Source of the DNA: Ruegeria arenilitoris
GTDB taxonomy: Bacteria > Pseudomonadota > Alphaproteobacteria > Rhodobacterales > Rhodobacteraceae
Assembly (NCBI RefSeq): GCF_013030985.1
Contig: NZ_WPYP01000009.1
Coordinates: 1 to 64,000 of the forward strand
Direction of reading: 5' to 3'
DNA: 64,000 bases
The notes beneath the pieces are model-generated. The model searched no databases and was not told the DNA's origin. It was given only the letters and a program-made list of their open reading frames with translations. The stretch's first letter is position 1. Each line of letters starts with the position of its first letter. Position numbers and translations under genes: made by a program. This document shows, piece after piece, positions 1 through 64,000 of the stretch.

Positions 1-1166
1 CGGTCTTCCGGCATCGCGTCGATGCTCAGCACCTCTTTGCGCTTGGCGATCAGGACATAGACAACGCAGGCCAGGTACAGGCCGACAACCACGGCGCCGA
101 TCCATTGAATCTGCAGCCACTGGCTCTGGAACAGCAGGGTCAGGACGAACAGCAGCGCGACGTTGCCGCCGACATAGACCAGTTTGCCCAGACGCTCGAC
201 CGTCATGTTCAGGTTGTCGGTGTACAGGCGGATCAGCGAGTCCAGCGAGTTGATCACGAAGGTCACGCCCACAATCACCATCGCGATGTTGGTGATACCT
301 GCGGTGTCGATGCCGTTCAGGTGGTAGTAGTAGAGAACGGTAAACCAGATGCCCAGCGGGATCGACGGGAAGATCAGCAGTGCCGCCAGCAGCTGCCATG
401 TGGTCAGACCACCGACAAAGCGCGAGGTGAACTGGCCGATCATGATCGACCATGCGAACCACCAGAACAGGTAGAAGGCGTGATAGTCGGTCAGCGGCAG
501 GACAAATTTGTGGATGTTCGTGAAATAGGCGCCGATGTTGCCGCCGGTTTCCAGGAACCCGGTGACACCCATACCGGCCGCCGCCCACATGCCAAGGATC
601 AGGGCCAGGAACAGGAAGGTCGAACCCACCGACAGGATGCGCACGTATTTCAGGTCGGTCGACGAATAGGCAGCAGCCAGAATCACGACGAACACGATGA
701 TATAGAACGTACCGACCACTGACTCACCGTCGCCAACTTCGGGCAGGTAACCCGGCAGGTAGATCAGGAACAGGCTGGCGGTAAAGGCGCAGGTGCCGAT
801 GATGACCACGTTGTTGACCAGCTTGACCAAGGGGATTTCAAAGAACTTCACCCGCGGCTCGATCACGCAGAAATAGAACGCTGTCAGGAAGTAGAACGCC
901 CAGATCAGGAAACCCCAGAAGCCGAACTCGATTGCCAGCGGATTGGCGAAGGCATAGGCGGGATCTTCGGCATAACCGCCGAACTCGGTCAAAGGGAACA
1001 TGATCAGGCCGACATCCAGACCGGATGTGAAAAGGATCGCAATAAAAGTGAACAGATGGACGGGGGTTACGCCAACACAGCGCAGGTTCCACCACTTCAC
1101 CACGAAGAAAGCGACCAGGCCCAAAGCCAGCAGGACGCCGAACGACAGGATGTACTCCAACAACAC
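1..1166 (-). CDS. BCCT-family transporter, 3' end beyond the window
   Basis: Membrane carrier of the betaine/choline/carnitine type, expected to import a quaternary-ammonium or related solute using an ion gradient. Only the N-terminal 388 residues are seen, because the gene runs off the left edge. The translation is a series of hydrophobic helices and includes FYLFWWFAWSIMIGQF, which resembles the Trp-rich signature helix of BCCT carriers. I start it at GTG 1166 because GGGAGG (1175-1180) lies eight bases upstream; a TTG at 1163 is an alternative. The divergent region towards the DMT gene has an inverted repeat at 1210-1235. The family call comes from residue patterns; the substrate cannot be told. 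Confidence 0.72.
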   Translation of the reverse strand, partial: MLLEYILSFGVLLALGLVAFFVVKWWNLRCVGVTPVHLFTFIAILFTSGLDVGLIMFPLTEFGGYAEDPAYAFANPLAIEFGFWGFLIWAFYFLTAFYFCVIEPRVKFFEIPLVKLVNNVVIIGTCAFTASLFLIYLPGYLPEVGDGESVVGTFYIIVFVVILAAAYSSTDLKYVRILSVGSTFLFLALILGMWAAAGMGVTGFLETGGNIGAYFTNIHKFVLPLTDYHAFYLFWWFAWSIMIGQFTSRFVGGLTTWQLLAALLIFPSIPLGIWFTVLYYYHLNGIDTAGITNIAMVIVGVTFVINSLDSLIRLYTDNLNMTVERLGKLVYVGGNVALLFVLTLLFQSQWLQIQWIGAVVVGLYLACVVYVLIAKRKEVLSIDAMPED

Positions 1167-1209
1167 TTAACACACCTCCCATTATTTTTCGGATGCGGAT
1201 GCTGTTATC

Positions 1210-1235
1210 TTTTATTGGCGAGTCAATCAATAAAA
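1210..1235. promoter_or_regulatory. Inverted repeat, possible TetR/BetI-type operator
   Basis: The half-sites TTTTATTG (1210-1217) and CAATAAAA (1228-1235) are exact reverse complements with ten bases between them. The repeat lies 44 bp upstream of the BCCT carrier start and 118 bp before the DMT gene. Its AT-rich TTATTG...CAATAA form is like operators of BetI-type TetR repressors that control choline/betaine genes. That match is from memory and the regulator is not in the window. Confidence 0.4.
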
Positions 1236-1353
1236 ACGACCAATCGGTTAATGCTGTGAGTCGGATGTGCCTTTTTTGACGCAAAAAGCGACCCGCCTTG
1301 CGGTGAATGCGAAATTGATAAACAGTGCGCGAAATTGCTGAGAGGGGAGCGGA

Positions 1354-2241
1354 ATGGACCTTCGCGCCATTGCCATGGGGCTGACATTTGCGTTCATCTG
1401 GTCCTCGGCCTTTACCTCGGCCCGGATCATCGTCGCGGATGCGTCTCCGTTGTTTTCGCTGGCTGTTCGGTTTCTGATTTCAGGGCTGATTGGCGTGGCC
1501 ATTGCACGCGCCATGGGTCAAAGCTGGAACCTGACACGCCCCCAGTGGCGGGCGACGATCTTGTTCGGAATCTGCCAAAATGCCCTTTATTTGGGTCTGA
1601 ACTTTTATGCGATGCAAACGGTTGAGGCGTCGCTTGCCGCCATCATCGCCTCGACCATGCCGTTGCTGGTGGCTTTGGCGGGCTGGTTGTTTTTGGGCGA
1701 AAAGCTGCGTCCGCTAGCGGTGCTGGGCTTGTTTGCGGGCTTTGCCGGTGTGGCTCTGATCATGAGTACGCGGATCGGTGGCGGCGTTGACATGTTCGGC
1801 GTGACCCTGTGCTGCGTGGGTGCCCTGGCGCTGACCTTTGCCACGCTGTCCATTCGCGGAGCCACTTCGGGCGGCAATTTCATGATGGTGGTCGGATTGC
1901 AGATGCTGGTGGGCTCTGCCGTTCTGTTTGTCGCGGCTCCGCTGTTCGAAACAATCTACATCCACCCAACCGTTCCGCTGGCGCTGGCCTTCACCTACAC
2001 GACCCTGTTCCCCGGCTTGCTGGCCACACTGATCTGGGTGCTGCTGCTGGACCGGATTGGCGCCACCCGCGCGGCGACCTTCCATTTCCTCAATCCCGTT
2101 TTCGGCGTCACCATCGCCGCCATCCTGTTGGGTGAAAAACTGGGCCCGCTGGATGCGGTAGGGGTCGGGATCACGACACTCGGTATTCTGGCGGTTCAAC
2201 TGGCGCGGCAACCTGTTCAGGGCAGCAAGGCCTCAACCTGA
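1354..2241 (+). CDS. DMT-superfamily (EamA) transporter
   Basis: Inner-membrane protein of 295 residues, the usual length for a two-EamA-repeat drug/metabolite transporter. About ten hydrophobic segments are visible, and both halves carry the family's GEKL motif before a late helix (FLGEKLRPLAV near 110 and LLGEKLGPLDAV near 255). Members usually export amino acids, metabolites or drugs; nothing here gives the substrate. A GAGGGGAG ribosome-binding site precedes ATG 1354. The gene is divergent from the BCCT carrier, and its last 25 bases overlap the convergent glutathione peroxidase gene. Confidence 0.88.
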   Translation: MDLRAIAMGLTFAFIWSSAFTSARIIVADASPLFSLAVRFLISGLIGVAIARAMGQSWNLTRPQWRATILFGICQNALYLGLNFYAMQTVEASLAAIIASTMPLLVALAGWLFLGEKLRPLAVLGLFAGFAGVALIMSTRIGGGVDMFGVTLCCVGALALTFATLSIRGATSGGNFMMVVGLQMLVGSAVLFVAAPLFETIYIHPTVPLALAFTYTTLFPGLLATLIWVLLLDRIGATRAATFHFLNPVFGVTIAAILLGEKLGPLDAVGVGITTLGILAVQLARQPVQGSKAST

Positions 2242-2738
2242 CGCAGCAACTTGGGCGCATCCGGTTTTGTGTTCGCGCCATAGGTGGCAACAACCTCGCC
2301 ATTGGGATCCAGCAGGATTTTGTTGAAGTTCCACCGGGGCTCAAACCCGGTCTGTGCCGCGACCGCCTTATAAAACGGATGCGCATTCGCACCTTTCACC
2401 GGGGTGATATCCGTCATCGGCAGGGTCAGGCCATAGTTCATCTCGCAGAATTCCTTGACCTCATCGGCCGAGCTCAGTTCCTGGTTGAACGAATCCGATG
2501 GCACCGCCAGAACCACAAGGCCCTGATCCGAATAGGCCTCATACACCTTTTGCAGAGCCGTATATTGCCCGGTGAAGCCACAGTGCGAGGCGGTATTCAC
2601 CACCAGAACCGGCTGACCCCTCCAGCCCTCGATCGACAAGGTTCCGCCATCGATCGACGCGAACTCCCCCGACAACGGAGCCGCCTGCACCGCGCGACCG
2701 AGCAGGATCAGGACCGTCAAAACAAACATTCTGAGCAT
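2217..2738 (-). CDS. Glutathione peroxidase family protein, exported
   Basis: Thiol peroxidase of 173 residues that reduces peroxides. The peroxidatic residue is Cys53 in NTASHCGFTGQY, so this is a Cys- and not a Sec-enzyme. The conserved LAVPSDSFNQE and WNFNK motifs supply the other active-site residues (Gln, Trp, Asn). Residues 1-20 (MLRMFVLTVLILLGRAVQAA) look like a cleavable signal peptide, so it probably works in the periplasm. It converges on the DMT gene with a 25-bp overlap and is divergent from msrBA, giving a small block of oxidative-damage genes. Confidence 0.9.
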   Translation of the reverse strand: MLRMFVLTVLILLGRAVQAAPLSGEFASIDGGTLSIEGWRGQPVLVVNTASHCGFTGQYTALQKVYEAYSDQGLVVLAVPSDSFNQELSSADEVKEFCEMNYGLTLPMTDITPVKGANAHPFYKAVAAQTGFEPRWNFNKILLDPNGEVVATYGANTKPDAPKLLRQVEALLP

Positions 2739-2880
2739 GATTTGGCCTCCCTTTGCTTATATTACGTATCAAACCCGGTCGCAGATCACCCGCACGAACG
2801 CGCGAGGCCGCTGAAATAGGGCTTTGATTTCCCCGCCCCTGCCCCCAGATTATGCCACAAGAAAAATGACCGGAGGAGCC

Positions 2881-3330
2881 ATGACCCGTTATACCAAAGA
2901 CCCCGAGGCCATCGCCGCCCTGTCCCCCGAAGAGTTCCACGTCACCCAGCGCAGTGGGACCGAGCGTCCGGGCACCGGAAAATACCTGAGCAATAAGGAA
3001 CCGGGGATTTATGTGGACATCGTCTCGGGCGAGCCGCTGTTTGCCTCGACCCACAAATACGAATCCGGCTGCGGCTGGCCCAGTTTCACCAAACCGATCA
3101 TCCATGAGCATGTGGAGGAGTTTCACGACGCCACCCATGGTATGATCCGCACCGAGGTCCGCTCGAAACACGGCGACAGCCATCTGGGGCATGTCTTTCC
3201 GGATGGCCCGCGCGAACAGGGCGGGCTGCGCTATTGCATCAACTCTGCCGCGCTTCGGTTCATCCATCGTGACGAGATGGAGGCCGAAGGCTATGGCGAA
3301 TACCTGATCCATGTGGAGGATATCCAATGA
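2881..3330 (+). CDS. msrB: Peptide-methionine (R)-S-oxide reductase MsrB
   Basis: Reduces methionine-R-sulfoxide in damaged proteins. The 149-residue protein has the catalytic Cys119 in [11 protein letters not shown] and a likely resolving Cys64 in GCGWPSF. The two zinc-binding CxxC pairs of many MsrB proteins are missing (DIVS at 46-49 and SKHG at 95-98), so this is the zinc-free form. I use ATG 2881, with GGAGGA just upstream, because the family normally begins close to the RYTKDPEAI segment; an in-frame ATG at 2866 is less likely. It overlaps msrA by 4 bp (ATGA), so the two are translationally coupled. Confidence 0.95.
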
Positions 3331-3836
3331 CCGATGAACGCGCCGTACTGGCCGGGGGCTGTTTCTGGGGGATGCAGGACCTGATCCGCAAACTGCCCGG
3401 CGTGTCGGACACCCGCGTCGGCTATACCGGCGGTGACGTGCCCAACGCCACCTATCGCAATCACGGCACCCATGCCGAAGGGATCGAGATATTCTTCGAC
3501 CCATCGCAGATCACCTATCGCGATCTGCTGGAGTTCTTCTTTCAAATCCACGATCCCACGACATTGAACCGTCAGGGCAATGACCGCGGCATGAGCTACC
3601 GCTCGGCCATCTATTACGTGGATGATGCGCAGAAACAGATGGCTGAGGACACAATTGCCGATGTGAATGCCAGTGGTATCTGGCCCGGCAAGGTGGTGAC
3701 CGAGGTCGAACCCGTCGGCGATTTCTGGGAGGCCGAGCCCGAGCATCAGGATTACCTCGAGCGTATCCCGAACGGCTATACCTGCCACTTCCCGCGCCCC
3801 GATTGGGTTCTGCCCAAACGCAACGCGGCTGAATAA
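3327..3836 (+). CDS. msrA: Peptide-methionine (S)-S-oxide reductase MsrA
   Basis: Repairs the S epimer of methionine sulfoxide and so complements MsrB from the same operon. The 169-residue protein has the GCFWG active site with nucleophile Cys12, the family motifs GYTGG and [10 protein letters not shown], and Cys153 near the C terminus ([11 protein letters not shown]) as candidate resolving residue. No signal peptide is seen, so it acts in the cytosol. Its start codon overlaps the msrB stop. Confidence 0.96.
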
Positions 3837-3856
3837 CGGGACAGCCCCTGCCGGGG

Positions 3857-5860
3857 CTACCCTGTCGCCACCCTCGGGCGGCCGCTGGCCTCGACGGTGA
3901 TTGTGGCTTCGACAAACACGTCCTGCGCCTCGATCCGGGCGGTTCGGATATCCCGGTCGATCACGATCCGGATATCCTCGGCCCCGGCCTGACGCACGGC
4001 GCCCTCGGCCTCGGACCGCAGTACCGATTCCAGCAGGTCCAGCGCCGCGTCGGATTCGTTGAAATCCTGCGGACCGTCTTCAAGATGGACCCGGAACCGG
4101 CCCTCGGACGGAGATGTGACCGTTCCCATTCTGCGCAGGGTCAGGCGGCCCACCACGGCACCGATGGCATTGGCCACACCCGCATGTTCCGGCAGGATCA
4201 TACGACAGCGCAGACGCTCGCCCACCGCAGGGTAATAGCTGGGTGCCGACGCCCCAAGGCCCACTACATCGACGTTCAACATCGTATCCAGCGCCAACAA
4301 ACCGCGATGCCTGGACAGGCCCTTTTGCGTCAGAACATGCCGCGCCAATTCGGCGGAAGGCACACCAAACGCTTCGGCCTCTTCTGAAAAAGCAGTCTCT
4401 AACAAGGTCAATATTGTCTGTTCGGTCAACTGATCCACAATGATCTGTGCCAGCTCTTCGGGCGTCTTGGCCAGCCTGTCACCGGTGCCAATCCGTTTGC
4501 GCGCGATCAGTTCCAGCGCCTTGTTGGCGGCATCCGCATCCCAGGCATCCAGCCGGCCCAGAACATGGCTGGCATCCGATGGCGTCACGCCCGAGACCTG
4601 TACGATCCCACGATCCACCAGCCGCGCCAGAGCCCCGTTTTCCATCCGGGTCCGCAGCAGTTCGCTGAGCGGCAGGACCTTGTCACCCAGCCGCTCCAGC
4701 AGATCCTCTTCCCGGGCGCCCAACCCCTCGGCGTGAATGCCGGGAACGCGGCGTGCGAAACGGGTGTCATGCTCACCCACCGTTGTTGCCCGCAGTTGCG
4801 TATCCAACACGGTATGAACGGCCTCGGGCGCTTCGGACGCGATCAGCGAGACGGGCAGCACCCGCCGCGGCCCCAGAAACACGCCGCCGCCCAAGCCTTC
4901 GGTCATCACATGCACCTGGCTGTCGCCGCCAAGACCATGGGTGCGCATTGCAACCGCCTCGACCATGGTGCGGAACCTGCCGACCTGCGCCCCTGCCGGA
5001 TCAATCGCAGGTTTGCCGTCGCGGATCAGCGCCACATCGGTGGTCGTGCCGCCGATATCCGACACAAGAGCGTTCTCGGTTCCCGTCAGCCAACTGGCCC
5101 CGACAATCGACGCCGCCGGGCCGCTGAGGATGGTTTCAATCGGCCGCTCACGCGCCTGTTCCGCGCTCATCAGGGCGCCGTCCCCGCGCACCACCATCAT
5201 TGGCGCGGTGATGCCCAGTTCCAGCAACCGGTCCTGCGCCCGCCCGATTAACCGGTCGATCATCCCGATCAGCCGGGCATTCAGCACTGCAGTCACCGCC
5301 CGTTTCGGACCGTTCAACTTGGCCGACAGGTGATGCGAACAGGTCACTGGCGCACCGGTCTTTTCCGCAATGATCCGAGCCGCCTCCAGCTCATGCGCCG
5401 GGTTCCGTGTGGCGAATTGGGCAGCAATAGCAAAACCCGAGACGCCTTTGTGAGAGTCCAAAAACGCCTCAAGCGCCGCCACATCCAACGGCGCAGCCTC
5501 GCCCCCGGCATGGGTATGACCACCCCCAACCACCAGCGCCGGATCACCTTTCAACGCGTCCCGCAACCCGTGCTTGTCCAGATCGCCGTCCTTGAACCCG
5601 ATATAGATCAGCGCAACGCGCCCGCCCTGCCCCTCGACCAGAGCATTTGTCGCCAATGTGGTCGACAGCGACGCCATGGATATCTGCTCCGGCGCCACCT
5701 GCGCCGCGTCCAGAACCGCCTGAATCGCCTTACCCACGCCAATCGCCAGATCGGCCCGCGTGGTCAGGGACTTGGCCGAGGCGATTACCTCACGCTCATC
5801 CCGGATCAGCACCGCGTCGGTATAGGTTCCGCCCGTATCCACCCCCAAAGCCAACGCCAT
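3857..5860 (-). CDS. Hydantoinase A / oxoprolinase family protein
   Basis: A 667-residue protein of the HyuA/OplA family (ATP-dependent N-methylhydantoinase, 5-oxoprolinase A half, acetone carboxylase beta). Two ASKHA-type phosphate loops are visible: DTGGTYTDAV (8-17) and DIGGTTTDVA (268-277). The start at ATG 5860 has a strong AGGAAGGAG site upstream and puts the first loop at the N terminus as usual. A HyuB partner is normally next to HyuA, but none is here; queG lies upstream. The substrate is therefore unknown. The family call is firm and the function is open. Confidence 0.88.
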   Translation of the reverse strand: MALALGVDTGGTYTDAVLIRDEREVIASAKSLTTRADLAIGVGKAIQAVLDAAQVAPEQISMASLSTTLATNALVEGQGGRVALIYIGFKDGDLDKHGLRDALKGDPALVVGGGHTHAGGEAAPLDVAALEAFLDSHKGVSGFAIAAQFATRNPAHELEAARIIAEKTGAPVTCSHHLSAKLNGPKRAVTAVLNARLIGMIDRLIGRAQDRLLELGITAPMMVVRGDGALMSAEQARERPIETILSGPAASIVGASWLTGTENALVSDIGGTTTDVALIRDGKPAIDPAGAQVGRFRTMVEAVAMRTHGLGGDSQVHVMTEGLGGGVFLGPRRVLPVSLIASEAPEAVHTVLDTQLRATTVGEHDTRFARRVPGIHAEGLGAREEDLLERLGDKVLPLSELLRTRMENGALARLVDRGIVQVSGVTPSDASHVLGRLDAWDADAANKALELIARKRIGTGDRLAKTPEELAQIIVDQLTEQTILTLLETAFSEEAEAFGVPSAELARHVLTQKGLSRHRGLLALDTMLNVDVVGLGASAPSYYPAVGERLRCRMILPEHAGVANAIGAVVGRLTLRRMGTVTSPSEGRFRVHLEDGPQDFNESDAALDLLESVLRSEAEGAVRQAGAEDIRIVIDRDIRTARIEAQDVFVEATITVEASGRPRVATG

Positions 5861-5932
5861 CGGGTTCTCCTTCCTGTTCGCTACGGATGGGTTTAGTGGT
5901 TTGGACCGACACGTCCAGCCTGTTTGCGGCAC

Positions 5933-6970
5933 TTATGGCAATCGTTGCACCGCCCAGCGCGCGGCGTCGGCAACGGTGGGGTCGGGATCATCCGTCAAAC
6001 CCTGCGCGACGGGCCTGAGTTCGACCCTTCCCGAGTTTCCGATGGCATAGAGCACATTGCGCACAAACCGATCCCGCCCGATGCGCTTGATTGGCGATCC
6101 GGAAAATTTCGCGCGAAACGCTGCATCATCCAGCACCGCCAGATCTGCCAGTGCAGGTGCCTTCAGATCGTCCCGGGCGGCATAACGCATATCGCTGGCC
6201 GCAACCGCAAACTTGTTCCACGGACAAGCGGCCAGACAATCGTCGCAACCATAAATCCGGTTGCCGAGCTTGCCGCGCAACTCTTCGTCCACCGGGCCTT
6301 TGTGTTCGATGGTCAGATAGGAAATGCAGCGCGTTGCATCCAACTGGTAGGGGGCCGGAAAAGCATTTGTCGGACAGGCATCCAGGCAGGACCGGCACGA
6401 TCCGCAGTGGTCTATCTCAGCTGGGTCCACAGGAAGATCCAAAGTGGTAAAAACAGACCCTATAAAGGCCCAGTTACCCCAATCCCGACTGACCAGATTG
6501 GTGTGTTTGCCCTGCCAGCCCAGCCCGGCAGCATAGCCCAATGCCTTTTCCGGCACCGGAGCGGTATCGACAAAGACCTTCACTTCGCCACCGCCCTCGG
6601 CAATCAGCCACCGTGCCAGCCGTTTCAGCCGTTTCTTGACCAGATCATGGTAATCCTTGTTCTGCGCATAGACTGAGATCGCCGCCTTGTCCGGATGATC
6701 CAGCACCTCGGTCGGGTCATGGTCCGGCGCATAGCTCTCGGCCAGCATGATCACCGACCGTGCTTCGGGCCACAGTGCTGCCGGATCACCACGCCAATGG
6801 GTCCGCTCGGCCATCCAGCCCATCTGACCGTGATATCCGGCCTGCAGAAACGCCCCTAACCGGGCCGGAACTTCAGGCACGTCCCAAGGCCGACACACAC
6901 GACAGGACACAAACCCTTCGCTCAGCGCCTGCGCCACCAGCTTGTCTTTTAAACCCGATCCGCTCTTCAT
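5933..6970 (-). CDS. queG: Epoxyqueuosine reductase QueG
   Basis: Last step of queuosine synthesis: reduces epoxyqueuosine at the wobble base of tRNAs with GUN anticodons, using cobalamin and two [4Fe-4S] clusters. The 345-residue protein shows both cluster motifs ([16 protein letters not shown] and [13 protein letters not shown]) and the conserved [18 protein letters not shown] segment. The start at ATG 6970 is chosen over an upstream in-frame start at 7006, since the longer form would run into a repeat element (6996-7033). It is downstream of the glutathione transferase gene on the same strand. It acts in the cytosol. Confidence 0.93.
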
Positions 6971-7033
6971 CTGGCTACAAATATCCTCGGGGGGAATCGC
7001 GCACAAGCGCGATGGGGGGCAGACAGCCCCCCA
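6971..7033 (-). repeat. Intergenic repeat with two perfect hairpins
   Basis: Between the glutathione transferase stop and queG lie two adjacent perfect stems: TGGGGGGC/GCCCCCCA (7013-7020 with 7026-7033, 5-base loop) and ATCGCGC/GCGCGAT (6996-7002 with 7007-7013, 4-base loop). On the minus strand they are followed by CCCCCCGAGGATATTTG and then the queG start. From memory, this order (G/C hairpins and then GAGGATATTT about a dozen bases before AGATGAAG) recurs between genes in many Rhodobacteraceae. It may end or stabilise the upstream transcript. Confidence 0.6.
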
Positions 7034-7041
7034 CTACCCTA

Positions 7042-7707
7042 TCAGAAATCCAGATCAGCGTAGTGCAGCGGCGGCCGGAACCCCGGCACCTGATCCGCCA
7101 GAATCGATCGAAACGCCGGCCTCGACTTGATCTTGGCGTACCAGTCCTTGACCGCCTGAGACCGATTCCAATCCACATCCGAGATATAGTCCAGTGCTGA
7201 CAGATGCGCCGCGGCTGCGAAATCCGCCAAGGTCATCTGATCGCCCGCCAGCCAGCGCCGGTGATCCAGCAGCCAGGCCATGTAATCCAGGTGATACTTG
7301 ATCGCCCGAGCACCTTCCTTGACATTCTTGCTGTCTGGATAGCCCTCACCGGTGACTTTCTTGTTCACCCGCTCATACAGCAGTTTCGAGGTCACCTCAT
7401 GATGAAACTTGTCATCAAACCACCCCACCAGACGCCGCACCTCATACCGGGCCTCGGGCGTTTTGGGCATCAAAGGGGGCTCCGGGCGGGTTTCTTCGAT
7501 ATATTCGCAAATGGCGGCACTTTCCGACATCACACGCCCGTCCAGACGCAGAACCGGCACTTTGCCGGCGGGGTTGCGGCGCAGAAAATCCGGGTCTTTC
7601 TCCCAGTATCGTTCCTCGACCAGCTCAACCTCGATCTTCTTTTCCGCCAGGGACAGGCGGACCTTGCGGCAATATGGGGACAGGGGAACGTGAAACAGAC
7701 GCGCCAT
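7042..7707 (-). CDS. Glutathione S-transferase family protein
   Basis: A 221-residue cytosolic GST-fold protein. The thioredoxin-like N-terminal domain has LSPYCRKVRLSLAEKK near residues 7-22 and the cis-proline/glutathione-binding part GKVPVLRLDG followed by SESAAICEYIEE. The C-terminal helical domain holds WLAGDQMTLADFAAAAHL, the usual GST capping motif. ATG 7707 has GGAAG upstream and gives the standard N terminus. The substrate and subclass are not evident. It lies between mtgA and queG on the same strand. Confidence 0.9.
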   Translation of the reverse strand: MARLFHVPLSPYCRKVRLSLAEKKIEVELVEERYWEKDPDFLRRNPAGKVPVLRLDGRVMSESAAICEYIEETRPEPPLMPKTPEARYEVRRLVGWFDDKFHHEVTSKLLYERVNKKVTGEGYPDSKNVKEGARAIKYHLDYMAWLLDHRRWLAGDQMTLADFAAAAHLSALDYISDVDWNRSQAVKDWYAKIKSRPAFRSILADQVPGFRPPLHYADLDF

Positions 7708-7765
7708 GGGCTTCCAATCGAACCAGTGAATACCCTTCAGCTTTAGCCTTGAGGGGCGTTGGTTT

Positions 7766-8500
7766 TCAATCCTCGAAACAGTCCGCGCGACCATCTGCGC
7801 GGATGGTGGCCGCCCCGTCCAGGATTGACGCAGCCCGTCGGCGTGTGCGCACAGAGGGGTCGGTGACCGACCGGTTGCGGGGCGAGGGCAGGATCGCCGC
7901 GATCCGCGCGGCCTGCACCGGGCTCAGCCGGGATGCCGATACGTTGAAATTGCGTTGAGCAGCGGCCTCGACCCCGAACACGCCCTGCCCGGTTTCGGCA
8001 ACGTTCAGGTAGACCTCAAGAATGCGCTGCTTGCTCCAGAAAATCTCGACAACCGGCGTGATCGAGGTTTCCAGCGCCTTGCGCACCCAGCTGCGGCCCT
8101 GCCACAGGAACACGTTCTTCACCACCTGCTGCGTGATGGTCGACGCCCCGCGCGTACCGCCGTTTTCCAGCGCCTCGCGGATCGCTTCGACGTCAAAGCC
8201 CCAATGCAGACAGAAATTGGCATCTTCGGCCGCCACGACCGAACGGGCCATGACGGGTGATATCTCCTCGATCGGCACCCAATCGCGCTCGACCTTGCCC
8301 AGCCGGCGCCATTCGGACCAGATCGTATGGGTCACCGGCGGGTTCACCACCGAATAAAGCACCACCAGCCCGACCACAAAGACAATCACCCCCACCACAG
8401 CCCGAGTCACCCAACGGCGAACCCGCAATGTGGTTGGTTTCTTTGCCTTTGACGCCTTGCTTTTCTTACTGCTCGACTTGCGCGCTGCTTTTCTTGCCAT
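7766..8500 (-). CDS. mtgA: Monofunctional peptidoglycan transglycosylase MtgA
   Basis: Polymerises lipid II into glycan strands. The 244-residue protein has a very Lys/Arg-rich N terminus, one membrane anchor (about 33-50) and a GT51 domain: AAEDANF with catalytic Glu92, RGASTITQQVVKN (117-129) and KQRILEVYLNVAE (157-169). There is no transpeptidase domain, which makes it the monofunctional type. It is downstream of the Hint gene on the same strand and upstream of the GST gene. Activity is expected on the periplasmic side of the inner membrane. Confidence 0.94.
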   Translation of the reverse strand: MARKAARKSSSKKSKASKAKKPTTLRVRRWVTRAVVGVIVFVVGLVVLYSVVNPPVTHTIWSEWRRLGKVERDWVPIEEISPVMARSVVAAEDANFCLHWGFDVEAIREALENGGTRGASTITQQVVKNVFLWQGRSWVRKALETSITPVVEIFWSKQRILEVYLNVAETGQGVFGVEAAAQRNFNVSASRLSPVQAARIAAILPSPRNRSVTDPSVRTRRRAASILDGAATIRADGRADCFED

Positions 8501-8539
8501 GCCCTTGCTATACGATGCGGCGCTTGGGTTTGAAACGGT

Positions 8540-9454
8540 TTATATCGCCAGCGCGCGCGCCTCGCGCGGGCGGACGACCGGGCGCGCGGTTTCCGGCATC
8601 ACCGGATTTCGGTCCCGCAGCTCCGGAAACAGGCGCAGCACTTCCGCCTGTGTGTCACGATCCGCCTGGGTCACCGCGTGCCCCGGATAATAGCTTTCGC
8701 TTTTCGCCCCATTTGCGATGACGATCTCATGCCGCGAAAACAGCAGGTGGATGTATTCGATCTCATCGCTTTCGACGCGAGTCACCGTGTCGTCGTTGAC
8801 CAGACAATGCGCGGCGATCAGAACCTCGGAATGGCCAAAGTGGTAAGGCGCGCGCCAATCCGCGACCAACATCCGGTGCTGCGGCGATACCATCAGAGGA
8901 CGATCCAGGCCAAAAATCCCGGCCTCGAACCGGATCGGTGCCAGTTTGCCCCGCGCCTCAACCCGGGTTTTGCCCACCCACAGCAAAGGCTGCGCACCGT
9001 GATCGACGGTGGTGATCATGTCCCCTGGCTGCAGGTCTTCGACCCGACGCGGCCCCTCGGGCGTTTCGATCATGGTGCCGGGCGTGAAACAGGGTGGGCC
9101 AAGGGAATCTACGTCCAGCGGCCCCTGCGTGGTAACGAAAGTAGTCGAAACCAATGTGCCTTCTTGCAACACCTTGCCATCAGTCGGAGTAAAAACCCGC
9201 GTTCCATCCGCAAGATAAAATGTCGTGCCGACATAGATGACATTCCCCTGACCGGGTACGTTGATCGTCACCGTGTCCCCCGGCCATGACCGGGTAACAT
9301 CCACACCGTTGACGGTGTCGTTGTTGAACCGATCGATATCGCCATCGTCATTCTGATCCACCAGATCATAGACCTGCACCGTCAGCGTTGTTCCCGCTGC
9401 GGGCGGGTTCGCAGGGTCCATGTCAAAGAACTGGTCTGTATAGGTCGTTGGCAT
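8540..9454 (-). CDS. Hint-domain protein
   Basis: A 304-residue protein with a hedgehog/intein-type (Hint) domain. The domain starts at Cys122 (CFTPGTMIETPEG), continues through VEDLQPGDMITTVDHG and VSPQHRML (His193), and reaches about residue 258 (HEIVIANGAKSESYYPG). These are the splicing/autoprocessing block positions. The N-terminal 120 residues have a DQNDDGDIDRF segment like a Ca-binding loop. No signal peptide is seen. Related proteins are common in Rhodobacteraceae and are often thought to be self-cleaving secreted proteins, but cleavage here is inference. Intein-type homing motifs are absent. Confidence 0.82.
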   Translation of the reverse strand: MPTTYTDQFFDMDPANPPAAGTTLTVQVYDLVDQNDDGDIDRFNNDTVNGVDVTRSWPGDTVTINVPGQGNVIYVGTTFYLADGTRVFTPTDGKVLQEGTLVSTTFVTTQGPLDVDSLGPPCFTPGTMIETPEGPRRVEDLQPGDMITTVDHGAQPLLWVGKTRVEARGKLAPIRFEAGIFGLDRPLMVSPQHRMLVADWRAPYHFGHSEVLIAAHCLVNDDTVTRVESDEIEYIHLLFSRHEIVIANGAKSESYYPGHAVTQADRDTQAEVLRLFPELRDRNPVMPETARPVVRPREARALAI

Positions 9455-9582
9455 GTGTCTGCTCCTGCCTACTCGTCACGTTGGACAGCAGTGTCCCTGC
9501 AAATCCCGAAGAAACTGTGTCCATAGCTAGGCGCGAACGGCGCAAAAACGCAATAATCTTGGTTAAATTGTCCGAAATCGAA

Positions 9583-9614
9583 AAACCCGCGTGTTTCTGG
9601 TGACACGCGGGTTT
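9583..9614 (-). terminator. Rho-independent terminator of gltB
   Basis: A perfect 12-bp stem (AAACCCGCGTGT at 9583-9594 with ACACGCGGGTTT at 9603-9614) with an 8-base loop. Read on the minus strand it ends in a run of five T (9581-9585). It lies 26 bp past the gltB stop, so it should end the gltD-GFA-gltB transcript. Confidence 0.9.
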
Positions 9615-9639
9615 CTACGTTCAGGACTTTGTTGGCCGT

Positions 9640-12600
9640 TTATTCAGCTGGAACCGCTTCGGCTTCTTTGGTCAGAGGATGGCTGAGCTTGTTCAGCATC
9701 TCTTTCGGGCAGACCTGCAGGAAGTTGGCTTTTTCAACATCCCAGTGCTGCAGAATGTCTGCGGCCTTGCGGCTGAAGGTTTCGGCCTGATGGGTTTCGA
9801 TCATCGATTTCAGCTGCTCTTCCCAATGATCGACGGTCACCGGGCAGGTCACCAGCGTTTCCATGTTCATCAGCTTTTCGGCCTTGCCTTCGGGGTCATA
9901 CAGATAGGCCATACCGCCCGTCATACCCGCACCGAAATTGGCACCGATATCGCCCAGAATCACAGCCACACCACCGGTCATGTATTCGCACCCGTTCGAG
10001 CCACAGCCCTCGATCACCACCGCGGCGCCCGAGTTCCGGACCGCGAACCGCTCACCAGCGCGGCCGGCGGCGAACAGGTAGCCATCGGTGGCGCCGTACA
10101 GAACAGTGTTGCCGATGATGGTGTTGTCATCCGCCTTCAGCGGGCTGACCTGCGGCGGGCGCACGACGATCATGCCGCCCGACAGACCTTTGCCGACATA
10201 GTCATTGGCGTCACCGGACACTTCCAGTTTCAGACCCGGCGCGGCAAAGGCGCCCAGCGACTGACCGGCGGAACCTTGCAGCTTCACATGCAGGTGGTCG
10301 GACTGGAACGTGTTCCGCATCCCGAAATTCTGCACGATATGGCTGGAAACACGGGTACCCACGGTCCGGTGCGTGTTCTGCACCGCGTAGGACAGCTGCA
10401 TCTTTTCACCATCCTTCAGGAACCGCGCCGCATCGCGGACAATCTCGGCATCCAAAGTATCCGGCACCACATTGCGATCCTTGTCGCGGTTATAGACGAT
10501 GTCCTGCGCGCCATCGACGGTGATCAGCAGCGGGTTCAGGTCCAGATCGTCCAGATGTGCGGACCCACGACTGACCTGTGCCAGCAGATCGGCACGACCG
10601 ATGATTTCGTCGATCGAGCGTGCACCCAGGCTGGCCAGCAGCTCACGCACTTCCTGCGCGTAGAAGGTGATCAGGTTGACGACCTTGTCCGCGCTGCCGG
10701 AGAACTTGGCGCGCAGGTCTTCGTCCTGCGTACACACGCCAACCGGGCAGGTGTTCGACTGGCACTGGCGCACCATGATACAGCCCATCGCGATCAGCGC
10801 GGCAGTACCGATGCCATATTCCTCGGCCCCCATCATCGCGGCCATGACAATGTCACGACCGGTGCGCAGGCCACCATCGGTCCGCAGGGTCACACGGTCG
10901 CGCAGATTGTTCATCGCCAGAACCTGATGCGCCTCGGTCAGGCCCATCTCCCACGGCAGACCGGCATATTTGATCGAGGTCGCGGGCGAGGCACCCGTAC
11001 CGCCATTGTGACCCGAAATCAGGATGATATCGGCTTTCGCCTTGGCCACACCGGCAGCAATCGTGCCAACGCCCGAGGACGCCACAAGCTTCACCGTCAC
11101 CTTGCAGCGCGGGTTGATCTGTTTCAGGTCATAGATCAGCTGCGCCAGATCCTCGATCGAGTAGATGTCGTGGTGCGGCGGTGGCGAGATCAGCGTCACA
11201 CCCTTGGTCGAGTGACGCAGGCGCGCAATCAGGTCGGTGACCTTCATGCCCGGCAGCTGACCACCCTCACCGGGTTTTGCACCCTGGGCCACCTTGATCT
11301 CCAGCTCTTCACACTGGTTCAGGTATTCGGCGGTCACACCGAATCTACCGCTCGCCACCTGCTTGATCTTGGCCGACGGGTTGTCGCCATTGGGCTCCGG
11401 CACGAAATGGGCTGGATCTTCACCACCCTCACCCGAGTCGGACTTGGCACCGATCCGGTTCATCGCCACGTTCAGCGTCTTGTGCGCCTCGGGCGACAGC
11501 GCGCCTAGCGACATGCCCGGGGTGACAAAACGCTTGCGGATCGAGGTGATCGACTCGACCTCTTCAATCGGCACCGGTTTGCCCAGTGGTTTGAAATCCA
11601 TCAGGTCGCGCAGGTGGATCGGCGGGTTCGACTGCATCTTGGCCGAGTACTGCTTCCACAGCTCATAGGACGCGCGGTTACAGGCCATCTGCATCATGTG
11701 CATCGAGGTCGCTTCCCATGCATGGGTCTCGCCCGATTTGCGCGCCTTGTAGAAACCACCGATGGGCAGCACGTCCAGACCGTTGGTCCAGGCCTTGGCG
11801 TGGATTTCCTCGGCCTTGGTCTGAATACCGGTGACACCGATACCGGAAATCCGGCTGGTCATGCCCGGGAAATACTCGGCCACCATGGCACGGCTGAGGC
11901 CCACGGCCTCAAAGTTCAGACCGCCGCGATAAGACGAGATCACCGAGATGCCCATCTTGGCCATGATCTTCAACAGACCCTGGTCAATGGCCTCGCGAAA
12001 ACGAGCCACGTTTTCCGTCAGCGTGCCCTCCAGCAGGCCGCGATCAATGCGGTCGGCCAGCGAATCTTCGGCCAGATAGGCGTTCACAACGGTGGCACCA
12101 CAGCCGATCAGCACGGCAAAGTAATGCGGGTCAACACATTCGGCCGAGCGTACGTTCAGCGAGCAGAAGGTCCGCAGCCCCTGGCGGGTCAGATGCGAAT
12201 GCACCGCGCTGGTCGCCAGAATCATCGGCATTGCCACGCGACCTTCGTCCGAGTTCATGTCGGACAGCACCAGATGCCCCGCGCCCGAGCGCACGGCCTC
12301 TTCTGCTTCGGCTCTAACACGGGCCAAAGCGGCGCTCAGCGCGCCCCGGCCGGGCTCAAAGCTACAATCGATCTCGGCCAGCGGCGAATTGAAGTTCTCG
12401 GCCAGCTTGTCCCATTGGGCATTGCCGACAAAGGGGCTTTCCAGCACGATGATCTCGGTCTGGCTGCTGTCTTCGTCCAGCACGTTTTTGAGGTTGCCGA
12501 ACCGCGTTTTCAGCGACATCACGCGGTATTCGCGCAAGCTGTCGATCGGCGGGTTGGTCACCTGGCTGAAGTTCTGACGGAAGAAATGGCTCAGCGGGCG

Positions 12601-14172
12601 GTATTGCTTGGACAGGACCGCCGACGGGGTATCGTCGCCCATCGAGGCAATCGATTCCTTGCCGTCCTCGGCCATGGGGGCGAGGATCTGTTCCAGTTCC
12701 TCAATCGAATAGCCCGCCGCGATCTGACGCTTGCGCAGCTCTTCGCCCGAGAAGATCGGCGTCTCGACCAATTCGCCCAGCGTGTCGTCCAGATCGTTGA
12801 TCTTGCCGACCCACTCACCAAAGGGCAGCGCGCGCGCCAACTTGTCCTTGATCTGGGTGTCGCGGTAGAGCTTGCCGCGCTTCATGTCCACGGCCAGCAT
12901 CTGACCCGGCCCCAGCGCGCCTTTTTCGGTCACGGATGCCTCGTCGATCGGCACCATGCCAGCCTCAGACCCCGCGATGACCAGACCATCGCCCGTCACC
13001 ACATAGCGCATCGGGCGCAGGCCGTTCCGGTCCAGACCGGCGCAAACCCAACGGCCATCGGTCATTGCCAGCGCGGCGGGACCGTCCCACGGCTCCATCA
13101 CCGAGTTGCAGTAGGAGTACATGTCACGCCACGCCTGCGGCAGTTCCACCGCCTGCTTGGACCAGCTTTCCGGCACCAGCATGGTTTTCGCCATGGGGGC
13201 CGATCGGCCCGCACGCACCAGAACCTCGAAAACCGAGTCCAATGCGGCCGAATCCGACGAACCACCGGCGATGATCGGCTTGATGTCATCGGCATAGTCG
13301 CCAAAGGTCGAGGACGCCATGCGGATCTCATGGCTCTTCATCCAGTTGATGTTGCCTTTCAGCGTGTTGATCTCACCATTGTGGGCCAACATGCGGAACG
13401 GCTGCGCCAGCCACCATTGCGGGAAGGTGTTGGTCGAATAACGCTGGTGATAGATCGCGAAGGCTGATTCAAAGCGTTCGTCCATCAGATCAGGGTAGAA
13501 GACGGCGACCTGCTCGGCCAGCATCATGCCCTTGTAGATGATCGAGCGGCAGGACAGCGACGCCAGATACAAACCCGAAATTCCCGCAGCATTAGCGGCC
13601 TTTTCGATGCGGCGACGGATGACGTACAGCTCACGCTCGAACGTTTCTTCATCCACACCTTTCGAGTTCGAGATCAGGATCTGCTCGATCTCGGGGCGGG
13701 TCGCGTTGGCCTTTTCGCCCAGGCAGGTGACATCGACCGGCACATGGCGCCAGCCATAGATGTAATAGCCCATGCGCAGAACTTCGGTTTCCACGATGGT
13801 CCGGCAGCTTTCCTGCGCGCCAAAATCGGTGCGGGGCAAGAAGACCTGACCCACGGCGATCAGCTCATCCATGTTGGGCTCGTGGCCGGTGCGGCGGATC
13901 TGGTCATAGAAGAAGGGGACCGGGATCTGCACATGAATACCCGCGCCGTCGCCGGTCTTGCCATCGGCATCCACAGCGCCACGGTGCCAGATCGCCTTGA
14001 GCGCATCGATCCCGGCATCCACAACCTTGCGCGACGGCTTGCCGTCAACGGAAACAACAAGGCCCACACCGCAGGAAGAATGCTCTTCTTCCTCGGAATA
14101 GAGACCGTTTTCCGCCATCCACTGGCGTTTGGCTTCTTCGGCCCGCACCCAATCGGCATCATATTTGGTCAT
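9640..14172 (-). CDS. gltB: Glutamate synthase (NADPH) large subunit
   Basis: Makes two glutamates from glutamine and 2-oxoglutarate together with GltD, in the cytosol. The 1510 residues match the family length. The class II amidotransferase domain should begin at Cys34 (SSCGVG) after propeptide removal; the central domain, the FMN-binding synthase domain with the [3Fe-4S] cysteines (CIMVRQCQSNTCPVGVC, about 1150) and the C-terminal GXGXG domain follow in order. Its start overlaps the stop of a GFA-family gene by 4 bp (ATGA), and gltD is further upstream. A strong terminator follows. Long open frames on the opposite strand are taken as codon-bias shadows. Confidence 0.98.
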   Translation of the reverse strand: MTKYDADWVRAEEAKRQWMAENGLYSEEEEHSSCGVGLVVSVDGKPSRKVVDAGIDALKAIWHRGAVDADGKTGDGAGIHVQIPVPFFYDQIRRTGHEPNMDELIAVGQVFLPRTDFGAQESCRTIVETEVLRMGYYIYGWRHVPVDVTCLGEKANATRPEIEQILISNSKGVDEETFERELYVIRRRIEKAANAAGISGLYLASLSCRSIIYKGMMLAEQVAVFYPDLMDERFESAFAIYHQRYSTNTFPQWWLAQPFRMLAHNGEINTLKGNINWMKSHEIRMASSTFGDYADDIKPIIAGGSSDSAALDSVFEVLVRAGRSAPMAKTMLVPESWSKQAVELPQAWRDMYSYCNSVMEPWDGPAALAMTDGRWVCAGLDRNGLRPMRYVVTGDGLVIAGSEAGMVPIDEASVTEKGALGPGQMLAVDMKRGKLYRDTQIKDKLARALPFGEWVGKINDLDDTLGELVETPIFSGEELRKRQIAAGYSIEELEQILAPMAEDGKESIASMGDDTPSAVLSKQYRPLSHFFRQNFSQVTNPPIDSLREYRVMSLKTRFGNLKNVLDEDSSQTEIIVLESPFVGNAQWDKLAENFNSPLAEIDCSFEPGRGALSAALARVRAEAEEAVRSGAGHLVLSDMNSDEGRVAMPMILATSAVHSHLTRQGLRTFCSLNVRSAECVDPHYFAVLIGCGATVVNAYLAEDSLADRIDRGLLEGTLTENVARFREAIDQGLLKIMAKMGISVISSYRGGLNFEAVGLSRAMVAEYFPGMTSRISGIGVTGIQTKAEEIHAKAWTNGLDVLPIGGFYKARKSGETHAWEATSMHMMQMACNRASYELWKQYSAKMQSNPPIHLRDLMDFKPLGKPVPIEEVESITSIRKRFVTPGMSLGALSPEAHKTLNVAMNRIGAKSDSGEGGEDPAHFVPEPNGDNPSAKIKQVASGRFGVTAEYLNQCEELEIKVAQGAKPGEGGQLPGMKVTDLIARLRHSTKGVTLISPPPHHDIYSIEDLAQLIYDLKQINPRCKVTVKLVASSGVGTIAAGVAKAKADIILISGHNGGTGASPATSIKYAGLPWEMGLTEAHQVLAMNNLRDRVTLRTDGGLRTGRDIVMAAMMGAEEYGIGTAALIAMGCIMVRQCQSNTCPVGVCTQDEDLRAKFSGSADKVVNLITFYAQEVRELLASLGARSIDEIIGRADLLAQVSRGSAHLDDLDLNPLLITVDGAQDIVYNRDKDRNVVPDTLDAEIVRDAARFLKDGEKMQLSYAVQNTHRTVGTRVSSHIVQNFGMRNTFQSDHLHVKLQGSAGQSLGAFAAPGLKLEVSGDANDYVGKGLSGGMIVVRPPQVSPLKADDNTIIGNTVLYGATDGYLFAAGRAGERFAVRNSGAAVVIEGCGSNGCEYMTGGVAVILGDIGANFGAGMTGGMAYLYDPEGKAEKLMNMETLVTCPVTVDHWEEQLKSMIETHQAETFSRKAADILQHWDVEKANFLQVCPKEMLNKLSHPLTKEAEAVPAE

Positions 14173-14606
14173 TGGCTGTCTCCTTCTTCCGATGGGGCAT
14201 ACATGGCTTCGACCTCGGCTTTGGTCATCTGCCGCCGTTCGCCTTCGAACGCGTACCCGTCGGGCTTTTTGTCGATATAAAGTTCAAGTTTCAGCGGGTG
14301 GCCTGCGCCATTCTCGAACAGTCCCGCTGCCATTTGTGTTTGCCCGTGCATCTCGCCGGGCAGGGTGATCCGGTACCACAGCGCCGATCCGCAATCCGAG
14401 CAAAAGGCGCGTTCCGCCCAATCGGAAGACGCAAAGACCTTTACTGGTCCCAGCGCCGCATATCCCGGTTCGGCCTGAAACGTCACCAGCATCGAGCTGG
14501 TCCAGCGGCGGCACTGATCGCAATGGCAGGCGCCCAGCGCGTCGCGCGCCGGGGTGGCGGTCACGGTGACCGCGCCACACATGCATTGGCCTTGCAATTC
14601 GGGCAT
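14169..14606 (-). CDS. GFA-family (CENP-V/GFA domain) zinc protein
   Basis: A 145-residue protein of the glutathione-dependent formaldehyde-activating (GFA) fold. The paired cysteines CMCG (near residue 9), CHCDQCRR (near 30) and CSDCGS (near 72) are the expected zinc ligands. The start at ATG 14606 is supported by AGGAGGG upstream. It sits between gltD and gltB and overlaps gltB by 4 bp, so it is expressed with glutamate synthase. Family members bind glutathione or act on small thiol adducts; a role in nitrogen assimilation is not known to me, and the enzyme's substrate is open. Confidence 0.85.
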   Translation of the reverse strand: MPELQGQCMCGAVTVTATPARDALGACHCDQCRRWTSSMLVTFQAEPGYAALGPVKVFASSDWAERAFCSDCGSALWYRITLPGEMHGQTQMAAGLFENGAGHPLKLELYIDKKPDGYAFEGERRQMTKAEVEAMYAPSEEGDSQ

Positions 14607-14634
14607 TCGAACCCTCCTGTCGCTGGGCGTTGGG

Positions 14635-16068
14635 TTACTCGGCTGCGACAGCAGCCTTGGCATTGAACCGGTCGATGATCGCATCGGCGCAGTCACGGCC
14701 GTCACGGATCGCCCAGACCACCAGCGAGGCACCGCGCACGATGTCACCGATGGCATAGACACCGTCCATCTCGGTCTCACCGGTCTGGAACGCGGCCTTG
14801 ACGGTGCCCCAACGGGTCACGGGCAGGTCGGGCTGACCGAACAGGGTCGGCAGGTCTTCGGGCTCGAAACCCAGCGCCTTGATCACCAGATCGGCCTCTT
14901 CGACGTAATCTGCGCCTTCGATGACTTCGGGTGCCTGACGGCCCGAGGCATCGGGCTGACCCAGACGCATCTTCTGCACTATCACGCCCGCAACCTTGTC
15001 ATCGCCGGTAAAGCCCTTGGGCGCGCTGAGCCATTCGAACACCACGCCTTCTTCCTCGGCATTCTGAGTCTCACGTTGCGAACCCGGCATGTTGGCGCGG
15101 TCACGGCGATACAGGCATTTGACCGAGGTCGCACCCTGACGGATCGAGGTCCGCACGCAGTCCATCGCGGTGTCACCACCGCCGATCACGACAACCTTCT
15201 TGCCGTCAGCGTTCAAGCGGCCATTGTCGAAATCCTCGACGGCGTCGCCAAAACTCTTGCGGTTCGAGGCGGTCAGGAAGTCGATCGCCTTTTCAATGCC
15301 ATTCAGTCCGCTGCCCGGCATGGACAGGTCGCGCGACTTGTAAACGCCGGTCGCAATGATCACCGCATCATGCTTGGCGCGGATTTCTTCGAACTTGGCA
15401 GCGTCCACGTCGCAGTTCAGGACGAATTCAACCCCGCCATCGGCCAGCAGGTCATTGCGGCGCTGAACGATGTCTTTTTCCAGCTTGAAGCCCGGAATAC
15501 CGTACATCAGCAGACCACCAGCACGGTCATAGCGGTCATAAACTGTGACCTGAATGCCCGCCCGACGCAGCATGTCCGCCGCGGCCAGACCGCCGGGGCC
15601 ACCGCCGATGATGCCGACGCTTTCGCTGCGCTCAGAACCCGGAGCGACCGGTTTCACCCAGCCTTTGTCCCAGGCGGTGTCGGTGATGTATTTCTCGATG
15701 GTGCCAATGGTGACGGTGCCGTGGCCGGATTGTTCGATCACACAGTTGCCTTCACACAGTCGGTCCTGCGGGCAGATGCGGCCGCAAATCTCGGGGAAGG
15801 TATTGGTTGCCTGGCTGGTCGCGTAAGCCTCTTCCAGACGACCGGTTGCTGTGAGGCGCAGCCAGTCGGGGATGTTGTTGTGCAACGGGCAGTGCGACTG
15901 ACAGTAAGGCACACCACATTGGCTGCAGCGGCTGGCCTGCTCTTTTGCCTTGGCCGACGCGAACTCAGCATAAATCTCGTCAAAGTCTTCCTTGCGCACA
16001 TCGGCGGCACGCTTTTCCGGCATGACGCGGTCGATCTGCACAAATTTCAGCATCGGTTGCTTGGCCAC
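14635..16068 (-). CDS. gltD: Glutamate synthase (NADPH) small subunit
   Basis: Flavoprotein that passes electrons from NADPH through Fe-S clusters to GltB. The 477-residue protein has N-terminal cysteine motifs (CSQCGVPYCQSHCP and CGRICPQDRLCEGNC) for two [4Fe-4S] clusters, the FAD-binding GIIGGGPGGLAAADMLRRAG, and an NADP-binding VVVIGGGDTAMDC. It is the first gene of the operon gltD-GFA-gltB. A hairpin at 16169-16200 lies in the divergent region towards uppP and could be part of its leader. Confidence 0.97.
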   Translation of the reverse strand: MAKQPMLKFVQIDRVMPEKRAADVRKEDFDEIYAEFASAKAKEQASRCSQCGVPYCQSHCPLHNNIPDWLRLTATGRLEEAYATSQATNTFPEICGRICPQDRLCEGNCVIEQSGHGTVTIGTIEKYITDTAWDKGWVKPVAPGSERSESVGIIGGGPGGLAAADMLRRAGIQVTVYDRYDRAGGLLMYGIPGFKLEKDIVQRRNDLLADGGVEFVLNCDVDAAKFEEIRAKHDAVIIATGVYKSRDLSMPGSGLNGIEKAIDFLTASNRKSFGDAVEDFDNGRLNADGKKVVVIGGGDTAMDCVRTSIRQGATSVKCLYRRDRANMPGSQRETQNAEEEGVVFEWLSAPKGFTGDDKVAGVIVQKMRLGQPDASGRQAPEVIEGADYVEEADLVIKALGFEPEDLPTLFGQPDLPVTRWGTVKAAFQTGETEMDGVYAIGDIVRGASLVVWAIRDGRDCADAIIDRFNAKAAVAAE

Positions 16069-16168
16069 GGGTCAGACTCCATGAATTGGCTTGGTCGGGC
16101 TTCTTTAAGAGATACCGACCCGGATGAAAAGTCAATTATGCTGACCTAAATTGAAAAATTCTGAGCTG

Positions 16169-16202
16169 AAAACCGAAGTTCCCGGAAAATATTCGGTTTT
16201 TT
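16169..16202. other. Hairpin between gltD and uppP
   Basis: AAAACCGAA (16169-16177) pairs perfectly with TTCGGTTTT (16192-16200), loop of 14 bases, with more T to 16202. It would work as a U-tract terminator on either strand. No gene ends here, since gltD and uppP are divergent, so an attenuator or leader element for one of them is the best reading. Confidence 0.45.
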
Positions 16203-16297
16203 AGTACCGATTCGGACCTATTTACGCGCTTTCCTTTTCGGCACCACACTTATACCCATTGCGCGCAAAGAACACGTGACGGCGGCACGGCAGGTAA

Positions 16298-17101
16298 ATG
16301 AGTTTTTTTCAACTGATTCTCGCGGCAATTATTCAGGGTATCACCGAATTTTTGCCAGTATCTTCTTCGGGCCATCTGATCCTGTTGCCCAGCCTGACCG
16401 GCTTGGACGATCAGGGGCTGGCGATTGACGTTGCCGTACATGTAGGCACCTTGGGTGCCGTGATCCTGTATTTCTGGTCGGACGTAAAACAAGCCGTAGC
16501 CGGTTTGCCGCGCGCCCTGACGGGGCGGGTCGATACTCCGCAGGCCCGATTGGCGATGGGCCTGATCATCGCCACGATTCCCACCGTCATCGTCGGTACC
16601 ATCCTGTTCAAAACCGGGCTCAGCCAATCCTTGCGTTCGATGGCGGTGATCGGCTGGGCCATGCTGGGTTTCGGGCTGGTGCTGTATTGGATGGATCAGA
16701 AAGGCCCGCAGACCAAGCAGGCAAGCGACTGGGGCTTGCGCGATGCCATGATCATGGGGTTGTGGCAGGTTCTGGCGCTGATTCCCGGCACCTCGCGGTC
16801 GGGCATCACCATCACCGGTGCGCGGCAGCTTGGGTACAGCCGCGAAGACGGCGCACGGATCGCGATGCTGATGTCTATCCCGACGATCCTGGCCTCGGGC
16901 GTGTTGCTGTCGGCAGAGGTGATCCGCGAGGCGGATGCGCAGCTGGCCAAAGACGGCGCGATCGCCGCCTTTTTCGCCTTTATCTCGGCCCTGCTGGCGC
17001 TGACCCTGATGATGCGTCTGCTGCGCAGCGTCAGCTTCACGCCCTATGTCATCTATCGCGTGATCCTGGGCGCGATCCTGCTGGTGATTGCCTACAGCTG
17101 A
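16298..17101 (+). CDS. uppP: Undecaprenyl-diphosphatase UppP/BacA
   Basis: Integral membrane enzyme that dephosphorylates undecaprenyl pyrophosphate to recycle the lipid carrier for peptidoglycan; overproduction gives bacitracin resistance. The 267-residue length is standard. The signature motifs EFLPVSSSGHL (near 17-27) and PGTSRSGITI (near 165) are intact, in a protein of about eight helices. It is divergent from gltD, and its stop abuts the stop of the convergent NDUFA9-like gene. Confidence 0.96.
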   Translation: MSFFQLILAAIIQGITEFLPVSSSGHLILLPSLTGLDDQGLAIDVAVHVGTLGAVILYFWSDVKQAVAGLPRALTGRVDTPQARLAMGLIIATIPTVIVGTILFKTGLSQSLRSMAVIGWAMLGFGLVLYWMDQKGPQTKQASDWGLRDAMIMGLWQVLALIPGTSRSGITITGARQLGYSREDGARIAMLMSIPTILASGVLLSAEVIREADAQLAKDGAIAAFFAFISALLALTLMMRLLRSVSFTPYVIYRVILGAILLVIAYS

Positions 17102-18085
17102 TCAGATCCGCAGATTACCGGCCGAGTTCTGGATGTCGTCATACTGACCGGCGGGGCGGAACTTCCACAGGTAATCCGGCAGAACCGATTCCAGAGTGGC
17201 CGGTTCGATTCCCAGATCATCAAAGCCCTTGGCGCCCTCGGACACCACATTGTCGCGGCGCAGATTCTTCAGCTGATCGCGGGTCAGAATGTGGTTCGGG
17301 AACAGCTGAAAGCTGACGAATTTCGCGATATCCAGCACGCCCGCCATGATCCTGGCCGCAAAGAACGGCACGCCGATGATGACACGGCGACGGTGGATCA
17401 CCCCCAGCATCTGCTGCATCAGAGCGCGGAAGGATTTTACCTCGGGCCCGCCCAACTCATAGATACCGGCCTCAGCCTGACCCAGAACACCCTGTACTGC
17501 GGCTTTGGCCACGTCATCCACATAGACCGGCTGGAACTTGGTATCCGCACCGACCAGAGGCAGGAACGGCCCCATGCGGGTCATGCCCGCGAAACGGTTA
17601 AAGAACTGGTCCTCAGTCCCGAAAATAACCGACGGGCGCAGGATCACCGCGTTCGGCATATGCGCCAGCACACCGGCCTCACCCCGCGCCTTGGTGCGGG
17701 AATACTCGCTGTTGGACTCGGCATCCGCCCCGATGGCCGAGATATGGACCATCCGCGCAACGCCCTGTTCAGCAGCGATCCGCGCGATCCGTGCGGCCCC
17801 TTCGGCCTGCACGGCATCGAATTCGTTCTTGCCCAGCTCGTTCAGCACTCCGACGCAGTTCACCACCGCATCGGCACCGTGCATGACCGCAGCCACCGAG
17901 GCATCATCGCGAATGTTGCACAGGATGGGCTCGACCTGACCAACCACACCATAGGGTTTGACGAACATCGCCTCGTTCGGGCGGCGCACCGCGACCCGCA
18001 CGCGCCATCCTTCGTTTGCCAGGCGACGTGCGATATAACGACCGACAAATCCCGATCCGCCATAAATCGTGACCAGTTTGGACAT
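17102..18085 (-). CDS. NDUFA9-like NAD(P)-binding protein (atypical SDR)
   Basis: A 327-residue NAD(P)-dependent epimerase-like protein of the complex I NDUFA9 group. The Rossmann motif is YGGSGFVGRYIARRL (9-23). An NmrA-like core follows, with MVHISAIGA and YSRTKARGE in place of the classical Tyr-Lys pair. Mitochondrial relatives are accessory subunits of complex I; bacterial ones are thought to be oxidoreductases or assembly helpers. It converges on uppP with no gap, and a tRNA gene lies divergently upstream. Confidence 0.85.
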   Translation of the reverse strand: MSKLVTIYGGSGFVGRYIARRLANEGWRVRVAVRRPNEAMFVKPYGVVGQVEPILCNIRDDASVAAVMHGADAVVNCVGVLNELGKNEFDAVQAEGAARIARIAAEQGVARMVHISAIGADAESNSEYSRTKARGEAGVLAHMPNAVILRPSVIFGTEDQFFNRFAGMTRMGPFLPLVGADTKFQPVYVDDVAKAAVQGVLGQAEAGIYELGGPEVKSFRALMQQMLGVIHRRRVIIGVPFFAARIMAGVLDIAKFVSFQLFPNHILTRDQLKNLRRDNVVSEGAKGFDDLGIEPATLESVLPDYLWKFRPAGQYDDIQNSAGNLRI

Positions 18086-18239
18086 GCGAGGGCTCCTGCT
18101 GATAGGTCTTGAACCGATCTACCGCCCAAAGCCCCGGCAAACAAGGCGCAATAACGCCGCGCGTCCGGGAAAAAACCGGCAGATTTCGGACCGTTTGAGG
18201 CATGGGTCAAAAAACTTTCAAAAAACTTTCCGAATCCTG

Positions 18240-18268
18240 TTGACGCCCCCCGCCAGTAGGCTTAAACG
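18240..18268 (+). promoter_or_regulatory. Predicted tRNA-Leu promoter
   Basis: TTGACG (18240-18245) and TAAACG (18263-18268) are 17 bp apart, a standard sigma-70 layout, and put the transcript start just ahead of the tRNA at 18285. The -35 box matches well and the -10 box only moderately. Confidence 0.5.
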
Positions 18269-18284
18269 CCGCTCCACGACACCT

Positions 18285-18371
18285 GCCCAGGTGGCGGAAT
18301 TGGTAGACGCGCTAGCTTCAGGTGCTAGTGTCCGTATGGACGTGGAGGTTCGAGTCCTCTCCTGGGCACCA
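18285..18371 (+). tRNA. tRNA-Leu (anticodon CAG)
   Basis: An 87-base class II tRNA with encoded CCA. The acceptor arms GCCCAGG (18285-18291) and CCTGGGC (18361-18367) pair fully, and discriminator A is followed by CCA at 18369-18371. The anticodon stem CTAGC/GCTAG encloses loop TTCAGGT, giving anticodon CAG for CUG codons. The long variable arm and GGTTCGAGTCC T-arm fit leucine tRNA. Confidence 0.97.
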
Positions 18372-18594
18372 AATCCCCGAAAATATAAAAAAAGACCAAT
18401 CCGCATATGCGGAAATCACCTGTGTCTGCGGGAGTCTTTCTCAGTTTCGTTGATCGCAATGCCACCTTGTCAGGCGAAATGCCCAGCCTTGCGAATCCGA
18501 CCGGACCCATTTGGCCAAAAAGGCCCGCGCGGACAGTTGCAACGGCCGTTCCAAAAGTGACGTAGCGTCGCGGAACGTAAACTCCTCCTTTAAC

Positions 18595-18615
18595 ACCTTT
18601 ACCTAAAGGTAAGGT
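18595..18615. repeat. Imperfect inverted repeat
   Basis: ACCTTTACCTAAAGGTAAGGT reads nearly the same on both strands, with one extra base in the left arm. It is seven bases from the next inverted repeat. Its symmetric, AT-balanced form suits a protein-binding site more than a terminator. No regulator is assigned. Confidence 0.35.
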
Positions 18616-18621
18616 TTGAAA

Positions 18622-18651
18622 TCATTTTTTGACTGAACGGTTAAAAAATGA
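18622..18651. repeat. 9-bp perfect inverted repeat with TTGAC inside
   Basis: TCATTTTTT (18622-18630) and AAAAAATGA (18643-18651) are exact reverse complements across a 12-base centre. TTGACT at 18629-18634 lies within it and could be a -35 box for a transcript running into the structured element at 18709. No good -10 box follows at the right distance, so the promoter reading is weak. Confidence 0.35.
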
Positions 18652-18708
18652 CGCAAAAGGACGATTTCTTCCCCCTTGTTCGAAAAAACACGGTGCGTAA
18701 ATGCCCCC

Positions 18709-18795
18709 TGTCGCTGCGGATCGCCACTCACGGATCATCGATCCTTGAGCCCGAAACCAGCGGGTTCGGATCAGGTCCGCAGCGGCAAGTTTTTA
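18709..18795 (+). ncRNA. Candidate structured RNA or attenuator with U-tract
   Basis: Bases 18709-18720 pair with 18776-18787 over 12 bp (one G-U). Inside, 18740-18753 pairs with 18761-18772 over 12 bp with a 2-base bulge (GATCC/GGATC and GAGCCCG/CGGGTTC). The outer stem is followed almost at once by TTTTT (18790-18794). This makes a long stable hairpin with a terminator-like end, 28 bases before the small ORF start. It may be the 3' end of a small RNA or an attenuator for that ORF. The fold was made by eye. Confidence 0.5.
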
Positions 18796-18822
18796 AGACC
18801 GGAATTTTGGAGGAAAGCGGCT

Positions 18823-19011
18823 ATGCATATCAGATCATTTCTCAATCGCTTCAAAGCGGCCAAGTCGGTGCAGGGCGCTGTTTCTGAGGACATGGACAAC
18901 GCTTCGGCAGAAGCCCGCAGGGTTCACCCGGTAAAAAAATCCGAACTGACCGCGCTGTTCCAAACCGTTTTGGAAGAAAAACGCGACGATCTTCCGGCCG
19001 GGCGCAAGTAG
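18823..19011 (+). CDS. Small hypothetical protein (62 aa)
   Basis: A 62-residue, charged protein that I do not recognise. ATG 18823 is supported by TGGAGGAAAG ten bases upstream. The N-terminal part (MHIRSFLNRFKAAKSV) could form a basic amphipathic helix, and the C-terminal part (KKSELTALFQTVLEEKRDD) is a second likely helix. There is no signal peptide or Cys motif. It directly follows the structured element at 18709-18795, which may control it. Coding status rests on the ribosome-binding site and on the frame staying open. Confidence 0.6.
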   Translation: MHIRSFLNRFKAAKSVQGAVSEDMDNASAEARRVHPVKKSELTALFQTVLEEKRDDLPAGRK

Positions 19012-19062
19012 GCAGCGCCTGACCTTCCTGCTCCCCGCATTATTGCGTGACCGGGGACCGTT

Positions 19063-19758
19063 TCAAACCCGAGATTTTTCGAACTTTTCCCAGGCCGATT
19101 GAAACGCCTGAAAATCAAACCCCGGCTGGGTGGCGGCATCCAAGACGATGCGTTCCGTGCTCAGCAGTTTCTGGATCGCGGCCTCAAGCTGATTGACAAC
19201 GTCCTCTGGAACCACAAGCGCACCATGCCTGTCGGCGTGGATCAGATCACCCGGATTCACCGTCAGTCCAAAAACCGACACCGGCGTATCAATCTCACGC
19301 ACATGGACGAAGCCATGGCTGGGTCCGACCGAACCGGCAACCACCGGAAAGCCTTCGGGCAGATCGCCGAGGTCGCGCATGACGCCGTTGGTCAGGGCGC
19401 CCGACATGCCAAAGCCTTTGTGAACGGTGGTGTTGATCTCGCCCCAATAGGCGCCGATGCAGTTTGGATAATCGACATCCTCGATCACCGCGACCGAGGG
19501 CGCAGGCCCTTCGGCCATGTATTTGTAATAGGCCATGCGGCGTTCCCGGATGACCTCTGACGCCTCAGACGGCGGCTGCACCGCAGCAATCTTGGCGGTG
19601 CGGGCATAGCCCAAGATCGCGGGCTCGGACGGGGCCGAGCACAGCATCGTGCCGCGGGTGAACGCGTCGAACCCGCGCTTGCCCTGCGCCACCTCGATGG
19701 CGTTGCAGACGGTGGGTGTATCGACCTTGCGCAACAGTGTCAGAAGGGACGGTGTCAT
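19063..19758 (-). CDS. RraA-type aldolase family protein
   Basis: A 231-residue protein of the RraA / 4-hydroxy-4-methyl-2-oxoglutarate aldolase fold. Characteristic segments are GYARTAKI (near 50), NCIGAYWGEI and GFGMSGALTNGVMRDL, the last with the Gly-rich turn and Arg-Asp pair that bind substrate and a divalent metal in aldolase members. The enzyme group cleaves branched hydroxy-oxo acids, or decarboxylates oxaloacetate, to give pyruvate. It is the last gene of the minus-strand island and overlaps the alpha/beta hydrolase by 4 bp, so a terminal retro-aldol step is plausible. True RNase-E inhibitors (RraA) are shorter (about 160 residues). Confidence 0.85.
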   Translation of the reverse strand: MTPSLLTLLRKVDTPTVCNAIEVAQGKRGFDAFTRGTMLCSAPSEPAILGYARTAKIAAVQPPSEASEVIRERRMAYYKYMAEGPAPSVAVIEDVDYPNCIGAYWGEINTTVHKGFGMSGALTNGVMRDLGDLPEGFPVVAGSVGPSHGFVHVREIDTPVSVFGLTVNPGDLIHADRHGALVVPEDVVNQLEAAIQKLLSTERIVLDAATQPGFDFQAFQSAWEKFEKSRV

Positions 19759-20450
19759 TTGGCCTCCAGCCAGCGGATCAGGGCCGCTGTGGTATCGTTG
19801 GGTTGTTCCAGAGTGGGCAGGTGCCCGGCCTGTTCGATGACTTCAAACCTGCTGTTGGGCAGCAGGTCGTACATGAGCTGGTGCCGCTCGACCGGGCACA
19901 AGCCGTCATAGCGGCCGCACAGAACCAGCGATGCGCCGGGATAAGCTTTCAGTGTTTCAGTCTGATCGGGGCGATCCATCAGCGCGCGGGACTGGCGCAG
20001 GAACACGTCGGGGCCCAGATCTTCGGCCATCGCCATACACAGGTCCAGAATGGCGCCCTGATTGGGTCCGTCGGCCAGATAATTGGGCTTCATCTCGTCC
20101 CGCATCACCTGCCGCAGTTTGCCATCGCGGATGGCTTCCATCTGCGGGCCGCGCCGCTCCTTGACCTCGGGCTTTTCGACCAGAGGATTAGTGTCCAGCA
20201 GGGCCAGCCGTTCAACCCGGTCGGGGGCTTGCCGCACAACCTCCATCGCTACGATACCGCCCATCGACAGCCCTGCCAGCGCAAAGACCGGCGGCGCGTT
20301 GGCCAAGATATCTTCGGCCATCGCCTGCACGCTATCCTGTGTCGCCAGCGGGAAGGTCAGCAAGGGTCTTGACCCGGACAAGGCGGCAATTTGCGGCTGA
20401 TACAGCCGCGCATCGCACATCATGCCGGGCAAAAGAACCAGCGGCGTCAT
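19755..20450 (-). CDS. Alpha/beta hydrolase
   Basis: A 231-residue cytosolic hydrolase of the alpha/beta fold. The nucleophile elbow is GLSMGG with Ser62; the acid is the Asp in CGRYDGLCP (near 180) and the His is in EQAGHLPTLEQP (near 210). LLPGMM near residue 7 is the usual oxyanion-hole region. It likely hydrolyses an ester or lactone. Four-base overlaps with the genes on both sides (RraA-type aldolase downstream, MetE-like upstream) tie it into the island's operon. Confidence 0.88.
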   Translation of the reverse strand: MTPLVLLPGMMCDARLYQPQIAALSGSRPLLTFPLATQDSVQAMAEDILANAPPVFALAGLSMGGIVAMEVVRQAPDRVERLALLDTNPLVEKPEVKERRGPQMEAIRDGKLRQVMRDEMKPNYLADGPNQGAILDLCMAMAEDLGPDVFLRQSRALMDRPDQTETLKAYPGASLVLCGRYDGLCPVERHQLMYDLLPNSRFEVIEQAGHLPTLEQPNDTTAALIRWLEAK

Positions 20451-21571
20451 GCCGAGGCCAACCTCGCGCCATCGGACAGCGCGGTCAGCTTGGCATAGGC
20501 GATATCGGGATCGACCGCGCCAAAGCCCGCAAATGTGCCGAAACCGCAGTCACTGCCCGCAATCACACGCTCAGCGCCGACGATATCGGTGAAACGCGTG
20601 ATGCGCTGCGCGACCAGTTCGGGGTGTTCGACAAAATTCGTCGTGGTGTCGACAACACCGGGCACCAGAACCTTGTCGTCCGGAATCTCGGCCTTGCGGT
20701 CGCGGAACACGGTCCATTCATGCGCGTGCCGCGGGTTCGAGGTTTCGAACAGCACATAACGGGATTTTGTGTTCATCAGGGTCGTGAACACCTTGTCCAT
20801 GGCGATGTCGCAGCAATGCGGGCCTTCGTAATTGCCCCAGCAGATATGCACGCGCACACGATCCTGCGGCACGTTCTGCAGCGCGTGGTTCAGGGCCTCG
20901 ACATGCATGTCGGCGATCTTGACGAATTCCTCGTCGGACAGATCGGTGAACAGCATGTGGCGCGAGAGCGCAAGGTCAGGGCAATCCAGTTGCAAATCCA
21001 GCCCGGCAGCCACGATGGTTTCATATTCGTCCTTCATCGCATCCGCCAGCGCGGGCAGATACGCCTCGCGCGTGGGGTAGAAATCGTTTTGCAGGAACAA
21101 CGAGATGACGCCCGGGGATGCGGCATTCATGAACCCGCGTTCGGCACCGTGCTGCGCCATCGCAGCCTTGAGGTTGGCGATGTCCTTCTCCAACTCGCCC
21201 TGCCCTTTCGAGCGGACCTCGCCGGTGCATTGCGGGCGAGCATATTGCGGCGTGCCACCGTCATCGGCCAGCCGTTGCAGGAAACCGGGAAACATCTTCA
21301 GATCAGCCGGGGCATTGCGCGGGCTGTCGCCCGAAAACCCGGTATAGCGATCCTTGACATAAGTAGCGTAGGATATCTTCGAGGTTTCGCCATCGCTGAC
21401 GATATCCACCCCGGCCTCAACCTGTTTGCGCACGGTCTCGGACACGGCATTCGCCATGCTCGCATCGAAAGCGGCCTGGTCGAAAGGTTCTTCCCGTTCA
21501 CGGGCAAAGATGAAATCCACCACCTCTTGCGAGCGTGGCAGCGACCCGACATGTGTTGTCTTTACGGTCAT
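20447..21571 (-). CDS. Short MetE-like (cobalamin-independent methionine synthase II family) protein
   Basis: A 374-residue protein equal to the C-terminal catalytic half of MetE. The zinc site is present: His242-x-Cys244 in VHICWGNYEG, Glu276 in LFETSNP and Cys342 in AGSDCGFG. The N-terminal substrate region begins TTHVGSLPR. Single-domain members include methyltransferases and thiol alkyltransferases (for example epoxyalkane:coenzyme M transferase), so it need not make methionine. It stands with a SAM methyltransferase and a cupin in the island, which suggests alkyl or methyl transfer from the imported compound, but the substrate is not known. Confidence 0.87.
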   Translation of the reverse strand: MTVKTTHVGSLPRSQEVVDFIFAREREEPFDQAAFDASMANAVSETVRKQVEAGVDIVSDGETSKISYATYVKDRYTGFSGDSPRNAPADLKMFPGFLQRLADDGGTPQYARPQCTGEVRSKGQGELEKDIANLKAAMAQHGAERGFMNAASPGVISLFLQNDFYPTREAYLPALADAMKDEYETIVAAGLDLQLDCPDLALSRHMLFTDLSDEEFVKIADMHVEALNHALQNVPQDRVRVHICWGNYEGPHCCDIAMDKVFTTLMNTKSRYVLFETSNPRHAHEWTVFRDRKAEIPDDKVLVPGVVDTTTNFVEHPELVAQRITRFTDIVGAERVIAGSDCGFGTFAGFGAVDPDIAYAKLTALSDGARLASA

Positions 21572-21581
21572 GGAACCTCCG

Positions 21582-22184
21582 TTAAATCTTGCGTGCCATC
21601 AGCACAGTATGGCTTTGGGTCTCGGGATCCTTGGCCAAAAATCCGGTCAGGATCATCCCGTTTTCCTCAAGGCAGGTGGCATAGGCGGCGGGCGAGAGGG
21701 AGGCGTGATAGACCGGCTCTCCTCCGACCGTTCCCTGCTCCTCACCGGCGCTGGGGCCGACGGTCAGCATCAGCATCCCACCGGGGCGCAGATGGCGCGC
21801 CATGCGGGCGATACAGCCTGTCTGTTCGTCAGCCGTCAGGTGGAAAAAGCTGTTCCAGGCGATAATGCCATCAAATCTCTGATCCAGTTCGAAATCCCGC
21901 ATGTCTGCCTGCAACCAATCGCCATCGGGCCAGCGGTCGCGGGCGATCTCAAGCATGGCTTCGGAAAAATCGACGCCGGTGACGGTGAACCCTTCGGCCT
22001 TGAACCAGCGGGCGATGGGCTCACCAGTTCCGCAACCCAGATCCAGCACGTGATCGCCAGGTTTCAGGCTGGCGGTGAAGCGCGCCAGCCAGCGCGCTTC
22101 GAACAGGGCCTTCGAGCGTTGCGCGTCATAGGCCCTGGCCTGCCGTTCGTAGACGGCATGGGTATCGTCCGGATCGACGGTCAT
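21582..22184 (-). CDS. Class I SAM-dependent methyltransferase
   Basis: A 200-residue Rossmann-type methyltransferase with motif I HVLDLGCGTGEP (45-56), an acidic motif II (VTGVDFS) and QADMRDFE later. ATG 22184 overlaps the cupin stop by 4 bp, which decides the start; a longer upstream frame would lie inside the cupin gene. It is ten bases upstream of the MetE-like gene in the same operon. The acceptor is unknown. Confidence 0.87.
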   Translation of the reverse strand: MTVDPDDTHAVYERQARAYDAQRSKALFEARWLARFTASLKPGDHVLDLGCGTGEPIARWFKAEGFTVTGVDFSEAMLEIARDRWPDGDWLQADMRDFELDQRFDGIIAWNSFFHLTADEQTGCIARMARHLRPGGMLMLTVGPSAGEEQGTVGGEPVYHASLSPAAYATCLEENGMILTGFLAKDPETQSHTVLMARKI

Positions 22185-23140
22185 CCGGCCCAGGTCGCAC
22201 CGGCAGGATCGTCGGTGGCCGTGATACGGTACAGGCCCGCCTGCCCGGTCATGGACGCCGCGATTGTGTAGGTTTCGCCGGGCATGACAACCGCAGTATC
22301 GCCGTTGGACAAGGTGGTGGAATAGCCATTCACGGTAATGCGCCAATGGCCACTTGCCGGCATCAGAACCACAGGCCTTTCGGCTTTGACCGGATCGTTG
22401 ACGGCCGAGCCGCGGGTCAGGAAATCAACCTCGAAACCCGGTTTATCCTTGATGATACCGGTCTCACCGATCACCAGCGCGGGTTTGTCCGCCGCCAGCG
22501 CCATCAGGTCCCAATACCGCGCCACGTATTTGCCGATCACGGCATCGACGGGCACCTCGGGATAGGCTTTCAGCTCTTCCTCGGTCAGCAGAGGCATCGG
22601 GCGCACGTTGTGTGGCAGTTCCTGACCTTTTTTGCTGTCATACAGCACGCCGTTGTCGCCCAACATCAGGCCATGCGCCTGCGCGTCTTCGATCACCTGC
22701 GGTGCCCATGTCACGCCGCCACCGGCATCGTCGCCGCCCAGCATCGACATGATCATGCCGTAGTCGTCGCCCACATTCTCGAACCCGCGGAAGATGCCGG
22801 TCGGGATGTTGAAGATATCACCTTCTTCGGCAATGAACTCTCCTGCGGTGCCATAACGGCCCCAGAAGAACCGCCAACGGCCTTTGGCGACAAAGAAGAC
22901 CTCGGCCGTGGTGTGGCTGTGCAGCGAGTTTCGGCATTTCGGAGGTTGCCCCGCCGCGCCGATATTGAAGCCGATCTTGTCGGTGATGTGGACGTGCTGA
23001 TCGGGGGATTCCGAGACGCCACCACCGACGATGGTGAAGTTCTCTTTTTGGTCGCTGCCCGGGGTGTGGGCGTCGATAAAGGCAGTTTTGCAGGGTTGCA
23101 GCTCGCCATAGCGGACGATGCGTTCTTGGATGGTGCTCAT
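22181..23140 (-). CDS. Two-domain cupin protein
   Basis: A 319-residue protein with an N-terminal cupin whose metal motif is HSHTTAEVFFVAKG (His74, His76, Glu80) and a second, motif-poor cupin at about 240-310 (RPVVLMPASGHWRITVNG...). The layout resembles bicupin dioxygenases and isomerases, with only the first site able to bind metal. It is co-transcribed with the methyltransferase downstream (4-bp overlap). A 154-bp gap with a hairpin separates it from the SnoaL-like gene upstream. Substrate unknown. Confidence 0.8.
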   Translation of the reverse strand: MSTIQERIVRYGELQPCKTAFIDAHTPGSDQKENFTIVGGGVSESPDQHVHITDKIGFNIGAAGQPPKCRNSLHSHTTAEVFFVAKGRWRFFWGRYGTAGEFIAEEGDIFNIPTGIFRGFENVGDDYGMIMSMLGGDDAGGGVTWAPQVIEDAQAHGLMLGDNGVLYDSKKGQELPHNVRPMPLLTEEELKAYPEVPVDAVIGKYVARYWDLMALAADKPALVIGETGIIKDKPGFEVDFLTRGSAVNDPVKAERPVVLMPASGHWRITVNGYSTTLSNGDTAVVMPGETYTIAASMTGQAGLYRITATDDPAGATWAG

Positions 23141-23242
23141 TTTAGTCTCCTAACGGGTTTGGTGTTGCAACAGGGTGGTCAGCCCGTTGCCCCGGGAGGG
23201 CGGTTGTTCAGCCGCTTTGCCCGCAAAGAGGCCCGGTGGCAG

Positions 23243-23272
23243 TGATACCGCCGGGTCCCTTCGCTGGTATCA
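23243..23272 (-). other. Intercistronic hairpin upstream of the cupin gene
   Basis: TGATACC (23243-23249) pairs with GGTATCA (23266-23272) in the 154-bp gap between the SnoaL-like gene ending at 23295 and the cupin starting at 23140. There is no T-run, so it is more likely an mRNA processing or stability element than a terminator. Confidence 0.4.
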
Positions 23273-23294
23273 AGAGGGGCAGTCACCAAGGGCA

Positions 23295-24284
23295 TCACAC
23301 GTCCCCGGTCGCCAGAATAATCTGCTTCCAGACCGCCGTTTCATCGAACAGAGTCCATTCGCGGCGCAGCCTGATGTCTCCGCCGATCAGCTCGCCCCAT
23401 TCGGCGTGGCTGATGCCCAGCACATACAGCTCGGCGCCAGTGGGCACGCCGAAGGCACCCCAGCCGTCATGCTTGCCATGCAGGCTCCAACGGATGGCGG
23501 ATCGTGGCGGCATGTTCGGATCGTCGCGCCCGATCTGGTGATGAATGGTGAAAGTCGCACTGGGCATTGCAGCGCGCAGCGACATCCAGAAGCGATCAAC
23601 CGGCTCACGCCCATGGCCGCTTGCACCGCCAGGGTATTCGGTTTGAACCGCACGGTCGTATTCGCGCTGGACCGCGCCCATATCTGCGCCCATCATCCGG
23701 GTCAGAAGATCGGCGTGGCGCTGGCCCCATTCATTGTCATTGCCGCGGCCGGAATACGGACCCTTGATATCGTTGGCAGGGGTCAGCGGTTTGACGCAAC
23801 TCTCCGGCCCGCCTTCCCGCGCGATCAGATCACGGGCGAAATCCTGCGGGTCGCAGCCCATCTGACGCACAACTGCACCGTTGTCACGGATCAGCCATTC
23901 GTCATCGATGGCGTTGTTGCGCGCATGGCAATCGGCCAGAATGCGATAGCGCAGCTTTGCGCCCGTCGCCTGACCGAACATCCCATCACCCAAATGGGTG
24001 GCGGTAGACATGATGCGGTGGCTCGAGAGCATCCCCACTTCCGGAGTGCCGGACCATATCACGTCCTCACCCAGAAGGGTGCGATCGGGAAATTCGGCCA
24101 GCGTGGCCATTGTCGCTCCGATCACGCCCTGATTGCCGGTCGACACGCTGCCGGGCATCCGCACCACGATATCCGATGCGTAATACTCGTGCAGGGTGGA
24201 AATCCCCCTGTCTTCCCAGATCTCTTTGGTGATGCCGATGATGTAGTCCGGAAAATCCCGGAACTTCGGATCGAAGCCCTTCAT
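23295..24284 (-). CDS. SnoaL/NTF2-like protein, two domains
   Basis: A 329-residue protein of the NTF2-like (SnoaL) superfamily, long enough for two domains. The N-terminal half has EYYASDIVVRMPGSVSTG, typical of the first SnoaL helix and strand; the C-terminal half ends in a strand-rich ELYVLGISHAEW...REWTLFDE. It is the most divergent of the four such genes in this island. ATG 24284 is chosen because it overlaps the LacI stop (ATGA) and has AAGGA upstream. SnoaL-fold enzymes need no cofactor and act as cyclases, isomerases, epoxide hydrolases or lyases; no activity can be assigned. Confidence 0.72.
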   Translation of the reverse strand: MKGFDPKFRDFPDYIIGITKEIWEDRGISTLHEYYASDIVVRMPGSVSTGNQGVIGATMATLAEFPDRTLLGEDVIWSGTPEVGMLSSHRIMSTATHLGDGMFGQATGAKLRYRILADCHARNNAIDDEWLIRDNGAVVRQMGCDPQDFARDLIAREGGPESCVKPLTPANDIKGPYSGRGNDNEWGQRHADLLTRMMGADMGAVQREYDRAVQTEYPGGASGHGREPVDRFWMSLRAAMPSATFTIHHQIGRDDPNMPPRSAIRWSLHGKHDGWGAFGVPTGAELYVLGISHAEWGELIGGDIRLRREWTLFDETAVWKQIILATGDV

Positions 24285-25324
24285 GTCTCTGTCCTTTGTG
24301 GGTTCCACCCTTTGGGCAACCGGGCCGAGGTCCGCACGATCAGCGGCCCGTCGATGGCCACTTTGCGCGGTTTTGCCGTTGTCGGGGTGTCGATATGTTC
24401 AAGCAATGCGGTGACGGTTTCCGCCACCATAAGATTGGCGCGTTGTCGGATCGTGGTCAGGTTATAGGCAGGCCACGCCGCGGGCGGCACATCGTCATAG
24501 CCCACGACCGACACGTCCTCGGGCACGCGCAGCCCCAGCTCAAAGCGGATCACATCCATCACTGCCAGCGCCATGTGATCATTTGCGACAAACACCGCAT
24601 CCGGGCGCATGTCTGGCGCAACATCGAACATACGCCGCGCCGCCGCACGGGCCGTTTCCGTGTGAAAGTCGCCGATCTCATGCGCAAACAGGCTCTGGCC
24701 ACTTTCACTTAGTCCGGCCCGGAACCCGGCCTCGCGGTCGCGCTGGGTCGAGGCACCCTGCCAGCCAGCGATATAGCCGATGCGCTCGTGCCCTCCGGCC
24801 AGAAGGAACTCGGCCACCTTGCGCCCGCCCACATAGTTGTCGGATGTGACCGAGGTGATGCCTTCGATATCCTGACTGCGGTTGAACAGCACCACCGGCA
24901 CACCAGCCTGCTGGCAGCGCATCGCAATTTCCGACGACATCGCGACCGAGGCCAGAATGACTCCATCCACCTGATAATCGAGAATTTCCGCCATCACATC
25001 TTCGATGTTCCCGGCCGTCCGTGAGGCCATGAATATCAGGACATGATAGCCCTTTTCCTGCAGCGCATTGGACAGTTTCTCAAGCGCTTCAGGGTAGAAG
25101 TAGTTATCCAGATACCCGACGACCAAACCGATGATCCGGCTTTTCCCCGACACCATTGCCCGGGCCAGAACATTGGGGCGATAACCCAGCTCGGCTGCGG
25201 CCTTGCGCACCTTTTCCTCGGTCTTCTTGCTGACCGACGCGCCGGGCGTAAACACCCGGCTGACCGCCGATTGGCTGACACCGGCCAGTTGCGCAACCTG
25301 AAGTGAGGTAACTTTTTCAGCCAT
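24281..25324 (-). CDS. LacI-family transcriptional regulator
   Basis: A 347-residue repressor. The N-terminal helix-turn-helix TSLQVAQLAGVSQSAVSRVF (5-24) is followed by the hinge LGYRPNVLARAMVSGKS and a periplasmic-binding-protein-like effector domain. LacI proteins bind sugars or related small molecules and release palindromic operators. It lies in the middle of the island, coupled to the SDR upstream (TGATG) and the SnoaL-like gene downstream (ATGA), so it controls itself. Its likely sites are the palindromes at 33745-33762 and 33796-33819. A start at 25339 is possible but its ribosome-binding site is badly placed. Confidence 0.93.
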   Translation of the reverse strand: MAEKVTSLQVAQLAGVSQSAVSRVFTPGASVSKKTEEKVRKAAAELGYRPNVLARAMVSGKSRIIGLVVGYLDNYFYPEALEKLSNALQEKGYHVLIFMASRTAGNIEDVMAEILDYQVDGVILASVAMSSEIAMRCQQAGVPVVLFNRSQDIEGITSVTSDNYVGGRKVAEFLLAGGHERIGYIAGWQGASTQRDREAGFRAGLSESGQSLFAHEIGDFHTETARAAARRMFDVAPDMRPDAVFVANDHMALAVMDVIRFELGLRVPEDVSVVGYDDVPPAAWPAYNLTTIRQRANLMVAETVTALLEHIDTPTTAKPRKVAIDGPLIVRTSARLPKGWNPQRTET

Positions 25325-26088
25325 CAGTCTGCCGTCCATCCTCCGTCAATCAGCATCGAGGTACCCGTGACCAACGCCGAGGCGTCCGAGGCCAGGTAGG
25401 TCACCGCGCCCATGATGTCCTCGACCTCACCAATCCGGTCCAGCTTGATCTTTTCCATGATCCACGCAGCCCGTTCGGGATTGTCGAAGGTGGATTGCGT
25501 CAACGGCGTGCGGATGAAGGTGGGGCACACGGTGTTGATGCGGATGCGCTGCTTGCCCCATTCGATCGCCATGGCTTTGACCATGCCTTCAAGCCCGTGC
25601 TTGGTCGCGCAATACAGCGCCCGGTCGACACCGCCGACATGACCCATCTGGCTTGAGATATGGATGATCGACCCCGGCTTGCCCGCCGCCATCAGCGCCT
25701 TGGCCGCGTAGGATGACAGGAAATAGGCCGAGCGCAGGTTGACGTTTGTCACTGCGTCGAAATCCTCGGGCAAGGTCTCAATTGCCGGACCATGACGCGC
25801 GGTTCCGGCCGAGTTCACCACCACATCAAAGACGCGACCATCGAAAAGGCCACGCAGTGCCTCAAGATCGCTCTGATCCACTACGGCGGCTTCGGCCGAC
25901 CAGCCTTGCGCCTGAAACGCGGCAACCGTTTCGTTCAAACGATCCGCCCCACGTGCGGCGCAGACCACATGCGCGCCCGCTTCGGCCAGAGCCACGGCAC
26001 AACCCTGCCCGATGCCCGAGGACGCGCCGGTGACAAGGGCGGTCTTGCCTGCCAGGGAAAACGAAGGGGTGCGGGGCAGGTCACTCAT
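25324..26088 (-). CDS. SDR-family oxidoreductase
   Basis: A 254-residue classical short-chain dehydrogenase. It has the NAD(P)-binding TGASSGIG (20-27), the NSAG motif (92-95) and the catalytic Ser145/Tyr159/Lys163 (HISSQMG, YCATK). Asp or Arg specificity for NAD or NADP cannot be fixed from the sequence alone (VVCAARGADR follows strand 2, which leans to NADP). It would oxidise an alcohol or sugar carbon of the imported compound. The start overlaps the SnoaL-like gene stop by one base and its stop overlaps the LacI start. Confidence 0.92.
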   Translation of the reverse strand: MSDLPRTPSFSLAGKTALVTGASSGIGQGCAVALAEAGAHVVCAARGADRLNETVAAFQAQGWSAEAAVVDQSDLEALRGLFDGRVFDVVVNSAGTARHGPAIETLPEDFDAVTNVNLRSAYFLSSYAAKALMAAGKPGSIIHISSQMGHVGGVDRALYCATKHGLEGMVKAMAIEWGKQRIRINTVCPTFIRTPLTQSTFDNPERAAWIMEKIKLDRIGEVEDIMGAVTYLASDASALVTGTSMLIDGGWTAD

Positions 26089-27140
26089 CAGCTCATTCCA
26101 TCCGGGATATTGATACGCCCCATGTTGCGGGCCTTGTTGAATTCCCGCAGTCGGGCGAAAACGTCAACGCCAAGCTGACGATACGCGTCCAGAAGATCGA
26201 CCAGTACCCAGTTTTCGCGGATCTTGCCGTTTTCCACCCGCCAGAAATCGAGGCTGCGCATGGTGATCCGCTTGCCCGAGGGCGCGATACCCATCCAGCC
26301 ATCATGGGTCACAGTCTGGATCATGTTAGGCCAGCCGGTCACGGCGGCATAGTCGCCATCCCCGAAAAAGTGATAGGTGATGTCGTCGATATATTGCCCG
26401 CGGTCCGGCATCCCGTTGAGGAACGGAATCTGGTGCCAGTTGCGAAACCCGGAAAACCCGCGCCCGGTACCGATACCCGCCGGGCCGTACCAGTTCATCC
26501 GAGGATGCCAGAACCGCTCGGGCTCCATCACCTCCGGCCCGCCCTGCGAGGGGTGCTTCTTCAGGTGTTCAAGCATGTCGATGATGTGCTGGCAGGCCGC
26601 CTGCCCTTTGGCCGCATCATAGGGGCCGGGCACAAAACCGTTCTGCGTGGCCGGTCCGGGCACATGCCATTCGCGGCCAAGGCTGGGGGCCATCGGCCAG
26701 GCATTCGCCTGCATCATCACCTCGGGGATGTCCCACAGGGCCTGCATCTCGACCACTTTGCCATCTTCGAAACGGTAGAATTCGTGGAACCGCATCGTCA
26801 CCTGATGGCCGGTCGGCGGGATATCCAGCCACGGCCCGGTGAAGGTGCCGGTATAGTAACCGCCACATCCGACCCAATCGGCCCCATGCTCATCCGGGCC
26901 AGCCATGACGATATAGTCGCGGCGTTCCAGATCGGGCCAGGCGGACAGCAGGTCTTTGTAGGCGGTATCGTAAAACGCGTCGCTGCCGGGGCTGTCGCCA
27001 AAGGGATGGCACAGCCTGAAAACAGCGTCAGGGGCGCTGACATCTGCCAGCGCCCTGCGCACACCGTCCTCGCTGAAGTCGTACATCGCCGTCCGAAGCG
27101 GTGCGATCAGCGATTTGTGATGTGTGTGTTTGTCACTCAT
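26088..27140 (-). CDS. SnoaL/NTF2-like protein, two domains
   Basis: A 350-residue protein made of two SnoaL-like domains. Each half ends in the same pattern: [21 protein letters not shown] (about 108-128, shown in part) and then [21 protein letters not shown] near 295, each followed by an acidic strand and a Gln-containing helix. The repeat shows an internal duplication. It is coupled to the HisD-like gene upstream (4-bp overlap) and the SDR downstream. No activity can be named; cofactor-free isomerase, hydratase, cyclase or lyase chemistry fits the fold. Confidence 0.8.
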
Positions 27141-28468
27141 TCAGCGGCGTCCCGATAGGGCGCAGGCTCGCCGTATGGTACGTTGATGCCGCCATAGCGA
27201 CGCACGCGGATGTTGCACTGCTCGGCATGGCCTACAAAGCCTTCGAGCATACACAGGCGCGAGCCATATTCGCCGATCAGAGTCGCCGCCTCATCGGTGA
27301 CTACCTTCTGATAGCTATGCGTCTTCAGGTACTTACCGACCCACAGACCACCGGTATAGCGGCCCGCTTTCTTGGTCGGCAGCGTGTGGTTGGTGCCGAT
27401 CACCTTGTCCCCGTTGGAAACATTGGTGCGCGGACCAAGGAACAGCGCGCCATAGCAGGTCATGTTCTCAAGGAACCAGTCGTCGCGGTCGGTCATGACC
27501 TGAACGTGTTCGGAGGCGATGTCGTCCGCGACCTGCAGCATTTCATCATAGGTGTCGCAGACGATCACTTCGCCATACTCATCCCACGACACTTTTGCAG
27601 TGCCAGCCGTCGGCAAAATGCCCAGAATACGGTCGACCTCCGACAGGGTCTCCTCGGCCAGTTTGCGCGAGTTGGTCAGCAGAACGCAGGGGCTGTTATA
27701 GCCATGCTCGGCCTGACCCAGCAGGTCGGTGGCGCACAACTCTGCGTCAGCTGCGGTTTCATCGGCGATGACCATGGTCTCGGTCGGGCCCGCAAACAGG
27801 TCGATACCCACGCGGCCGAACAGCTGACGCTTGGCTTCGGCCACAAAGGCGTTACCGGGGCCAACCAGCATATGAACGGGATCGATGGTTTCGGTCCCGA
27901 TCGCCATGGCGCCGATGGCCTGAATGCCGCCCATGACATAAATCTCATGCGCGCCGCCCAGATGCATGGCCGCAATCACCGCCGCGTTCGGCTTGCCGTT
28001 GAACGGAGGGGTGCAGGCGATGATGCGCGGAACACCGGCGACCGAGGCCGTTGCCACGGACATATGCGCCGAAGCCACCATCGGGAACTTGCCGCCGGGA
28101 ACATAACAACCCACGGACTGAACAGGGATGTTCTTGTGGCCCAGGATCACGCCCGGCAGGGTTTCAACCTCGATATCCAGCATCGAGTCGCGCTGTGCCT
28201 GTGCGAAATTGCGCACCTGTTCCTGCGCGAACTTGATGTCCGCCAGTTCACGCTCGGTCAGTTGGCCGATCAGATCGTCGATCTCTTCCTGCGACAGCCG
28301 GAAAGAGGCGGGCGAATAGTTGTCGAACTTCTCGCTCAGGTCACGCACGGCGGCATCGCCACGGGTTTCGATGTCTTTCAGCGTGGCTTCCACCACGGCG
28401 CGGGTCTTGGCGTCGTCCTCGGCCCGGTCGGCGTCAGACTTACCGCGTTTCAGATACTCGATTGTCAT
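27137..28468 (-). CDS. Histidinol dehydrogenase-like enzyme (HpsN type)
   Basis: A 443-residue NAD-dependent alcohol-to-acid dehydrogenase of the HisD superfamily. The zinc ligands are conserved (Gln252, His255 in GQAEHG; Asp354; His414 in GFVGHAEQ) and so is the catalytic pair Glu320-His321 in ASEHVQV. It is not in a his operon. Homologues such as HpsN oxidise sulfopropanediol to sulfolactate by two NAD-linked steps. With a CUT1 importer and an SDR as neighbours it likely turns a primary or secondary alcohol of the imported compound into an acid. The substrate is inference. Confidence 0.9.
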
Positions 28469-28479
28469 GTTTCCAATCC

Positions 28480-29010
28480 TCAGTTTTCGGGCCGGGGCGG
28501 CGTTTTTTCCCCCCGGTCAAATGCTTCCCAGCCTTCTCCCTGGAACAGATCGACACCCAGCTGCGCCGCGACATGGGCGAAATCGACATTCACCCAGTTG
28601 TCGACGATCTTGCCATCGACCACTTTCCAGAAATCCATATAACGGATCTCGACCCGTTTGCCGGTGGGTGCGATACCCAGAAACTCACCCGAATGCGTGG
28701 CTTCCTGACGACCAAACGCCGCCGCCCATTCCCCCATGTAAAGGCGCGCCTCGTCGATGCAGGTCTTGTCCGAGAACGCGGCCTGAAACGGGCGCTGCCA
28801 GTTGTCTTGAAATTCTTCCAGACCGGTCTTGGTGCCGCAGCCCTGATTGCCCATCCAGCGAAAACCCTGGGCAAAAAACTCACCAATATCGTCGATGCGG
28901 TGGTCGTTCAGACCGTCCACCATGGTTTCAATAACACGGCGTGTCTCATCCGTTTTGCTGAGATCCGTGTCGCGGGTCAGAACCGCTTGTTCGGGGCGAG
29001 AACCTTTCAT
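28480..29010 (-). CDS. SnoaL-like protein, one domain
   Basis: A 176-residue single-domain SnoaL/ester-cyclase-like protein. The C-terminal pattern [20 protein letters not shown] (20 of the residues near 112-131) is almost the same as that of the two-domain neighbours, so all come from one ancestral domain. It sits between the ABC importer genes and the HisD-like gene, 11 bp upstream of the latter. Function unknown beyond fold. Confidence 0.82.
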
Positions 29011-29044
29011 GTGTCATGTCCTTTCAGGTTTTACAGGGAAGAGA

Positions 29045-29063
29045 TTGGGGGAAAGGCCCCCAA
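29045..29063 (-). other. Hairpin between importer and enzyme genes
   Basis: TTGGGGG (29045-29051) pairs with CCCCCAA (29057-29063) with a 5-base loop. It lies in the 128-bp gap after the last permease gene and before the SnoaL-like gene. Without a U-tract it may only partly end transcription, letting importer and enzyme genes be expressed at different levels. Confidence 0.45.
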
Positions 29064-29138
29064 AGCTCAGAAAATCCCTGGGCATCCTGTTCAGCGCCGG
29101 GTGGCGCGACATGGCGTTATGGCGGGCATGGTTGCTCA

Positions 29139-30293
29139 TCAGCCTTTCACCGCGCCTGCGGTCAGACCGCTGACAATCTGGCGCTGGAAGATCAGAACAA
29201 GGAAGATCAGCGGCGCAGTGATCGACACGGCGGCAGCCACGGCAACAACCTGATCGGTCGTGGTGGTTTCGCGGTTGAACATACCGACGATGGCCGGAAC
29301 CATGGTCTGGTTCTGCGCGTCCAGCAGCAATGAGGTCACGAGGATGTCGTTGTAGGCCAGCAGGAAGCTGAACAGCCCGGTGGTGATCACCCCCGGCCAC
29401 ATCACCGGCATAATCACGCGGCGGAAGGCCTGAAAATGGTTGCACCCGTCCACACGTGCGGCCTCGTCCAATTCCGCCGGAATGTTCTGGAAAAATGAAC
29501 GCAGCATCCAGATCGTGAACGGCTGGTTGATCGCTACAAGCACCGCGATCACCGCAAACGGCTTACCATACAACGTCGGCGCGTTTTCACCCAGAATCGG
29601 CGCCAGCCATTCCGACGAGCTGATGAAAACCGGCAGATAGCTGGCGACTAACGCCGAGGGCGGCAAAGCCCGAAAGACCAAAGCAACGATCAGAAGCCAG
29701 AAGGCCAGGTTTGATCCTGATCGTGCCAGCCCGTATCCCGCCAGCGTCCCAACCGACAGCGACAAGACAACGACCCCTGTGGTTACGATCAGCGAGTTTT
29801 TGAAGTTGTTCGAGAAACCTCGGTCGATCCAGACAGTTTGGTAGTGTTCGGTCGTCAGGCCCAGAATGTCGCGCCCCAACGGTCCGAAGAGGGGGTTCAA
29901 TACGCTCAGAATAGCAGGCAGGATTACGAAAAATACCACTAGAAAGCCGACGGCGGCAGCGAGAATACCGATCACCCAGCCAAGCCATTCCTGACCTTCC
30001 TTTGAATAGGCTTTGATCATTACGGGCATTTTCTTGGACACCAGAGCAATGGTTCCCCAGATCACGGCAATACCTAGGATAATATCAAGCAGCGACAGCC
30101 CGTTGCCGTTGGACAGAGTAGTTGGTCCGAAAATCACGTTCAGGGCGTTACTGTCGAAGGCATCAACCGGGGATTTGAAGCTCATCACTGTGATCCAGAA
30201 GATCGGGAAGATGGCAACAAGGCACCAGAAAGCCAGAAAGATGTTCGAGGTCAGCCGCAGGCTGAGCGGTTGGCGAAGTGCACGCGAGGACAT
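29139..30293 (-). CDS. CUT1 ABC transporter permease (MalG-like) with extra segment
   Basis: Second membrane subunit of the island's importer. The EAA loop ELDEAARVDGCNHFQAFRRV binds the ATPase. At 384 residues it is about 100 longer than usual MalG-type permeases. The extra part lies between the first helix (18-38) and the conserved NNFKNSLIVT region: residues 55-145 hold two added hydrophobic segments (about 67-85 and 104-126). This insertion is odd and could change the membrane topology. It directly abuts the MalF-like gene upstream. Confidence 0.88.
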   Translation of the reverse strand: MSSRALRQPLSLRLTSNIFLAFWCLVAIFPIFWITVMSFKSPVDAFDSNALNVIFGPTTLSNGNGLSLLDIILGIAVIWGTIALVSKKMPVMIKAYSKEGQEWLGWVIGILAAAVGFLVVFFVILPAILSVLNPLFGPLGRDILGLTTEHYQTVWIDRGFSNNFKNSLIVTTGVVVLSLSVGTLAGYGLARSGSNLAFWLLIVALVFRALPPSALVASYLPVFISSSEWLAPILGENAPTLYGKPFAVIAVLVAINQPFTIWMLRSFFQNIPAELDEAARVDGCNHFQAFRRVIMPVMWPGVITTGLFSFLLAYNDILVTSLLLDAQNQTMVPAIVGMFNRETTTTDQVVAVAAAVSITAPLIFLVLIFQRQIVSGLTAGAVKG

Positions 30294-31316
30294 TCAGTGA
30301 CCTCCTTTGTGATCGCGCCATGTCCGGCGCAGCGGGAAGATAAGCAGGATGGCAATACCGATCATGGTCAGCATGGCGCTGGCCGAAGCCCGGCTGATCG
30401 AGCGGTTGCCCGCCTGATCCGGCACAAGGAAGTCATAAGTCAGCCATTGCAGTGAGATGACATAGCCCTGGCTGGCGAAACCGACGATCTCTTCGAACAC
30501 CCGGTAGCTGTCCATCAGGTGGATCATCGACACGAAAATGATCAGCGGCATCAGGTGAGGGATCACGATGTATTTCATCCGCTGCCAACGGGTCGCGCCG
30601 TCGATCACGGCACTTTCCAGACTGTCCTGATTGACGGTCTGCAGACCGGCATAGAACACAATGGCAGCAAAGGGTGCCACGTGCCACACGCGGTAGAGCA
30701 TCATCAGGATCTCAATGGTCCAGGCTTGCGCAAACAGAGCGATATCGCGGTTCAGCCACCATTCCAGCAGCGCGGTCAGGATACCATCACCGCGAAATAG
30801 CCAGTTGACCGACAGCACACCGATCACCGGGGTGATGATAAAGGGCAGCAAAGAGATGAAGATCACCGGTCCGCGTATCGCCTGAGCGGCGTTGTTGATC
30901 ATGACCGCAATGCCCAGCCCGCAGACAATGACCAAGGGCAAGGTGATCAGGGTGAAAGTCAGGGTGAACCGCAATGCCTTCCAGAAATCAATCGTTGTCA
31001 ACGCGCTTATGCTGCCATCTGTGATCGCGCGCCAGGCCCGTTCGGGTTCCAGCACGTTGCGATAGCTTTGCAGCCCGACATATTGCGTCTGGGTGATGAC
31101 CTCGCCGTGTTCATCCAAGACGGGCTGAGACTTTTCTTCGGTCACACAGGTCTGGGTCAGGAAACCGGGGGTGCAGGTTTCCACCTCGACCGTCTCATAG
31201 ATCGGCTGGGTGATGTAAAAGCTCTGCTTGAACACGCTGACCAGCGGGAAAGCGATGAAGAGAAGCATCATAAAGACAGAGGGGCCAACAAAGGCGGCAA
31301 ATGTCCGGAAATTCAT
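30294..31316 (-). CDS. CUT1 ABC transporter permease (MalF-like)
   Basis: First membrane subunit of the importer, 340 residues with about six helices. The EAA loop is ESAVIDGATRWQRMKYIVIP. A periplasmic segment after helix 1 carries Cys48 and Cys57 (CTPGFLTQTC), which could form a disulfide and is not usual in this family. Its stop is next to the start of the MalG-like gene. A strong hairpin (31359-31378) lies between it and the binding-protein gene upstream. Confidence 0.92.
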   Translation of the reverse strand: MNFRTFAAFVGPSVFMMLLFIAFPLVSVFKQSFYITQPIYETVEVETCTPGFLTQTCVTEEKSQPVLDEHGEVITQTQYVGLQSYRNVLEPERAWRAITDGSISALTTIDFWKALRFTLTFTLITLPLVIVCGLGIAVMINNAAQAIRGPVIFISLLPFIITPVIGVLSVNWLFRGDGILTALLEWWLNRDIALFAQAWTIEILMMLYRVWHVAPFAAIVFYAGLQTVNQDSLESAVIDGATRWQRMKYIVIPHLMPLIIFVSMIHLMDSYRVFEEIVGFASQGYVISLQWLTYDFLVPDQAGNRSISRASASAMLTMIGIAILLIFPLRRTWRDHKGGH

Positions 31317-31358
31317 GGCTCTGCCTTTCTCATGGTTCTCGAGGGATCAGGAGGGGAT

Positions 31359-31378
31359 GGGAGGGCCGGAGCCCTCCC
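31359..31378 (-). other. Hairpin after the binding-protein gene
   Basis: GGGAGGGC (31359-31366) and GCCCTCCC (31371-31378) form a perfect 8-bp stem with a CGGA tetraloop. It follows the solute-binding-protein stop and precedes the permeases. Such hairpins protect the upstream mRNA and give binding protein in excess of permease, as between malE and malF. Confidence 0.6.
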
Positions 31379-31388
31379 CCCGGGAGGA

Positions 31389-32600
31389 TCAGTTGTTGAC
31401 CAGACCTGCTTCTTTCGCAGCAGTCAGATAAGCGGCTTCGATGTCGGCCAGAGTGGTTGATGCGTCTTTTGCACCAGTCAGATAGTCGGCCAGACCGTTG
31501 CCCAGCGCGCTGTGCAGAACGCCCATCGGGGCCGACGCAGGGTACGCCTTGGCACCGTTTTCTGCCGACGCTGCGGCACCGGCTGCCAGATCACCCGGCG
31601 TGTAGGCGGGGCTCAGCCAGACTGCGACGTCGTTGTTGGCGCTGACCATGTCACCGTCGATGCCTTCCAGAACCAGACGGAATGCGGCATCCGCTTCTTC
31701 GTCGCTCATGTTCGCAGCCAGAACGACACCATCCCACCAGATAGTGGTCGATGGCGCAGCCGCACCCATCGGCGCCGATGCCATGGTCACCTTGCCGACA
31801 ACCTGGCTTTCGGCTTCGTCGTTCATCGCTGCGGCACGGCTGGCCCACAGGTTCGCCATGGCGATCTTGCCCTGCTGGAACTGCTGCTGAACATAGGTCG
31901 AGTCGGATACCAGATATTCAGGGTCCATGAACTCGGTCATCGCTTTCATGGTCTCAAGCGCTTTGACGCCCTGTTCGTTGTTGATCGAGGGCATGTTGCC
32001 TTCGCCAAAGAACTGACCGCCTTCGCCCATGTACATGTTGACGAATTCCTGAGCCAGGTTCCAACCGGTCTTGAAGGTGCCGCCGATCGGATACTCCATG
32101 ACGCCAGCTTCCTTGATCTTGGCAGCGGCGGCCAGAACGTCGTCATAGGTCTTGGGCTCTTCAATGCCCAGATCGGCCAGAACGTCGTTGCGGTACATCA
32201 GGTGCTGCGCGTTCACCATCATGGCAATCGCCATGACCTTGCCGTCGACCTTGATCAGCTGGTTCGGCAGCAGGTCCTGACCATATTTTTCAACCAGATC
32301 ATCCAGCGGACGCAGCGAGCCTGCGTTCAGCAGCGGAATCATCGTCTCGTTGGCGACGCCACCAATCTGATACAGCGAGGGGTTTGCAGCAAACGCCTCG
32401 GGCTGCTTCTCGCGGAACTCCTGGTCCAGCGAGGCGCTGAAGTTGCCGCATTCGGCCATCGCATCGGTGACGGCCTTCCAGGCCTCGAAGCCAGCCGAGA
32501 GCGATTTCAGCGGCACTTCGTTTTCATACGCACATTCGGCCCATACGCCGGTTGCTGCGAGGGACATGGCGCCTGCCATGAAGAGTGATTTGAGTTTCAT
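31389..32600 (-). CDS. ABC transporter substrate-binding protein (family 1, sugar type)
   Basis: Periplasmic receptor of the importer, 403 residues. Residues 1-21 are a signal peptide (MKLKSLFMAG...GVWA) and the mature protein begins ECAYENE. It has the layout of family-1 extracellular solute-binding proteins, with many Trp and acidic residues in the binding cleft (for example IWWDGVV near 275). Cys23 and Cys51 may form a disulfide. The gene follows the ATPase gene, with GGGAGAA as ribosome-binding site. CUT1 receptors bind oligosaccharides, polyols or glycerol-phosphates; the ligand here is unknown. Confidence 0.92.
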   Translation of the reverse strand: MKLKSLFMAGAMSLAATGVWAECAYENEVPLKSLSAGFEAWKAVTDAMAECGNFSASLDQEFREKQPEAFAANPSLYQIGGVANETMIPLLNAGSLRPLDDLVEKYGQDLLPNQLIKVDGKVMAIAMMVNAQHLMYRNDVLADLGIEEPKTYDDVLAAAAKIKEAGVMEYPIGGTFKTGWNLAQEFVNMYMGEGGQFFGEGNMPSINNEQGVKALETMKAMTEFMDPEYLVSDSTYVQQQFQQGKIAMANLWASRAAAMNDEAESQVVGKVTMASAPMGAAAPSTTIWWDGVVLAANMSDEEADAAFRLVLEGIDGDMVSANNDVAVWLSPAYTPGDLAAGAAASAENGAKAYPASAPMGVLHSALGNGLADYLTGAKDASTTLADIEAAYLTAAKEAGLVNN

Positions 32601-32620
32601 GCGTTTCTCCCTGTCAGGAT

Positions 32621-32645
32621 CGGTCCGTCGTCGACGTCCGGACCG
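32621..32645 (-). other. Hairpin between ATPase and binding-protein genes
   Basis: CGGTCCG (32621-32627) pairs with CGGACCG (32639-32645), loop of 11 bases, in the 48-bp gap upstream of the binding-protein start. It could be an RNA processing site that separates the highly needed binding-protein message. Confidence 0.4.
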
Positions 32646-32648
32646 CTG

Positions 32649-33722
32649 TTATGCCCGAATGGGCTGTTTGTGGGATTGCTCCCCGATCCGCGCACCGCTT
32701 TCAGCTTCAAAGAGGTGACAGATATCCGTTGGCACCGCGAACGACACCATCTCGCCGATCTCGGCGCGGAAGGCTTTGTCGGCCTTGACCGATACCAGCG
32801 CGCCACCGACCCGGACCGAGATCATGGTGGCATCGCCCAACAGCTCCAGCGTATAGATCGGCGCGGTGATCTGGCCCTGCCCTTCGGCAAGGCTGGCGTC
32901 TTCAGCGCGGAAGCCCAGCGTCATCGGGCCGTCCGGTGCATCGACCGGAATCTCAACATGTTCAGCGCGGAACACGCCGCCCGACACCTGACCGTCCATC
33001 AGGTTCATCGCCGGTGAGCCGATGAAGCTGGCGACAAACGTATTCGCAGGACGGTCATAAATCTCGGTCGGGCTGCCTACCTGCTGCACCACACCTTTTT
33101 TCATGACCACAACACGATCGGCCAGGGTCATGGCCTCGATCTGATCGTGGGTCACATAGATGGTGGTTACCGCCAGTTCGTGGCTGAGGTTCTTGATCTG
33201 CGCCCGGGTCGAAACCCGCAGTTTGGCGTCGAGGTTCGACAGCGGCTCGTCCATCAGGAACACGTTGGGTTCGCGGACGATGGCACGGGCCAGCGCCACA
33301 CGCTGCCGCTGACCACCGGACAGTTCGGCAGGCTTGCGGTGCAGGAATTCGTCCAGCTCGACCATCGCGCTGGCACGGCGCACCTTTTCGTCATGGCTTG
33401 CCGGGTCGATGCCGCGCACTTTCAGCGGAAAGCGGATGTTCTCATAGACGTTCATGTTGGGATAGAGCGCATAGCTCTGGAACACCATCGCCACGTCGCG
33501 GTCCTTGGGCTCCAGATCGTTGACCACTTTGCCGTCGACCAGAATTTCGCCTTCGGTCACATCCTCAAGACCGGCTATCATCCGCATCGTGGTGGTCTTG
33601 CCGCAGCCTGACGGGCCCAGTAGCACCAGAAACTCGCGATCCGCGATGGTCAGGTCGAAATTGTGAACCCCGACAAAGCTGCCCCAGCGTTTGCCGACGT
33701 TGCGCAGTTGAATTTCCGCCAT
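32649..33722 (-). CDS. CUT1 ABC transporter ATP-binding protein (UgpC/MsmK type)
   Basis: The 357-residue ATPase that drives the importer. Walker A is GPSGCGKTTT, the signature LSGGQRQR and Walker B VFLMDEP; the C-terminal part (FRAEDAS..., LELLGDATMISV) is the regulatory TOBE/OB region of MalK-type ATPases. ATG 33722 with AGGGGG upstream is chosen; an upstream in-frame start at 33761 lies inside the proximal operator and before a Shine-Dalgarno-free stretch. It is the first gene of the 14.7-kb minus-strand run and is preceded by the promoter and operators at 33745-33819. Confidence 0.94.
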   Translation of the reverse strand: MAEIQLRNVGKRWGSFVGVHNFDLTIADREFLVLLGPSGCGKTTTMRMIAGLEDVTEGEILVDGKVVNDLEPKDRDVAMVFQSYALYPNMNVYENIRFPLKVRGIDPASHDEKVRRASAMVELDEFLHRKPAELSGGQRQRVALARAIVREPNVFLMDEPLSNLDAKLRVSTRAQIKNLSHELAVTTIYVTHDQIEAMTLADRVVVMKKGVVQQVGSPTEIYDRPANTFVASFIGSPAMNLMDGQVSGGVFRAEHVEIPVDAPDGPMTLGFRAEDASLAEGQGQITAPIYTLELLGDATMISVRVGGALVSVKADKAFRAEIGEMVSFAVPTDICHLFEAESGARIGEQSHKQPIRA

Positions 33723-33744
33723 GGTGCCCCCTGCAAGGATTCGC

Positions 33745-33762
33745 TTTGCATACGTTTGCAAA
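33745..33762. promoter_or_regulatory. LacI-type operator O2 (one mismatch)
   Basis: TTTGCATACGTTTGCAAA is an 18-bp palindrome with a central CG and one mismatched pair. It begins one base past the predicted minus-strand -10 box (33763-33768), so it covers the transcript start of the importer operon. It shares the TTTGCATACG half-site with the perfect palindrome 54 bp away. Confidence 0.8.
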
Positions 33763-33792
33763 ACTGTATTCTCCAGTAATCATTTCTGGCAA
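33763..33792 (-). promoter_or_regulatory. Predicted promoter of the importer operon
   Basis: On the minus strand, TTGCCA (33792-33787) and TACAGT (33768-33763) are 18 bp apart. The promoter lies exactly between the two palindromes, so bound repressor at the downstream site would block initiation and a loop between both sites would strengthen this. Promoter boxes were picked by eye. Confidence 0.6.
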
Positions 33793-33795
33793 GAC

Positions 33796-33819
33796 TTTTT
33801 TGCATACGTATGCAAAAAA
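33796..33819. promoter_or_regulatory. LacI-type operator O1 (perfect 24-bp palindrome)
   Basis: The core TTTGCATACGTATGCAAA is perfectly symmetric about a central CG, and the symmetry extends through three more T/A pairs on each side to 24 bp. This is the classic form of a LacI-family operator. It lies between the divergent ATPase (starting 33722) and SnoaL-like gene (starting 33882), so it can control both. The LacI protein encoded at 24281-25324 is the obvious candidate. Confidence 0.88.
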
Positions 33820-33881
33820 CCTTTAACTTGCGATTCTCAATCGCTTAAATCCAAAGCAAGCCATCAACGAAACGGTGCAAC

Positions 33882-34883
33882 GTGAGCTTTCAGGAAGAAA
33901 AAACACTCGTCTCCTCGTTCTACGAGGCCCTCGATTCATCCAGCGAAACGAATCTGCCTGACATGTTTGGGCAATTCTGTGCTGACGATTTGCTGTGGCG
34001 CGGCTTTCATCCGTTCGACGAAATCACCGGTGCAGAATCGGTGGCGCGAGCATTCTGGCAGCCGTTGAAATCCAGCCTGAAACGGATGCAACGCCGCCAG
34101 GATGTCTTTTTCGCGGGCACCAACTCTCTGGAAACGGGTGCGGATGTCTGGGTGGTTTCGATGGGTCATCTGATGGGCCTGTTCGACGCGCCATGGCTGG
34201 GGATTCGCCCAACCGGCAAGATGGCTTTTCTGCGCTATTGCGAGTTTCACCGGGTCGCGGACGGCAAGATTGCCGAGACCGCGATGTATTTCGACATCCC
34301 CCATCTGATGGTGCAGGCGGGGCAAAACCCGTTTCCGCCGCAAACTGCGGCCCATCTGATCCAACCCGGTCCCTTGACCCATGACGGTCTGCTGCATGAT
34401 GATCAGCCCGAGGAAGAAGGCCGCAAGACGCTGGCGGCGATCAACGCCATGATCTCGGACCTTGGACAGTGGAACAGCGGCCTGTCGCTTGAGGACGAAC
34501 TGGCCCGCACATGGCATGACGACATGATCTGGTGGGGGCCCGAAGGCATCGGCGCCACCTACACGATCGAACGCTATGCCAAGCAGCATTCCGGCCCGTT
34601 TCGTGCGTCATTCACCGAGCGCTCCAAGACCAAACATATCTGCCGTCTGGCCGAGGGGCACTATGGCGGCTTTTTCGGCTGGCCCAATTTCACTGCTGTT
34701 CCGACAGGTGGCTTCATGGGCATGCCCGCCACCGGCAAGCCCGGCGAATTCCGGGTGATCGACATCTACCGCCGGGCGGGGGACAAACTGGCCGAGAACT
34801 GGATTTTCATCGACCTTCTGCATTTTTGGAAACAACAGGGTGTCGATATTCTGGCCCGCACGACAGGGATTGAAACGCCATGA
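33882..34883 (+). CDS. SnoaL/NTF2-like protein, two domains
   Basis: A 333-residue two-domain SnoaL-like protein, first gene of the divergent plus-strand unit. Both halves carry the island's shared pattern: RPTGKMAFLRYCEFHRVADG (near 110) and PATGKPGEFRVIDIYRRAGD (near 283), each followed by a Gln-Gly motif. It starts at GTG 33882 with no clear Shine-Dalgarno sequence. Its stop overlaps the amidohydrolase start (ATGA). Function unknown; cofactor-free isomerase, hydrolase or lyase chemistry fits the fold. Confidence 0.8.
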   Translation: MSFQEEKTLVSSFYEALDSSSETNLPDMFGQFCADDLLWRGFHPFDEITGAESVARAFWQPLKSSLKRMQRRQDVFFAGTNSLETGADVWVVSMGHLMGLFDAPWLGIRPTGKMAFLRYCEFHRVADGKIAETAMYFDIPHLMVQAGQNPFPPQTAAHLIQPGPLTHDGLLHDDQPEEEGRKTLAAINAMISDLGQWNSGLSLEDELARTWHDDMIWWGPEGIGATYTIERYAKQHSGPFRASFTERSKTKHICRLAEGHYGGFFGWPNFTAVPTGGFMGMPATGKPGEFRVIDIYRRAGDKLAENWIFIDLLHFWKQQGVDILARTTGIETP

Positions 34884-35749
34884 GGATTGATGCGCATCAT
34901 CACCTGTGGGACCTGAACGCTGTGGAATATCCATGGCTTATGGAAAAGGGCGCGGTGCGGTTCTTTGGCGATCCCACCCCGATTCAGCGCAACTATCTGC
35001 TGCCTGAATTCCGCAAAGATGCCAAGGCCGCTGGGTTTACTGCCTCAGTCCACATTCAGGTCGGCGCCGCCGATCCATGGTCCGAGGCGCAATGGGTGCA
35101 GTCCGTCGCTGATCAATATCCCGACTGGCCGCTGGTGCAGGTCGCCTTTTGTGACCTGACCGCGGACGACATGACCGAACAGTTGGACCGGCTGCAAACC
35201 CTGCCCTCGCTGCGCGGGGTGCGCCAGATCATCGGTCGCGCCCCGGGTGAGGATCAGCTGTCGGGCACCAACGACCTGTTGGACAGTCCAAAGTTTCTGG
35301 CCGGCCTGAAACAACTGGGCGATCGCGGCCTGTCCTTTGACCTGCAATTATTGCCCGAGTTGATGGAACGGACCGCCGCCGTTCTGGATCAGGCTCCTGC
35401 AACGCAGGTGGCGCTGTGCCATGCCGGGTCACCGCATGACCGATCCGAACCGGGGCTGGAGGGCTGGGCCAAGGCGTTGCAACCCCTCTCGGCGCTGCCG
35501 CAGGTCACCTGCAAACTCTCCGGCCTTGGTATGTTCGATCACGGCTGGACTGCGGATAGTGTCCGACCCATCGTCGAAACCTGCCTGACCCAATTTGGGC
35601 CCGAACGCTGCATGTTCGGGTCTAATTTTCCGGTCGACAGCCTGTCATCCAATTACACGGACCTGATCGCCAGACACAAAGCCCTGGTCCCCGACACCGA
35701 TCACGACCAGGTTTTCGGGCTAACTGCACAGAAGTTCTATCACATGTAA
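34880..35749 (+). CDS. Amidohydrolase family 2 / sugar-lactonase-like protein (COG3618 type)
   Basis: A 289-residue TIM-barrel metal-dependent hydrolase. The N-terminal MRIDAHHHLWD (His6, His8) and C-terminal FGSNFPVD (acidic residue) match the COG3618 group, whose known members open lactones of sugars (fuconolactone, rhamnonolactone) or 2-pyrone-4,6-dicarboxylate. It is coupled to the SnoaL-like gene before it. With an SDR and a HisD-like dehydrogenase in the same island, hydrolysis of a lactone formed by alcohol oxidation is a reasonable role. Confidence 0.85.
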   Translation: MRIDAHHHLWDLNAVEYPWLMEKGAVRFFGDPTPIQRNYLLPEFRKDAKAAGFTASVHIQVGAADPWSEAQWVQSVADQYPDWPLVQVAFCDLTADDMTEQLDRLQTLPSLRGVRQIIGRAPGEDQLSGTNDLLDSPKFLAGLKQLGDRGLSFDLQLLPELMERTAAVLDQAPATQVALCHAGSPHDRSEPGLEGWAKALQPLSALPQVTCKLSGLGMFDHGWTADSVRPIVETCLTQFGPERCMFGSNFPVDSLSSNYTDLIARHKALVPDTDHDQVFGLTAQKFYHM

Positions 35750-35769
35750 CGGGCAGGGTGTCCTGACGG

Positions 35770-36222
35770 TCAGGACACCGATTGCTCGGATACGATCTCG
35801 CCAAACCGGGTGAAGAACTTGCCCGACAGCTTTTTGGCGGTGCCCGAGATCAGGCGGCTGCCCAACTGGGCAATCTTGCCGCCGACATCGACCTTGGCGG
35901 TGTAAGACAGCACCGTCTCGTCTCCGTCTTCGGTCAGCGTCACGTCGGCGCCGCCCTTGGCAAAACCCGCAGCCCCGCCCTTGCCTTCGCCGGACAGGGA
36001 AAACCCGTCGGGGGCGTTGGAGGTGTCCAGCGTGACCTCTCCGGCGAACTTGGCTTTGACCGGGCCGATCTTCAGCACAACCTTTGCCGCCAGTTCATCG
36101 GGCGCGTTCTGAGTCAGTTCCTCACAGCCCGGAATGCACTCCTGCAGGATCTCAGGGTTGTTCAGGGCTTGGTACACGACATCCCGCGGTGCCGAGATGC
36201 GGATTTCATCACTCAAGTCCAT
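35770..36222 (-). CDS. CoxG-like SRPBCC-family protein
   Basis: A 150-residue protein of the carbon-monoxide dehydrogenase subunit G (CoxG) group in the START/SRPBCC fold. The family pattern is EIRISAPRDVVYQALNNPEI at the start and then CIPGCEEL. CoxG helps load or anchor CO dehydrogenase-type enzymes, but no cox genes are here, and stand-alone homologues are common. It lies on the minus strand between the catabolic island and the tct genes, so its partner is unclear. Confidence 0.85.
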   Translation of the reverse strand: MDLSDEIRISAPRDVVYQALNNPEILQECIPGCEELTQNAPDELAAKVVLKIGPVKAKFAGEVTLDTSNAPDGFSLSGEGKGGAAGFAKGGADVTLTEDGDETVLSYTAKVDVGGKIAQLGSRLISGTAKKLSGKFFTRFGEIVSEQSVS

Positions 36223-36299
36223 GCGCGCTTCCTTTGATCAGTGACTTGCCTTGTTCAGCAAAGTTACAGGTTCCATCGCATCTTTCCAGAGTCTGTTTT

Positions 36300-36328
36300 G
36301 GCGCCGCCAGTCCCCGACCGGCGGCGCC
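36300..36328 (-). terminator. GC-rich hairpin after tctA
   Basis: GGCGCCGCC (36300-36308) pairs perfectly with GGCGGCGCC (36320-36328). It is just past the tctA stop and upstream of the CoxG-like gene. It lacks a U-tract on the minus strand, so termination may be partial. Confidence 0.5.
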
Positions 36329-36335
36329 CGGAGTA

Positions 36336-37874
36336 TCAGTCGCTGATCGCGCCTTCTTCATCCCGGCGCTGGTGCATCTTGGCCTTGACCCGTGCACCGA
36401 CGATCAGGGGCAGGACAAAGCCGATGATGGCAATGGACCACAGCGCGATGGACAGTGGGCTGTCGATCAGGGTCCACCAGTTGCCGTTGTCGATGGTCAC
36501 CGCACGGCGCAGGTTGTTCTCCATCGAGTTGCCCAGCAGCGTGCCAAGGATGATCGGCACCAGTGGCACGTCCAGCTTACGCAGAACCCAGCCCATAACG
36601 CCGAACCCGATCATCACCAGCAGGTCAAAGCTCGACCCCGAAATGCCGTAGATGCCGACAAAGCTGACCATCGCCACGATCGGCATCAGGATGCGTGAGG
36701 GGATCATCAGCACGCGGGTGAACAGCCCCACCATCGGGATGTTCATTGCCAGCAACATGAAGTTGGCGATGAACAGCGCCGCGATCAGGCCCCAGACCAC
36801 ATCCGGGTTCTGCGTGAACAGCAACGGACCGGGCGTGATGTTCAGCGCCAGCAGAACCGCTAGCAGAACCGCCGTGGTTCCCGACCCCGGCACGCCCAGC
36901 GCCAGCATGGGCACCAAGGCTCCGCCAGCGGCGGCGTTGTTCCCGGCCTCGGGCGCCGCCACGCCACGGGGATCACCGGTGCCGAAGGTGTTTTCCTTGT
37001 CGACCAGCCGTTTCTCCATCGAATAGGAGATGAATGAGCCCAGAGACGCCCCGGCCCCCGGCAGAACCCCGGCGATAAAGCCCAGGAACGAAGTCCGCAG
37101 CATGGTCGGCGTGCATTTCTTGACCATCGACATCGGTGGGTAGAGGCGACCGATATTCAGCTTGCGGCCTTCGGCATCCGACCCGCCATGGCGGTGTTCA
37201 AGGAAGATAAAGACCTCGGACAGGGCAAACAGACCGACGATAGCCACAAGGAAATCGAGACCGTCATACAGGTGTACCTCGCCAAAGGTGAACCGCGGCA
37301 CGCCGGTTTGGGTATCCACACCGATCGTTGCCAGACCCAGACCCAGCGCGGCGGCAAAGGCGGATTTCGCCTGATTAGTCGAGGACACGCCACCCAGAGT
37401 CATGAAGGCCAGGGCGAACAGGGCGAAATACTCGGCCGGTCCGAACAGCAGCGCGATCTTAACCAGCTGCGGCGCCAGAAAGATCAGGCCCCATGTGGCC
37501 AGAAACGCGCCAACGAACGAGGCGATACCGGACAGCGACAGCGCCTCACCGGCAAAGCCCTTCTTGGCCATGGGGTGCCCGTCCAGACAGGTCATCATGG
37601 CGGGCTCGTCTCCGGGGATGTTCAGCAGGATCGAAGATATCCGACCCCCATACATTGCCCCGTAATAGACACTGGTCAACAGGATCAGCGAAGGTGTCGC
37701 CCCCAGCCCCAGCGTAAAGGCCAGCGGGATCAGAATCGCCACGCCATTTGACGGGCCGAGACCGGGCAGCGCGCCCATGATCGTGCCCAGAAAACAGCCC
37801 AGCAGGGCCAGCATCAGGTTCTGCCATGTCAGCGCGATGGCGAAACCGTCTCCGAGGGATGCAAGAGTTTCCAT
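36336..37874 (-). CDS. tctA: Tripartite tricarboxylate transporter, large permease TctA
   Basis: A 512-residue membrane protein with about twelve helices, the main permease of a TTT carrier. The family motif near the N terminus is GALPGLGPSNGVAILIP, and a second Gly-Pro-rich motif GVLPGAGASLGSF lies at about 265. It imports a carboxylate delivered by TctC. The gene is ten bp after tctB in tctC-tctB-tctA order. Confidence 0.96.
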   Translation of the reverse strand: METLASLGDGFAIALTWQNLMLALLGCFLGTIMGALPGLGPSNGVAILIPLAFTLGLGATPSLILLTSVYYGAMYGGRISSILLNIPGDEPAMMTCLDGHPMAKKGFAGEALSLSGIASFVGAFLATWGLIFLAPQLVKIALLFGPAEYFALFALAFMTLGGVSSTNQAKSAFAAALGLGLATIGVDTQTGVPRFTFGEVHLYDGLDFLVAIVGLFALSEVFIFLEHRHGGSDAEGRKLNIGRLYPPMSMVKKCTPTMLRTSFLGFIAGVLPGAGASLGSFISYSMEKRLVDKENTFGTGDPRGVAAPEAGNNAAAGGALVPMLALGVPGSGTTAVLLAVLLALNITPGPLLFTQNPDVVWGLIAALFIANFMLLAMNIPMVGLFTRVLMIPSRILMPIVAMVSFVGIYGISGSSFDLLVMIGFGVMGWVLRKLDVPLVPIILGTLLGNSMENNLRRAVTIDNGNWWTLIDSPLSIALWSIAIIGFVLPLIVGARVKAKMHQRRDEEGAISD

Positions 37875-37883
37875 GTTTATTCC

Positions 37884-38315
37884 TCAGAACCCCAGTGGGC
37901 CGCGGGCCAGCGACAAGCCCAGAACCAGATGGAAGATGACGTAGATGCCAACGGACGTGCCAATGCCCACCAACACACTTTCGAACGGGCCAGAGCCCAG
38001 ACGCCAGGCCAGATAGGTGGCGGCAAAGGCGGTGGCGATGACAAAGCCGATCTCAGGCAGCAGTTCAGCGTAAAGGATCATCATGACCACGGCGGCGCCG
38101 ACCTCGACCAGACGGCTCAGCGTGGGCCATTCGGGCTCGGTATCCGGGCGCAGGGCGATGACGATACTCGACAGGCCCAGAATTGCGGCGATGATCAGGG
38201 GGAAGGCTTTGGGTCCGACGGCATCGGACAGAAAGCTCTCCTCGATCGCCAAAGCGGAAAAGGCAAATCCGATGGCGAGTAGCAGTCCGACGACCCCGAA
38301 GATGCGGTCACTCAT
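37884..38315 (-). CDS. tctB: Tripartite tricarboxylate transporter, small permease TctB
   Basis: A 143-residue membrane protein with four predicted helices, the small permease subunit. Sequence identity within this family is low; the call rests on length, helix pattern and position between tctC and tctA. The N-terminal DRIFGVVGLLLAIGFAF and the LSDAVGPKAFPLIIA segment are typical. Confidence 0.92.
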   Translation of the reverse strand: MSDRIFGVVGLLLAIGFAFSALAIEESFLSDAVGPKAFPLIIAAILGLSSIVIALRPDTEPEWPTLSRLVEVGAAVVMMILYAELLPEIGFVIATAFAATYLAWRLGSGPFESVLVGIGTSVGIYVIFHLVLGLSLARGPLGF

Positions 38316-38346
38316 CGGTGTCTCCTATTGTTCGGGTAAATGGGTT

Positions 38347-38374
38347 GATCCGGGCACAGCTGGGCGCCCGGATC
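38347..38374 (-). other. Intercistronic hairpin after tctC
   Basis: GATCCGGGC (38347-38355) pairs with GCCCGGATC (38366-38374). It lies between tctC and tctB, the same relative place as the hairpin after the island's ABC binding-protein gene, and probably favours the binding-protein message. Confidence 0.55.
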
Positions 38375-38385
38375 GCTGTGAGTGG

Positions 38386-39354
38386 TTATTTGATGATCCC
38401 GATCTCTTTCGAGATGGTCTGGATCTGACCCACGGATTCGGCGACAAAGTCCTGGAAAGTCGCGCCTTGCAGGTCCAGCGGGGCAAGACCGTTGGCGGCC
38501 ATCACCTCTTTCCATTCGCCCGAGGCGTAGAGGTCACCGATCTTGCCGACCCAATCGCCATAGGCCTCATCAGTCATACCGCCCGGAGCGTAGAAGCCGC
38601 GCCAGTTGGCACCAATGGCGTCGACACCTTGTTCCTTGGCAGTCGGGAAGTCGGCAAACTCACCGGGCAGGCGTTCGGGGGCCAGCACCGCGATCACCTT
38701 GATATCGCCGGAATCGACGAAACCCTTGGCCTCGGAGATATCACCGGTAAAGGCCTGAACCGAACCGGCCAACAGCTGGGTCACCGCCTCGCCACCGCCG
38801 TCAAAGGCGATATATTTGACGGCCCGGACATCGTCGATGCCATAAGCGTTGGCCGCGATCAGCACCTTCAGGTGATCCCATCCACCCACGGCGGACCCGC
38901 CCGCAACCGAAACCGAGGCCGGGTCCGCTTTGATCTGGTCCAGCAGTTCCGGCAACGTATTGACCGCACTGTCGGCGGCTACGGCAATCACGCCATAATC
39001 GGCCCCGATGGCGGCAAGCCAGCGCACCTGTTCCATGGTGTTGCCGGGATAGGCCCCCTGCGCCAGACGGGTCGCGGTGGCCGCGCTGGCGGCAACGATC
39101 AGTTCGTTATCCTCACCACGCTTGTTCACCACTTCGGCAAAGGCCACGCCACCGCCACCACCGGCAAGATTCACCACCTGCATGGTCTGGTCGATCAGGC
39201 CCAGGTCCTGCAGCGATTTACCCACCTGACGGCAGGTGAAATCCCAGCCACCGCCGGGGTTGGCCGGGGCGATACATTCCTGTGCGCTGGCGGCTACGCC
39301 GGACAGGGCAAAGACAGCAGCTGCAATTGCGCCACTGGTTCCAAACAGTTTCAT
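38386..39354 (-). CDS. tctC: Tripartite tricarboxylate transporter substrate-binding protein TctC
   Basis: Periplasmic carboxylate receptor of 322 residues (Bug family). The start at ATG 39354 has AGGAGGAG upstream; residues 1-23 are a signal peptide (MKLFGTSGA...AASAQ). The mature protein begins ECIAPANPGGGWDFTCRQ, the classic Bug/TctC N-terminal region that contacts the ligand; its two Cys can form a disulfide. It is the first gene of the tctCBA unit, divergent from tctD. Citrate or another small carboxylate is the likely ligand. Confidence 0.95.
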   Translation of the reverse strand: MKLFGTSGAIAAAVFALSGVAASAQECIAPANPGGGWDFTCRQVGKSLQDLGLIDQTMQVVNLAGGGGGVAFAEVVNKRGEDNELIVAASAATATRLAQGAYPGNTMEQVRWLAAIGADYGVIAVAADSAVNTLPELLDQIKADPASVSVAGGSAVGGWDHLKVLIAANAYGIDDVRAVKYIAFDGGGEAVTQLLAGSVQAFTGDISEAKGFVDSGDIKVIAVLAPERLPGEFADFPTAKEQGVDAIGANWRGFYAPGGMTDEAYGDWVGKIGDLYASGEWKEVMAANGLAPLDLQGATFQDFVAESVGQIQTISKEIGIIK

Positions 39355-39456
39355 TCGTGTCTCCTCCTTGGGTCTTTTTGGGCCACATTTCAGCGGCCGA
39401 AACCGATCCCCGCAGGCGCGTGTCCTTGCAGGTCGTATCTGTTTACCGAATAATGC

Positions 39457-39474
39457 TGTCACGAACCTGTCACG
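39457..39474. promoter_or_regulatory. Two TGTCACG direct repeats, 11-bp spacing
   Basis: TGTCACG occurs at 39457-39463 and again at 39468-39474, exactly one helical turn apart. This is how OmpR/PhoB-type regulators bind, and the repeats lie between divergent tctC (39354) and tctD (39503). TctD, encoded next door, is the natural candidate. Confidence 0.6.
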
Positions 39475-39502
39475 GTTCCTGCGTCCGGCTTTGGGAGGCG
39501 TC

Positions 39503-40174
39503 ATGCGCGTTTTGATGATCGAAGATGCCGAGGATCTGGCCGAGGGCGTCGTGGCCCATCTGGCCCGCTCTGGCGTGGTGTGTGATCTGGCAACAACCGT
39601 GGAATCCGCCCGCGATTTCCGCGCGGTACAAAGCTATGACGCGATGCTGCTGGACATCAATCTGCCCGATGGGTCCGGCCTGAATTTCCTTGGCAAAATC
39701 CGCGCGTCAGGGGATCGCACCCCTGTGTTGATGCTGACCGCGCTGACCTCGGTCGAGGATCGCGTGGCCGCCTTGGACAAGGGGGCCGACGACTATCTGG
39801 GCAAGCCCTTTGATCAACGCGAGCTTGAGGCCCGCCTGCGCGCGCTCGTCCGCCGGGACGCCGACCGCAAGAGCGAACAGATCACGCTGGGACCGCTGAT
39901 CTATGCCCCCAAGGACCGCAGCGCCACATTGGAGGGCAAGCGCCTGAACCTGACCGCCCGCGAGGCCGCCGTGCTGGACGCACTGATCCGGCACGAGGGG
40001 CAATACCTGTCGAAAACGCGCCTCTACGACTCGCTTTACGGGTTCGAGGATGCGGATGTGGGCGAGAACGCGATTGAGCTGTACATCGCCCGCCTGCGCA
40101 AGAAGTTCACCGGCAGTACCGTCAGTATCACCACCCAGCGCGGGGTGGGATATCGGATTGGTCTGGATGGCTAG
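39503..40174 (+). CDS. tctD: OmpR-type response regulator TctD
   Basis: A 223-residue two-component regulator. The receiver domain has the phospho-acceptor Asp51 (LLDINLPDG) and Lys in GKPFDQRE; the C-terminal winged helix ends in TTQRGVGYRIG. It starts at ATG 39503 with GGGAGG upstream and overlaps tctE by 8 bp. With TctE it should switch on tctCBA in response to a carboxylate. Confidence 0.93.
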   Translation: MRVLMIEDAEDLAEGVVAHLARSGVVCDLATTVESARDFRAVQSYDAMLLDINLPDGSGLNFLGKIRASGDRTPVLMLTALTSVEDRVAALDKGADDYLGKPFDQRELEARLRALVRRDADRKSEQITLGPLIYAPKDRSATLEGKRLNLTAREAAVLDALIRHEGQYLSKTRLYDSLYGFEDADVGENAIELYIARLRKKFTGSTVSITTQRGVGYRIGLDG

Positions 40175-41558
40175 GCTGCACCTGCCCCACAGCCTGACGG
40201 CGCGTGTGCTAAGCGCGGTGATGCTGATCCTGATACTGGGCGGCTGTCTGGTGGCGCTGTCGATCTGGGCCAATGGCCGGTTGGCCGCACGGCAGGCCTA
40301 TGATCGGCTGCTGCTGGGCGCGGCCAACGATATCGCCGAATCCGTGCGCATTCAGGATGGCGAGCCGTTTGTGGACCTGCCTGTCTCGGCCTTTCAACTG
40401 CTGGCGCAGGCGCCGGATGACCGGATTTTCTATGCGGTGCAGGTCCCCGGTGGCCCGTTCATCACAGGGCTGGACCGCGACACGGTGATCGAGGTGCCAC
40501 AGCAACCCGGCACCGCGCCCTTCTATTTCACCGCCGACCTGAACGGGGAATCCGCCCGCTTTGTCCGCGTTGCCCGCCTGTTTGCCGAACGGGAGTTTTC
40601 GGGCGAGGTCGAGGTGCTGGTCGGCCAGACCCTGCGCGCACGCCAGATGATGACCGCCGGTCTGATGCGCGACGCGCTGCTGCCCATGGCCGTTGCAGGG
40701 GTTTTGCTGCTGATCATGTCGTGGTTTGTCACCCGGTCCGCCCTGCGCCCGCTCGAGGCCCTGTCCGACGACCTCACGCGCCGCGATCCACATGACCTGA
40801 CACCGATGGCCAGCGACGGGTTGCCGCGTGAGCTGCAGGTGATGCTGACCGCGATGAACCGCTTCATGGGGCGGCTCGACCGGCAGGTGGATACGATGCG
40901 CAACCTGATCGCCGACACCGCCCATCAGCTGCGCACCCCCGTTGCCGCCATTCGTGTGCAGGCCGAGATCGCGCAGGACGACCCCGAGCCCCCGGCCCGC
41001 GCACGCGCCTTGGACCGGTTGCTGAGGCGGACGCGATCGCTGGGTACCCTGCTGGATCAGCTGCTGTCCCGCGCCATGGTGATCCACCGTATCGACAGCG
41101 CCCCCCGGCGTCCCGTTGATCTGCGCGAGGTGGCGCTGGACGTACTGGAACAGAGCGATCACGAACTGGTTGCGCCCGGTGTCGAAGTACGACTGGAGAT
41201 CGGAGAAACCCCAGTACTGGTGAACGCGGATGCCTTTTCCCTCGGTGAGGCTGCCAAGAACCTGCTGGGCAACGCGCTGCGGCACGGCGACCCTCCGGTC
41301 AGCATCGGGGCGACGCAAGAGGGCAACAGCGCCATTTTGTGGGTACGCGATCACGGTCCCGGCCCCGCCACGCCCATCGCCGATCACATCGGAGACCGGT
41401 TCAATCGCACCACCCGATCGGGCGAGGACAGCAGCGGGCTGGGCCTGTCCATCGTGAAATCCACGGCCGAGGCCTTTGACGGCACGGTTGAAATGGCCCG
41501 CGACGAAACTGGATTCCGCGCGGCACTCAGCTTTCCGGCCACAAGGGGAATAGAATGA
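40167..41558 (+). CDS. tctE: Sensor histidine kinase TctE
   Basis: A 463-residue inner-membrane kinase: helix 1 at about 14-34, a periplasmic sensor domain (35-165), helix 2 at about 170-188, a HAMP-like linker, the H-box TAHQLRTPVAA with His253, and an HATPase domain (NLLGNALRHG, DHGPG, GLGLSIVKS). Start ATG 40167 overlaps tctD by 8 bp. Its last codons overlap the downstream binding-protein gene (ATGA), so all three genes are co-translated. Confidence 0.93.
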   Translation: MARLHLPHSLTARVLSAVMLILILGGCLVALSIWANGRLAARQAYDRLLLGAANDIAESVRIQDGEPFVDLPVSAFQLLAQAPDDRIFYAVQVPGGPFITGLDRDTVIEVPQQPGTAPFYFTADLNGESARFVRVARLFAEREFSGEVEVLVGQTLRARQMMTAGLMRDALLPMAVAGVLLLIMSWFVTRSALRPLEALSDDLTRRDPHDLTPMASDGLPRELQVMLTAMNRFMGRLDRQVDTMRNLIADTAHQLRTPVAAIRVQAEIAQDDPEPPARARALDRLLRRTRSLGTLLDQLLSRAMVIHRIDSAPRRPVDLREVALDVLEQSDHELVAPGVEVRLEIGETPVLVNADAFSLGEAAKNLLGNALRHGDPPVSIGATQEGNSAILWVRDHGPGPATPIADHIGDRFNRTTRSGEDSSGLGLSIVKSTAEAFDGTVEMARDETGFRAALSFPATRGIE

Positions 41559-42589
41559 TCCGCATCCTGTTATTCTGCCTTATGTTTGCCCTGCCCGGCA
41601 CCCTGAGCGCGCAGGAAGCCACTGCCAGCTTCGGCGGTGGAGACGACCCGATGCTAATCCGATCAACCACCGATATCGCCATCATCGCTCCGGTTCTGGA
41701 ACGGTTCGTCGAGCTGAACCCCGACCTGGTGATCACCTACGAACAATGGGGTTCGAACGCGCTGTTCCAACACAGCCGTACCGTCTGCAAGGGCGGTAAG
41801 ACCCCCGCTGATGTGGTGTTTTCTTCGGCCATTCAGCAGATGGTGTGGCTGGTTAATTCCGCCTGTGCCCACCGCTATCGTTCGTCCCGAACCGAGGCCC
41901 TGCCGGACGCACGGCGCTGGCGGGATGAGCTGTGGGGCATCACCACCGAACCTGCCGTCATCGCCTATAACAAGGAGTTGCTGGAAGATCAGCACATCCC
42001 CCGCAACCGCTTTGCCCTGCTGGACGCGATGCGCACGCAACCCGATCTGCTGCGGGGCCGGGTGGCGACCTATGACATTGCCGCCTCGGGTCTGGGGTAT
42101 CTCTTCGCCTATGGTGACAGTCTTGAGGCCACGACCTTTGGTTCCCTGATCGAAGGCTTCGCCCGCATCGACGCCGTGGCCACCTGCTGTTCGTCCGAGA
42201 TCATCCGCGACGTGGCAGAGGGGCGGTTCCTGATCGCCTACAACGTTCTGGGATCTTATGTGGCCAATGCCGATGCGCCCGGCGTGGGCGTGATCCTGCC
42301 CGAGGATTACACGCTGGTCCTGTCCCGCGCGCTCATGATCCCGGCGCAGGCCCGCAACAAGGACGCCGCAACCGGGTTTCTGGATTTCCTGCTGTCACCC
42401 GAGGCGCAGAACCTGCTGGCGGCTTCCGGCCTTGTGGCCCCTATGGACGCGACCGAGACCGGCCTGACCCCCAGCGCACGCCGCTTTATCGCGCTGTCCC
42501 CGGCGCTGCTGGTCGCACGGGACCAGAACCGCCGGGCAGAGCTGTTCAAACTGTGGAACGACGCCTTTGACGTGGAAACCGCGCGCTAG
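41555..42589 (+). CDS. Periplasmic binding protein of the tctDE operon
   Basis: A 344-residue exported protein with a signal peptide (MIRILLFCLMFALPGTLSAQ) and the fold pattern of iron/carboxylate-type extracellular solute-binding proteins (ABC family 1, Fbp-like): SFGGGDDPMLIRSTTDIA, then TPADVVFSSAIQQM and the C-terminal FLLSPEAQNLLAASG. It has no own permease or ATPase genes here. Since it is coupled to tctE by a 4-bp overlap, it probably delivers a ligand signal to the TctE sensor domain. It ends by overlapping hemY (convergent) by 4 bp. Confidence 0.82.
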   Translation: MIRILLFCLMFALPGTLSAQEATASFGGGDDPMLIRSTTDIAIIAPVLERFVELNPDLVITYEQWGSNALFQHSRTVCKGGKTPADVVFSSAIQQMVWLVNSACAHRYRSSRTEALPDARRWRDELWGITTEPAVIAYNKELLEDQHIPRNRFALLDAMRTQPDLLRGRVATYDIAASGLGYLFAYGDSLEATTFGSLIEGFARIDAVATCCSSEIIRDVAEGRFLIAYNVLGSYVANADAPGVGVILPEDYTLVLSRALMIPAQARNKDAATGFLDFLLSPEAQNLLAASGLVAPMDATETGLTPSARRFIALSPALLVARDQNRRAELFKLWNDAFDVETAR

Positions 42590-44136
42590 GCCTGTTTCTC
42601 GACCACCGGCTCTCCCTCGGCATTGACCGCCGGTTCGATATCGGGCCGGACCGGTTCCGCCTCCATCTCGATGACCTCGGGTTCGGCCGTTTCCTCGACC
42701 TCTTCGACTTCGGGTTCCGGCTCGGGTTCCGGCTCGGGTTCGGGTTCCTGCTTGTCCTCAAGCGCGCCGACGATCAGCGGCAGCATGTGAACGCCGGTCG
42801 CAGTTGCGATCTCGGGCGTTTGCGGGGTTTGCCAGCTGAGCGTGTCAAAGCTGCCGCAGTTCTGACAGACAGGGGCCCATTCGGGCTGAATGTCGTGGCA
42901 GTTGTCGCAAACCCATTGCGGCCCGCGCGGCGCGTTCAGCGCCTTGGCCAGCCAGCCCTGCACCACCGCGTCCGAGGCGCCCTCGCCCCGCTCAATCGCC
43001 GCCATCAGGGTATAGGCGCGCGCATCGGCCTGTTTTTCCACCACATCACCCAGCGCCCGGCGGGCTTCGGGGAAATCCTCGGCCACGATGTTCAGCTCGG
43101 CCAGAATCAGGCGGGTTTCCGGATTCTCGGGATGAATGCGTGTCAGCGCCGTAAACCGCTTGATCCGCGCCTCGGGGGTTTCATCCGGTGCGATCTCGGC
43201 AAAGGCATGAGCCAGATCAGGGTGCGGCTGCACTTCCCACGCCTTTTTCAGGATCTTGGTCGCGGCACGCGGTTTGCCCTTTTCGATATAGGCCCGTGCA
43301 GCCATCGCAGCGGCAGGCACCAGATCGGGCGACAGGCGGTTGGCCTCGATCGCGTGTTCCTGTTGTTCGACCGTTGCGCCTTCGGCCAGAATATCCTTGG
43401 CTTCGGACAAGGCCAGCACCGCATCGCGGCGCTTGAACACGTCGCGCGGCAAATGACCGGCCTTCAGCTTGGCGGTCAGGGTCGAACGCGCGCCGCTCCA
43501 GTCCTGCGACTTGGTCTGCAGACCCAACAGAATATCCTGCGTTTCAGCATGGCGCGGTTTGATCGCCAGCGCCTTTTCGGCCAGTTTACGGGCTGTTTCG
43601 TCATCGCCCTCGGCCAGCTTCTGTTTCATGATGCCACGCACCCCGACAAAACGGGTGGCGTTGTTGGTGACCAGCTTCTTGTAGGTTTCGGACGCCTTTT
43701 TGGTGTCACCGTTCATCTCGGCCGCCTGCGCCACCAGCAGGTTGGTCAGTTCGGGCTTGTTCAGCAGCTTCTCGGCCTTGTAGGCCTTGTTCATCGCCAC
43801 GCGCCCCTCGCCCGAGGCCAGCGCCATCAGGCCATCAGACAGCGCCTGATAGCCCCGCTTTTCGCGGCTGCGGTCGAAATAGCGCGACAGCGCGGTCTCG
43901 TCCCCGTTGAGGAATTTCAGCGTCGCGATCAGCAGGGTCAGCAGCTTGAAGAACACCCAGATCAAGACAACCAGCACACCCAGCGCGATCACCGATTGCA
44001 GCGGCCCCAGCGTGAATTCCTGACCCCACGCCGTGATCTGCACGCCGCCACTAGTTTCCATCAGGAACATGGCGCCCATGGCCAGCAGGCCGATAATCGC
44101 TACAAAAACAAGGATCTTTAACAATGACCACAGCAT
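42586..44136 (-). CDS. hemY: HemY-type protein with TPR region and C-terminal zinc ribbon
   Basis: A 516-residue inner-membrane protein of the proteobacterial HemY family, two N-terminal helices (about 2-25 and 43-70) and TPR-like helices after them. It lies in the hemD-mic60-hemY locus. Near the C terminus there is a four-Cys zinc ribbon (Cys410, 413, 424, 427 in CDNCHDIQPEWAPVCQNC) and an acidic tail with Glu-Pro repeats. Its exact role in haem metabolism is unsettled; it is not the protoporphyrinogen oxidase of the same name. It ends over the convergent binding-protein gene. Confidence 0.88.
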   Translation of the reverse strand: MLWSLLKILVFVAIIGLLAMGAMFLMETSGGVQITAWGQEFTLGPLQSVIALGVLVVLIWVFFKLLTLLIATLKFLNGDETALSRYFDRSREKRGYQALSDGLMALASGEGRVAMNKAYKAEKLLNKPELTNLLVAQAAEMNGDTKKASETYKKLVTNNATRFVGVRGIMKQKLAEGDDETARKLAEKALAIKPRHAETQDILLGLQTKSQDWSGARSTLTAKLKAGHLPRDVFKRRDAVLALSEAKDILAEGATVEQQEHAIEANRLSPDLVPAAAMAARAYIEKGKPRAATKILKKAWEVQPHPDLAHAFAEIAPDETPEARIKRFTALTRIHPENPETRLILAELNIVAEDFPEARRALGDVVEKQADARAYTLMAAIERGEGASDAVVQGWLAKALNAPRGPQWVCDNCHDIQPEWAPVCQNCGSFDTLSWQTPQTPEIATATGVHMLPLIVGALEDKQEPEPEPEPEPEPEVEEVEETAEPEVIEMEAEPVRPDIEPAVNAEGEPVVEKQA

Positions 44137-44146
44137 GGCAGGTCCT

Positions 44147-45346
44147 TCAGTTCGAGTTTACGCTGGATTGCAGCGCATTTGCGGCGTCCACGGCAGCCAC
44201 CCGCGTCTGGGCCGTCTGTTCCCAATCCGCCAGTGCCGCCTTGGCCGCATCGGGCAGAGTATCAAGTTCGGTCAGCGCCGCGGCAATATCTCCGCCCGCC
44301 AGCGCTGCCTCGGCCCGGGACAGGATCGCATCCGGGCTGTCCCCCTCTTGCGGAGAGACCGAGCGCGCGCCGGTCTGGCGCTGCAGGAATGCGACCAGAC
44401 CCGTAGCCTTGTCCGCGCTACGCGCATCGGCCAGCGCTGCGCGGGCTGCGGGCGCGAACGAGTCCCGCAGGGCAGCCAGGGTAGCAACGCCTTCTTTTGC
44501 CGGAGCGGACAGAGCCTCAGGCACGCTCACGCCGCCGGCTGTCAGGTCAGCCACCAGACCGTCATAGGGCTGGCCTGCGTCCAGTTGGCTATGCACCTGA
44601 GACAGGATCGATGCATTGGTGGCCGCCTGCGCCTTGGCGGCGGCCTGCGCCTCAAGCGCTTGCGCGTCCGTAACCATTTTCTCGACCTCGGCGCGCTGCG
44701 CGGCAAGCGAGTCCTGCAGTTTCTTAAGTTCGGCCTCAAACGCGGCCGAGACCTCGGGCGAGGCGCCTTGCGTCAGCGCACCGCTTTCCAGATCGCTCAG
44801 ACGGCTGGCCAGAGGATCGATCTTGCCCGCCAGCCCGTCGAGGCCGGATTTCACCGCGTCCAGTTCCGCGCCAAGCGGTGTGATCTGATCGGTTAGGGCA
44901 GCGATTTTGCTGTCCACGTCCGAACTGTCAGAATTGTCGGCCAGAGATTTCGTCAGCGCCGCGATCTGGCTGGACTGATCATTGAGCTTCGCCTCAAGCG
45001 CTGCAAGGCCGTCTGACTCACCCGACCCGAACAGACCCGCGCTGCCCGCAGCAAACCCGATCCCGGCCGCAAGCACACCGCCCAGCAGGGCCGGCACAAA
45101 GCCGCCGCGTTTTTCCTGTTCAGGTTCGGCGGGTTTGTCTGCAACCGCCGCAATGGGCGCTTCGGCTTCGGCTTCGGCTTCGGCTTCGGCTTCGGCTTCG
45201 GCTTCGGCTTCGGCTTCGGAAAGGGCCTCTTCTACGGGTGCGTCTGAGTCAACAGACGGCTCTTCCTGCTGCGAGGTGAATTCGACCGTCTCCTCGGATT
45301 TGGGGTCTTCCACCGGCTTTTGATCGGATTTCTTCTTACCAGCCAC
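44147..45346 (-). CDS. Mitofilin (alphaproteobacterial Mic60) homologue
   Basis: A 399-residue envelope protein: an acidic N-terminal domain with a 22-residue Glu-Ala run (about 44-63), one Gly-zipper helix (83-107), a long coiled-coil region (110-265) and a C-terminal mitofilin-type helical domain. I start it at GTG 45346 because AAGGGG precedes it; the longer GTG at 45394 lacks such a site. Mic60 homologues sit between hemD and hemY in many alphaproteobacteria and shape intracytoplasmic membranes; in mitochondria the homologue holds crista junctions. It belongs to the inner membrane, facing the periplasm. Confidence 0.82.
   Translation of the reverse strand: MAGKKKSDQKPVEDPKSEETVEFTSQQEEPSVDSDAPVEEALSEAEAEAEAEAEAEAEAEAEAPIAAVADKPAEPEQEKRGGFVPALLGGVLAAGIGFAAGSAGLFGSGESDGLAALEAKLNDQSSQIAALTKSLADNSDSSDVDSKIAALTDQITPLGAELDAVKSGLDGLAGKIDPLASRLSDLESGALTQGASPEVSAAFEAELKKLQDSLAAQRAEVEKMVTDAQALEAQAAAKAQAATNASILSQVHSQLDAGQPYDGLVADLTAGGVSVPEALSAPAKEGVATLAALRDSFAPAARAALADARSADKATGLVAFLQRQTGARSVSPQEGDSPDAILSRAEAALAGGDIAAALTELDTLPDAAKAALADWEQTAQTRVAAVDAANALQSSVNSN
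45159..45218. repeat. Ten copies of a GCTTCG hexanucleotide
   Basis: A 60-base perfect tandem repeat of GCTTCG encodes the Glu-Ala stretch of the mitofilin homologue on the minus strand. Slippage would change the number of Glu-Ala pairs without breaking the frame, so length is likely to vary between strains. Confidence 0.95.
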
Positions 45347-45400
45347 CGCAATGTTCCCCTTATCGAATCCAATTTCACATGAATAACAGGCCACTCTAGG

Positions 45401-46114
45401 TTAATAGGTGGTCTCGCCGCCCTCAACCCGCATCGCATGTTCCACAAGCTTTTTAACGGCTTTCTGCATTTTCTTCGGGGTCGGCTCTTTGACGATCTTC
45501 AGGCGCGCATAGTCCAAGGAATAAAGGGATTCTGCCGTCGCTTCGCTGATTGCGGCCAGCCACAAAGGCGCCGAACCGGCCCAGATATCGGCAAATTGTC
45601 GCGCCGTTCTGGGCGAAAAGAGGGGCGCGATGACCGGTGTATCTCCGTCTGCGGCCGCGGCTGCCTCGGATGTCAGCGGTAACAGGCGCTGCTGATAGAC
45701 GGGCTGTTCGCGCACGGTCAGGCCCGACTCGGTCAGGCGAGAGGCGATATTGCCCCGACTGTGTTCGCCCCGTAGATGCAACAACGGGCTTTCAGGCCGA
45801 TGCTTCAGCAAATAGGCCACCAGCTCTTCGGCAGTTGCACCGGCCATTTGGGCCTGCCACCCGGCCCTTTTGGCGGTGCCCGTGGTGGCGGGACCGACGC
45901 AGAACGCAGGCATATCCCGCGACAGCCCTTGCGCGATGGCTGCATTTACCCCGTTTGCCGAGGTAAAGATCAGCCCACGCACCCCGTCTGTATCAACGCT
46001 GATCGGCAGCGGCCTGATTTCGAGGATCGGAGAATAGATGACTTCGACCCGTGATCTGGTGCGGGTTGGCAGTTGCGCAACGAACCGTTCAGAGGCAGCG
46101 CGCGGGCGGGTCAT
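45401..46114 (-). CDS. hemD: Uroporphyrinogen-III synthase HemD
   Basis: Closes hydroxymethylbilane into uroporphyrinogen III in the cytosol. The 237-residue product has the two-domain HemD pattern; typical segments are LIFTSANGVNAA (near 55), CVGPATTGTAKRAGW (near 75) and FSPRTARQFA (near 160). Family identity is always low, and the locus (divergent from tsaD, followed by mic60 and hemY) supports the call. ATG 46114 is picked by homology since no strong ribosome-binding site is seen. Confidence 0.87.
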   Translation of the reverse strand: MTRPRAASERFVAQLPTRTRSRVEVIYSPILEIRPLPISVDTDGVRGLIFTSANGVNAAIAQGLSRDMPAFCVGPATTGTAKRAGWQAQMAGATAEELVAYLLKHRPESPLLHLRGEHSRGNIASRLTESGLTVREQPVYQQRLLPLTSEAAAAADGDTPVIAPLFSPRTARQFADIWAGSAPLWLAAISEATAESLYSLDYARLKIVKEPTPKKMQKAVKKLVEHAMRVEGGETTY

Positions 46115-46164
46115 CAGCAAATACAACAGTCGGCGCCTTCCGCCTTGGGATTGTTTGCATCCGC

Positions 46165-46181
46165 GCGGGGTGATACCCCGC
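46165..46181. other. Perfect hairpin between hemD and tsaD
   Basis: GCGGGGT (46165-46171) and ACCCCGC (46175-46181) pair around a 3-base loop, 51 bp before hemD and 31 bp before tsaD. A second small stem, CTTGG/CCAAG (46181-46185 and 46189-46193), is next to it. It lies in the promoter region of both genes and might be an operator or leader element. Confidence 0.35.
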
Positions 46182-46211
46182 TTGGCAACCAAGGTGTAAC
46201 GGATCAGGCCA

Positions 46212-47309
46212 ATGGTGCAAACACTTACCGTCCTCGGATTGGAAAGCAGCTGTGACGACACAGCCGCAGCCGTGGTGCGCCAAACGGATGGCGCAGAGGC
46301 CGAAGTGCTGTCCTCCATCGTGCATGGCCAGACCGATTTGCACAGCGCCTACGGCGGCGTGGTGCCCGAGATTGCCGCCCGTGCCCATGCCGAGAAACTG
46401 GATATCTGCGTGGTTCAGGCGTTAGAGGCCGCGGGCCTCACCCTGGCCGATATCGACGCCATCGCGGTGACCGCCGGGCCGGGTCTGATCGGCGGTGTCA
46501 TGTCCGGTGTCATGTGCGCCAAGGGGTTGAGCGCGGCGACCGGCCTGCCGCTGATCGGCGTCAACCATCTGGCGGGCCACGCCCTGACGCCGCGCCTGAC
46601 CGACGGGATCGCGTTTCCCTATCTGATGCTGCTGGTCTCGGGCGGCCACTGCCAATACCTGATCGCCCACGGGCCAGAGCAATTTACCCGCCTGGGCGGC
46701 ACTATTGACGACGCGCCCGGTGAAGCCTTCGACAAGACCGCCCGCCTGTTGGGTCTGCGGCAACCGGGTGGCCCTTCGGTCGAGGCCGAGGCCCGGTCGG
46801 GCGATCCCAAACGATTCCGCTTTCCCCGGCCTCTGCTGGACCGGCCGGGATGCGATTTGTCGTTCTCGGGGCTCAAGACCGCGCTGATGCGGATGCGGGA
46901 TCAGATCGTTGCGGAAAAAGGCGGTCTGACCCGTCAGGACCGCGCCGATCTGTGCGCCGGGTTTCAGCAAGCCATCGTGGACACTCTGGCCGAGAAAACC
47001 CGCCGGGCGATGGACCGATATCTGGAGGAAAACCCGTCGGACCCGGTGATTGCCGTGGCCGGGGGTGTCGCCGCAAATTCCGCCATTCGCGGCGCGTTAG
47101 AGACTGTTTGCGCTGAAAAAGGCGCGCGTTTCACCGCGCCGCCACTGGCCCTGTGTACCGACAACGCCGCCATGATCGCCTATGCCGGGATCGAGCGTTT
47201 TCGCACTGGTGCCCGCGATGGTCTGGACCTGACGGCCCGACCCCGCTGGCCTTTGGATCAAACCAGCCCCGCCATGTTGGGCAGCGGCAAGAAAGGTGCC
47301 AAGGCATGA
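46212..47309 (+). CDS. tsaD: tRNA threonylcarbamoyladenosine transferase TsaD
   Basis: Transfers the threonylcarbamoyl group to A37 of ANN-decoding tRNAs, in a complex with TsaB and TsaE (tsaE is also in this window, at 57837). The 365-residue ASKHA protein has the metal-binding [20 protein letters not shown] (20 residues from about 36) and [10 protein letters not shown] (near 140). GESCDDT-type N-terminal residues appear as [11 protein letters not shown]. It overlaps gpsA by 4 bp. Confidence 0.97.
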
Positions 47310-48268
47310 GTGTTTCTGTTCTGGGATCAGGGGCCTTCGGCACGGCACTGGCAATTTCACTGGCCGGAAACGGGCTGGTCACGCTGTGGTCGCGGGATGC
47401 CCAACAAGCCCGGCACATGCAGAGCAGCCGCGAGAATACCGCACGTCTGCCGAACGTGACGCTGTCCGATGCGATCTCGGTGACGGCCGATATTCAGAAT
47501 GCAGTTGACGCTGACGTGATGTTGCTGGCCGTACCCATGCAGAAACTACGTGCGGCCCTGACGGAACACGCCTCGGTTCTGGCGGGGAAGACGTTGGTCG
47601 CCTGCTGCAAGGGGATCGAACTGTCCTCGGGCCTCGGCCCCATTTCGGTGATCCGCGAAACCATCCCGGACGCGCATCCTGCCCTTCTGACCGGCCCCAG
47701 CTTTGCCGATGACATTGCGCGTGGCCTACCCACAGCGCTGACCCTGGCCTGTGCCGATGACACGCTGAGCCAGGATCTGCAACATGAACTGACCACGGCC
47801 AACCTGCGCCTTTATCGCACCACCGATGTGATTGGCGCGGAACTGGGCGGCGCGTTGAAGAATGTGATGGCCATCGGCTGCGGGGCTGCTATCGGAGCGG
47901 GCCTTGGCGACAGCGCCCGCGCCGCCCTGATGACCCGCGGGTTTGCCGAAATGCAGCGCTTTGCCCTGATGCGCGGCGCACAGCCGGAAACGTTGATGGG
48001 GTTGTCCGGGCTGGGGGATCTGGTGCTCACTTGTTCGTCCGAACTGTCGCGAAACTACCGATATGGCCTGAGTTTGGGTCTGAATTGTCCTTTTGACGCC
48101 CAGACAACGGTCGAAGGCGTCGCCACGGCGCGGGCCATGTCCGAGATCGCCACAAATGAAGGGCTGGACATGCCCATCAGCGCCACGGTGGCGGACCTGA
48201 GCCACGGCCTCTACAGTGTCCCGCAAGCCATCGAAACCCTGCTCAATCGACCCCTCAAGGAGGAATGA
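47306..48268 (+). CDS. gpsA: Glycerol-3-phosphate dehydrogenase (NAD(P)+)
   Basis: Makes sn-glycerol-3-phosphate from DHAP for phospholipid synthesis, in the cytosol. The 320-residue protein has the dinucleotide motif [12 protein letters not shown] (5-16), KGIEL (near 105) and the catalytic Lys in [15 protein letters not shown]. The start codon ATG 47306 overlaps the tsaD stop. Confidence 0.97.
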
Positions 48269-48269
48269 C

Positions 48270-48539
48270 ATGCTGATCGCCCTCATCGCCCGTGACAAGG
48301 ACGGCGCCCTGCAGACCCGGCTGGACAACCGCGCCGCCCATCTGGCCTATATCGAGGAAACCGGCGTCGTTTCGCAGGCCGGTCCGCTGCTGAACGGTGA
48401 CGCGATGATCGGCTCGCTGGTGATCCTCGAGGTCGAAGACATGGCCGCGGCCGAAATCTGGGCCGAAAACGATCCCTATGCCAAGGCAGGGCTGTTCCAG
48501 TCCGTCGACCTGATCCCGTGGAAGAAGGTCATCGGCTGA
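48270..48539 (+). CDS. YciI-family protein
   Basis: An 89-residue single-domain protein of the YciI/YCII ferredoxin-like fold. The conserved His-containing part is RAAHLAYIEETG (near 25) with a DPYAKAGLF motif towards the C terminus. AAGGAGG precedes ATG 48270. It is co-transcribed with tsaD-gpsA and the EVE gene. Function unknown; a dimeric, possibly hydrolytic active site has been proposed for the family. Confidence 0.9.
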   Translation: MLIALIARDKDGALQTRLDNRAAHLAYIEETGVVSQAGPLLNGDAMIGSLVILEVEDMAAAEIWAENDPYAKAGLFQSVDLIPWKKVIG

Positions 48540-48961
48540 TGGCGTATTGGCTGTTCAAATCCGAGCCATCGACCTGGAGCTGGGACCAGCAGGTTGCCAA
48601 AGGCGATGCGGGCGAAGAATGGGACGGCGTGCGCAACTATCAGGCGCGCAATTTCATGCGGCAGATGGCTGTTGGCGATCGTGGGTTTTTCTACCACTCA
48701 CAAAAGGACAAGGCGATTGTCGGTATCGTCGAGGTCTGCGCCGAGGCCCATCGCGACAGCACCACCGACGATGAGCGCTGGGAATGCGTGGATATCAAGG
48801 CGGTACGGCCGTTCAAAACACCGGTGACGCTGGACCAGATCAAGGCGGATGAGCGTTTGGCCGATATGGTGCTGGTGAAAAACTCTCGTCTGTCGGTGCA
48901 ACCGGTCAGCGCGGCCGAATGGCAGGTGATCTGCGCCCTGGGTGAAACGCTGGCGGATTGA
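48539..48961 (+). CDS. EVE-domain protein
   Basis: A 140-residue EVE-domain protein (thymocyte-nuclear-protein-1 type). YWLFKSEPSTWSW at the N terminus, GVRNYQARNFMRQM and GFFYHS mark the family. The domain belongs to the PUA-like fold and binds modified bases in RNA or DNA, so it may read 5-methylcytosine-type marks. TGATG joins it to the YciI gene. A hairpin at 48967-48999 follows. Confidence 0.9.
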   Translation: MAYWLFKSEPSTWSWDQQVAKGDAGEEWDGVRNYQARNFMRQMAVGDRGFFYHSQKDKAIVGIVEVCAEAHRDSTTDDERWECVDIKAVRPFKTPVTLDQIKADERLADMVLVKNSRLSVQPVSAAEWQVICALGETLAD

Positions 48962-48966
48962 TTAAA

Positions 48967-48999
48967 AGGGAAGGTCCTGACGGATGCAGAACCTTCCCT
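48967..48999 (+). terminator. Hairpin after the EVE gene
   Basis: AGGGAAGGT (48967-48975) pairs with ACCTTCCCT (48991-48999), loop of 15 bases, five bases past the EVE stop. No real U-tract follows, so a weak terminator. Confidence 0.5.
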
Positions 49000-49131
49000 A
49001 CCCCCGCGTGCTCCCTACTCACCACACGCGTATGGAAATCTCTGGTTCTGACCGTCCTGGTCATACTTGGACCATAGCCGGGTTTCGGCAGGCGTTTCAA
49101 ATGCCAAGTCTTTAAAATAAGTTTCAAATAC

Positions 49132-49163
49132 AAAACGCCCACCGATGGGGAGGCGGGCGTTTT
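49132..49163. terminator. Bidirectional terminator
   Basis: AAAACGCCC (49132-49140) pairs with GGGCGTTTT (49155-49163). It has A and T runs on the outer ends, so it works for the EVE operon from the left and the DUF2853 gene (stop at 49181) from the right. Confidence 0.8.
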
Positions 49164-49180
49164 ATTGGGAAACGAACAGA

Positions 49181-49522
49181 TTAGCCGTAGACGGCCTCTT
49201 TGCCGAAATGCTTGGTCAGCATGTAATAGACCACGGCACGGTACTTGTTGCGCTCGGACATGCCATAGGTTTCCAGAACCGAGTTGATCGCTTCCATCAG
49301 CTCGGGGCCATCCGCCAGACCCAGCTTTTTGACGAGGAAGTTGTTCTTGACCGTCTCAAGCTCACCTTCCTGAGTGGCCGCCACGGTCGACGCGTCGGCG
49401 TCATAGATCGCCGGACCACACCCTATGGTGACCTTGGTCAGCAGGTCCATATCGGGGTCCATCCCGCATTTGCCTTTCAGATCTTCAGCGTATTTAGCGA
49501 TCAGCTCGTCGCGTTTTCCCAT
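49181..49522 (-). CDS. DUF2853-family protein
   Basis: A 113-residue mainly helical cytosolic protein of the DUF2853 family, conserved in alphaproteobacteria. Pattern: GKRDELIAKYAEDLKGKCG, then MDLLTKVTIGCGPAIYD and YYMLTKHFGKEAVYG at the end. ATG 49522 is chosen for AGGAG six bases upstream; earlier in-frame starts are at 49528 and 49540. Role unknown. Confidence 0.85.
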   Translation of the reverse strand: MGKRDELIAKYAEDLKGKCGMDPDMDLLTKVTIGCGPAIYDADASTVAATQEGELETVKNNFLVKKLGLADGPELMEAINSVLETYGMSERNKYRAVVYYMLTKHFGKEAVYG

Positions 49523-49670
49523 TTTCATCTCCTGGTTCAAAATTGGTTACCGGCTATACCAGCGCCGCAAACACGGTAACGGGCAGAAAAAAATGCACAA
49601 AGGGAAAAATTCGCTGCATTCCCCCTAAGACCATGCGTTTGACCCTCAGCTTGATTTTCGCATGCCTTTA

Positions 49671-49688
49671 TTTAACATTTATGTTAAA
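49671..49688. promoter_or_regulatory. Perfect 18-bp inverted repeat before the DUF899 gene
   Basis: TTTAACAT, two bases, and ATGTTAAA form a perfect dyad 33 bp upstream of the DUF899 start, in the place of a promoter. It suits a dimeric repressor such as ArsR or TetR family. The spacing of the two TTAA parts is 8, so it is not a CtrA site. Confidence 0.55.
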
Positions 49689-49720
49689 CAAGGGTAACCA
49701 ATTGGAATCAGGAGGTCTCA

Positions 49721-50368
49721 ATGCCCGTATCGCTACCGAATGAGAGCCCGCAATACAGAACCGCCCGAAACACCCTGCTGCAGGCGGAAACCGAACTGAG
49801 AGCGGCTATCGAGAATGTCGCGAACCTGCGGCGCAGCCTGCCCAAAGGCGGCGAAATTCCTCAGGACTATGTTTTCCACTCAGAGCGGGGTGAGCCTGCA
49901 GCGTTGTCGTCTTTGTTTGGCAATCACGACACATTGGCGATCTACTCGCTGATGTATGGTCCGGACGCGCAGGCGCCCTGCCCGATGTGCTCGGCGTTTC
50001 TGGACGGCCTGAATGGGCAAGTCGCGCATATTACACAGAAAATTGCCTTTGCTGTAGCAGCGCAAAACACCCCTGATAAACTGTCACATCTCAAGGCAAA
50101 AATGGGATGGAACGATCTGCCGCTGTATTCCGCGCTTGGTACGGATTATCAGCGCGACTATCTGGCCGAGAGCGAGGACGGAAACCAGTTGCCGATCCTA
50201 AACGTCTTTCAGCGCGATCAGGATGGTATCACTCACTTCTGGAGCTCTGAGCTGTTTTTCGAGCCCAGCGAATGGCACCCGCGGCATGTGGATGCGGCCT
50301 GGCCCCTGTGGAACGTACTGGATTTCACTCCGCAGGGCCGAGGGGATTTCGTACCACCGCTACGCTGA
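49721..50368 (+). CDS. DUF899 (thioredoxin-like) protein
   Basis: A 215-residue thioredoxin-fold protein of the DUF899 family. A CxxC-type active site, CPMC (about residues 87-90), follows SLMYGPDAQAP, and a C-terminal HPRHVDAAWPLWNVLD is typical. CAGGAGG precedes ATG 49721. The inverted repeat upstream suggests repressor control. Redox or arsenate/thiol-linked roles are suspected for the family, but none is proven. Confidence 0.88.
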   Translation: MPVSLPNESPQYRTARNTLLQAETELRAAIENVANLRRSLPKGGEIPQDYVFHSERGEPAALSSLFGNHDTLAIYSLMYGPDAQAPCPMCSAFLDGLNGQVAHITQKIAFAVAAQNTPDKLSHLKAKMGWNDLPLYSALGTDYQRDYLAESEDGNQLPILNVFQRDQDGITHFWSSELFFEPSEWHPRHVDAAWPLWNVLDFTPQGRGDFVPPLR

Positions 50369-50378
50369 CGGCAAAAGA

Positions 50379-50404
50379 AAACGGCGGCCAATCGGCCGCC
50401 GTTT
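50379..50404. terminator. Bidirectional terminator between DUF899 gene and ahcY
   Basis: AAACGGCGGCC (50379-50389) pairs with GGCCGCCGTTT (50394-50404) around a 4-base loop, between two convergent stops. A perfect 11-bp stem with A/T ends. Confidence 0.9.
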
Positions 50405-50425
50405 CATTTCCGATACTTGCGGAAA

Positions 50426-51814
50426 TCAGTAGCGGTAATGCTCGGGCTTGTACGGGCCTTCGGGTTTCACACCGATATAGGCGGCCTGTTCATTGTCCAT
50501 CTTGGTCAGCTTCACGCCGATGCGGTCCAGATGCAGACGGGCCACTTTCTCATCCAGATGCTTGGGCAGGATGTAGACGTCGTTTTTATACTCGTCGCCT
50601 TTTGTGAACAGCTCGATCTGCGCCAGAACCTGGTTGGTGAACGAAGCCGACATCACGAAGGACGGGTGGCCGGTGGCGTTGCCAAGGTTCAGCAGACGGC
50701 CTTCGGACAGCAGGATGATGCGGTTGCCCGAGGGCAGCTCGATCATGTCCACCTGTTCCTTGATGTTGGTCCATTTGTGGTTCTTCAGGCTGGCCACCTG
50801 AATTTCGTTGTCGAAGTGGCCGATGTTGCCGACGATGGCCATGTCCTTCATCTCGCGCATATGCTCGATGCGGATCACGTCCTTGTTGCCGGTGGTGGTG
50901 ATGAAGATATCGGCGCTGGCGACTTCGTCTTCCAGCAGGGTGACTTCGAACCCGTCCATCGCAGCTTGCAGCGCGCAGATCGGATCGACTTCGGTCACTT
51001 TCACACGGGCACCAGCCCCGCGCAGCGATGCAGCCGAGCCTTTGCCCACGTCGCCATAACCGCAGACCACGGCAACCTTGCCGGCCATCATGGTGTCGGT
51101 GGCGCGGCGGATACCGTCGACCAGCGATTCCTTACAGCCGTATTTGTTGTCGAATTTCGACTTGGTGACCGAGTCGTTCACGTTGATCGCCGGGAACGGC
51201 AGGTGGCCGTCTTTCACCAGCTGATACAGGCGGTTCACACCGGTGGTGGTTTCTTCGGACACGCCCTGGATCTGGTCGCGCATCTTGGTGAACCAGCCCG
51301 GGGATGCTGCCATACGCTTGGCGATTTGCGCCTTGATCACCTCTTCCTCTTCCGAACCCGGAACGGGGATGATGTCCTCACCCGCTTCGGCGCGTGCGCC
51401 CAGCAGGATGTACAGCGTCGCGTCGCCGCCATCGTCCAGGATCATGTTCGGGCCTTCGTCGAACAGGAAGGATTTGTCCAGATAATCCCAATGCTCTTCC
51501 AGCGTCTGACCTTTGATGGCGAAAACGGGAATACCGGCCTCGGCAATCGCGGCGGCGGCGTGGTCCTGCGTCGAGAAGATGTTGCACGACGCCCAGCGCA
51601 CGTCCGCACCCAGCGCCACCAGCGTTTCGATCAGTACAGCGGTCTGGATTGTCATGTGCAGCGAACCGACGATCCGCGCGCCTTTCAGCGGCTTTGCTTC
51701 ACCATATTCTGCGCGCAGGGACATCAGGCCCGGCATCTCGGTTTCGGCAATGTCCAGCTCTTTGCGGCCGAACCCGGCCAATGAAATGTCTTTGACGATA
51801 TAGTCCCCGGCCAT
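50426..51814 (-). CDS. ahcY: Adenosylhomocysteinase
   Basis: Splits S-adenosylhomocysteine into adenosine and homocysteine, keeping methylation reactions running. The 462-residue product has [13 protein letters not shown], the NAD-binding [18 protein letters not shown] and the C-terminal KPEHYRY needed for cofactor closure. The start is set at ATG 51814, with GGAG seven bases upstream; ATG 51826 has no such site. A 7-bp hairpin sits in the leader (51847-51871). Homocysteine made here could feed the MetE-like enzyme family, but that is only a metabolic link. Confidence 0.97.
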
Positions 51815-51846
51815 CAGGTGCTCCATTGAGGTAAATCACGTTCGGG

Positions 51847-51871
51847 CTGCCCCTAGCATTCCTTGGGGCAG
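51847..51871 (-). promoter_or_regulatory. Hairpin in the ahcY leader
   Basis: CTGCCCC (51847-51853) and GGGGCAG (51865-51871) form a perfect stem with an 11-base loop, 33 bases before the ahcY start. I could not fit the conserved core of the known SAH riboswitch around it, so I record only the hairpin. Confidence 0.4.
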
Positions 51872-51915
51872 GTGGCAACGCGAATGGCCGGAAACGGGGT
51901 TTTCCGCCGCTCAAA

Positions 51916-52230
51916 TCAGCTGGGTTGACCCTTTAGCTTAATCTTTGGGATCGCTTCAAAAAAATCTGTGCCAACGGCGACAATACAACTAATGCCGTTC
52001 GCCTGGGTCACCAGAACCGTGTAGCTTCCGGTTTCCTTCGAGGTCCAGACCTCCATGACCGTCTGCGCACCGCGCGTTTTCTGCAATCCGCCAAAGACCA
52101 GCTCTTCCGAATAGCTGTCCTGCAGCTTGGCGATCACATGCTCGCGTTGTGCACAGCTTTGGGCAAAGGCGGGTGGGGCAGTGGCTGCCATTCCAAAGGC
52201 CAGGGTAATTCCAAACAGTCGCTTAAACAT
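51916..52230 (-). CDS. Small exported hypothetical protein
   Basis: A 104-residue protein with a clear signal peptide (MFKRLFGITLAFGMAATAPP, then AFAQ), so it is secreted to the periplasm. The mature part has two cysteines (SCAQRE and GISCIVAVG) that could pair. It looks like the small secreted proteins often found in Rhodobacteraceae, but I do not recognise it. AAAGGAG precedes ATG 52230. Confidence 0.8.
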   Translation of the reverse strand: MFKRLFGITLAFGMAATAPPAFAQSCAQREHVIAKLQDSYSEELVFGGLQKTRGAQTVMEVWTSKETGSYTVLVTQANGISCIVAVGTDFFEAIPKIKLKGQPS

Positions 52231-52435
52231 AGCTAGCTCCTTTCGATACGAGTTACGTTCCGAGAGGGGCACACCAGGAGGAGCATGCACCCCCCTCAGC
52301 ACAAATGTCGGTATCACCACGCGCCGGTTCAAAGCACGTCTGGTCAAGAAAATGTTGGCAGCCGGTGATCTCGACAGGTACATCATAGCACAAAAACGCG
52401 AAACTTACGTGAGCCACTTCACAAGGCATGGCATA

Positions 52436-53029
52436 ATGGCAACACAAGCACGAGCATGGCAGCGGATGCTGTCGGGGCGCAGGCTGGACCTGCTGGACCC
52501 GACCCCTGTGGACATAGAAATCGAAGATATCGCCCACGGACTGGCCTTTGTGGCCCGCTGGAACGGCCAAACCGCTGGGGATTTTGCCTATTCCGTGGCC
52601 GAGCATTCCCTGCTGGTCGAAGATCTTTTTGGCCGGATAGCGCCCAATGCGCCGGTGAAGTGGCGGCTCGCGGCCTTGTTACATGATGCGCCGGAATATG
52701 TGATCGGAGATATGATCTCACCGGTCAAATCCGCCGTCGGCCCCGATTACGGCGCGCTGGATGACCGGTTGGCGGCAGCGATCCACATTCGGTTCGGGTT
52801 ACCTGCTGCAGTGCCGAAAACGGTGAAACGGCAGATCAAAAAGGCCGACAAGATCAGTGCCTGGATGGAGGCCACCCAGATCGCGGGGTTTTCCGAAGCC
52901 GAGGCGACGAAGTTCTTTGGTCGCCCGGACAAGGCGGTGATGGAGGGGCTGCAGATTAAGCTGCGCCCGCCAGTTGAGGTAAGGCAGGCATACACTGAAC
53001 GACATGAGGCGTTAATAACTCAACTCTGA
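52436..53029 (+). CDS. HD-domain phosphohydrolase (YfbR-like)
   Basis: A 197-residue cytosolic HD-superfamily hydrolase like YfbR 5'-deoxynucleotidase. The metal ligands show in VAEHSLLV (His57) and ALLHDAPEYVIGDMISPVK (His83-Asp84), with later Asp in KKADKISAW. It probably removes phosphate from deoxynucleoside monophosphates. Start ATG 52436 fits the family, whose N terminus is ARAWQRMLSG-like. Confidence 0.87.
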   Translation: MATQARAWQRMLSGRRLDLLDPTPVDIEIEDIAHGLAFVARWNGQTAGDFAYSVAEHSLLVEDLFGRIAPNAPVKWRLAALLHDAPEYVIGDMISPVKSAVGPDYGALDDRLAAAIHIRFGLPAAVPKTVKRQIKKADKISAWMEATQIAGFSEAEATKFFGRPDKAVMEGLQIKLRPPVEVRQAYTERHEALITQL

Positions 53030-53120
53030 AGCGGTTTTGTGGTAAGCAGCGAACCAGAAGAACACGCAACGACCAGTTTTCTGCGTAGGCTACCAAGCAC
53101 TTCAATAGGGAGTTATTTTT

Positions 53121-53441
53121 ATGCCTCATTACATTAATCACTTTACTTGCTCCGCAGCCGCCTGGCCCAAGGATCGCGAAGGTGAAATTGCGGCATGGAC
53201 CGATATGGTCGGTGATGCCAGTGAGCTGGTCGATGGCGAAGGGCCGGTAAAATTCACAGGCTGGATCAGCAATACCGAGGGGTATGTCCTACTCGAAGCA
53301 GAGTCCAAAGCCGAAGTAATCGGAATATGCGCGCAGTTTTGGCCGCTTTTTCACAACGACATAATGGAAATTGTGCCTACCGCAGAAGCTGGACCAGCCA
53401 TTCTGGCCGGCGTAAAGCGCGGGTGGGAAAAGAAAGCATAG
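53121..53441 (+). CDS. DUF3303-like small protein
   Basis: A 106-residue protein with the ferredoxin-like pattern of DUF3303: a strand at each end, WTDMVGDASELVDGEG, then GYVLLEAESKAEVIGICAQF and FHNDIMEIVPTAEA. No membrane or Cys motif is seen. AGGGAG precedes ATG 53121. Family and function assignment are tentative. Confidence 0.7.
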   Translation: MPHYINHFTCSAAAWPKDREGEIAAWTDMVGDASELVDGEGPVKFTGWISNTEGYVLLEAESKAEVIGICAQFWPLFHNDIMEIVPTAEAGPAILAGVKRGWEKKA

Positions 53442-53489
53442 CCGTTGGTGTTTTAGGAGGTCTCTTGTTTTGAAATACCACGGGGGCCG

Positions 53490-54044
53490 CTAACGCGGAC
53501 TACGCTTCGCCAAAATCCGCTGCAACGTCCGGCGGTGCATGTTCAGGCGGCGGGCGGTTTCGCTCACGTTCCGGTCGCACAGCTCATAGACCCGCTGGAT
53601 ATGTTCCCAACGCACGCGATCTGCACTCATGGGGTTTTCCGGCGGCGGGGGCAGTTCGTCGCCCTTGGCCAGCAGTGCGCTAGTGATGTCGGTGGCATCG
53701 GCAGGTTTTGACAGGTAATCGGTCGCGCCGATCTTGACGGCGGCCACGGCGGTGGCAATCGCGCCGTAGCCGGTCAGTACCACAACCCGGCTGTCGGGGC
53801 GCTTTTCACGCAGAACTTCGACCACATCCAGACCGTTGCCATCCTCGAGCCGCAGATCAACCACGGCATAAGCAGGTGGGCGGGCGGTGGAGATGGCGCG
53901 GCCTGCAGCGACAGAGCCTGCGGTTTCAACCTCGAACCCGCGTTTTTCCATGGCCTTGGCCAGTCGCCTCAGAAACGGCTCGTCGTCATCCACCAGAAGC
54001 AGGGATTTATCGGGGCCGATATCGAGGTCTGAGCTGTCCGCCAT
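53490..54044 (-). CDS. regA: Redox response regulator RegA/PrrA/ActR
   Basis: Global redox regulator of photosynthesis, respiration, nitrogen and carbon fixation genes in alphaproteobacteria. The 184-residue protein has the receiver domain with phospho-acceptor Asp63 (VVDLRLEDG), a proline linker (PPPPENPMS) and a C-terminal Fis-type helix-turn-helix (NVSETARRLNMHRRTLQRIL) that is nearly invariant in the family. It lies downstream of the SCO/senC gene and near divergent regB, the standard order. Confidence 0.97.
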   Translation of the reverse strand: MADSSDLDIGPDKSLLLVDDDEPFLRRLAKAMEKRGFEVETAGSVAAGRAISTARPPAYAVVDLRLEDGNGLDVVEVLREKRPDSRVVVLTGYGAIATAVAAVKIGATDYLSKPADATDITSALLAKGDELPPPPENPMSADRVRWEHIQRVYELCDRNVSETARRLNMHRRTLQRILAKRSPR

Positions 54045-54120
54045 ATTCTGTTCTTTCCGCTATTTCACGCCTTTGGCTTAAACATGAGTAATAGCAGCGC
54101 CATTCCAAAGGTCAAACGCA

Positions 54121-54741
54121 TCACAACTTGTCCAGAAAACAACCAACCTTGTCGGCCATCTGTTCCGCCGTGTCATCACGGTTGAAAAACTCAAGAAAAC
54201 CATGCTCGGGCGTCACCAGATAGGTAAAGGTGGAATGGTCGACCAAATAGAACTCGTCGCTTTTGTCATGCGCCCGGTAATAGGTTTTGTAGGCCTGGCT
54301 GGCGGCCTTGACCTGCTCGGGCGAGCCGGTCAACGCGATGGTCTTGCCACCCAGGTTGAAGGCAAAGTCGTCCACCACCTGCGGCGTGTCCCGATCCGGG
54401 TCGATCGAAATGAACAGCGGCGTCACGGACTGACCGCGCTCGGCCAGGATATCCACGGCCTCGGCGTTGCGCGACATGTCAAAGGGGCAGACATCGGGGC
54501 AGAACGTATAGCCGAAATAAACCAGCGTCGGTTCGGTGATCACATCCTTGTCGGTGACCGTCTCGCCCTTGCCGTTGACCAGCTCGAACGGACCGCCGAT
54601 TGCAGCTGTGCCGCCCGCGATCTGGGCCGACCGGCATTGCGCGAACTGATCGTCCGACCCCGCCCCCCGTGTCAGTAGCCACATGGCGCCCAGACCGACG
54701 GCCAGAACAACGGTTGCAAGGATGGCGTAAAGACGGATCAT
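54121..54741 (-). CDS. senC: SCO1/SenC/PrrC-family copper protein
   Basis: Membrane-anchored thioredoxin-fold protein that carries copper to cytochrome oxidase and links to RegBA signalling. The 206-residue protein has an N-terminal anchor (about 4-23), the metal motif CPDVC (Cys81, Cys85) and His168 (LVDHSTF). It starts at ATG 54741 and is divergent from regB and upstream of regA. Confidence 0.94.
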   Translation of the reverse strand: MIRLYAILATVVLAVGLGAMWLLTRGAGSDDQFAQCRSAQIAGGTAAIGGPFELVNGKGETVTDKDVITEPTLVYFGYTFCPDVCPFDMSRNAEAVDILAERGQSVTPLFISIDPDRDTPQVVDDFAFNLGGKTIALTGSPEQVKAASQAYKTYYRAHDKSDEFYLVDHSTFTYLVTPEHGFLEFFNRDDTAEQMADKVGCFLDKL

Positions 54742-54831
54742 GACATCAATCCTGAGATGAGGGGTTGTTGATCGTTTCCGCCGGGACACCTATCAAGATG
54801 ATCAGCCGATGCAACAGGACAAAATGGACCG

Positions 54832-56229
54832 ATGGCAAATTCCAACATCACATTATGGCGCAGTCAGGAACGCAGCAGCTGGATCCGGCTGCGCACGCTG
54901 ATCCTGCTGCGCTGGGTGGCCATTTTCGGTCAGTTCACGGCGATCACGGTTGCGCAGCAGTATTTTCAGGTGCAGCTGGAGATGGCGCTGTGCTATGTGG
55001 CCATCGGCGTTTCGGTCATGGGCAATATGACCGCCATCCTGCTGTTTCCGAAAAACAAGCGCCTGACCGAGTTCGAAAACTTCCTGATGGTGCTGTTCGA
55101 CCTGTTGCAGCTGGCGATTCTGCTGTACCTGACCGGCGGCCTGAACAACCCCTTTGCACTGCTGTTGCTGGGGCCGGTCACGATTTCGGCCAATGTGATG
55201 AGCACCCGCTCGACCGTGATCGTGGGGGCGGTGGCGATTGCTCTGACCTCATTGCTGGTTGAATTTCACCTGCCGTTGCGCACCGAAGCGGGGCAGATGT
55301 TGGAAATCCCCGGAATGCTGCTGTTCGGCAATTGGGCGGCGGTTGTTATCGCGATCGTCTTCATCGGTGCCTATTCCCACCGCGTCAGCTCCGAGGTGCA
55401 GTCGATGTCCGATGCTCTGTCCGCTACGCATATGGCACTGGCGCGGGAACAGAAACTGACCGATCTGGGCGGCGTGGTTGCGGCCGCAGCGCATGAGCTT
55501 GGCACGCCGCTGGCCACCATCAAGCTGACCAGCTCCGAACTGATCGAGGAACTGGACGACCGCCCCGACCTGAAAGAAGATGCCGCCCTGATCCGCGAAC
55601 AGGCCAATCGCTGCCGCGATATCCTGCGCGATATGGGCCGGGCCGGTAAAGACGACCTGCATCTGCGTCAGGCCCCCTTGTCCACCGTGGTGCATGAGGC
55701 CGCCGAGCCACACCTTCATCGGGGCAAGACCGTTCACTTTGCCGAAGGCCCGGCAGGGGACGGCGATGTGCAGCAACCCTCGATCCTGCGCAAGCCCGAG
55801 ATCATTCACGGATTGCGCAACCTGATCCAGAACGCGGTGGATTTTGCCCGTGCCAATGTCTGGGTCGAGGCCGAATGGACCTCGGATCAGATCACCGTCA
55901 ACATCATGGATGACGGGCGCGGATACCCGTCACAGATGATCGGTCGGATCGGCGACCCCTTCATGCGCCGTCGCCGGGCCGAAAAAGATCAAAGCACCCG
56001 CCCTGAGTATGAGGGCATGGGGCTGGGCCTGTTCATCGCCAAGACCCTGCTGGAACGCAGCGGAGCAGAGCTGCACTTCGCCAACGGTTCGGACCCCTAT
56101 CAGAACCTGTGCGACAATCCCGAACGCCGGGGCGCAATTGTACAGGTGTCGTGGCCGCGCAATCTGGTGGATGCCCAAACCGGCGATACCCCTGTCCCCT
56201 CGGGTGAGAACCAGCAGATCCAGGTCTGA
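54832..56229 (+). CDS. regB: Redox sensor kinase RegB/PrrB/ActS
   Basis: Membrane kinase of 465 residues that phosphorylates RegA in reducing conditions. Six helices are predicted in the first 185 residues, including the quinone-related GGLNNPF (102-108). The H-box is AAHELGTPLA with His221; 40 residues on is Cys261 (NRCRDIL), the same spacing as the redox-active Cys265 of the Rhodobacter capsulatus protein from its His225. The ATPase domain has NLIQNAVDFA and GMGLGLFIAK. Confidence 0.96.
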   Translation: MANSNITLWRSQERSSWIRLRTLILLRWVAIFGQFTAITVAQQYFQVQLEMALCYVAIGVSVMGNMTAILLFPKNKRLTEFENFLMVLFDLLQLAILLYLTGGLNNPFALLLLGPVTISANVMSTRSTVIVGAVAIALTSLLVEFHLPLRTEAGQMLEIPGMLLFGNWAAVVIAIVFIGAYSHRVSSEVQSMSDALSATHMALAREQKLTDLGGVVAAAAHELGTPLATIKLTSSELIEELDDRPDLKEDAALIREQANRCRDILRDMGRAGKDDLHLRQAPLSTVVHEAAEPHLHRGKTVHFAEGPAGDGDVQQPSILRKPEIIHGLRNLIQNAVDFARANVWVEAEWTSDQITVNIMDDGRGYPSQMIGRIGDPFMRRRRAEKDQSTRPEYEGMGLGLFIAKTLLERSGAELHFANGSDPYQNLCDNPERRGAIVQVSWPRNLVDAQTGDTPVPSGENQQIQV

Positions 56230-56230
56230 G

Positions 56231-56246
56231 TTAAGACCCCGTTAAC
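56231..56246. promoter_or_regulatory. CtrA-type binding site upstream of divL
   Basis: TTAAGACCCCGTTAAC is a full TTAA-N7-TTAAC site, with the TTAACCAT half-site form at its right side. It starts two bases after the regB stop and ends 43 bp before the divL start. CtrA is the master regulator whose phosphorelay DivL controls, so the site and the gene fit together. Confidence 0.65.
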
Positions 56247-56289
56247 CATTAGCACGCATAGTCCCTCCGGTATCAATTCCGGAGAGCGC

Positions 56290-57795
56290 ATGGTCGACTG
56301 GATCATTCTGGCCGCGATCAGCCTTGTGTCTGCCAGCCTGGCGGTGCAGTGGCTTTTGCCCCGCCGCCGGCAGAGGGGCGACAATTTCGGCCTGTCCGCA
56401 CCCGCATCACTGTATGATGCGGTGTTTCTGTTCGATGGCAATCGCCTGATCAGCCACTCCGACATCGCGCTTGAAGGGTTCGAAGCCGTCCGCGACTGGC
56501 CCGACCTGCGTCGGCTGCTGCAACGGGATTTTCCCAGCTTTCCCGAAACACCCGACCATATCCGCCATCTGGGTACGTTGGTCATTCCCGCGATCGATTG
56601 CACCGTCGAACGGGACATTCTGTGCGAATGGATTGACGGCATCGTCCGCGTTCAGCTGCGCGACAGCGCCGAACGCCCCACCCTGGTCCAGCGCGATGCG
56701 CAGGATCCGATCCGTCTGGCGATGGAGCAAGCTCCGTATCCTGTCTGGCTGCTGGATCATCAAGGCAATGTCCGTTGGTGCAATGCTGCCTATGTCACAT
56801 TGGTCAGAAAGGTCCGTGGCCCCGATACAGATCTGACCGCACCGCTGTTTCCCGGGGCGGACGGGGATGCACGGCTGGGTGCTAAAACCCGCATCTCGAT
56901 CTCGTCCGAGAGCAGTGAGAACAAGCTGTGGTTCGACCTGACGCTTGTCGATCACCCCGAAGGTCACCTGTGTTACGCGGTTGATATCAATGCCATTGTT
57001 GCCGCCGAAACTGCCCAGCGCAAATTCGTCCAGACCATGACGAAAACCTTTGCCCAGCTGTCCATCGGACTGGCCATATTTGACCGCAACCGACAATTGG
57101 CGCTGTTTAACCCGGCGCTGATCGACCTGACCACCCTGCCCCCGGATTTCCTCAGCTGCCGCCCCAGCCTGTCCAGCTTTTTTGACCGGCTGCGGGATCA
57201 GCACATGATGCCGGAACCCAAGAATTACCGCAGTTGGCGCAGCCAGATGAATGACCTGCTCGAGGCCGCCGAGGACGGGAATTATCAGGAAACCTGGTCG
57301 CTGCCTTCCGGATCGGTCTATTCGGTCAGCGGGCGCCCGCATCCCGACGGTGCGGTGGCGTTCCTGTTCGAAGATATCACCGCCGAGATTACCCTGACCC
57401 GCCGGTTCCGCTCGGAAATGGACCTGATGCAATCGGTGCTGGACAAGCTGGCCGATGCCATCGCGGTGTTCGGCGATGACGGAACGCTGGCCTTCACCAA
57501 CCGCGCCTATCAAGAACTGTGGGGGGCCTCTGATGAGACCGGGTTCGAACCGGACTCGGTGCTGGACGTGACCCGCAGCTGGCAGGACCAATGTGCCGCC
57601 ACGCCACTGCTGGGTGAGGTTCGCGACTTTGTCGAGATGCGCGACAACCGCGCCGAATGGTCGGGCGAGATACGTATGCGCAACGGCACCGATCTGACCT
57701 GTTTCGTCAGTCCGATGCAGAATGGCGCAACGATTGTCCGGTTCGTGGTGGACGAGCTTGCGACAACACAGCCGATCCGCCAAATCAGCGCCTGA
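56290..57795 (+). CDS. divL: DivL-like PAS protein without kinase domain
   Basis: A 501-residue protein: one N-terminal helix (3-22), then about three PAS domains (about 150-245, 255-370, 385-490) and no histidine-kinase H-box or ATPase motif. In Rhodobacter the DivL protein is described as a PAS-domain protein acting in the CckA-ChpT-CtrA phosphorelay, and divL precedes tsaE in many alphaproteobacteria, as here. The CtrA-type site at 56231 supports the name. The call rests on architecture, place and site; other PAS sensor roles are possible. Confidence 0.75.
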   Translation: MVDWIILAAISLVSASLAVQWLLPRRRQRGDNFGLSAPASLYDAVFLFDGNRLISHSDIALEGFEAVRDWPDLRRLLQRDFPSFPETPDHIRHLGTLVIPAIDCTVERDILCEWIDGIVRVQLRDSAERPTLVQRDAQDPIRLAMEQAPYPVWLLDHQGNVRWCNAAYVTLVRKVRGPDTDLTAPLFPGADGDARLGAKTRISISSESSENKLWFDLTLVDHPEGHLCYAVDINAIVAAETAQRKFVQTMTKTFAQLSIGLAIFDRNRQLALFNPALIDLTTLPPDFLSCRPSLSSFFDRLRDQHMMPEPKNYRSWRSQMNDLLEAAEDGNYQETWSLPSGSVYSVSGRPHPDGAVAFLFEDITAEITLTRRFRSEMDLMQSVLDKLADAIAVFGDDGTLAFTNRAYQELWGASDETGFEPDSVLDVTRSWQDQCAATPLLGEVRDFVEMRDNRAEWSGEIRMRNGTDLTCFVSPMQNGATIVRFVVDELATTQPIRQISA

Positions 57796-57836
57796 ACCGG
57801 GTTGCAGCCGACAGGGCCTGAGGTCATTGTGGCGCC

Positions 57837-58310
57837 ATGACGTTGCACCCTCGTTCCATCACCCTGACTTCGCCCGAAGAAACAGCCCGGTTCGCCGCCC
57901 GGCTGGGGGCGGAATTGCGCCCCGGCGACGTGGTGCTGCTTGAAGGTGTCATCGGCAGCGGCAAGACGCATTTCGCCCGCAGCCTGATCCAATCCCTGAT
58001 GACTGTGCCCGAGGATGTGCCCTCGCCCACCTACACGCTGGTACAGGCCTATGACACACCGGCCGGCGAGATCTGGCATTGCGATCTCTACCGGCTGAGC
58101 GCCGTGGAAGAGATCGAGGAATTAGGCCTGACTGAGGCATTTGATAAAGCCATCTGCCTGGTTGAATGGCCCGACAAGCTGGGTCCGCTGACCCCTGAAA
58201 CCGCCCTGAAACTAAGCTTTGAAACAGACCCTGATACGATGGAAAACCGTCACCTGACCCTGTCGTGGTCCGATCCGAAATGGCCCCAAAAACTGGAGAG
58301 CGCCGCATGA
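57837..58310 (+). CDS. tsaE: tRNA threonylcarbamoyladenosine ATPase TsaE
   Basis: P-loop ATPase that drives the TsaD-TsaB complex in t6A synthesis. The 157-residue product has EGVIGSGKTHFARSL (Walker A), SPTYTLVQ and HCDLYRL. It overlaps amgK by 4 bp. Confidence 0.95.
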   Translation: MTLHPRSITLTSPEETARFAARLGAELRPGDVVLLEGVIGSGKTHFARSLIQSLMTVPEDVPSPTYTLVQAYDTPAGEIWHCDLYRLSAVEEIEELGLTEAFDKAICLVEWPDKLGPLTPETALKLSFETDPDTMENRHLTLSWSDPKWPQKLESAA

Positions 58311-59311
58311 CTAACAGGGCCGTGCTGGCCGAGGCGCTGATAGCACAAACACCATGGGCCAACGCAAGGCGCGCGCCACTGGCCGGGGATGCCTCGAACC
58401 GCCGATACGAGCGTCTGACCGATCCCGAAACCGGCCGAACCGCCGTGCTGATGGACTCCCCTCCGGGCAAGGCCGAACCGGTCGAGGACTTTGTCCGCAT
58501 GGCGAACCATTTGCGGTCCATCGGCCTGAGCGCGCCCGAGATTTACGCCGAGGACACGGAATACGGCTTTCTGCTGCTGGAAGATCTGGGGGACAACCTG
58601 TTTGCCCGCATCCTGAAGCAGGATCCAAAGATGGAGCGGCAGCTATACGAGGCTGCAACCGATGTCCTGATCGCGCTGCATCAGGCCCCCACCCTGTCTC
58701 TGCCCTCATACGGCCCATCACTGATGACCGAGCTGGCGGCGCTGTCCTTCACCAAATACGCGCAGGCGGTTTTGGGTCAGCACGACGCGGACGCGCGGGA
58801 ACAATTCGAACACCGGTTTTCAGACATTCTGCATCAGGAAACTTCGGGTACCAAAGTGGTGATCCAGCGCGACTACCACGCCGAGAACATGATCTGGCTG
58901 CCGGACCGTGAAGGCGTGAAACGGGTGGGTTTGCTGGACTTCCAAACTGCCATGCTGGGCCATCCGGCTTATGACCTTGTTTCGATGTTACAGGATGTCC
59001 GCCGCGACGTGGCTCCGGGGACCGAGATGCGGATGGTCAACCGCTATCTTAACGCAACTGGCGTGAACGATCACGACTTCCGCACCGCTTATGCGGTGCT
59101 GGGGGCGCAGAGAAACCTGCGGATTCTGGGCGTGTTTGCCCGTCTGGCGACGGAATACGGCAAACCTCAGTACGTTGATCTGATCCCGGCCACATGGGCG
59201 CATCTGATGCGCGATCTGGACCATCCTGCGCTGGCCACCGTGGCCGATCTGCTGCGTACGGCCCTGCCCGCGCCAACCCCGGAAAATCTGGACAGGCTCA
59301 GACAGACATGA
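58307..59311 (+). CDS. amgK: N-acetylmuramate/N-acetylglucosamine kinase AmgK
   Basis: Phosphorylates the anomeric carbon of MurNAc or GlcNAc released from the cell wall, giving MurNAc-1-phosphate for MurU. The 334-residue aminoglycoside-phosphotransferase fold has the catalytic VVIQRDYHAENMIW and VGLLDFQTAMLGHPAYD. ATG 58307 overlaps the tsaE stop and its own stop overlaps murU. This is the bypass recycling route that avoids MurA and its fosfomycin sensitivity. Confidence 0.9.
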   Translation: MTNRAVLAEALIAQTPWANARRAPLAGDASNRRYERLTDPETGRTAVLMDSPPGKAEPVEDFVRMANHLRSIGLSAPEIYAEDTEYGFLLLEDLGDNLFARILKQDPKMERQLYEAATDVLIALHQAPTLSLPSYGPSLMTELAALSFTKYAQAVLGQHDADAREQFEHRFSDILHQETSGTKVVIQRDYHAENMIWLPDREGVKRVGLLDFQTAMLGHPAYDLVSMLQDVRRDVAPGTEMRMVNRYLNATGVNDHDFRTAYAVLGAQRNLRILGVFARLATEYGKPQYVDLIPATWAHLMRDLDHPALATVADLLRTALPAPTPENLDRLRQT

Positions 59312-59994
59312 CCCGACCTTCCGAAGCCGTGATGCTGTTCGCCGCCGGGTTTGGCACCCGCATGGGCGCGATGACCAAGGATCGCCCCAAACCTCTGATC
59401 GAGGTCGCGGGCCGCCCGCTGATCGATCATGCGCTGGATTTGGTGAACGATCTCGGACCTGATCGCGTGGTGGCCAACCTTCACTACCTGCCCGATCAGC
59501 TTGAGGCGCATCTGTCGCCCAAAGGCGTACTGTTGTCGCGTGAAGAGCCCGAGATTCTGGAAACGGGCGGCGGATTGCGGGCCGCTTTGCCCCTGCTGGG
59601 ACCGGATCCGGTCTATACCCTGAACACTGATGCGATCTGGGCCGGGCCGAATCCTTTGACCCTGCTGCGCGATGCCTGGGATCCTGATCGGATGGACGCA
59701 TTGCTGATGTGCATTCCGACCAACCAGACCATCGGCCACACCGGCAAGGGAGATTTCACCGCCGATGCCGAGGGACGGATCACTCGTGGCCCCGGCCTGG
59801 TTTATGGCGGGGCGCAGATTCTAAAAACCGAGGGGCTGACGGCTATTCCGGACAAGGCATTCTCGCTGAACCTGCTGTGGGACCAGATGCACAGCCAAGG
59901 GCGTCTTTTCGCGGCCACCTATCCCGGTCTCTGGTGCGATGTGGGCCGCCCCGAAGGGATCGCCTTGGCCGAAGGGCTGATCGCGGATGTTTAA
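59308..59994 (+). CDS. murU: N-acetylmuramate alpha-1-phosphate uridylyltransferase MurU
   Basis: Converts MurNAc-1-phosphate and UTP into UDP-MurNAc for peptidoglycan. The 228-residue nucleotidyltransferase has FAAGFGTRMGAMTKDRPKPL (10-29) and YTLNTDAIWAG. It directly follows amgK with a 4-bp overlap, the usual pairing, and overlaps addB by 8 bp. Confidence 0.91.
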   Translation: MTRPSEAVMLFAAGFGTRMGAMTKDRPKPLIEVAGRPLIDHALDLVNDLGPDRVVANLHYLPDQLEAHLSPKGVLLSREEPEILETGGGLRAALPLLGPDPVYTLNTDAIWAGPNPLTLLRDAWDPDRMDALLMCIPTNQTIGHTGKGDFTADAEGRITRGPGLVYGGAQILKTEGLTAIPDKAFSLNLLWDQMHSQGRLFAATYPGLWCDVGRPEGIALAEGLIADV

Positions 59995-62914
59995 GCCCAG
60001 CGCCACGCCCCGCGTCTTTGCAGTACCGCCCGGATCGGATTTTCCCAAAGCGCTGGTGGATGGGCTTCACCTTCGCAGCGCCGAACGCCCGCCCGAGGCC
60101 TTGGCCCGGGTGCAGCTTGTCGTGAACACCCGCCGCATGGCGCGTCGTGTGCGCGATCTGTTCGATCAGGGGCCAGCTTGTCTGCTACCGCGGCTTTCAC
60201 TGGTCACCGATCTTGGGGAAAGCGTCGATCTGGCGCAAATCCCCCCTGCAATCCCGGCCCTACGACGCAGGTTGGAACTGACGCAACTGATCGCCAAGCT
60301 GTTGGAACAACAGCCTGATCTGGCCGCGCGGTCCTCGTTGTTTGACCTGTCCGACAGTCTGGCCGCGCTGATTGACGAGATGCAGGGCGAAGGTGTCTCC
60401 CCCGATACGATCCGTCAGTTGGATGTCAGCGATATGTCCGGTCACTGGGCCCGCGCGCAGGCGTTTATAGGGATCGCCGATCACTTCATCGACTCCGGTC
60501 CCGATGCGTTGGACGCGCAGGCGCGGCAGCGGCGCGTGGTGGAGAACCTGATTGACCGCTGGCAGGTAGCGCCACCGCAGCATCCCGTGATCCTTGCAGG
60601 CTCGACCGGATCGCGCGGCACCACGCTGATGTTGATGGAGGCGGTCGCCCGTCTACCCCAGGGCGCGCTGATCCTGCCCGGTTATGATTTCGACCAGCCA
60701 GACCATGTCTGGCGGGGATTGGACGAGGCGTTGACCTCGGAAGATCACCCGCAATACCGGTTCCGCAAGCTGATGACACAGCTTGACATGCAACCCGGTC
60801 AGATCGCGCCTTGGACTGATGCGCCCGCCCCCTCACCTGCCCGTAACAAGCTGATTTCACTGGCCTTACGCCCTGCCCCGATCACTGATGCATGGATGTC
60901 CGAAGGCCCTCAGCTGACCGATTTGGACAGTGCCACGCAAGACCTCACCCTGGTCGAGGCGCAATCCCCACGAGCCGAGGCGCTCGCCATCGCTCTGCGT
61001 CTGCGCGAGGCCGCCGAAACCGGCCAGACCGCCGCCTTGATCACCCCAGACCGGATGCTGACCCGTCAGGTCAGCGCCGCGCTGGATCGCTGGAACATCC
61101 TGCCCGATGACAGTGCCGGCCTGCCGCTGCAGCTGTCCCCTCCGGGACGGTTTCTGCGCCATGTGGCGGGTCTGTTCGCTCGGCGGCTTGAGGGTGAGGC
61201 GCTGTTGACCCTGTTGAAACACCCGCTCTGTCACGGTGGCGGTGATCGTGGTGCGCATCTGTTACATAGCCGCGATCTGGAACTGGATTTGCGACGGTAT
61301 GGCCCTCCGTTCCCAGACAGCGCCAGCCTGATCGCGTTCGCCATCCGCAAAGAAGTGCCCGAAGGCTGGATGCGCTGGCTCACCACGCATTTTTGCGACC
61401 AGCATGTGACGGGTGAGCTGCCCTTGTCGGATTGGGTGACCCGCCTGCGTGTATTGGCCGAAGCGATTTCAGCCGGTAACGAGGGTGAAACCGGACCGCT
61501 GTGGGAGAAGAACGCAGGCCAAAAGGCGTTGAAGGTTCTGACGTCGCTGGAAGGCGAGGCGCAGCATGGCGGCCCGATGACCGCCCATGATTTTGCCGAC
61601 TTGCTCGGCGCGTTACTGGCCGGTGAAGAGGTTCGCGACCGCGACGCGCCGCATCCGCACATCATGATTTGGGGCACGCTTGAGGCACGGGTGCAGGGGG
61701 CCGATCTGCTGATCCTTGGGGGCCTGAACGAAGGCAGCTGGCCCGAGGCCGCCGCGCCCGACCCCTGGCTGAACCGTCAGATGCGCGACAAGGCCGGGCT
61801 GTTGCTGCCCGAACGCCGCATCGGCCTGTCTGCCCACGACTTTCAACAGGCTGTCGGCGCGCCCGAGGTCTGGTTGACACGAGCCACCCGGTCGGACGAC
61901 GCCGAAACCGTGCCCTCGCGCTGGCTGAACCGGATGACGAACCTGTTGCAGGGCTTGCCGGGGCAGGGTGGTCGAGCTGCTTTGTCGGCGATGCGCGCCC
62001 GGGGTCAGACATATTTGCGTTGGTCCGAACAACTCGAGGCCGCACCGCGGATCGATCCGGCCCCGCGCCCATCTCCGCGCCCGCCGGTCGCCGCGCGCCC
62101 ACGCCGTCTGAGTGTCACCGAAATCAAGCGCCTGATCCGCGATCCCTATGCGATTTATGCCAAGCATGTGCTGCGGCTGCGGCCTCTGAACCCTTTGGTG
62201 CAGGCCCCGGATGCCTTGCTGCGTGGGATTGTCATCCATGAAATACTCGAACATTTCGTCAAGGACAGCGTGTTGGACGGTGCTTTGCTGACGCGCGAGA
62301 ATTTCCTGAAGCGCGCCGAGACATTGCTGGATCAGCATGTCGCCTGGCCCACAGCCCGCAAATTGTGGTTGGCCCGGCTGGAACGCATTGCCTACGATTT
62401 CCTGACCGCCGAAACCGCCCGGCGCGGCGATGGCGGACCGGTGGCCTTTGAAGCCGCAATGAAACTGGTGCTAAGCCCGCTGGATTTCACCATCGCGGGC
62501 AGGGCGGACCGGATCGACCACAACAGTCGCGGCGCGCTGCGGATTGTGGATTACAAGACCGGCACACCTCCGACCGAAAGCCAGCAGGCCAAGTTTGACA
62601 AACAGCTGCTGATCGAGGCGGCGATGGCCGAGCAGGGCGCCATCGAAGGCATTGACCCGCTCCCCGTAGCCGAGGCTGTCTTTATCGGCATGGGCGGCAC
62701 CTATAAGGAGGTCACGGCCCCATTGGCCAAAGAGCCGCCCGACAAGGTTCTGGCTGAGCTGAAAGAGCTGATTTCTGCCTATTTAGAGCCTGATCAAGGC
62801 TTCACATCGCGCCGGATGCTGCACAAGGACACCGATATTGGCGACTATGACCATCTGGCCCGTTTCGGCGAATGGGACCGCACCGATGAGACCGATCCCG
62901 AGGTGCTGAAATGA
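59987..62914 (+). CDS. addB: Double-strand break repair protein AddB
   Basis: Subunit of the AddAB helicase-nuclease that resects DNA ends for recombination. At 975 residues it fits alphaproteobacterial AddB. The N-terminal part is an inactivated helicase domain and the C-terminal part a RecB-type nuclease with IVDYKTGTPP and GRADRID (near 835-870). The start ATG 59987 overlaps murU by 8 bp and its stop overlaps addA, as usual. Confidence 0.95.
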   Translation: MFKPSATPRVFAVPPGSDFPKALVDGLHLRSAERPPEALARVQLVVNTRRMARRVRDLFDQGPACLLPRLSLVTDLGESVDLAQIPPAIPALRRRLELTQLIAKLLEQQPDLAARSSLFDLSDSLAALIDEMQGEGVSPDTIRQLDVSDMSGHWARAQAFIGIADHFIDSGPDALDAQARQRRVVENLIDRWQVAPPQHPVILAGSTGSRGTTLMLMEAVARLPQGALILPGYDFDQPDHVWRGLDEALTSEDHPQYRFRKLMTQLDMQPGQIAPWTDAPAPSPARNKLISLALRPAPITDAWMSEGPQLTDLDSATQDLTLVEAQSPRAEALAIALRLREAAETGQTAALITPDRMLTRQVSAALDRWNILPDDSAGLPLQLSPPGRFLRHVAGLFARRLEGEALLTLLKHPLCHGGGDRGAHLLHSRDLELDLRRYGPPFPDSASLIAFAIRKEVPEGWMRWLTTHFCDQHVTGELPLSDWVTRLRVLAEAISAGNEGETGPLWEKNAGQKALKVLTSLEGEAQHGGPMTAHDFADLLGALLAGEEVRDRDAPHPHIMIWGTLEARVQGADLLILGGLNEGSWPEAAAPDPWLNRQMRDKAGLLLPERRIGLSAHDFQQAVGAPEVWLTRATRSDDAETVPSRWLNRMTNLLQGLPGQGGRAALSAMRARGQTYLRWSEQLEAAPRIDPAPRPSPRPPVAARPRRLSVTEIKRLIRDPYAIYAKHVLRLRPLNPLVQAPDALLRGIVIHEILEHFVKDSVLDGALLTRENFLKRAETLLDQHVAWPTARKLWLARLERIAYDFLTAETARRGDGGPVAFEAAMKLVLSPLDFTIAGRADRIDHNSRGALRIVDYKTGTPPTESQQAKFDKQLLIEAAMAEQGAIEGIDPLPVAEAVFIGMGGTYKEVTAPLAKEPPDKVLAELKELISAYLEPDQGFTSRRMLHKDTDIGDYDHLARFGEWDRTDETDPEVLK

Positions 62915-64000
62915 AGGCCCGCAACGACGCAACCGAACGGCAGGTGCAGGCGGCGCGGCCCGATGCCTCGACCTGGCTGGCGGCCAATGCGGGTTCGGGC
63001 AAGACGCGGGTTCTGACCGACCGGGTGGCACGGTTGCTGCTGGGTGGGGTACAGCCGCAGCACATCCTCTGCCTGACCTATACCAAAGCCGCCGCCAGCG
63101 AGATGCAGAACCGCCTGTTCAAACGGCTGGGTGAATGGGCGATGTTGGCGGATAACGCGCTGCTGGCCCAACTAACCGATTTGGGCGTGCCCGGAGTGAT
63201 CGACCCGGACCGGCTGGCGCAGGCCCGCACGCTGTTTGCCCGCGCCATTGAGACGCCGGGCGGGCTGAAAATCCAGACGATCCACTCGTTTTGCGCCTCA
63301 CTCCTGCGGAGGTTTCCGCTGGAGGCTGGGGTCAGCCCGCAGTTTTCCGAGATGGAAGACCGTGCTGCAGCCTTGTTGCGCGAAGAGATTGTCGAGGATT
63401 TCGCCGAAGGCCCGCAGGCCGCGCTGATCGAAGATGTGGCGCGATTTGTTACTGATACCGGTTTTGAGAACCTCACCGCAGCCATCACCCACAAACGCAA
63501 CCTGTTTGCGCAGTCGCTGAATTGGCCCGATCTGTTGCTCCGCTTCGACTTGCCAGAGGGGTTCGACGAAGACGCCCTGCAAGCCCGCGTTTTCATGGGT
63601 GGTGAGGTCGAGTTGATCCGCTCAATCCTGCCTGCGCTAACTGAAAGTGGCGGCAACAACGCCAAGGCGGCTGCCAAGCTGTCGGCCTTCACCGAGGCGC
63701 GGATCAGCAGCCTTACTGTACTGGAAAGCGTGTTTCTGACAGGGAAATCCGCCAAGGAACCCTTTACAGCCAAGATAAACAGCTTCCCGACCAAAGCCCT
63801 GCGCGAAGGCGCGTTGGCCGAGCAGATGCCGCAACTGGAATCCCTCATGCTGCGCATCGAGGCCGCGCGTGAGCAGCGATTGGCGCTGGTTGCGGCGCGC
63901 AAGACCCATGTGCTGCACCGCTTTGCGGCCGCCTTCCTGCCGGAATATGAACGGCGCAAGCAGCTGCGCGGCTGGCTGGACTTCGACGATCTGATCCTGC
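62911..64000 (+). CDS. addA: Double-strand break repair helicase AddA, 3' end beyond the window
   Basis: UvrD/RecB-type helicase-nuclease subunit of AddAB. Only the first 363 residues are seen. They contain Walker A AANAGSGKTRVLTDR (24-38), LTYTKAAASEMQNRL and the helicase motif TIHSFCASLLRRFP, and end near LDFDDLI. It overlaps addB by 4 bp (ATGA). Confidence 0.95.
   Translation, partial: MKARNDATERQVQAARPDASTWLAANAGSGKTRVLTDRVARLLLGGVQPQHILCLTYTKAAASEMQNRLFKRLGEWAMLADNALLAQLTDLGVPGVIDPDRLAQARTLFARAIETPGGLKIQTIHSFCASLLRRFPLEAGVSPQFSEMEDRAAALLREEIVEDFAEGPQAALIEDVARFVTDTGFENLTAAITHKRNLFAQSLNWPDLLLRFDLPEGFDEDALQARVFMGGEVELIRSILPALTESGGNNAKAAAKLSAFTEARISSLTVLESVFLTGKSAKEPFTAKINSFPTKALREGALAEQMPQLESLMLRIEAAREQRLALVAARKTHVLHRFAAAFLPEYERRKQLRGWLDFDDLIL

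Follow-up and report, generated by a model that had tools for sequence, protein, structure and literature searches.

For which compound does Ruegeria arenilitoris keep a gene set in which a sugar-type importer stands beside four SnoaL-fold proteins, several oxidoreductases, two methyltransferases and an aldolase, and do these genes act as one unit? The window, i.e., the whole stretch of DNA analyzed, comprises positions 1 to 64,000 of contig NZ_WPYP01000009.1, and the locus lies at 19063..35749. As a whole, it is best explained as a LacI-controlled catabolic regulon with a mycosporine or gadusol as the most likely single substrate, a reading to which we assign a probability of about 0.5 overall, the substrate itself being clearly less probable than not.

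Gene content and layout

The locus has the following features.

19063..19758, minus strand: RraA-type class II pyruvate aldolase (PF03737, E 5.8e-18)
19755..20450, minus strand: alpha/beta hydrolase, PcaD-like (Abhydrolase_6, 1.6e-12)
20447..21571, minus strand: MetE-like zinc methyltransferase, catalytic half only (PF01717, 7.7e-13)
21582..22184, minus strand: SAM-dependent methyltransferase, accessory (PF13649, 4.3e-22)
22181..23140, minus strand: bicupin, proposed dioxygenase (Cupin_2, 8.5e-10)
23295..24308, minus strand: SnoaL_D, tandem SnoaL-fold protein (PF07366, 7.5e-14; PF12680, 3.9e-9)
24281..25339, minus strand: LacI-family regulator (PF00356, 5.6e-13)
25324..26088, minus strand: short-chain dehydrogenase (SDR), KduD/gluconate-dehydrogenase-like (PF13561, 1.5e-55)
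26088..27140, minus strand: SnoaL_A, tandem SnoaL-fold protein (PF07366, 1.2e-30)
27137..28468, minus strand: HisD-like NAD/Zn alcohol dehydrogenase, GKFPM motif class (PF00815, 2.4e-130)
28480..29010, minus strand: SnoaL_C, single-domain SnoaL-fold protein (PF07366, 1.3e-22)
29139..30293, minus strand: CUT1 permease, MalG-like (PF00528, 5.6e-19)
30294..31316, minus strand: CUT1 permease, MalF-like (PF00528, 1.4e-6)
31389..32600, minus strand: substrate-binding protein (PF01547, 1.7e-22)
32649..33722, minus strand: MalK/UgpC-type ATPase (NF008653, 455.7 versus a cut-off of 432 bits)
33745..33762, no strand: candidate LacI-type operator O1 (one mismatch to the palindrome)
33799..33816, no strand: candidate LacI-type operator O2 (perfect 18-bp palindrome TTTGCATACGTATGCAAA)
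33882..34883, plus strand: SnoaL_B, tandem SnoaL-fold protein, divergent (PF07366, 2.9e-19)
34880..35749, plus strand: COG3618 amidohydrolase, accessory (PF04909, 9.8e-36)

An earlier note on this DNA had claimed 17 open reading frames, and all were present at or very near the coordinates it gave. Profile matches bore out its family calls, i.e., CUT1 importer (MalK, substrate-binding protein, MalF, MalG), LacI, SDR, Histidinol_dh, Amidohydro_2/COG3618, four SnoaL proteins, cupin, SAM methyltransferase, Meth_synt_2, alpha/beta hydrolase and RraA-like protein. Its description of most junctions as overlapping by 1–4 bp was too strong: this holds for 5 of the 14 junctions in the minus-strand run, the remainder being two overlaps (16 and 28 bp) and seven gaps of 0 to 154 bp. 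In the divergent pair, SnoaL_B and the COG3618 gene share 4 bp. Also, base composition lent no support to the term island, the GC content per 2-kb block being 57–62% inside and 57–65% outside the locus. A tRNA-Leu gene is found about 0.7 kb from the locus end.

Conservation and regulation of the gene set

A search for the neighborhood in other genomes, as the earlier note had proposed, yielded 80 named loci that were kept, 59 of them with both 10-kb flanks. All 14 core genes were retained in 50 of these 59 fully flanked loci; core gene order was nearly always identical, and flanking genes differed between loci. This arrangement is far beyond a chance neighborhood. SnoaL_B, SnoaL_C and SnoaL_D were each found in all 59 loci, the SDR and each importer gene in 57. 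The SAM methyltransferase, counted by the earlier note as part of the set, proved dispensable (19/59). SnoaL_A was accompanied by the MetE-like gene in 34 of 39 SnoaL_A-positive genomes, and five genomes had the MetE-like gene only, assuming that both screens cover the same 120 genomes (G000–G119). Carriers were mainly Rhodobacteraceae, and a saltern archaeon and an offshore bacterium from the Arctic were also among them. Within the family of the window, a relative of the marker gene (E 1e-30) occurred in 102 of 248 sampled genomes, i.e., about two fifths, and the substrate of the regulon is therefore likely a common nutrient.

The divergent promoter region holds two copies of the operator palindrome, and the remainder of the 4.76-Mb genome has none at up to three mismatches. 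It has a central CG and lies in the promoter of the genes that it would regulate, as expected for a LacI-regulated operon with predicted binding. At least one operator preceded MalK in 43 of 47 loci tested, and 37 had two; in the control, sites with no more than three mismatches numbered about 0.01 per 20 kb. In Halomonas, Vibrio, Rhizobium and Ensifer, too, the operator precedes genes of the cluster, and a mini-cluster of HisD, SDR, LacI and MetE in one genome (G065) has it upstream. In another genome (G001), the main cluster is devoid of cupin and MetE-like genes; both are located elsewhere, each with an operator upstream. We hence conclude that the importer, HisD, cupin and MetE genes belong to a single regulon.

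The earlier note had named, as a finding that would speak against its reading, separate regulation of the cupin-to-RraA part (19063–23140) and its constant absence beside the importer. Two independent adjoining operons, one with importer and LacI and one from cupin to RraA, would agree with the 154-bp gap between SnoaL_D and cupin, which makes an internal promoter possible. However, both parts were conserved jointly (cupin in 58, RraA in 52 and the MetE-like gene in 51 of the 59 loci), no operator was found upstream of the cupin in 47 loci tested, and the cupin and MetE-like genes that G001 carries outside its main cluster share the operator that the window's genome has only in its divergent promoter. 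Separate regulation of the 3' part was rejected on these grounds, and two operons are very improbable. The locus is almost certainly a single, dedicated LacI-controlled catabolic regulon, in line with the earlier proposal that importer, regulator and catabolic genes belong together as one unit, and its regulator would bind the operators described.

Enzyme families of the regulon

The HisD-like enzyme had been described as HpsN/HisD-like. It belongs to the same family as HpsN; among solved structures, HpsN and (R)-DHPS dehydrogenase (8v35, 8wwe) are its nearest neighbors. The equivalents of the catalytic residues Glu318, His319 and Asp352 (HpsN numbering) are kept, with [SY]EHV and GDKVIGTNH in 83 of 83 rows each. 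With these Glu-His and Asp-Lys equivalents, a four-electron oxidation from alcohol to acid is to be expected, and the proposed role in alcohol oxidation stands at the family level. A sulfonate pathway resembling that of DHPS, with this enzyme as HpsN, could draw on the same structural neighbors and shared catalytic residues. The HpsN motif GRY[AS]H, however, ends in a sulfonate-binding His (PMC11382572), and its place is taken by GKFPM in 81 of 83 rows (GKYPL and GGYPM in one each; GKYPM in an Ensifer plasmid copy). Moreover, the genome also encodes a distinct paralogue with GRYSH, and no sulfolyase family (SuyAB, Xsc, CuyA) was among the Pfam or NCBIfam matches of the cluster. The assignment as HpsN was rejected on the motif and this paralogue, which leaves a sulfonate pathway barely credible.

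The enzyme also differs from HisD, whose motif GSAPL it replaces by GKFPM. It scored above the NCBIfam cut-off for histidinol dehydrogenase (TIGR00069; 417.9 versus 243.8 bits) in a comparison restricted to proteins other than HpsN, a result that counts against our reading, and it forms its own clade (support 0.994), separate from HpsN, in a tree with a HisD outgroup. Of three paralogues in the genome, C31:74492 (GLASY), and not the cluster copy, scored highest against PF00815, the rank to be expected of a biosynthetic HisD. Motif and clade set the HisD-like enzyme apart from HpsN and mark it as one more putative specificity class within the HisD/HpsN family.

The MetE-like protein corresponds to the catalytic half of cobalamin-independent methionine synthase (methionine synthase II family). 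H242, C244, E276 and C342, found in 78 of 78 rows, match the HxC, E, C pattern that we take, from E. coli MetE, to be the four zinc ligands. MetE usually has the motif DEPA, whereas the cluster protein has DCPD, and it reached none of the listed NCBIfam cut-offs for methionine synthases. The family thus retains the alkyl, i.e., methyl, transfer step of the earlier note, and a methyltransferase of this type in a catabolic regulon would be an addition to the family. The gene was not found in eight of eight tested carriers with the cupin directly before the hydrolase gene, in a search of partly incomplete genomes made without a positive control, nor on one plasmid record. The methyl step is therefore either not universal or done otherwise in these carriers. 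Methyl-handling genes adjoin relatives of the cluster elsewhere, i.e., a GcvT-like gene in Halobellus and sarcosine oxidase and PurU genes in Vibrio.

An acireductone-type likeness of the cupin had been predicted before its profile was searched against the PDB; the best match was acireductone dioxygenase, albeit weak (E 1.3e-4, 44 residues covered). The model (pLDDT 88.5) matched quercetin and 3-hydroxyanthranilate dioxygenases best, within a set of bicupins in general that includes seed storage proteins and oxalate decarboxylase, with 10–16% identity among the matches listed. Like acireductone dioxygenase and quercetin 2,3-dioxygenase, the protein has an HxHxxxE metal motif (H74, H76, E80), but Arg118 replaces the third metal His; all four residues are invariant over 86 of 86 rows. 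It hence differs from the 3-His-1-Glu site of acireductone-type dioxygenases, and its metal and O2 chemistry are uncertain.

In the RraA-type protein, aligned with 3noj, E107, R128 and D129 are conserved in 72 of 72 rows, and the Arg-Asp pair presumably forms the active site as in the LigK/RraA family. The protein remained far below the NCBIfam cut-off for LigK, i.e., 4-carboxy-4-hydroxy-2-oxoadipate aldolase (36.4 versus 304.5 bits), and the final retro-aldol step suggested earlier is retained at the family level. An HpcH/HpaI aldolase adjoins RraA in one locus (L108); in another (L143), the part that was read has such an aldolase but no RraA. The alpha/beta hydrolase has its Ser-Asp-His triad (S62, D182, H210) in 80 of 80 rows, and matched PcaD-type models (1e-21 to 4e-25) below cut-off.

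Three of the four SnoaL proteins carry two SnoaL domains. The SnoaL_A model (pLDDT 89.7, pTM 0.91) showed the SnoaL/NTF2 fold, and each of its halves resembles enzymes such as IdmH, AclR, SnoaL2, TerC and PhzA/B, with IdmH, TerC and PhzA/B among the matches. Those enzymes we take to be biosynthetic, whereas the cluster proteins are mostly tandem-domain and part of a catabolic regulon; they would add a SnoaL set that acts in catabolism instead of antibiotic synthesis. The fold could also point to cleavage of C–C bonds in lignin-derived diarylpropanes, as the earlier note had suggested; no other finding pointed that way. This is very improbable, because the cluster lacks families of aromatic ring-hydroxylating or extradiol dioxygenases, its importer is of sugar type, and the saltern archaeon and the Arctic offshore bacterium are among the carriers. 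Halobellus has five SnoaL genes in a row, and Vibrio pelagius has four SnoaLs together with the importer.

Candidate substrates and proposed pathway

One rival substrate is a sugar, sugar acid or cyclitol that carries O-methyl groups or another modification and might be degraded by an oxidative, non-phosphorylating route. Arsenosugars were considered as well. The SDR and the HisD-like enzyme would then oxidize the substrate, the COG3618 protein and the alpha/beta hydrolase open a lactone, the SnoaLs act as dehydratases or isomerases, and the RraA-type aldolase release pyruvate and an aldehyde. The sugar-type importer and LacI regulator agree with this, as do a binding protein whose PDB relatives include binders of sugars, sulfoquinovosyl-glycerol (SmoF) and sorbitol, an SDR that resembles KduD and gluconate dehydrogenases, and a GMC oxidoreductase in some cluster variants. 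Among sugar-type models, however, only the UgpC ATPase exceeded its cut-off; the kduD match of the SDR and the GlcT/UgpA-like match of the MalF-like permease did not. The nearest named model of the COG3618 protein is L-fucono-1,5-lactonase (113.6 versus a cut-off of 400 bits), but the strand-8 Asp, present in 4dlf, is Asn (N249) in 39 of 39 rows, and the gene occurs in 31 and is missing from 28 of the 59 loci. The lactone opening that the earlier note had assigned to this protein is therefore doubtful. Moreover, the core is devoid of a sugar-acid dehydratase or kinase family, and the four SnoaL proteins would stay unexplained. A substrate of this kind is possible, with odds clearly short of even.

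As a single substrate, chemistry and habitat point most, if tentatively, to mycosporine-like amino acids or (deoxy)gadusol. The mycosporine/gadusol core is a 5-hydroxy-5-hydroxymethyl-2-methoxycyclohexenone. From the cluster variants, two modules may be distinguished, an upper one with the importer and SnoaLs and a lower one with HisD, SDR, MetE-like protein and cupin. We propose the following order of reaction types at about even odds. The CUT1 importer would take up a polar compound, and the SnoaL-fold proteins of the upper module would perform cofactor-free entry chemistry. In the lower module, the HisD-like enzyme may then make a carboxylate from a hydroxymethyl group adjoining C–OH or C–NH2, the MetE-like zinc enzyme transfer a substrate methyl group to a thiol, and the bicupin split the carbon skeleton with O2. 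Lastly, the RraA-type aldolase would cleave a 4-hydroxy-2-oxo acid to pyruvate and an oxo acid; SDR, alpha/beta hydrolase and COG3618 protein might contribute redox or hydrolysis steps that we leave unplaced. These steps would turn the mycosporine/gadusol core into 4-carboxy-4-hydroxy-2-oxoadipate, on which LigK-type aldolases act.

Algae, corals and cyanobacteria use mycosporine-like amino acids and gadusols as UV sunscreens, and the regulon might be a bacterial pathway that degrades these compounds completely, although this is rather unlikely in its entirety. Here the SnoaLs would strip the amino acids, the new HisD class would oxidize the ring hydroxymethyl group, the MetE-like enzyme would demethylate the 2-methoxy group directly, and the cupin would open the cyclic reductone to 4-carboxy-4-hydroxy-2-oxoadipate. 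CUT1 importers and LacI regulators fit sugars better than zwitterionic mycosporines. Some carriers are derived from soil (Paracoccus alcaliphilus, Ensifer), an observation that runs against a mycosporine. Among the papers searched, we found none describing a matching pathway for this gene combination, and no title or abstract among the literature matches listed, chiefly open-access and without preprints, named genes for mycosporine breakdown. If true, the sunscreen pathway would give genes to the bacterial conversion of shinorine and porphyra-334, reported in a review (PMC3083659). Vibrio pelagius, with its four SnoaLs and importer, agrees with this reading, although V. pelagius and V. harveyi are different species.

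With an operator unique to the cluster in the genome and culturable marine bacteria as carriers, the substrate question is directly testable. Among extra genes in and around variant clusters, no consistent neighbor named the substrate; GMC oxidoreductase, GST, MFS_2, TonB receptors, amidase, ZnuA, PNPOx and others each occurred in one or few loci. Reduced or altered relatives of the cluster are located on plasmids of Vibrio and of the saltern archaeon.

Gene content, conservation and spread of the cluster

Each of the 17 reading frames described in the earlier note is present at the locus, and domain and family-model searches bore out the gene family named for every one of them. The genes are also closely spaced as described, but the 1-4 bp overlaps claimed for most junctions were found in five of 14. 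Three of the four SnoaL proteins contain two SnoaL domains. The features relevant here are as follows, in window positions:

17102-18085, epimerase
18285-18371 (+), tRNA-Leu (cag), about 0.7 kb past the RraA end of the cluster
19063..35749, cluster of 17 genes
23295-24308, SnoaL_D
24281-25339, LacI regulator
26088-27140, SnoaL_A
28480-29010, SnoaL_C
31389-32600, binding protein of the importer
33723-33881, divergent region between MalK and SnoaL_B
33882-34883, SnoaL_B
35770-36222, CoxG-like protein
36336-39504 (-), TctA, TctB and TctC (tripartite tricarboxylate transporter), adjoining the CoxG-like protein

The window genome is 4.76 Mb in size, and the closest named SnoaL_A relatives are from Ruegeria, family Rhodobacteraceae. 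A search of genome contigs with SnoaL_A matched 338 stretches, 333 of which encode a relative, and we took the best 80 loci. Both 10-kb flanks were available in 59 of these, to which all gene counts refer. SnoaL_A, B, C and D were each found in 59/59 loci, a count in which SnoaL paralogues may substitute for one another. HisD, LacI and cupin followed with 58 each, every importer gene and the SDR with 57, the alpha/beta hydrolase with 55, RraA with 52, MetE-like with 51, COG3618 with 31 and the SAM methyltransferase with 19. Without the last three genes, a core of 14 remains, which was complete in 50 of the 59 loci and accompanied by MetE-like in 45. Gene order and strand are near-constant across loci and flanking genes vary, i.e., unassigned ORF families in the flanks were common to at most 7 loci, and the window neighbours CoxG and epimerase each recurred in only 3 loci in the stretches fetched. 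The cluster is a conserved unit. The TctABC genes beside it were not seen as a member.

Two importer types alternate: 45 of 80 full-length binding proteins share 36-46% identity with that of the window and 35 share 63-98%. In L061 (3271-20631), two importers and two HisD genes with the motif GKFPM are adjacent, as though two cluster versions had merged. SnoaL_D occurs twice in tandem in several loci (L073, L076, L145, L189).

SnoaL_A relatives were detected in 102 of 248 sampled Rhodobacteraceae genomes (E 1e-30), and in 13/289 genomes of the class and 14/349 of the phylum (E 1e-70; samples overlap). Moreover, 14 of 72,556 plasmid records matched (E 1e-40), among them records from Vibrio pelagius and from the haloarchaeon Halobellus limi.

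A predicted LacI operator

MalK and SnoaL_B point away from each other, and the 159 bp that separate them contain two predicted 18-bp LacI-type sites, TTTGCATACGTATGCAAA and a one-mismatch copy, at a spacing of 54 bp. In the whole window genome, sites with up to 3 mismatches occur only in this region; about 0.01 would be expected by chance per 20 kb (0.08 at up to 4 mismatches). Among 47 named loci in which both MalK and SnoaL_B are full-length, at least one site lies upstream of MalK in 43 and two in 37; in none of the 47 do the 300 bp before the cupin contain one. Six more operator-like sites in named loci, upstream of neither gene, may mark additional regulon members. At up to 2 mismatches, the site was found in 43 of 101 relatives (same genus 41/54, family 1/7, class 1/40) and a reversed control pattern in 4 of 101.

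In another genome, G001, the main cluster runs from the importer to SnoaL_D with a SnoaL_B-like gene and COG3618, and a single site lies between its divergent genes. Cupin, MetE-like, hydrolase and RraA are absent from the 20 kb of this cluster. The G001 cupin is located on a separate contig and the sole MetE-like gene about 28 kb away, each with a site (2 and 3 mismatches, respectively) about 60-110 bp upstream. The G065 mini-cluster (HisD-SDR-LacI-MetE) and Halomonas each have a site ahead of HisD, and Vibrio, Rhizobium and Ensifer have one between divergently oriented genes. Even with 4 mismatches allowed, no site was found in L151 (Halobellus), L185 (G084) or L186, a stretch that ends before its promoter. 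Judged by these sites, the cluster genes very probably constitute one regulon with a predicted LacI operator.

Conserved residues of the cluster enzymes

For each protein, conservation was read from the window protein and relatives with at least 85% coverage from 100 loci. The HisD-like enzyme exceeds the NCBIfam cut-off for histidinol dehydrogenase, and its closest solved structures are HpsN. According to PMC11382572, the substrate-site motif is GRY[AS]H in HpsN and GSAPL in HisD. The cluster enzyme has GKFPM there in 81 of 83 rows. The window genome encodes three HisD-family paralogues, with GKFPM, GRYSH and GLASY, and in a tree that also includes 5 other proteins, the 22 HisD-like proteins from clusters group in a single clade (support 0.994). 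Three loci have, beside the cluster, another set of HisD-like proteins, with GRYPL or GRFPL at the substrate site (L061 610-1857, L192 5187-6431, L184 4433-5665).

In the MetE-like protein, the pattern of residues that we take to be zinc ligands is intact in 78/78 rows. No MetE-like gene was found in any of 8 tested carriers with the cupin directly before the hydrolase, a search that included partial genomes and had no positive control of its own; the same query matched 39 of 120 family genomes. The gene is also absent from the available stretches of loci L094 and L112.

In the cupin, H74, H76, E80 and R118, the latter replacing the third His, are invariant (86/86 rows). An acireductone-type dioxygenase had been expected ahead of the profile search, in which acireductone dioxygenase was the best solved match (E 1.3e-4), followed by quercetin and 3-hydroxyanthranilate dioxygenases. 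The fold of the cupin model (pLDDT 88.5) is that of a bicupin, close to those dioxygenases and also to storage proteins and oxalate decarboxylase.

The SnoaL_A model (pLDDT 89.7) shows a SnoaL/NTF2 fold in each half, and its structural matches include polyether epoxide hydrolases, TerC and PhzA/B, which perform imine chemistry on an aminocyclohexenone. RraA has E107, R128 and D129 in 72/72 rows. COG3618 has Asn in place of the strand-8 Asp in 39/39 rows, and lactonase activity should therefore not be assumed.

Variant clusters and a possible substrate

Variant loci retain different parts of the gene set. Vibrio pelagius has the importer and four SnoaLs beside sarcosine oxidase and PurU, with HisD and cupin absent from the 29 kb read. 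The archaeal Halobellus limi plasmid (L151 281-16989) carries importer, aldehyde dehydrogenase, five SnoaLs and MetE-like (41%), with a GcvT-like protein nearby. HisD, SDR and MetE-like are kept in G065 and G084, where the stretches read contained no SnoaL and no importer relatives beyond general ATPases. G077 combines importer, one weak SnoaL, amidase, HisD, SDR, cupin and MetE-like. Halomonas adds a TRAP component, FAD oxidoreductase, 2-hydroxyacid dehydrogenase, aminotransferase and HpcH aldolase; in L143, HpcH is present and RraA absent from the stretch read. These gene sets suggest two modules, an upper one preparing the imported compound and a lower one (HisD, SDR, MetE-like, often cupin) degrading a common core. 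The G077 amidase (L184 3035-4390), between LacI and HisD with only the one weak SnoaL relative nearby, might replace the SnoaL proteins.

A literature search run without preprints or most subscription journals returned no paper on this gene combination, and none of the papers listed was on mycosporine catabolic genes; within the literature searched, the cluster is a catabolic regulon without an assigned pathway. The lower module would oxidize CH2OH to COOH, transfer a methyl group to a thiol, cleave with O2 and finish with a retro-aldol step. The gadusol/mycosporine core is a 5-hydroxy-5-hydroxymethyl-2-methoxycyclohexenone and would suit every one of these steps. Oxidation of its hydroxymethyl group would give a tertiary hydroxy acid, and removal of the methyl group would produce a cyclic reductone. 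Cleavage adjoining the former methoxy carbon would yield 4-carboxy-4-hydroxy-2-oxoadipate, from which an aldolase would release pyruvate and oxaloacetate. The upper module would strip amino acids from mycosporines, an activity suggested for Vibrio harveyi in a review (PMC3083659).

The reaction steps and the upper-module role are tentative inferences, and we give a gadusol/mycosporine-type substrate a probability of about 0.3. Methylated or modified sugars and cyclitols, taken as a whole class, are an alternative of slightly higher, though still less than even, probability. Carrier habitats fit the gadusol/mycosporine assignment only loosely: they include a saltern (Halobellus), the coral Galaxea (Ruegeria SCSIO 43209) and seawater, but also soil.

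Two distant variants include TonB-dependent receptors (L134 11928-14432, L143 13828-16416), which suggests that the substrate there requires active outer-membrane uptake.
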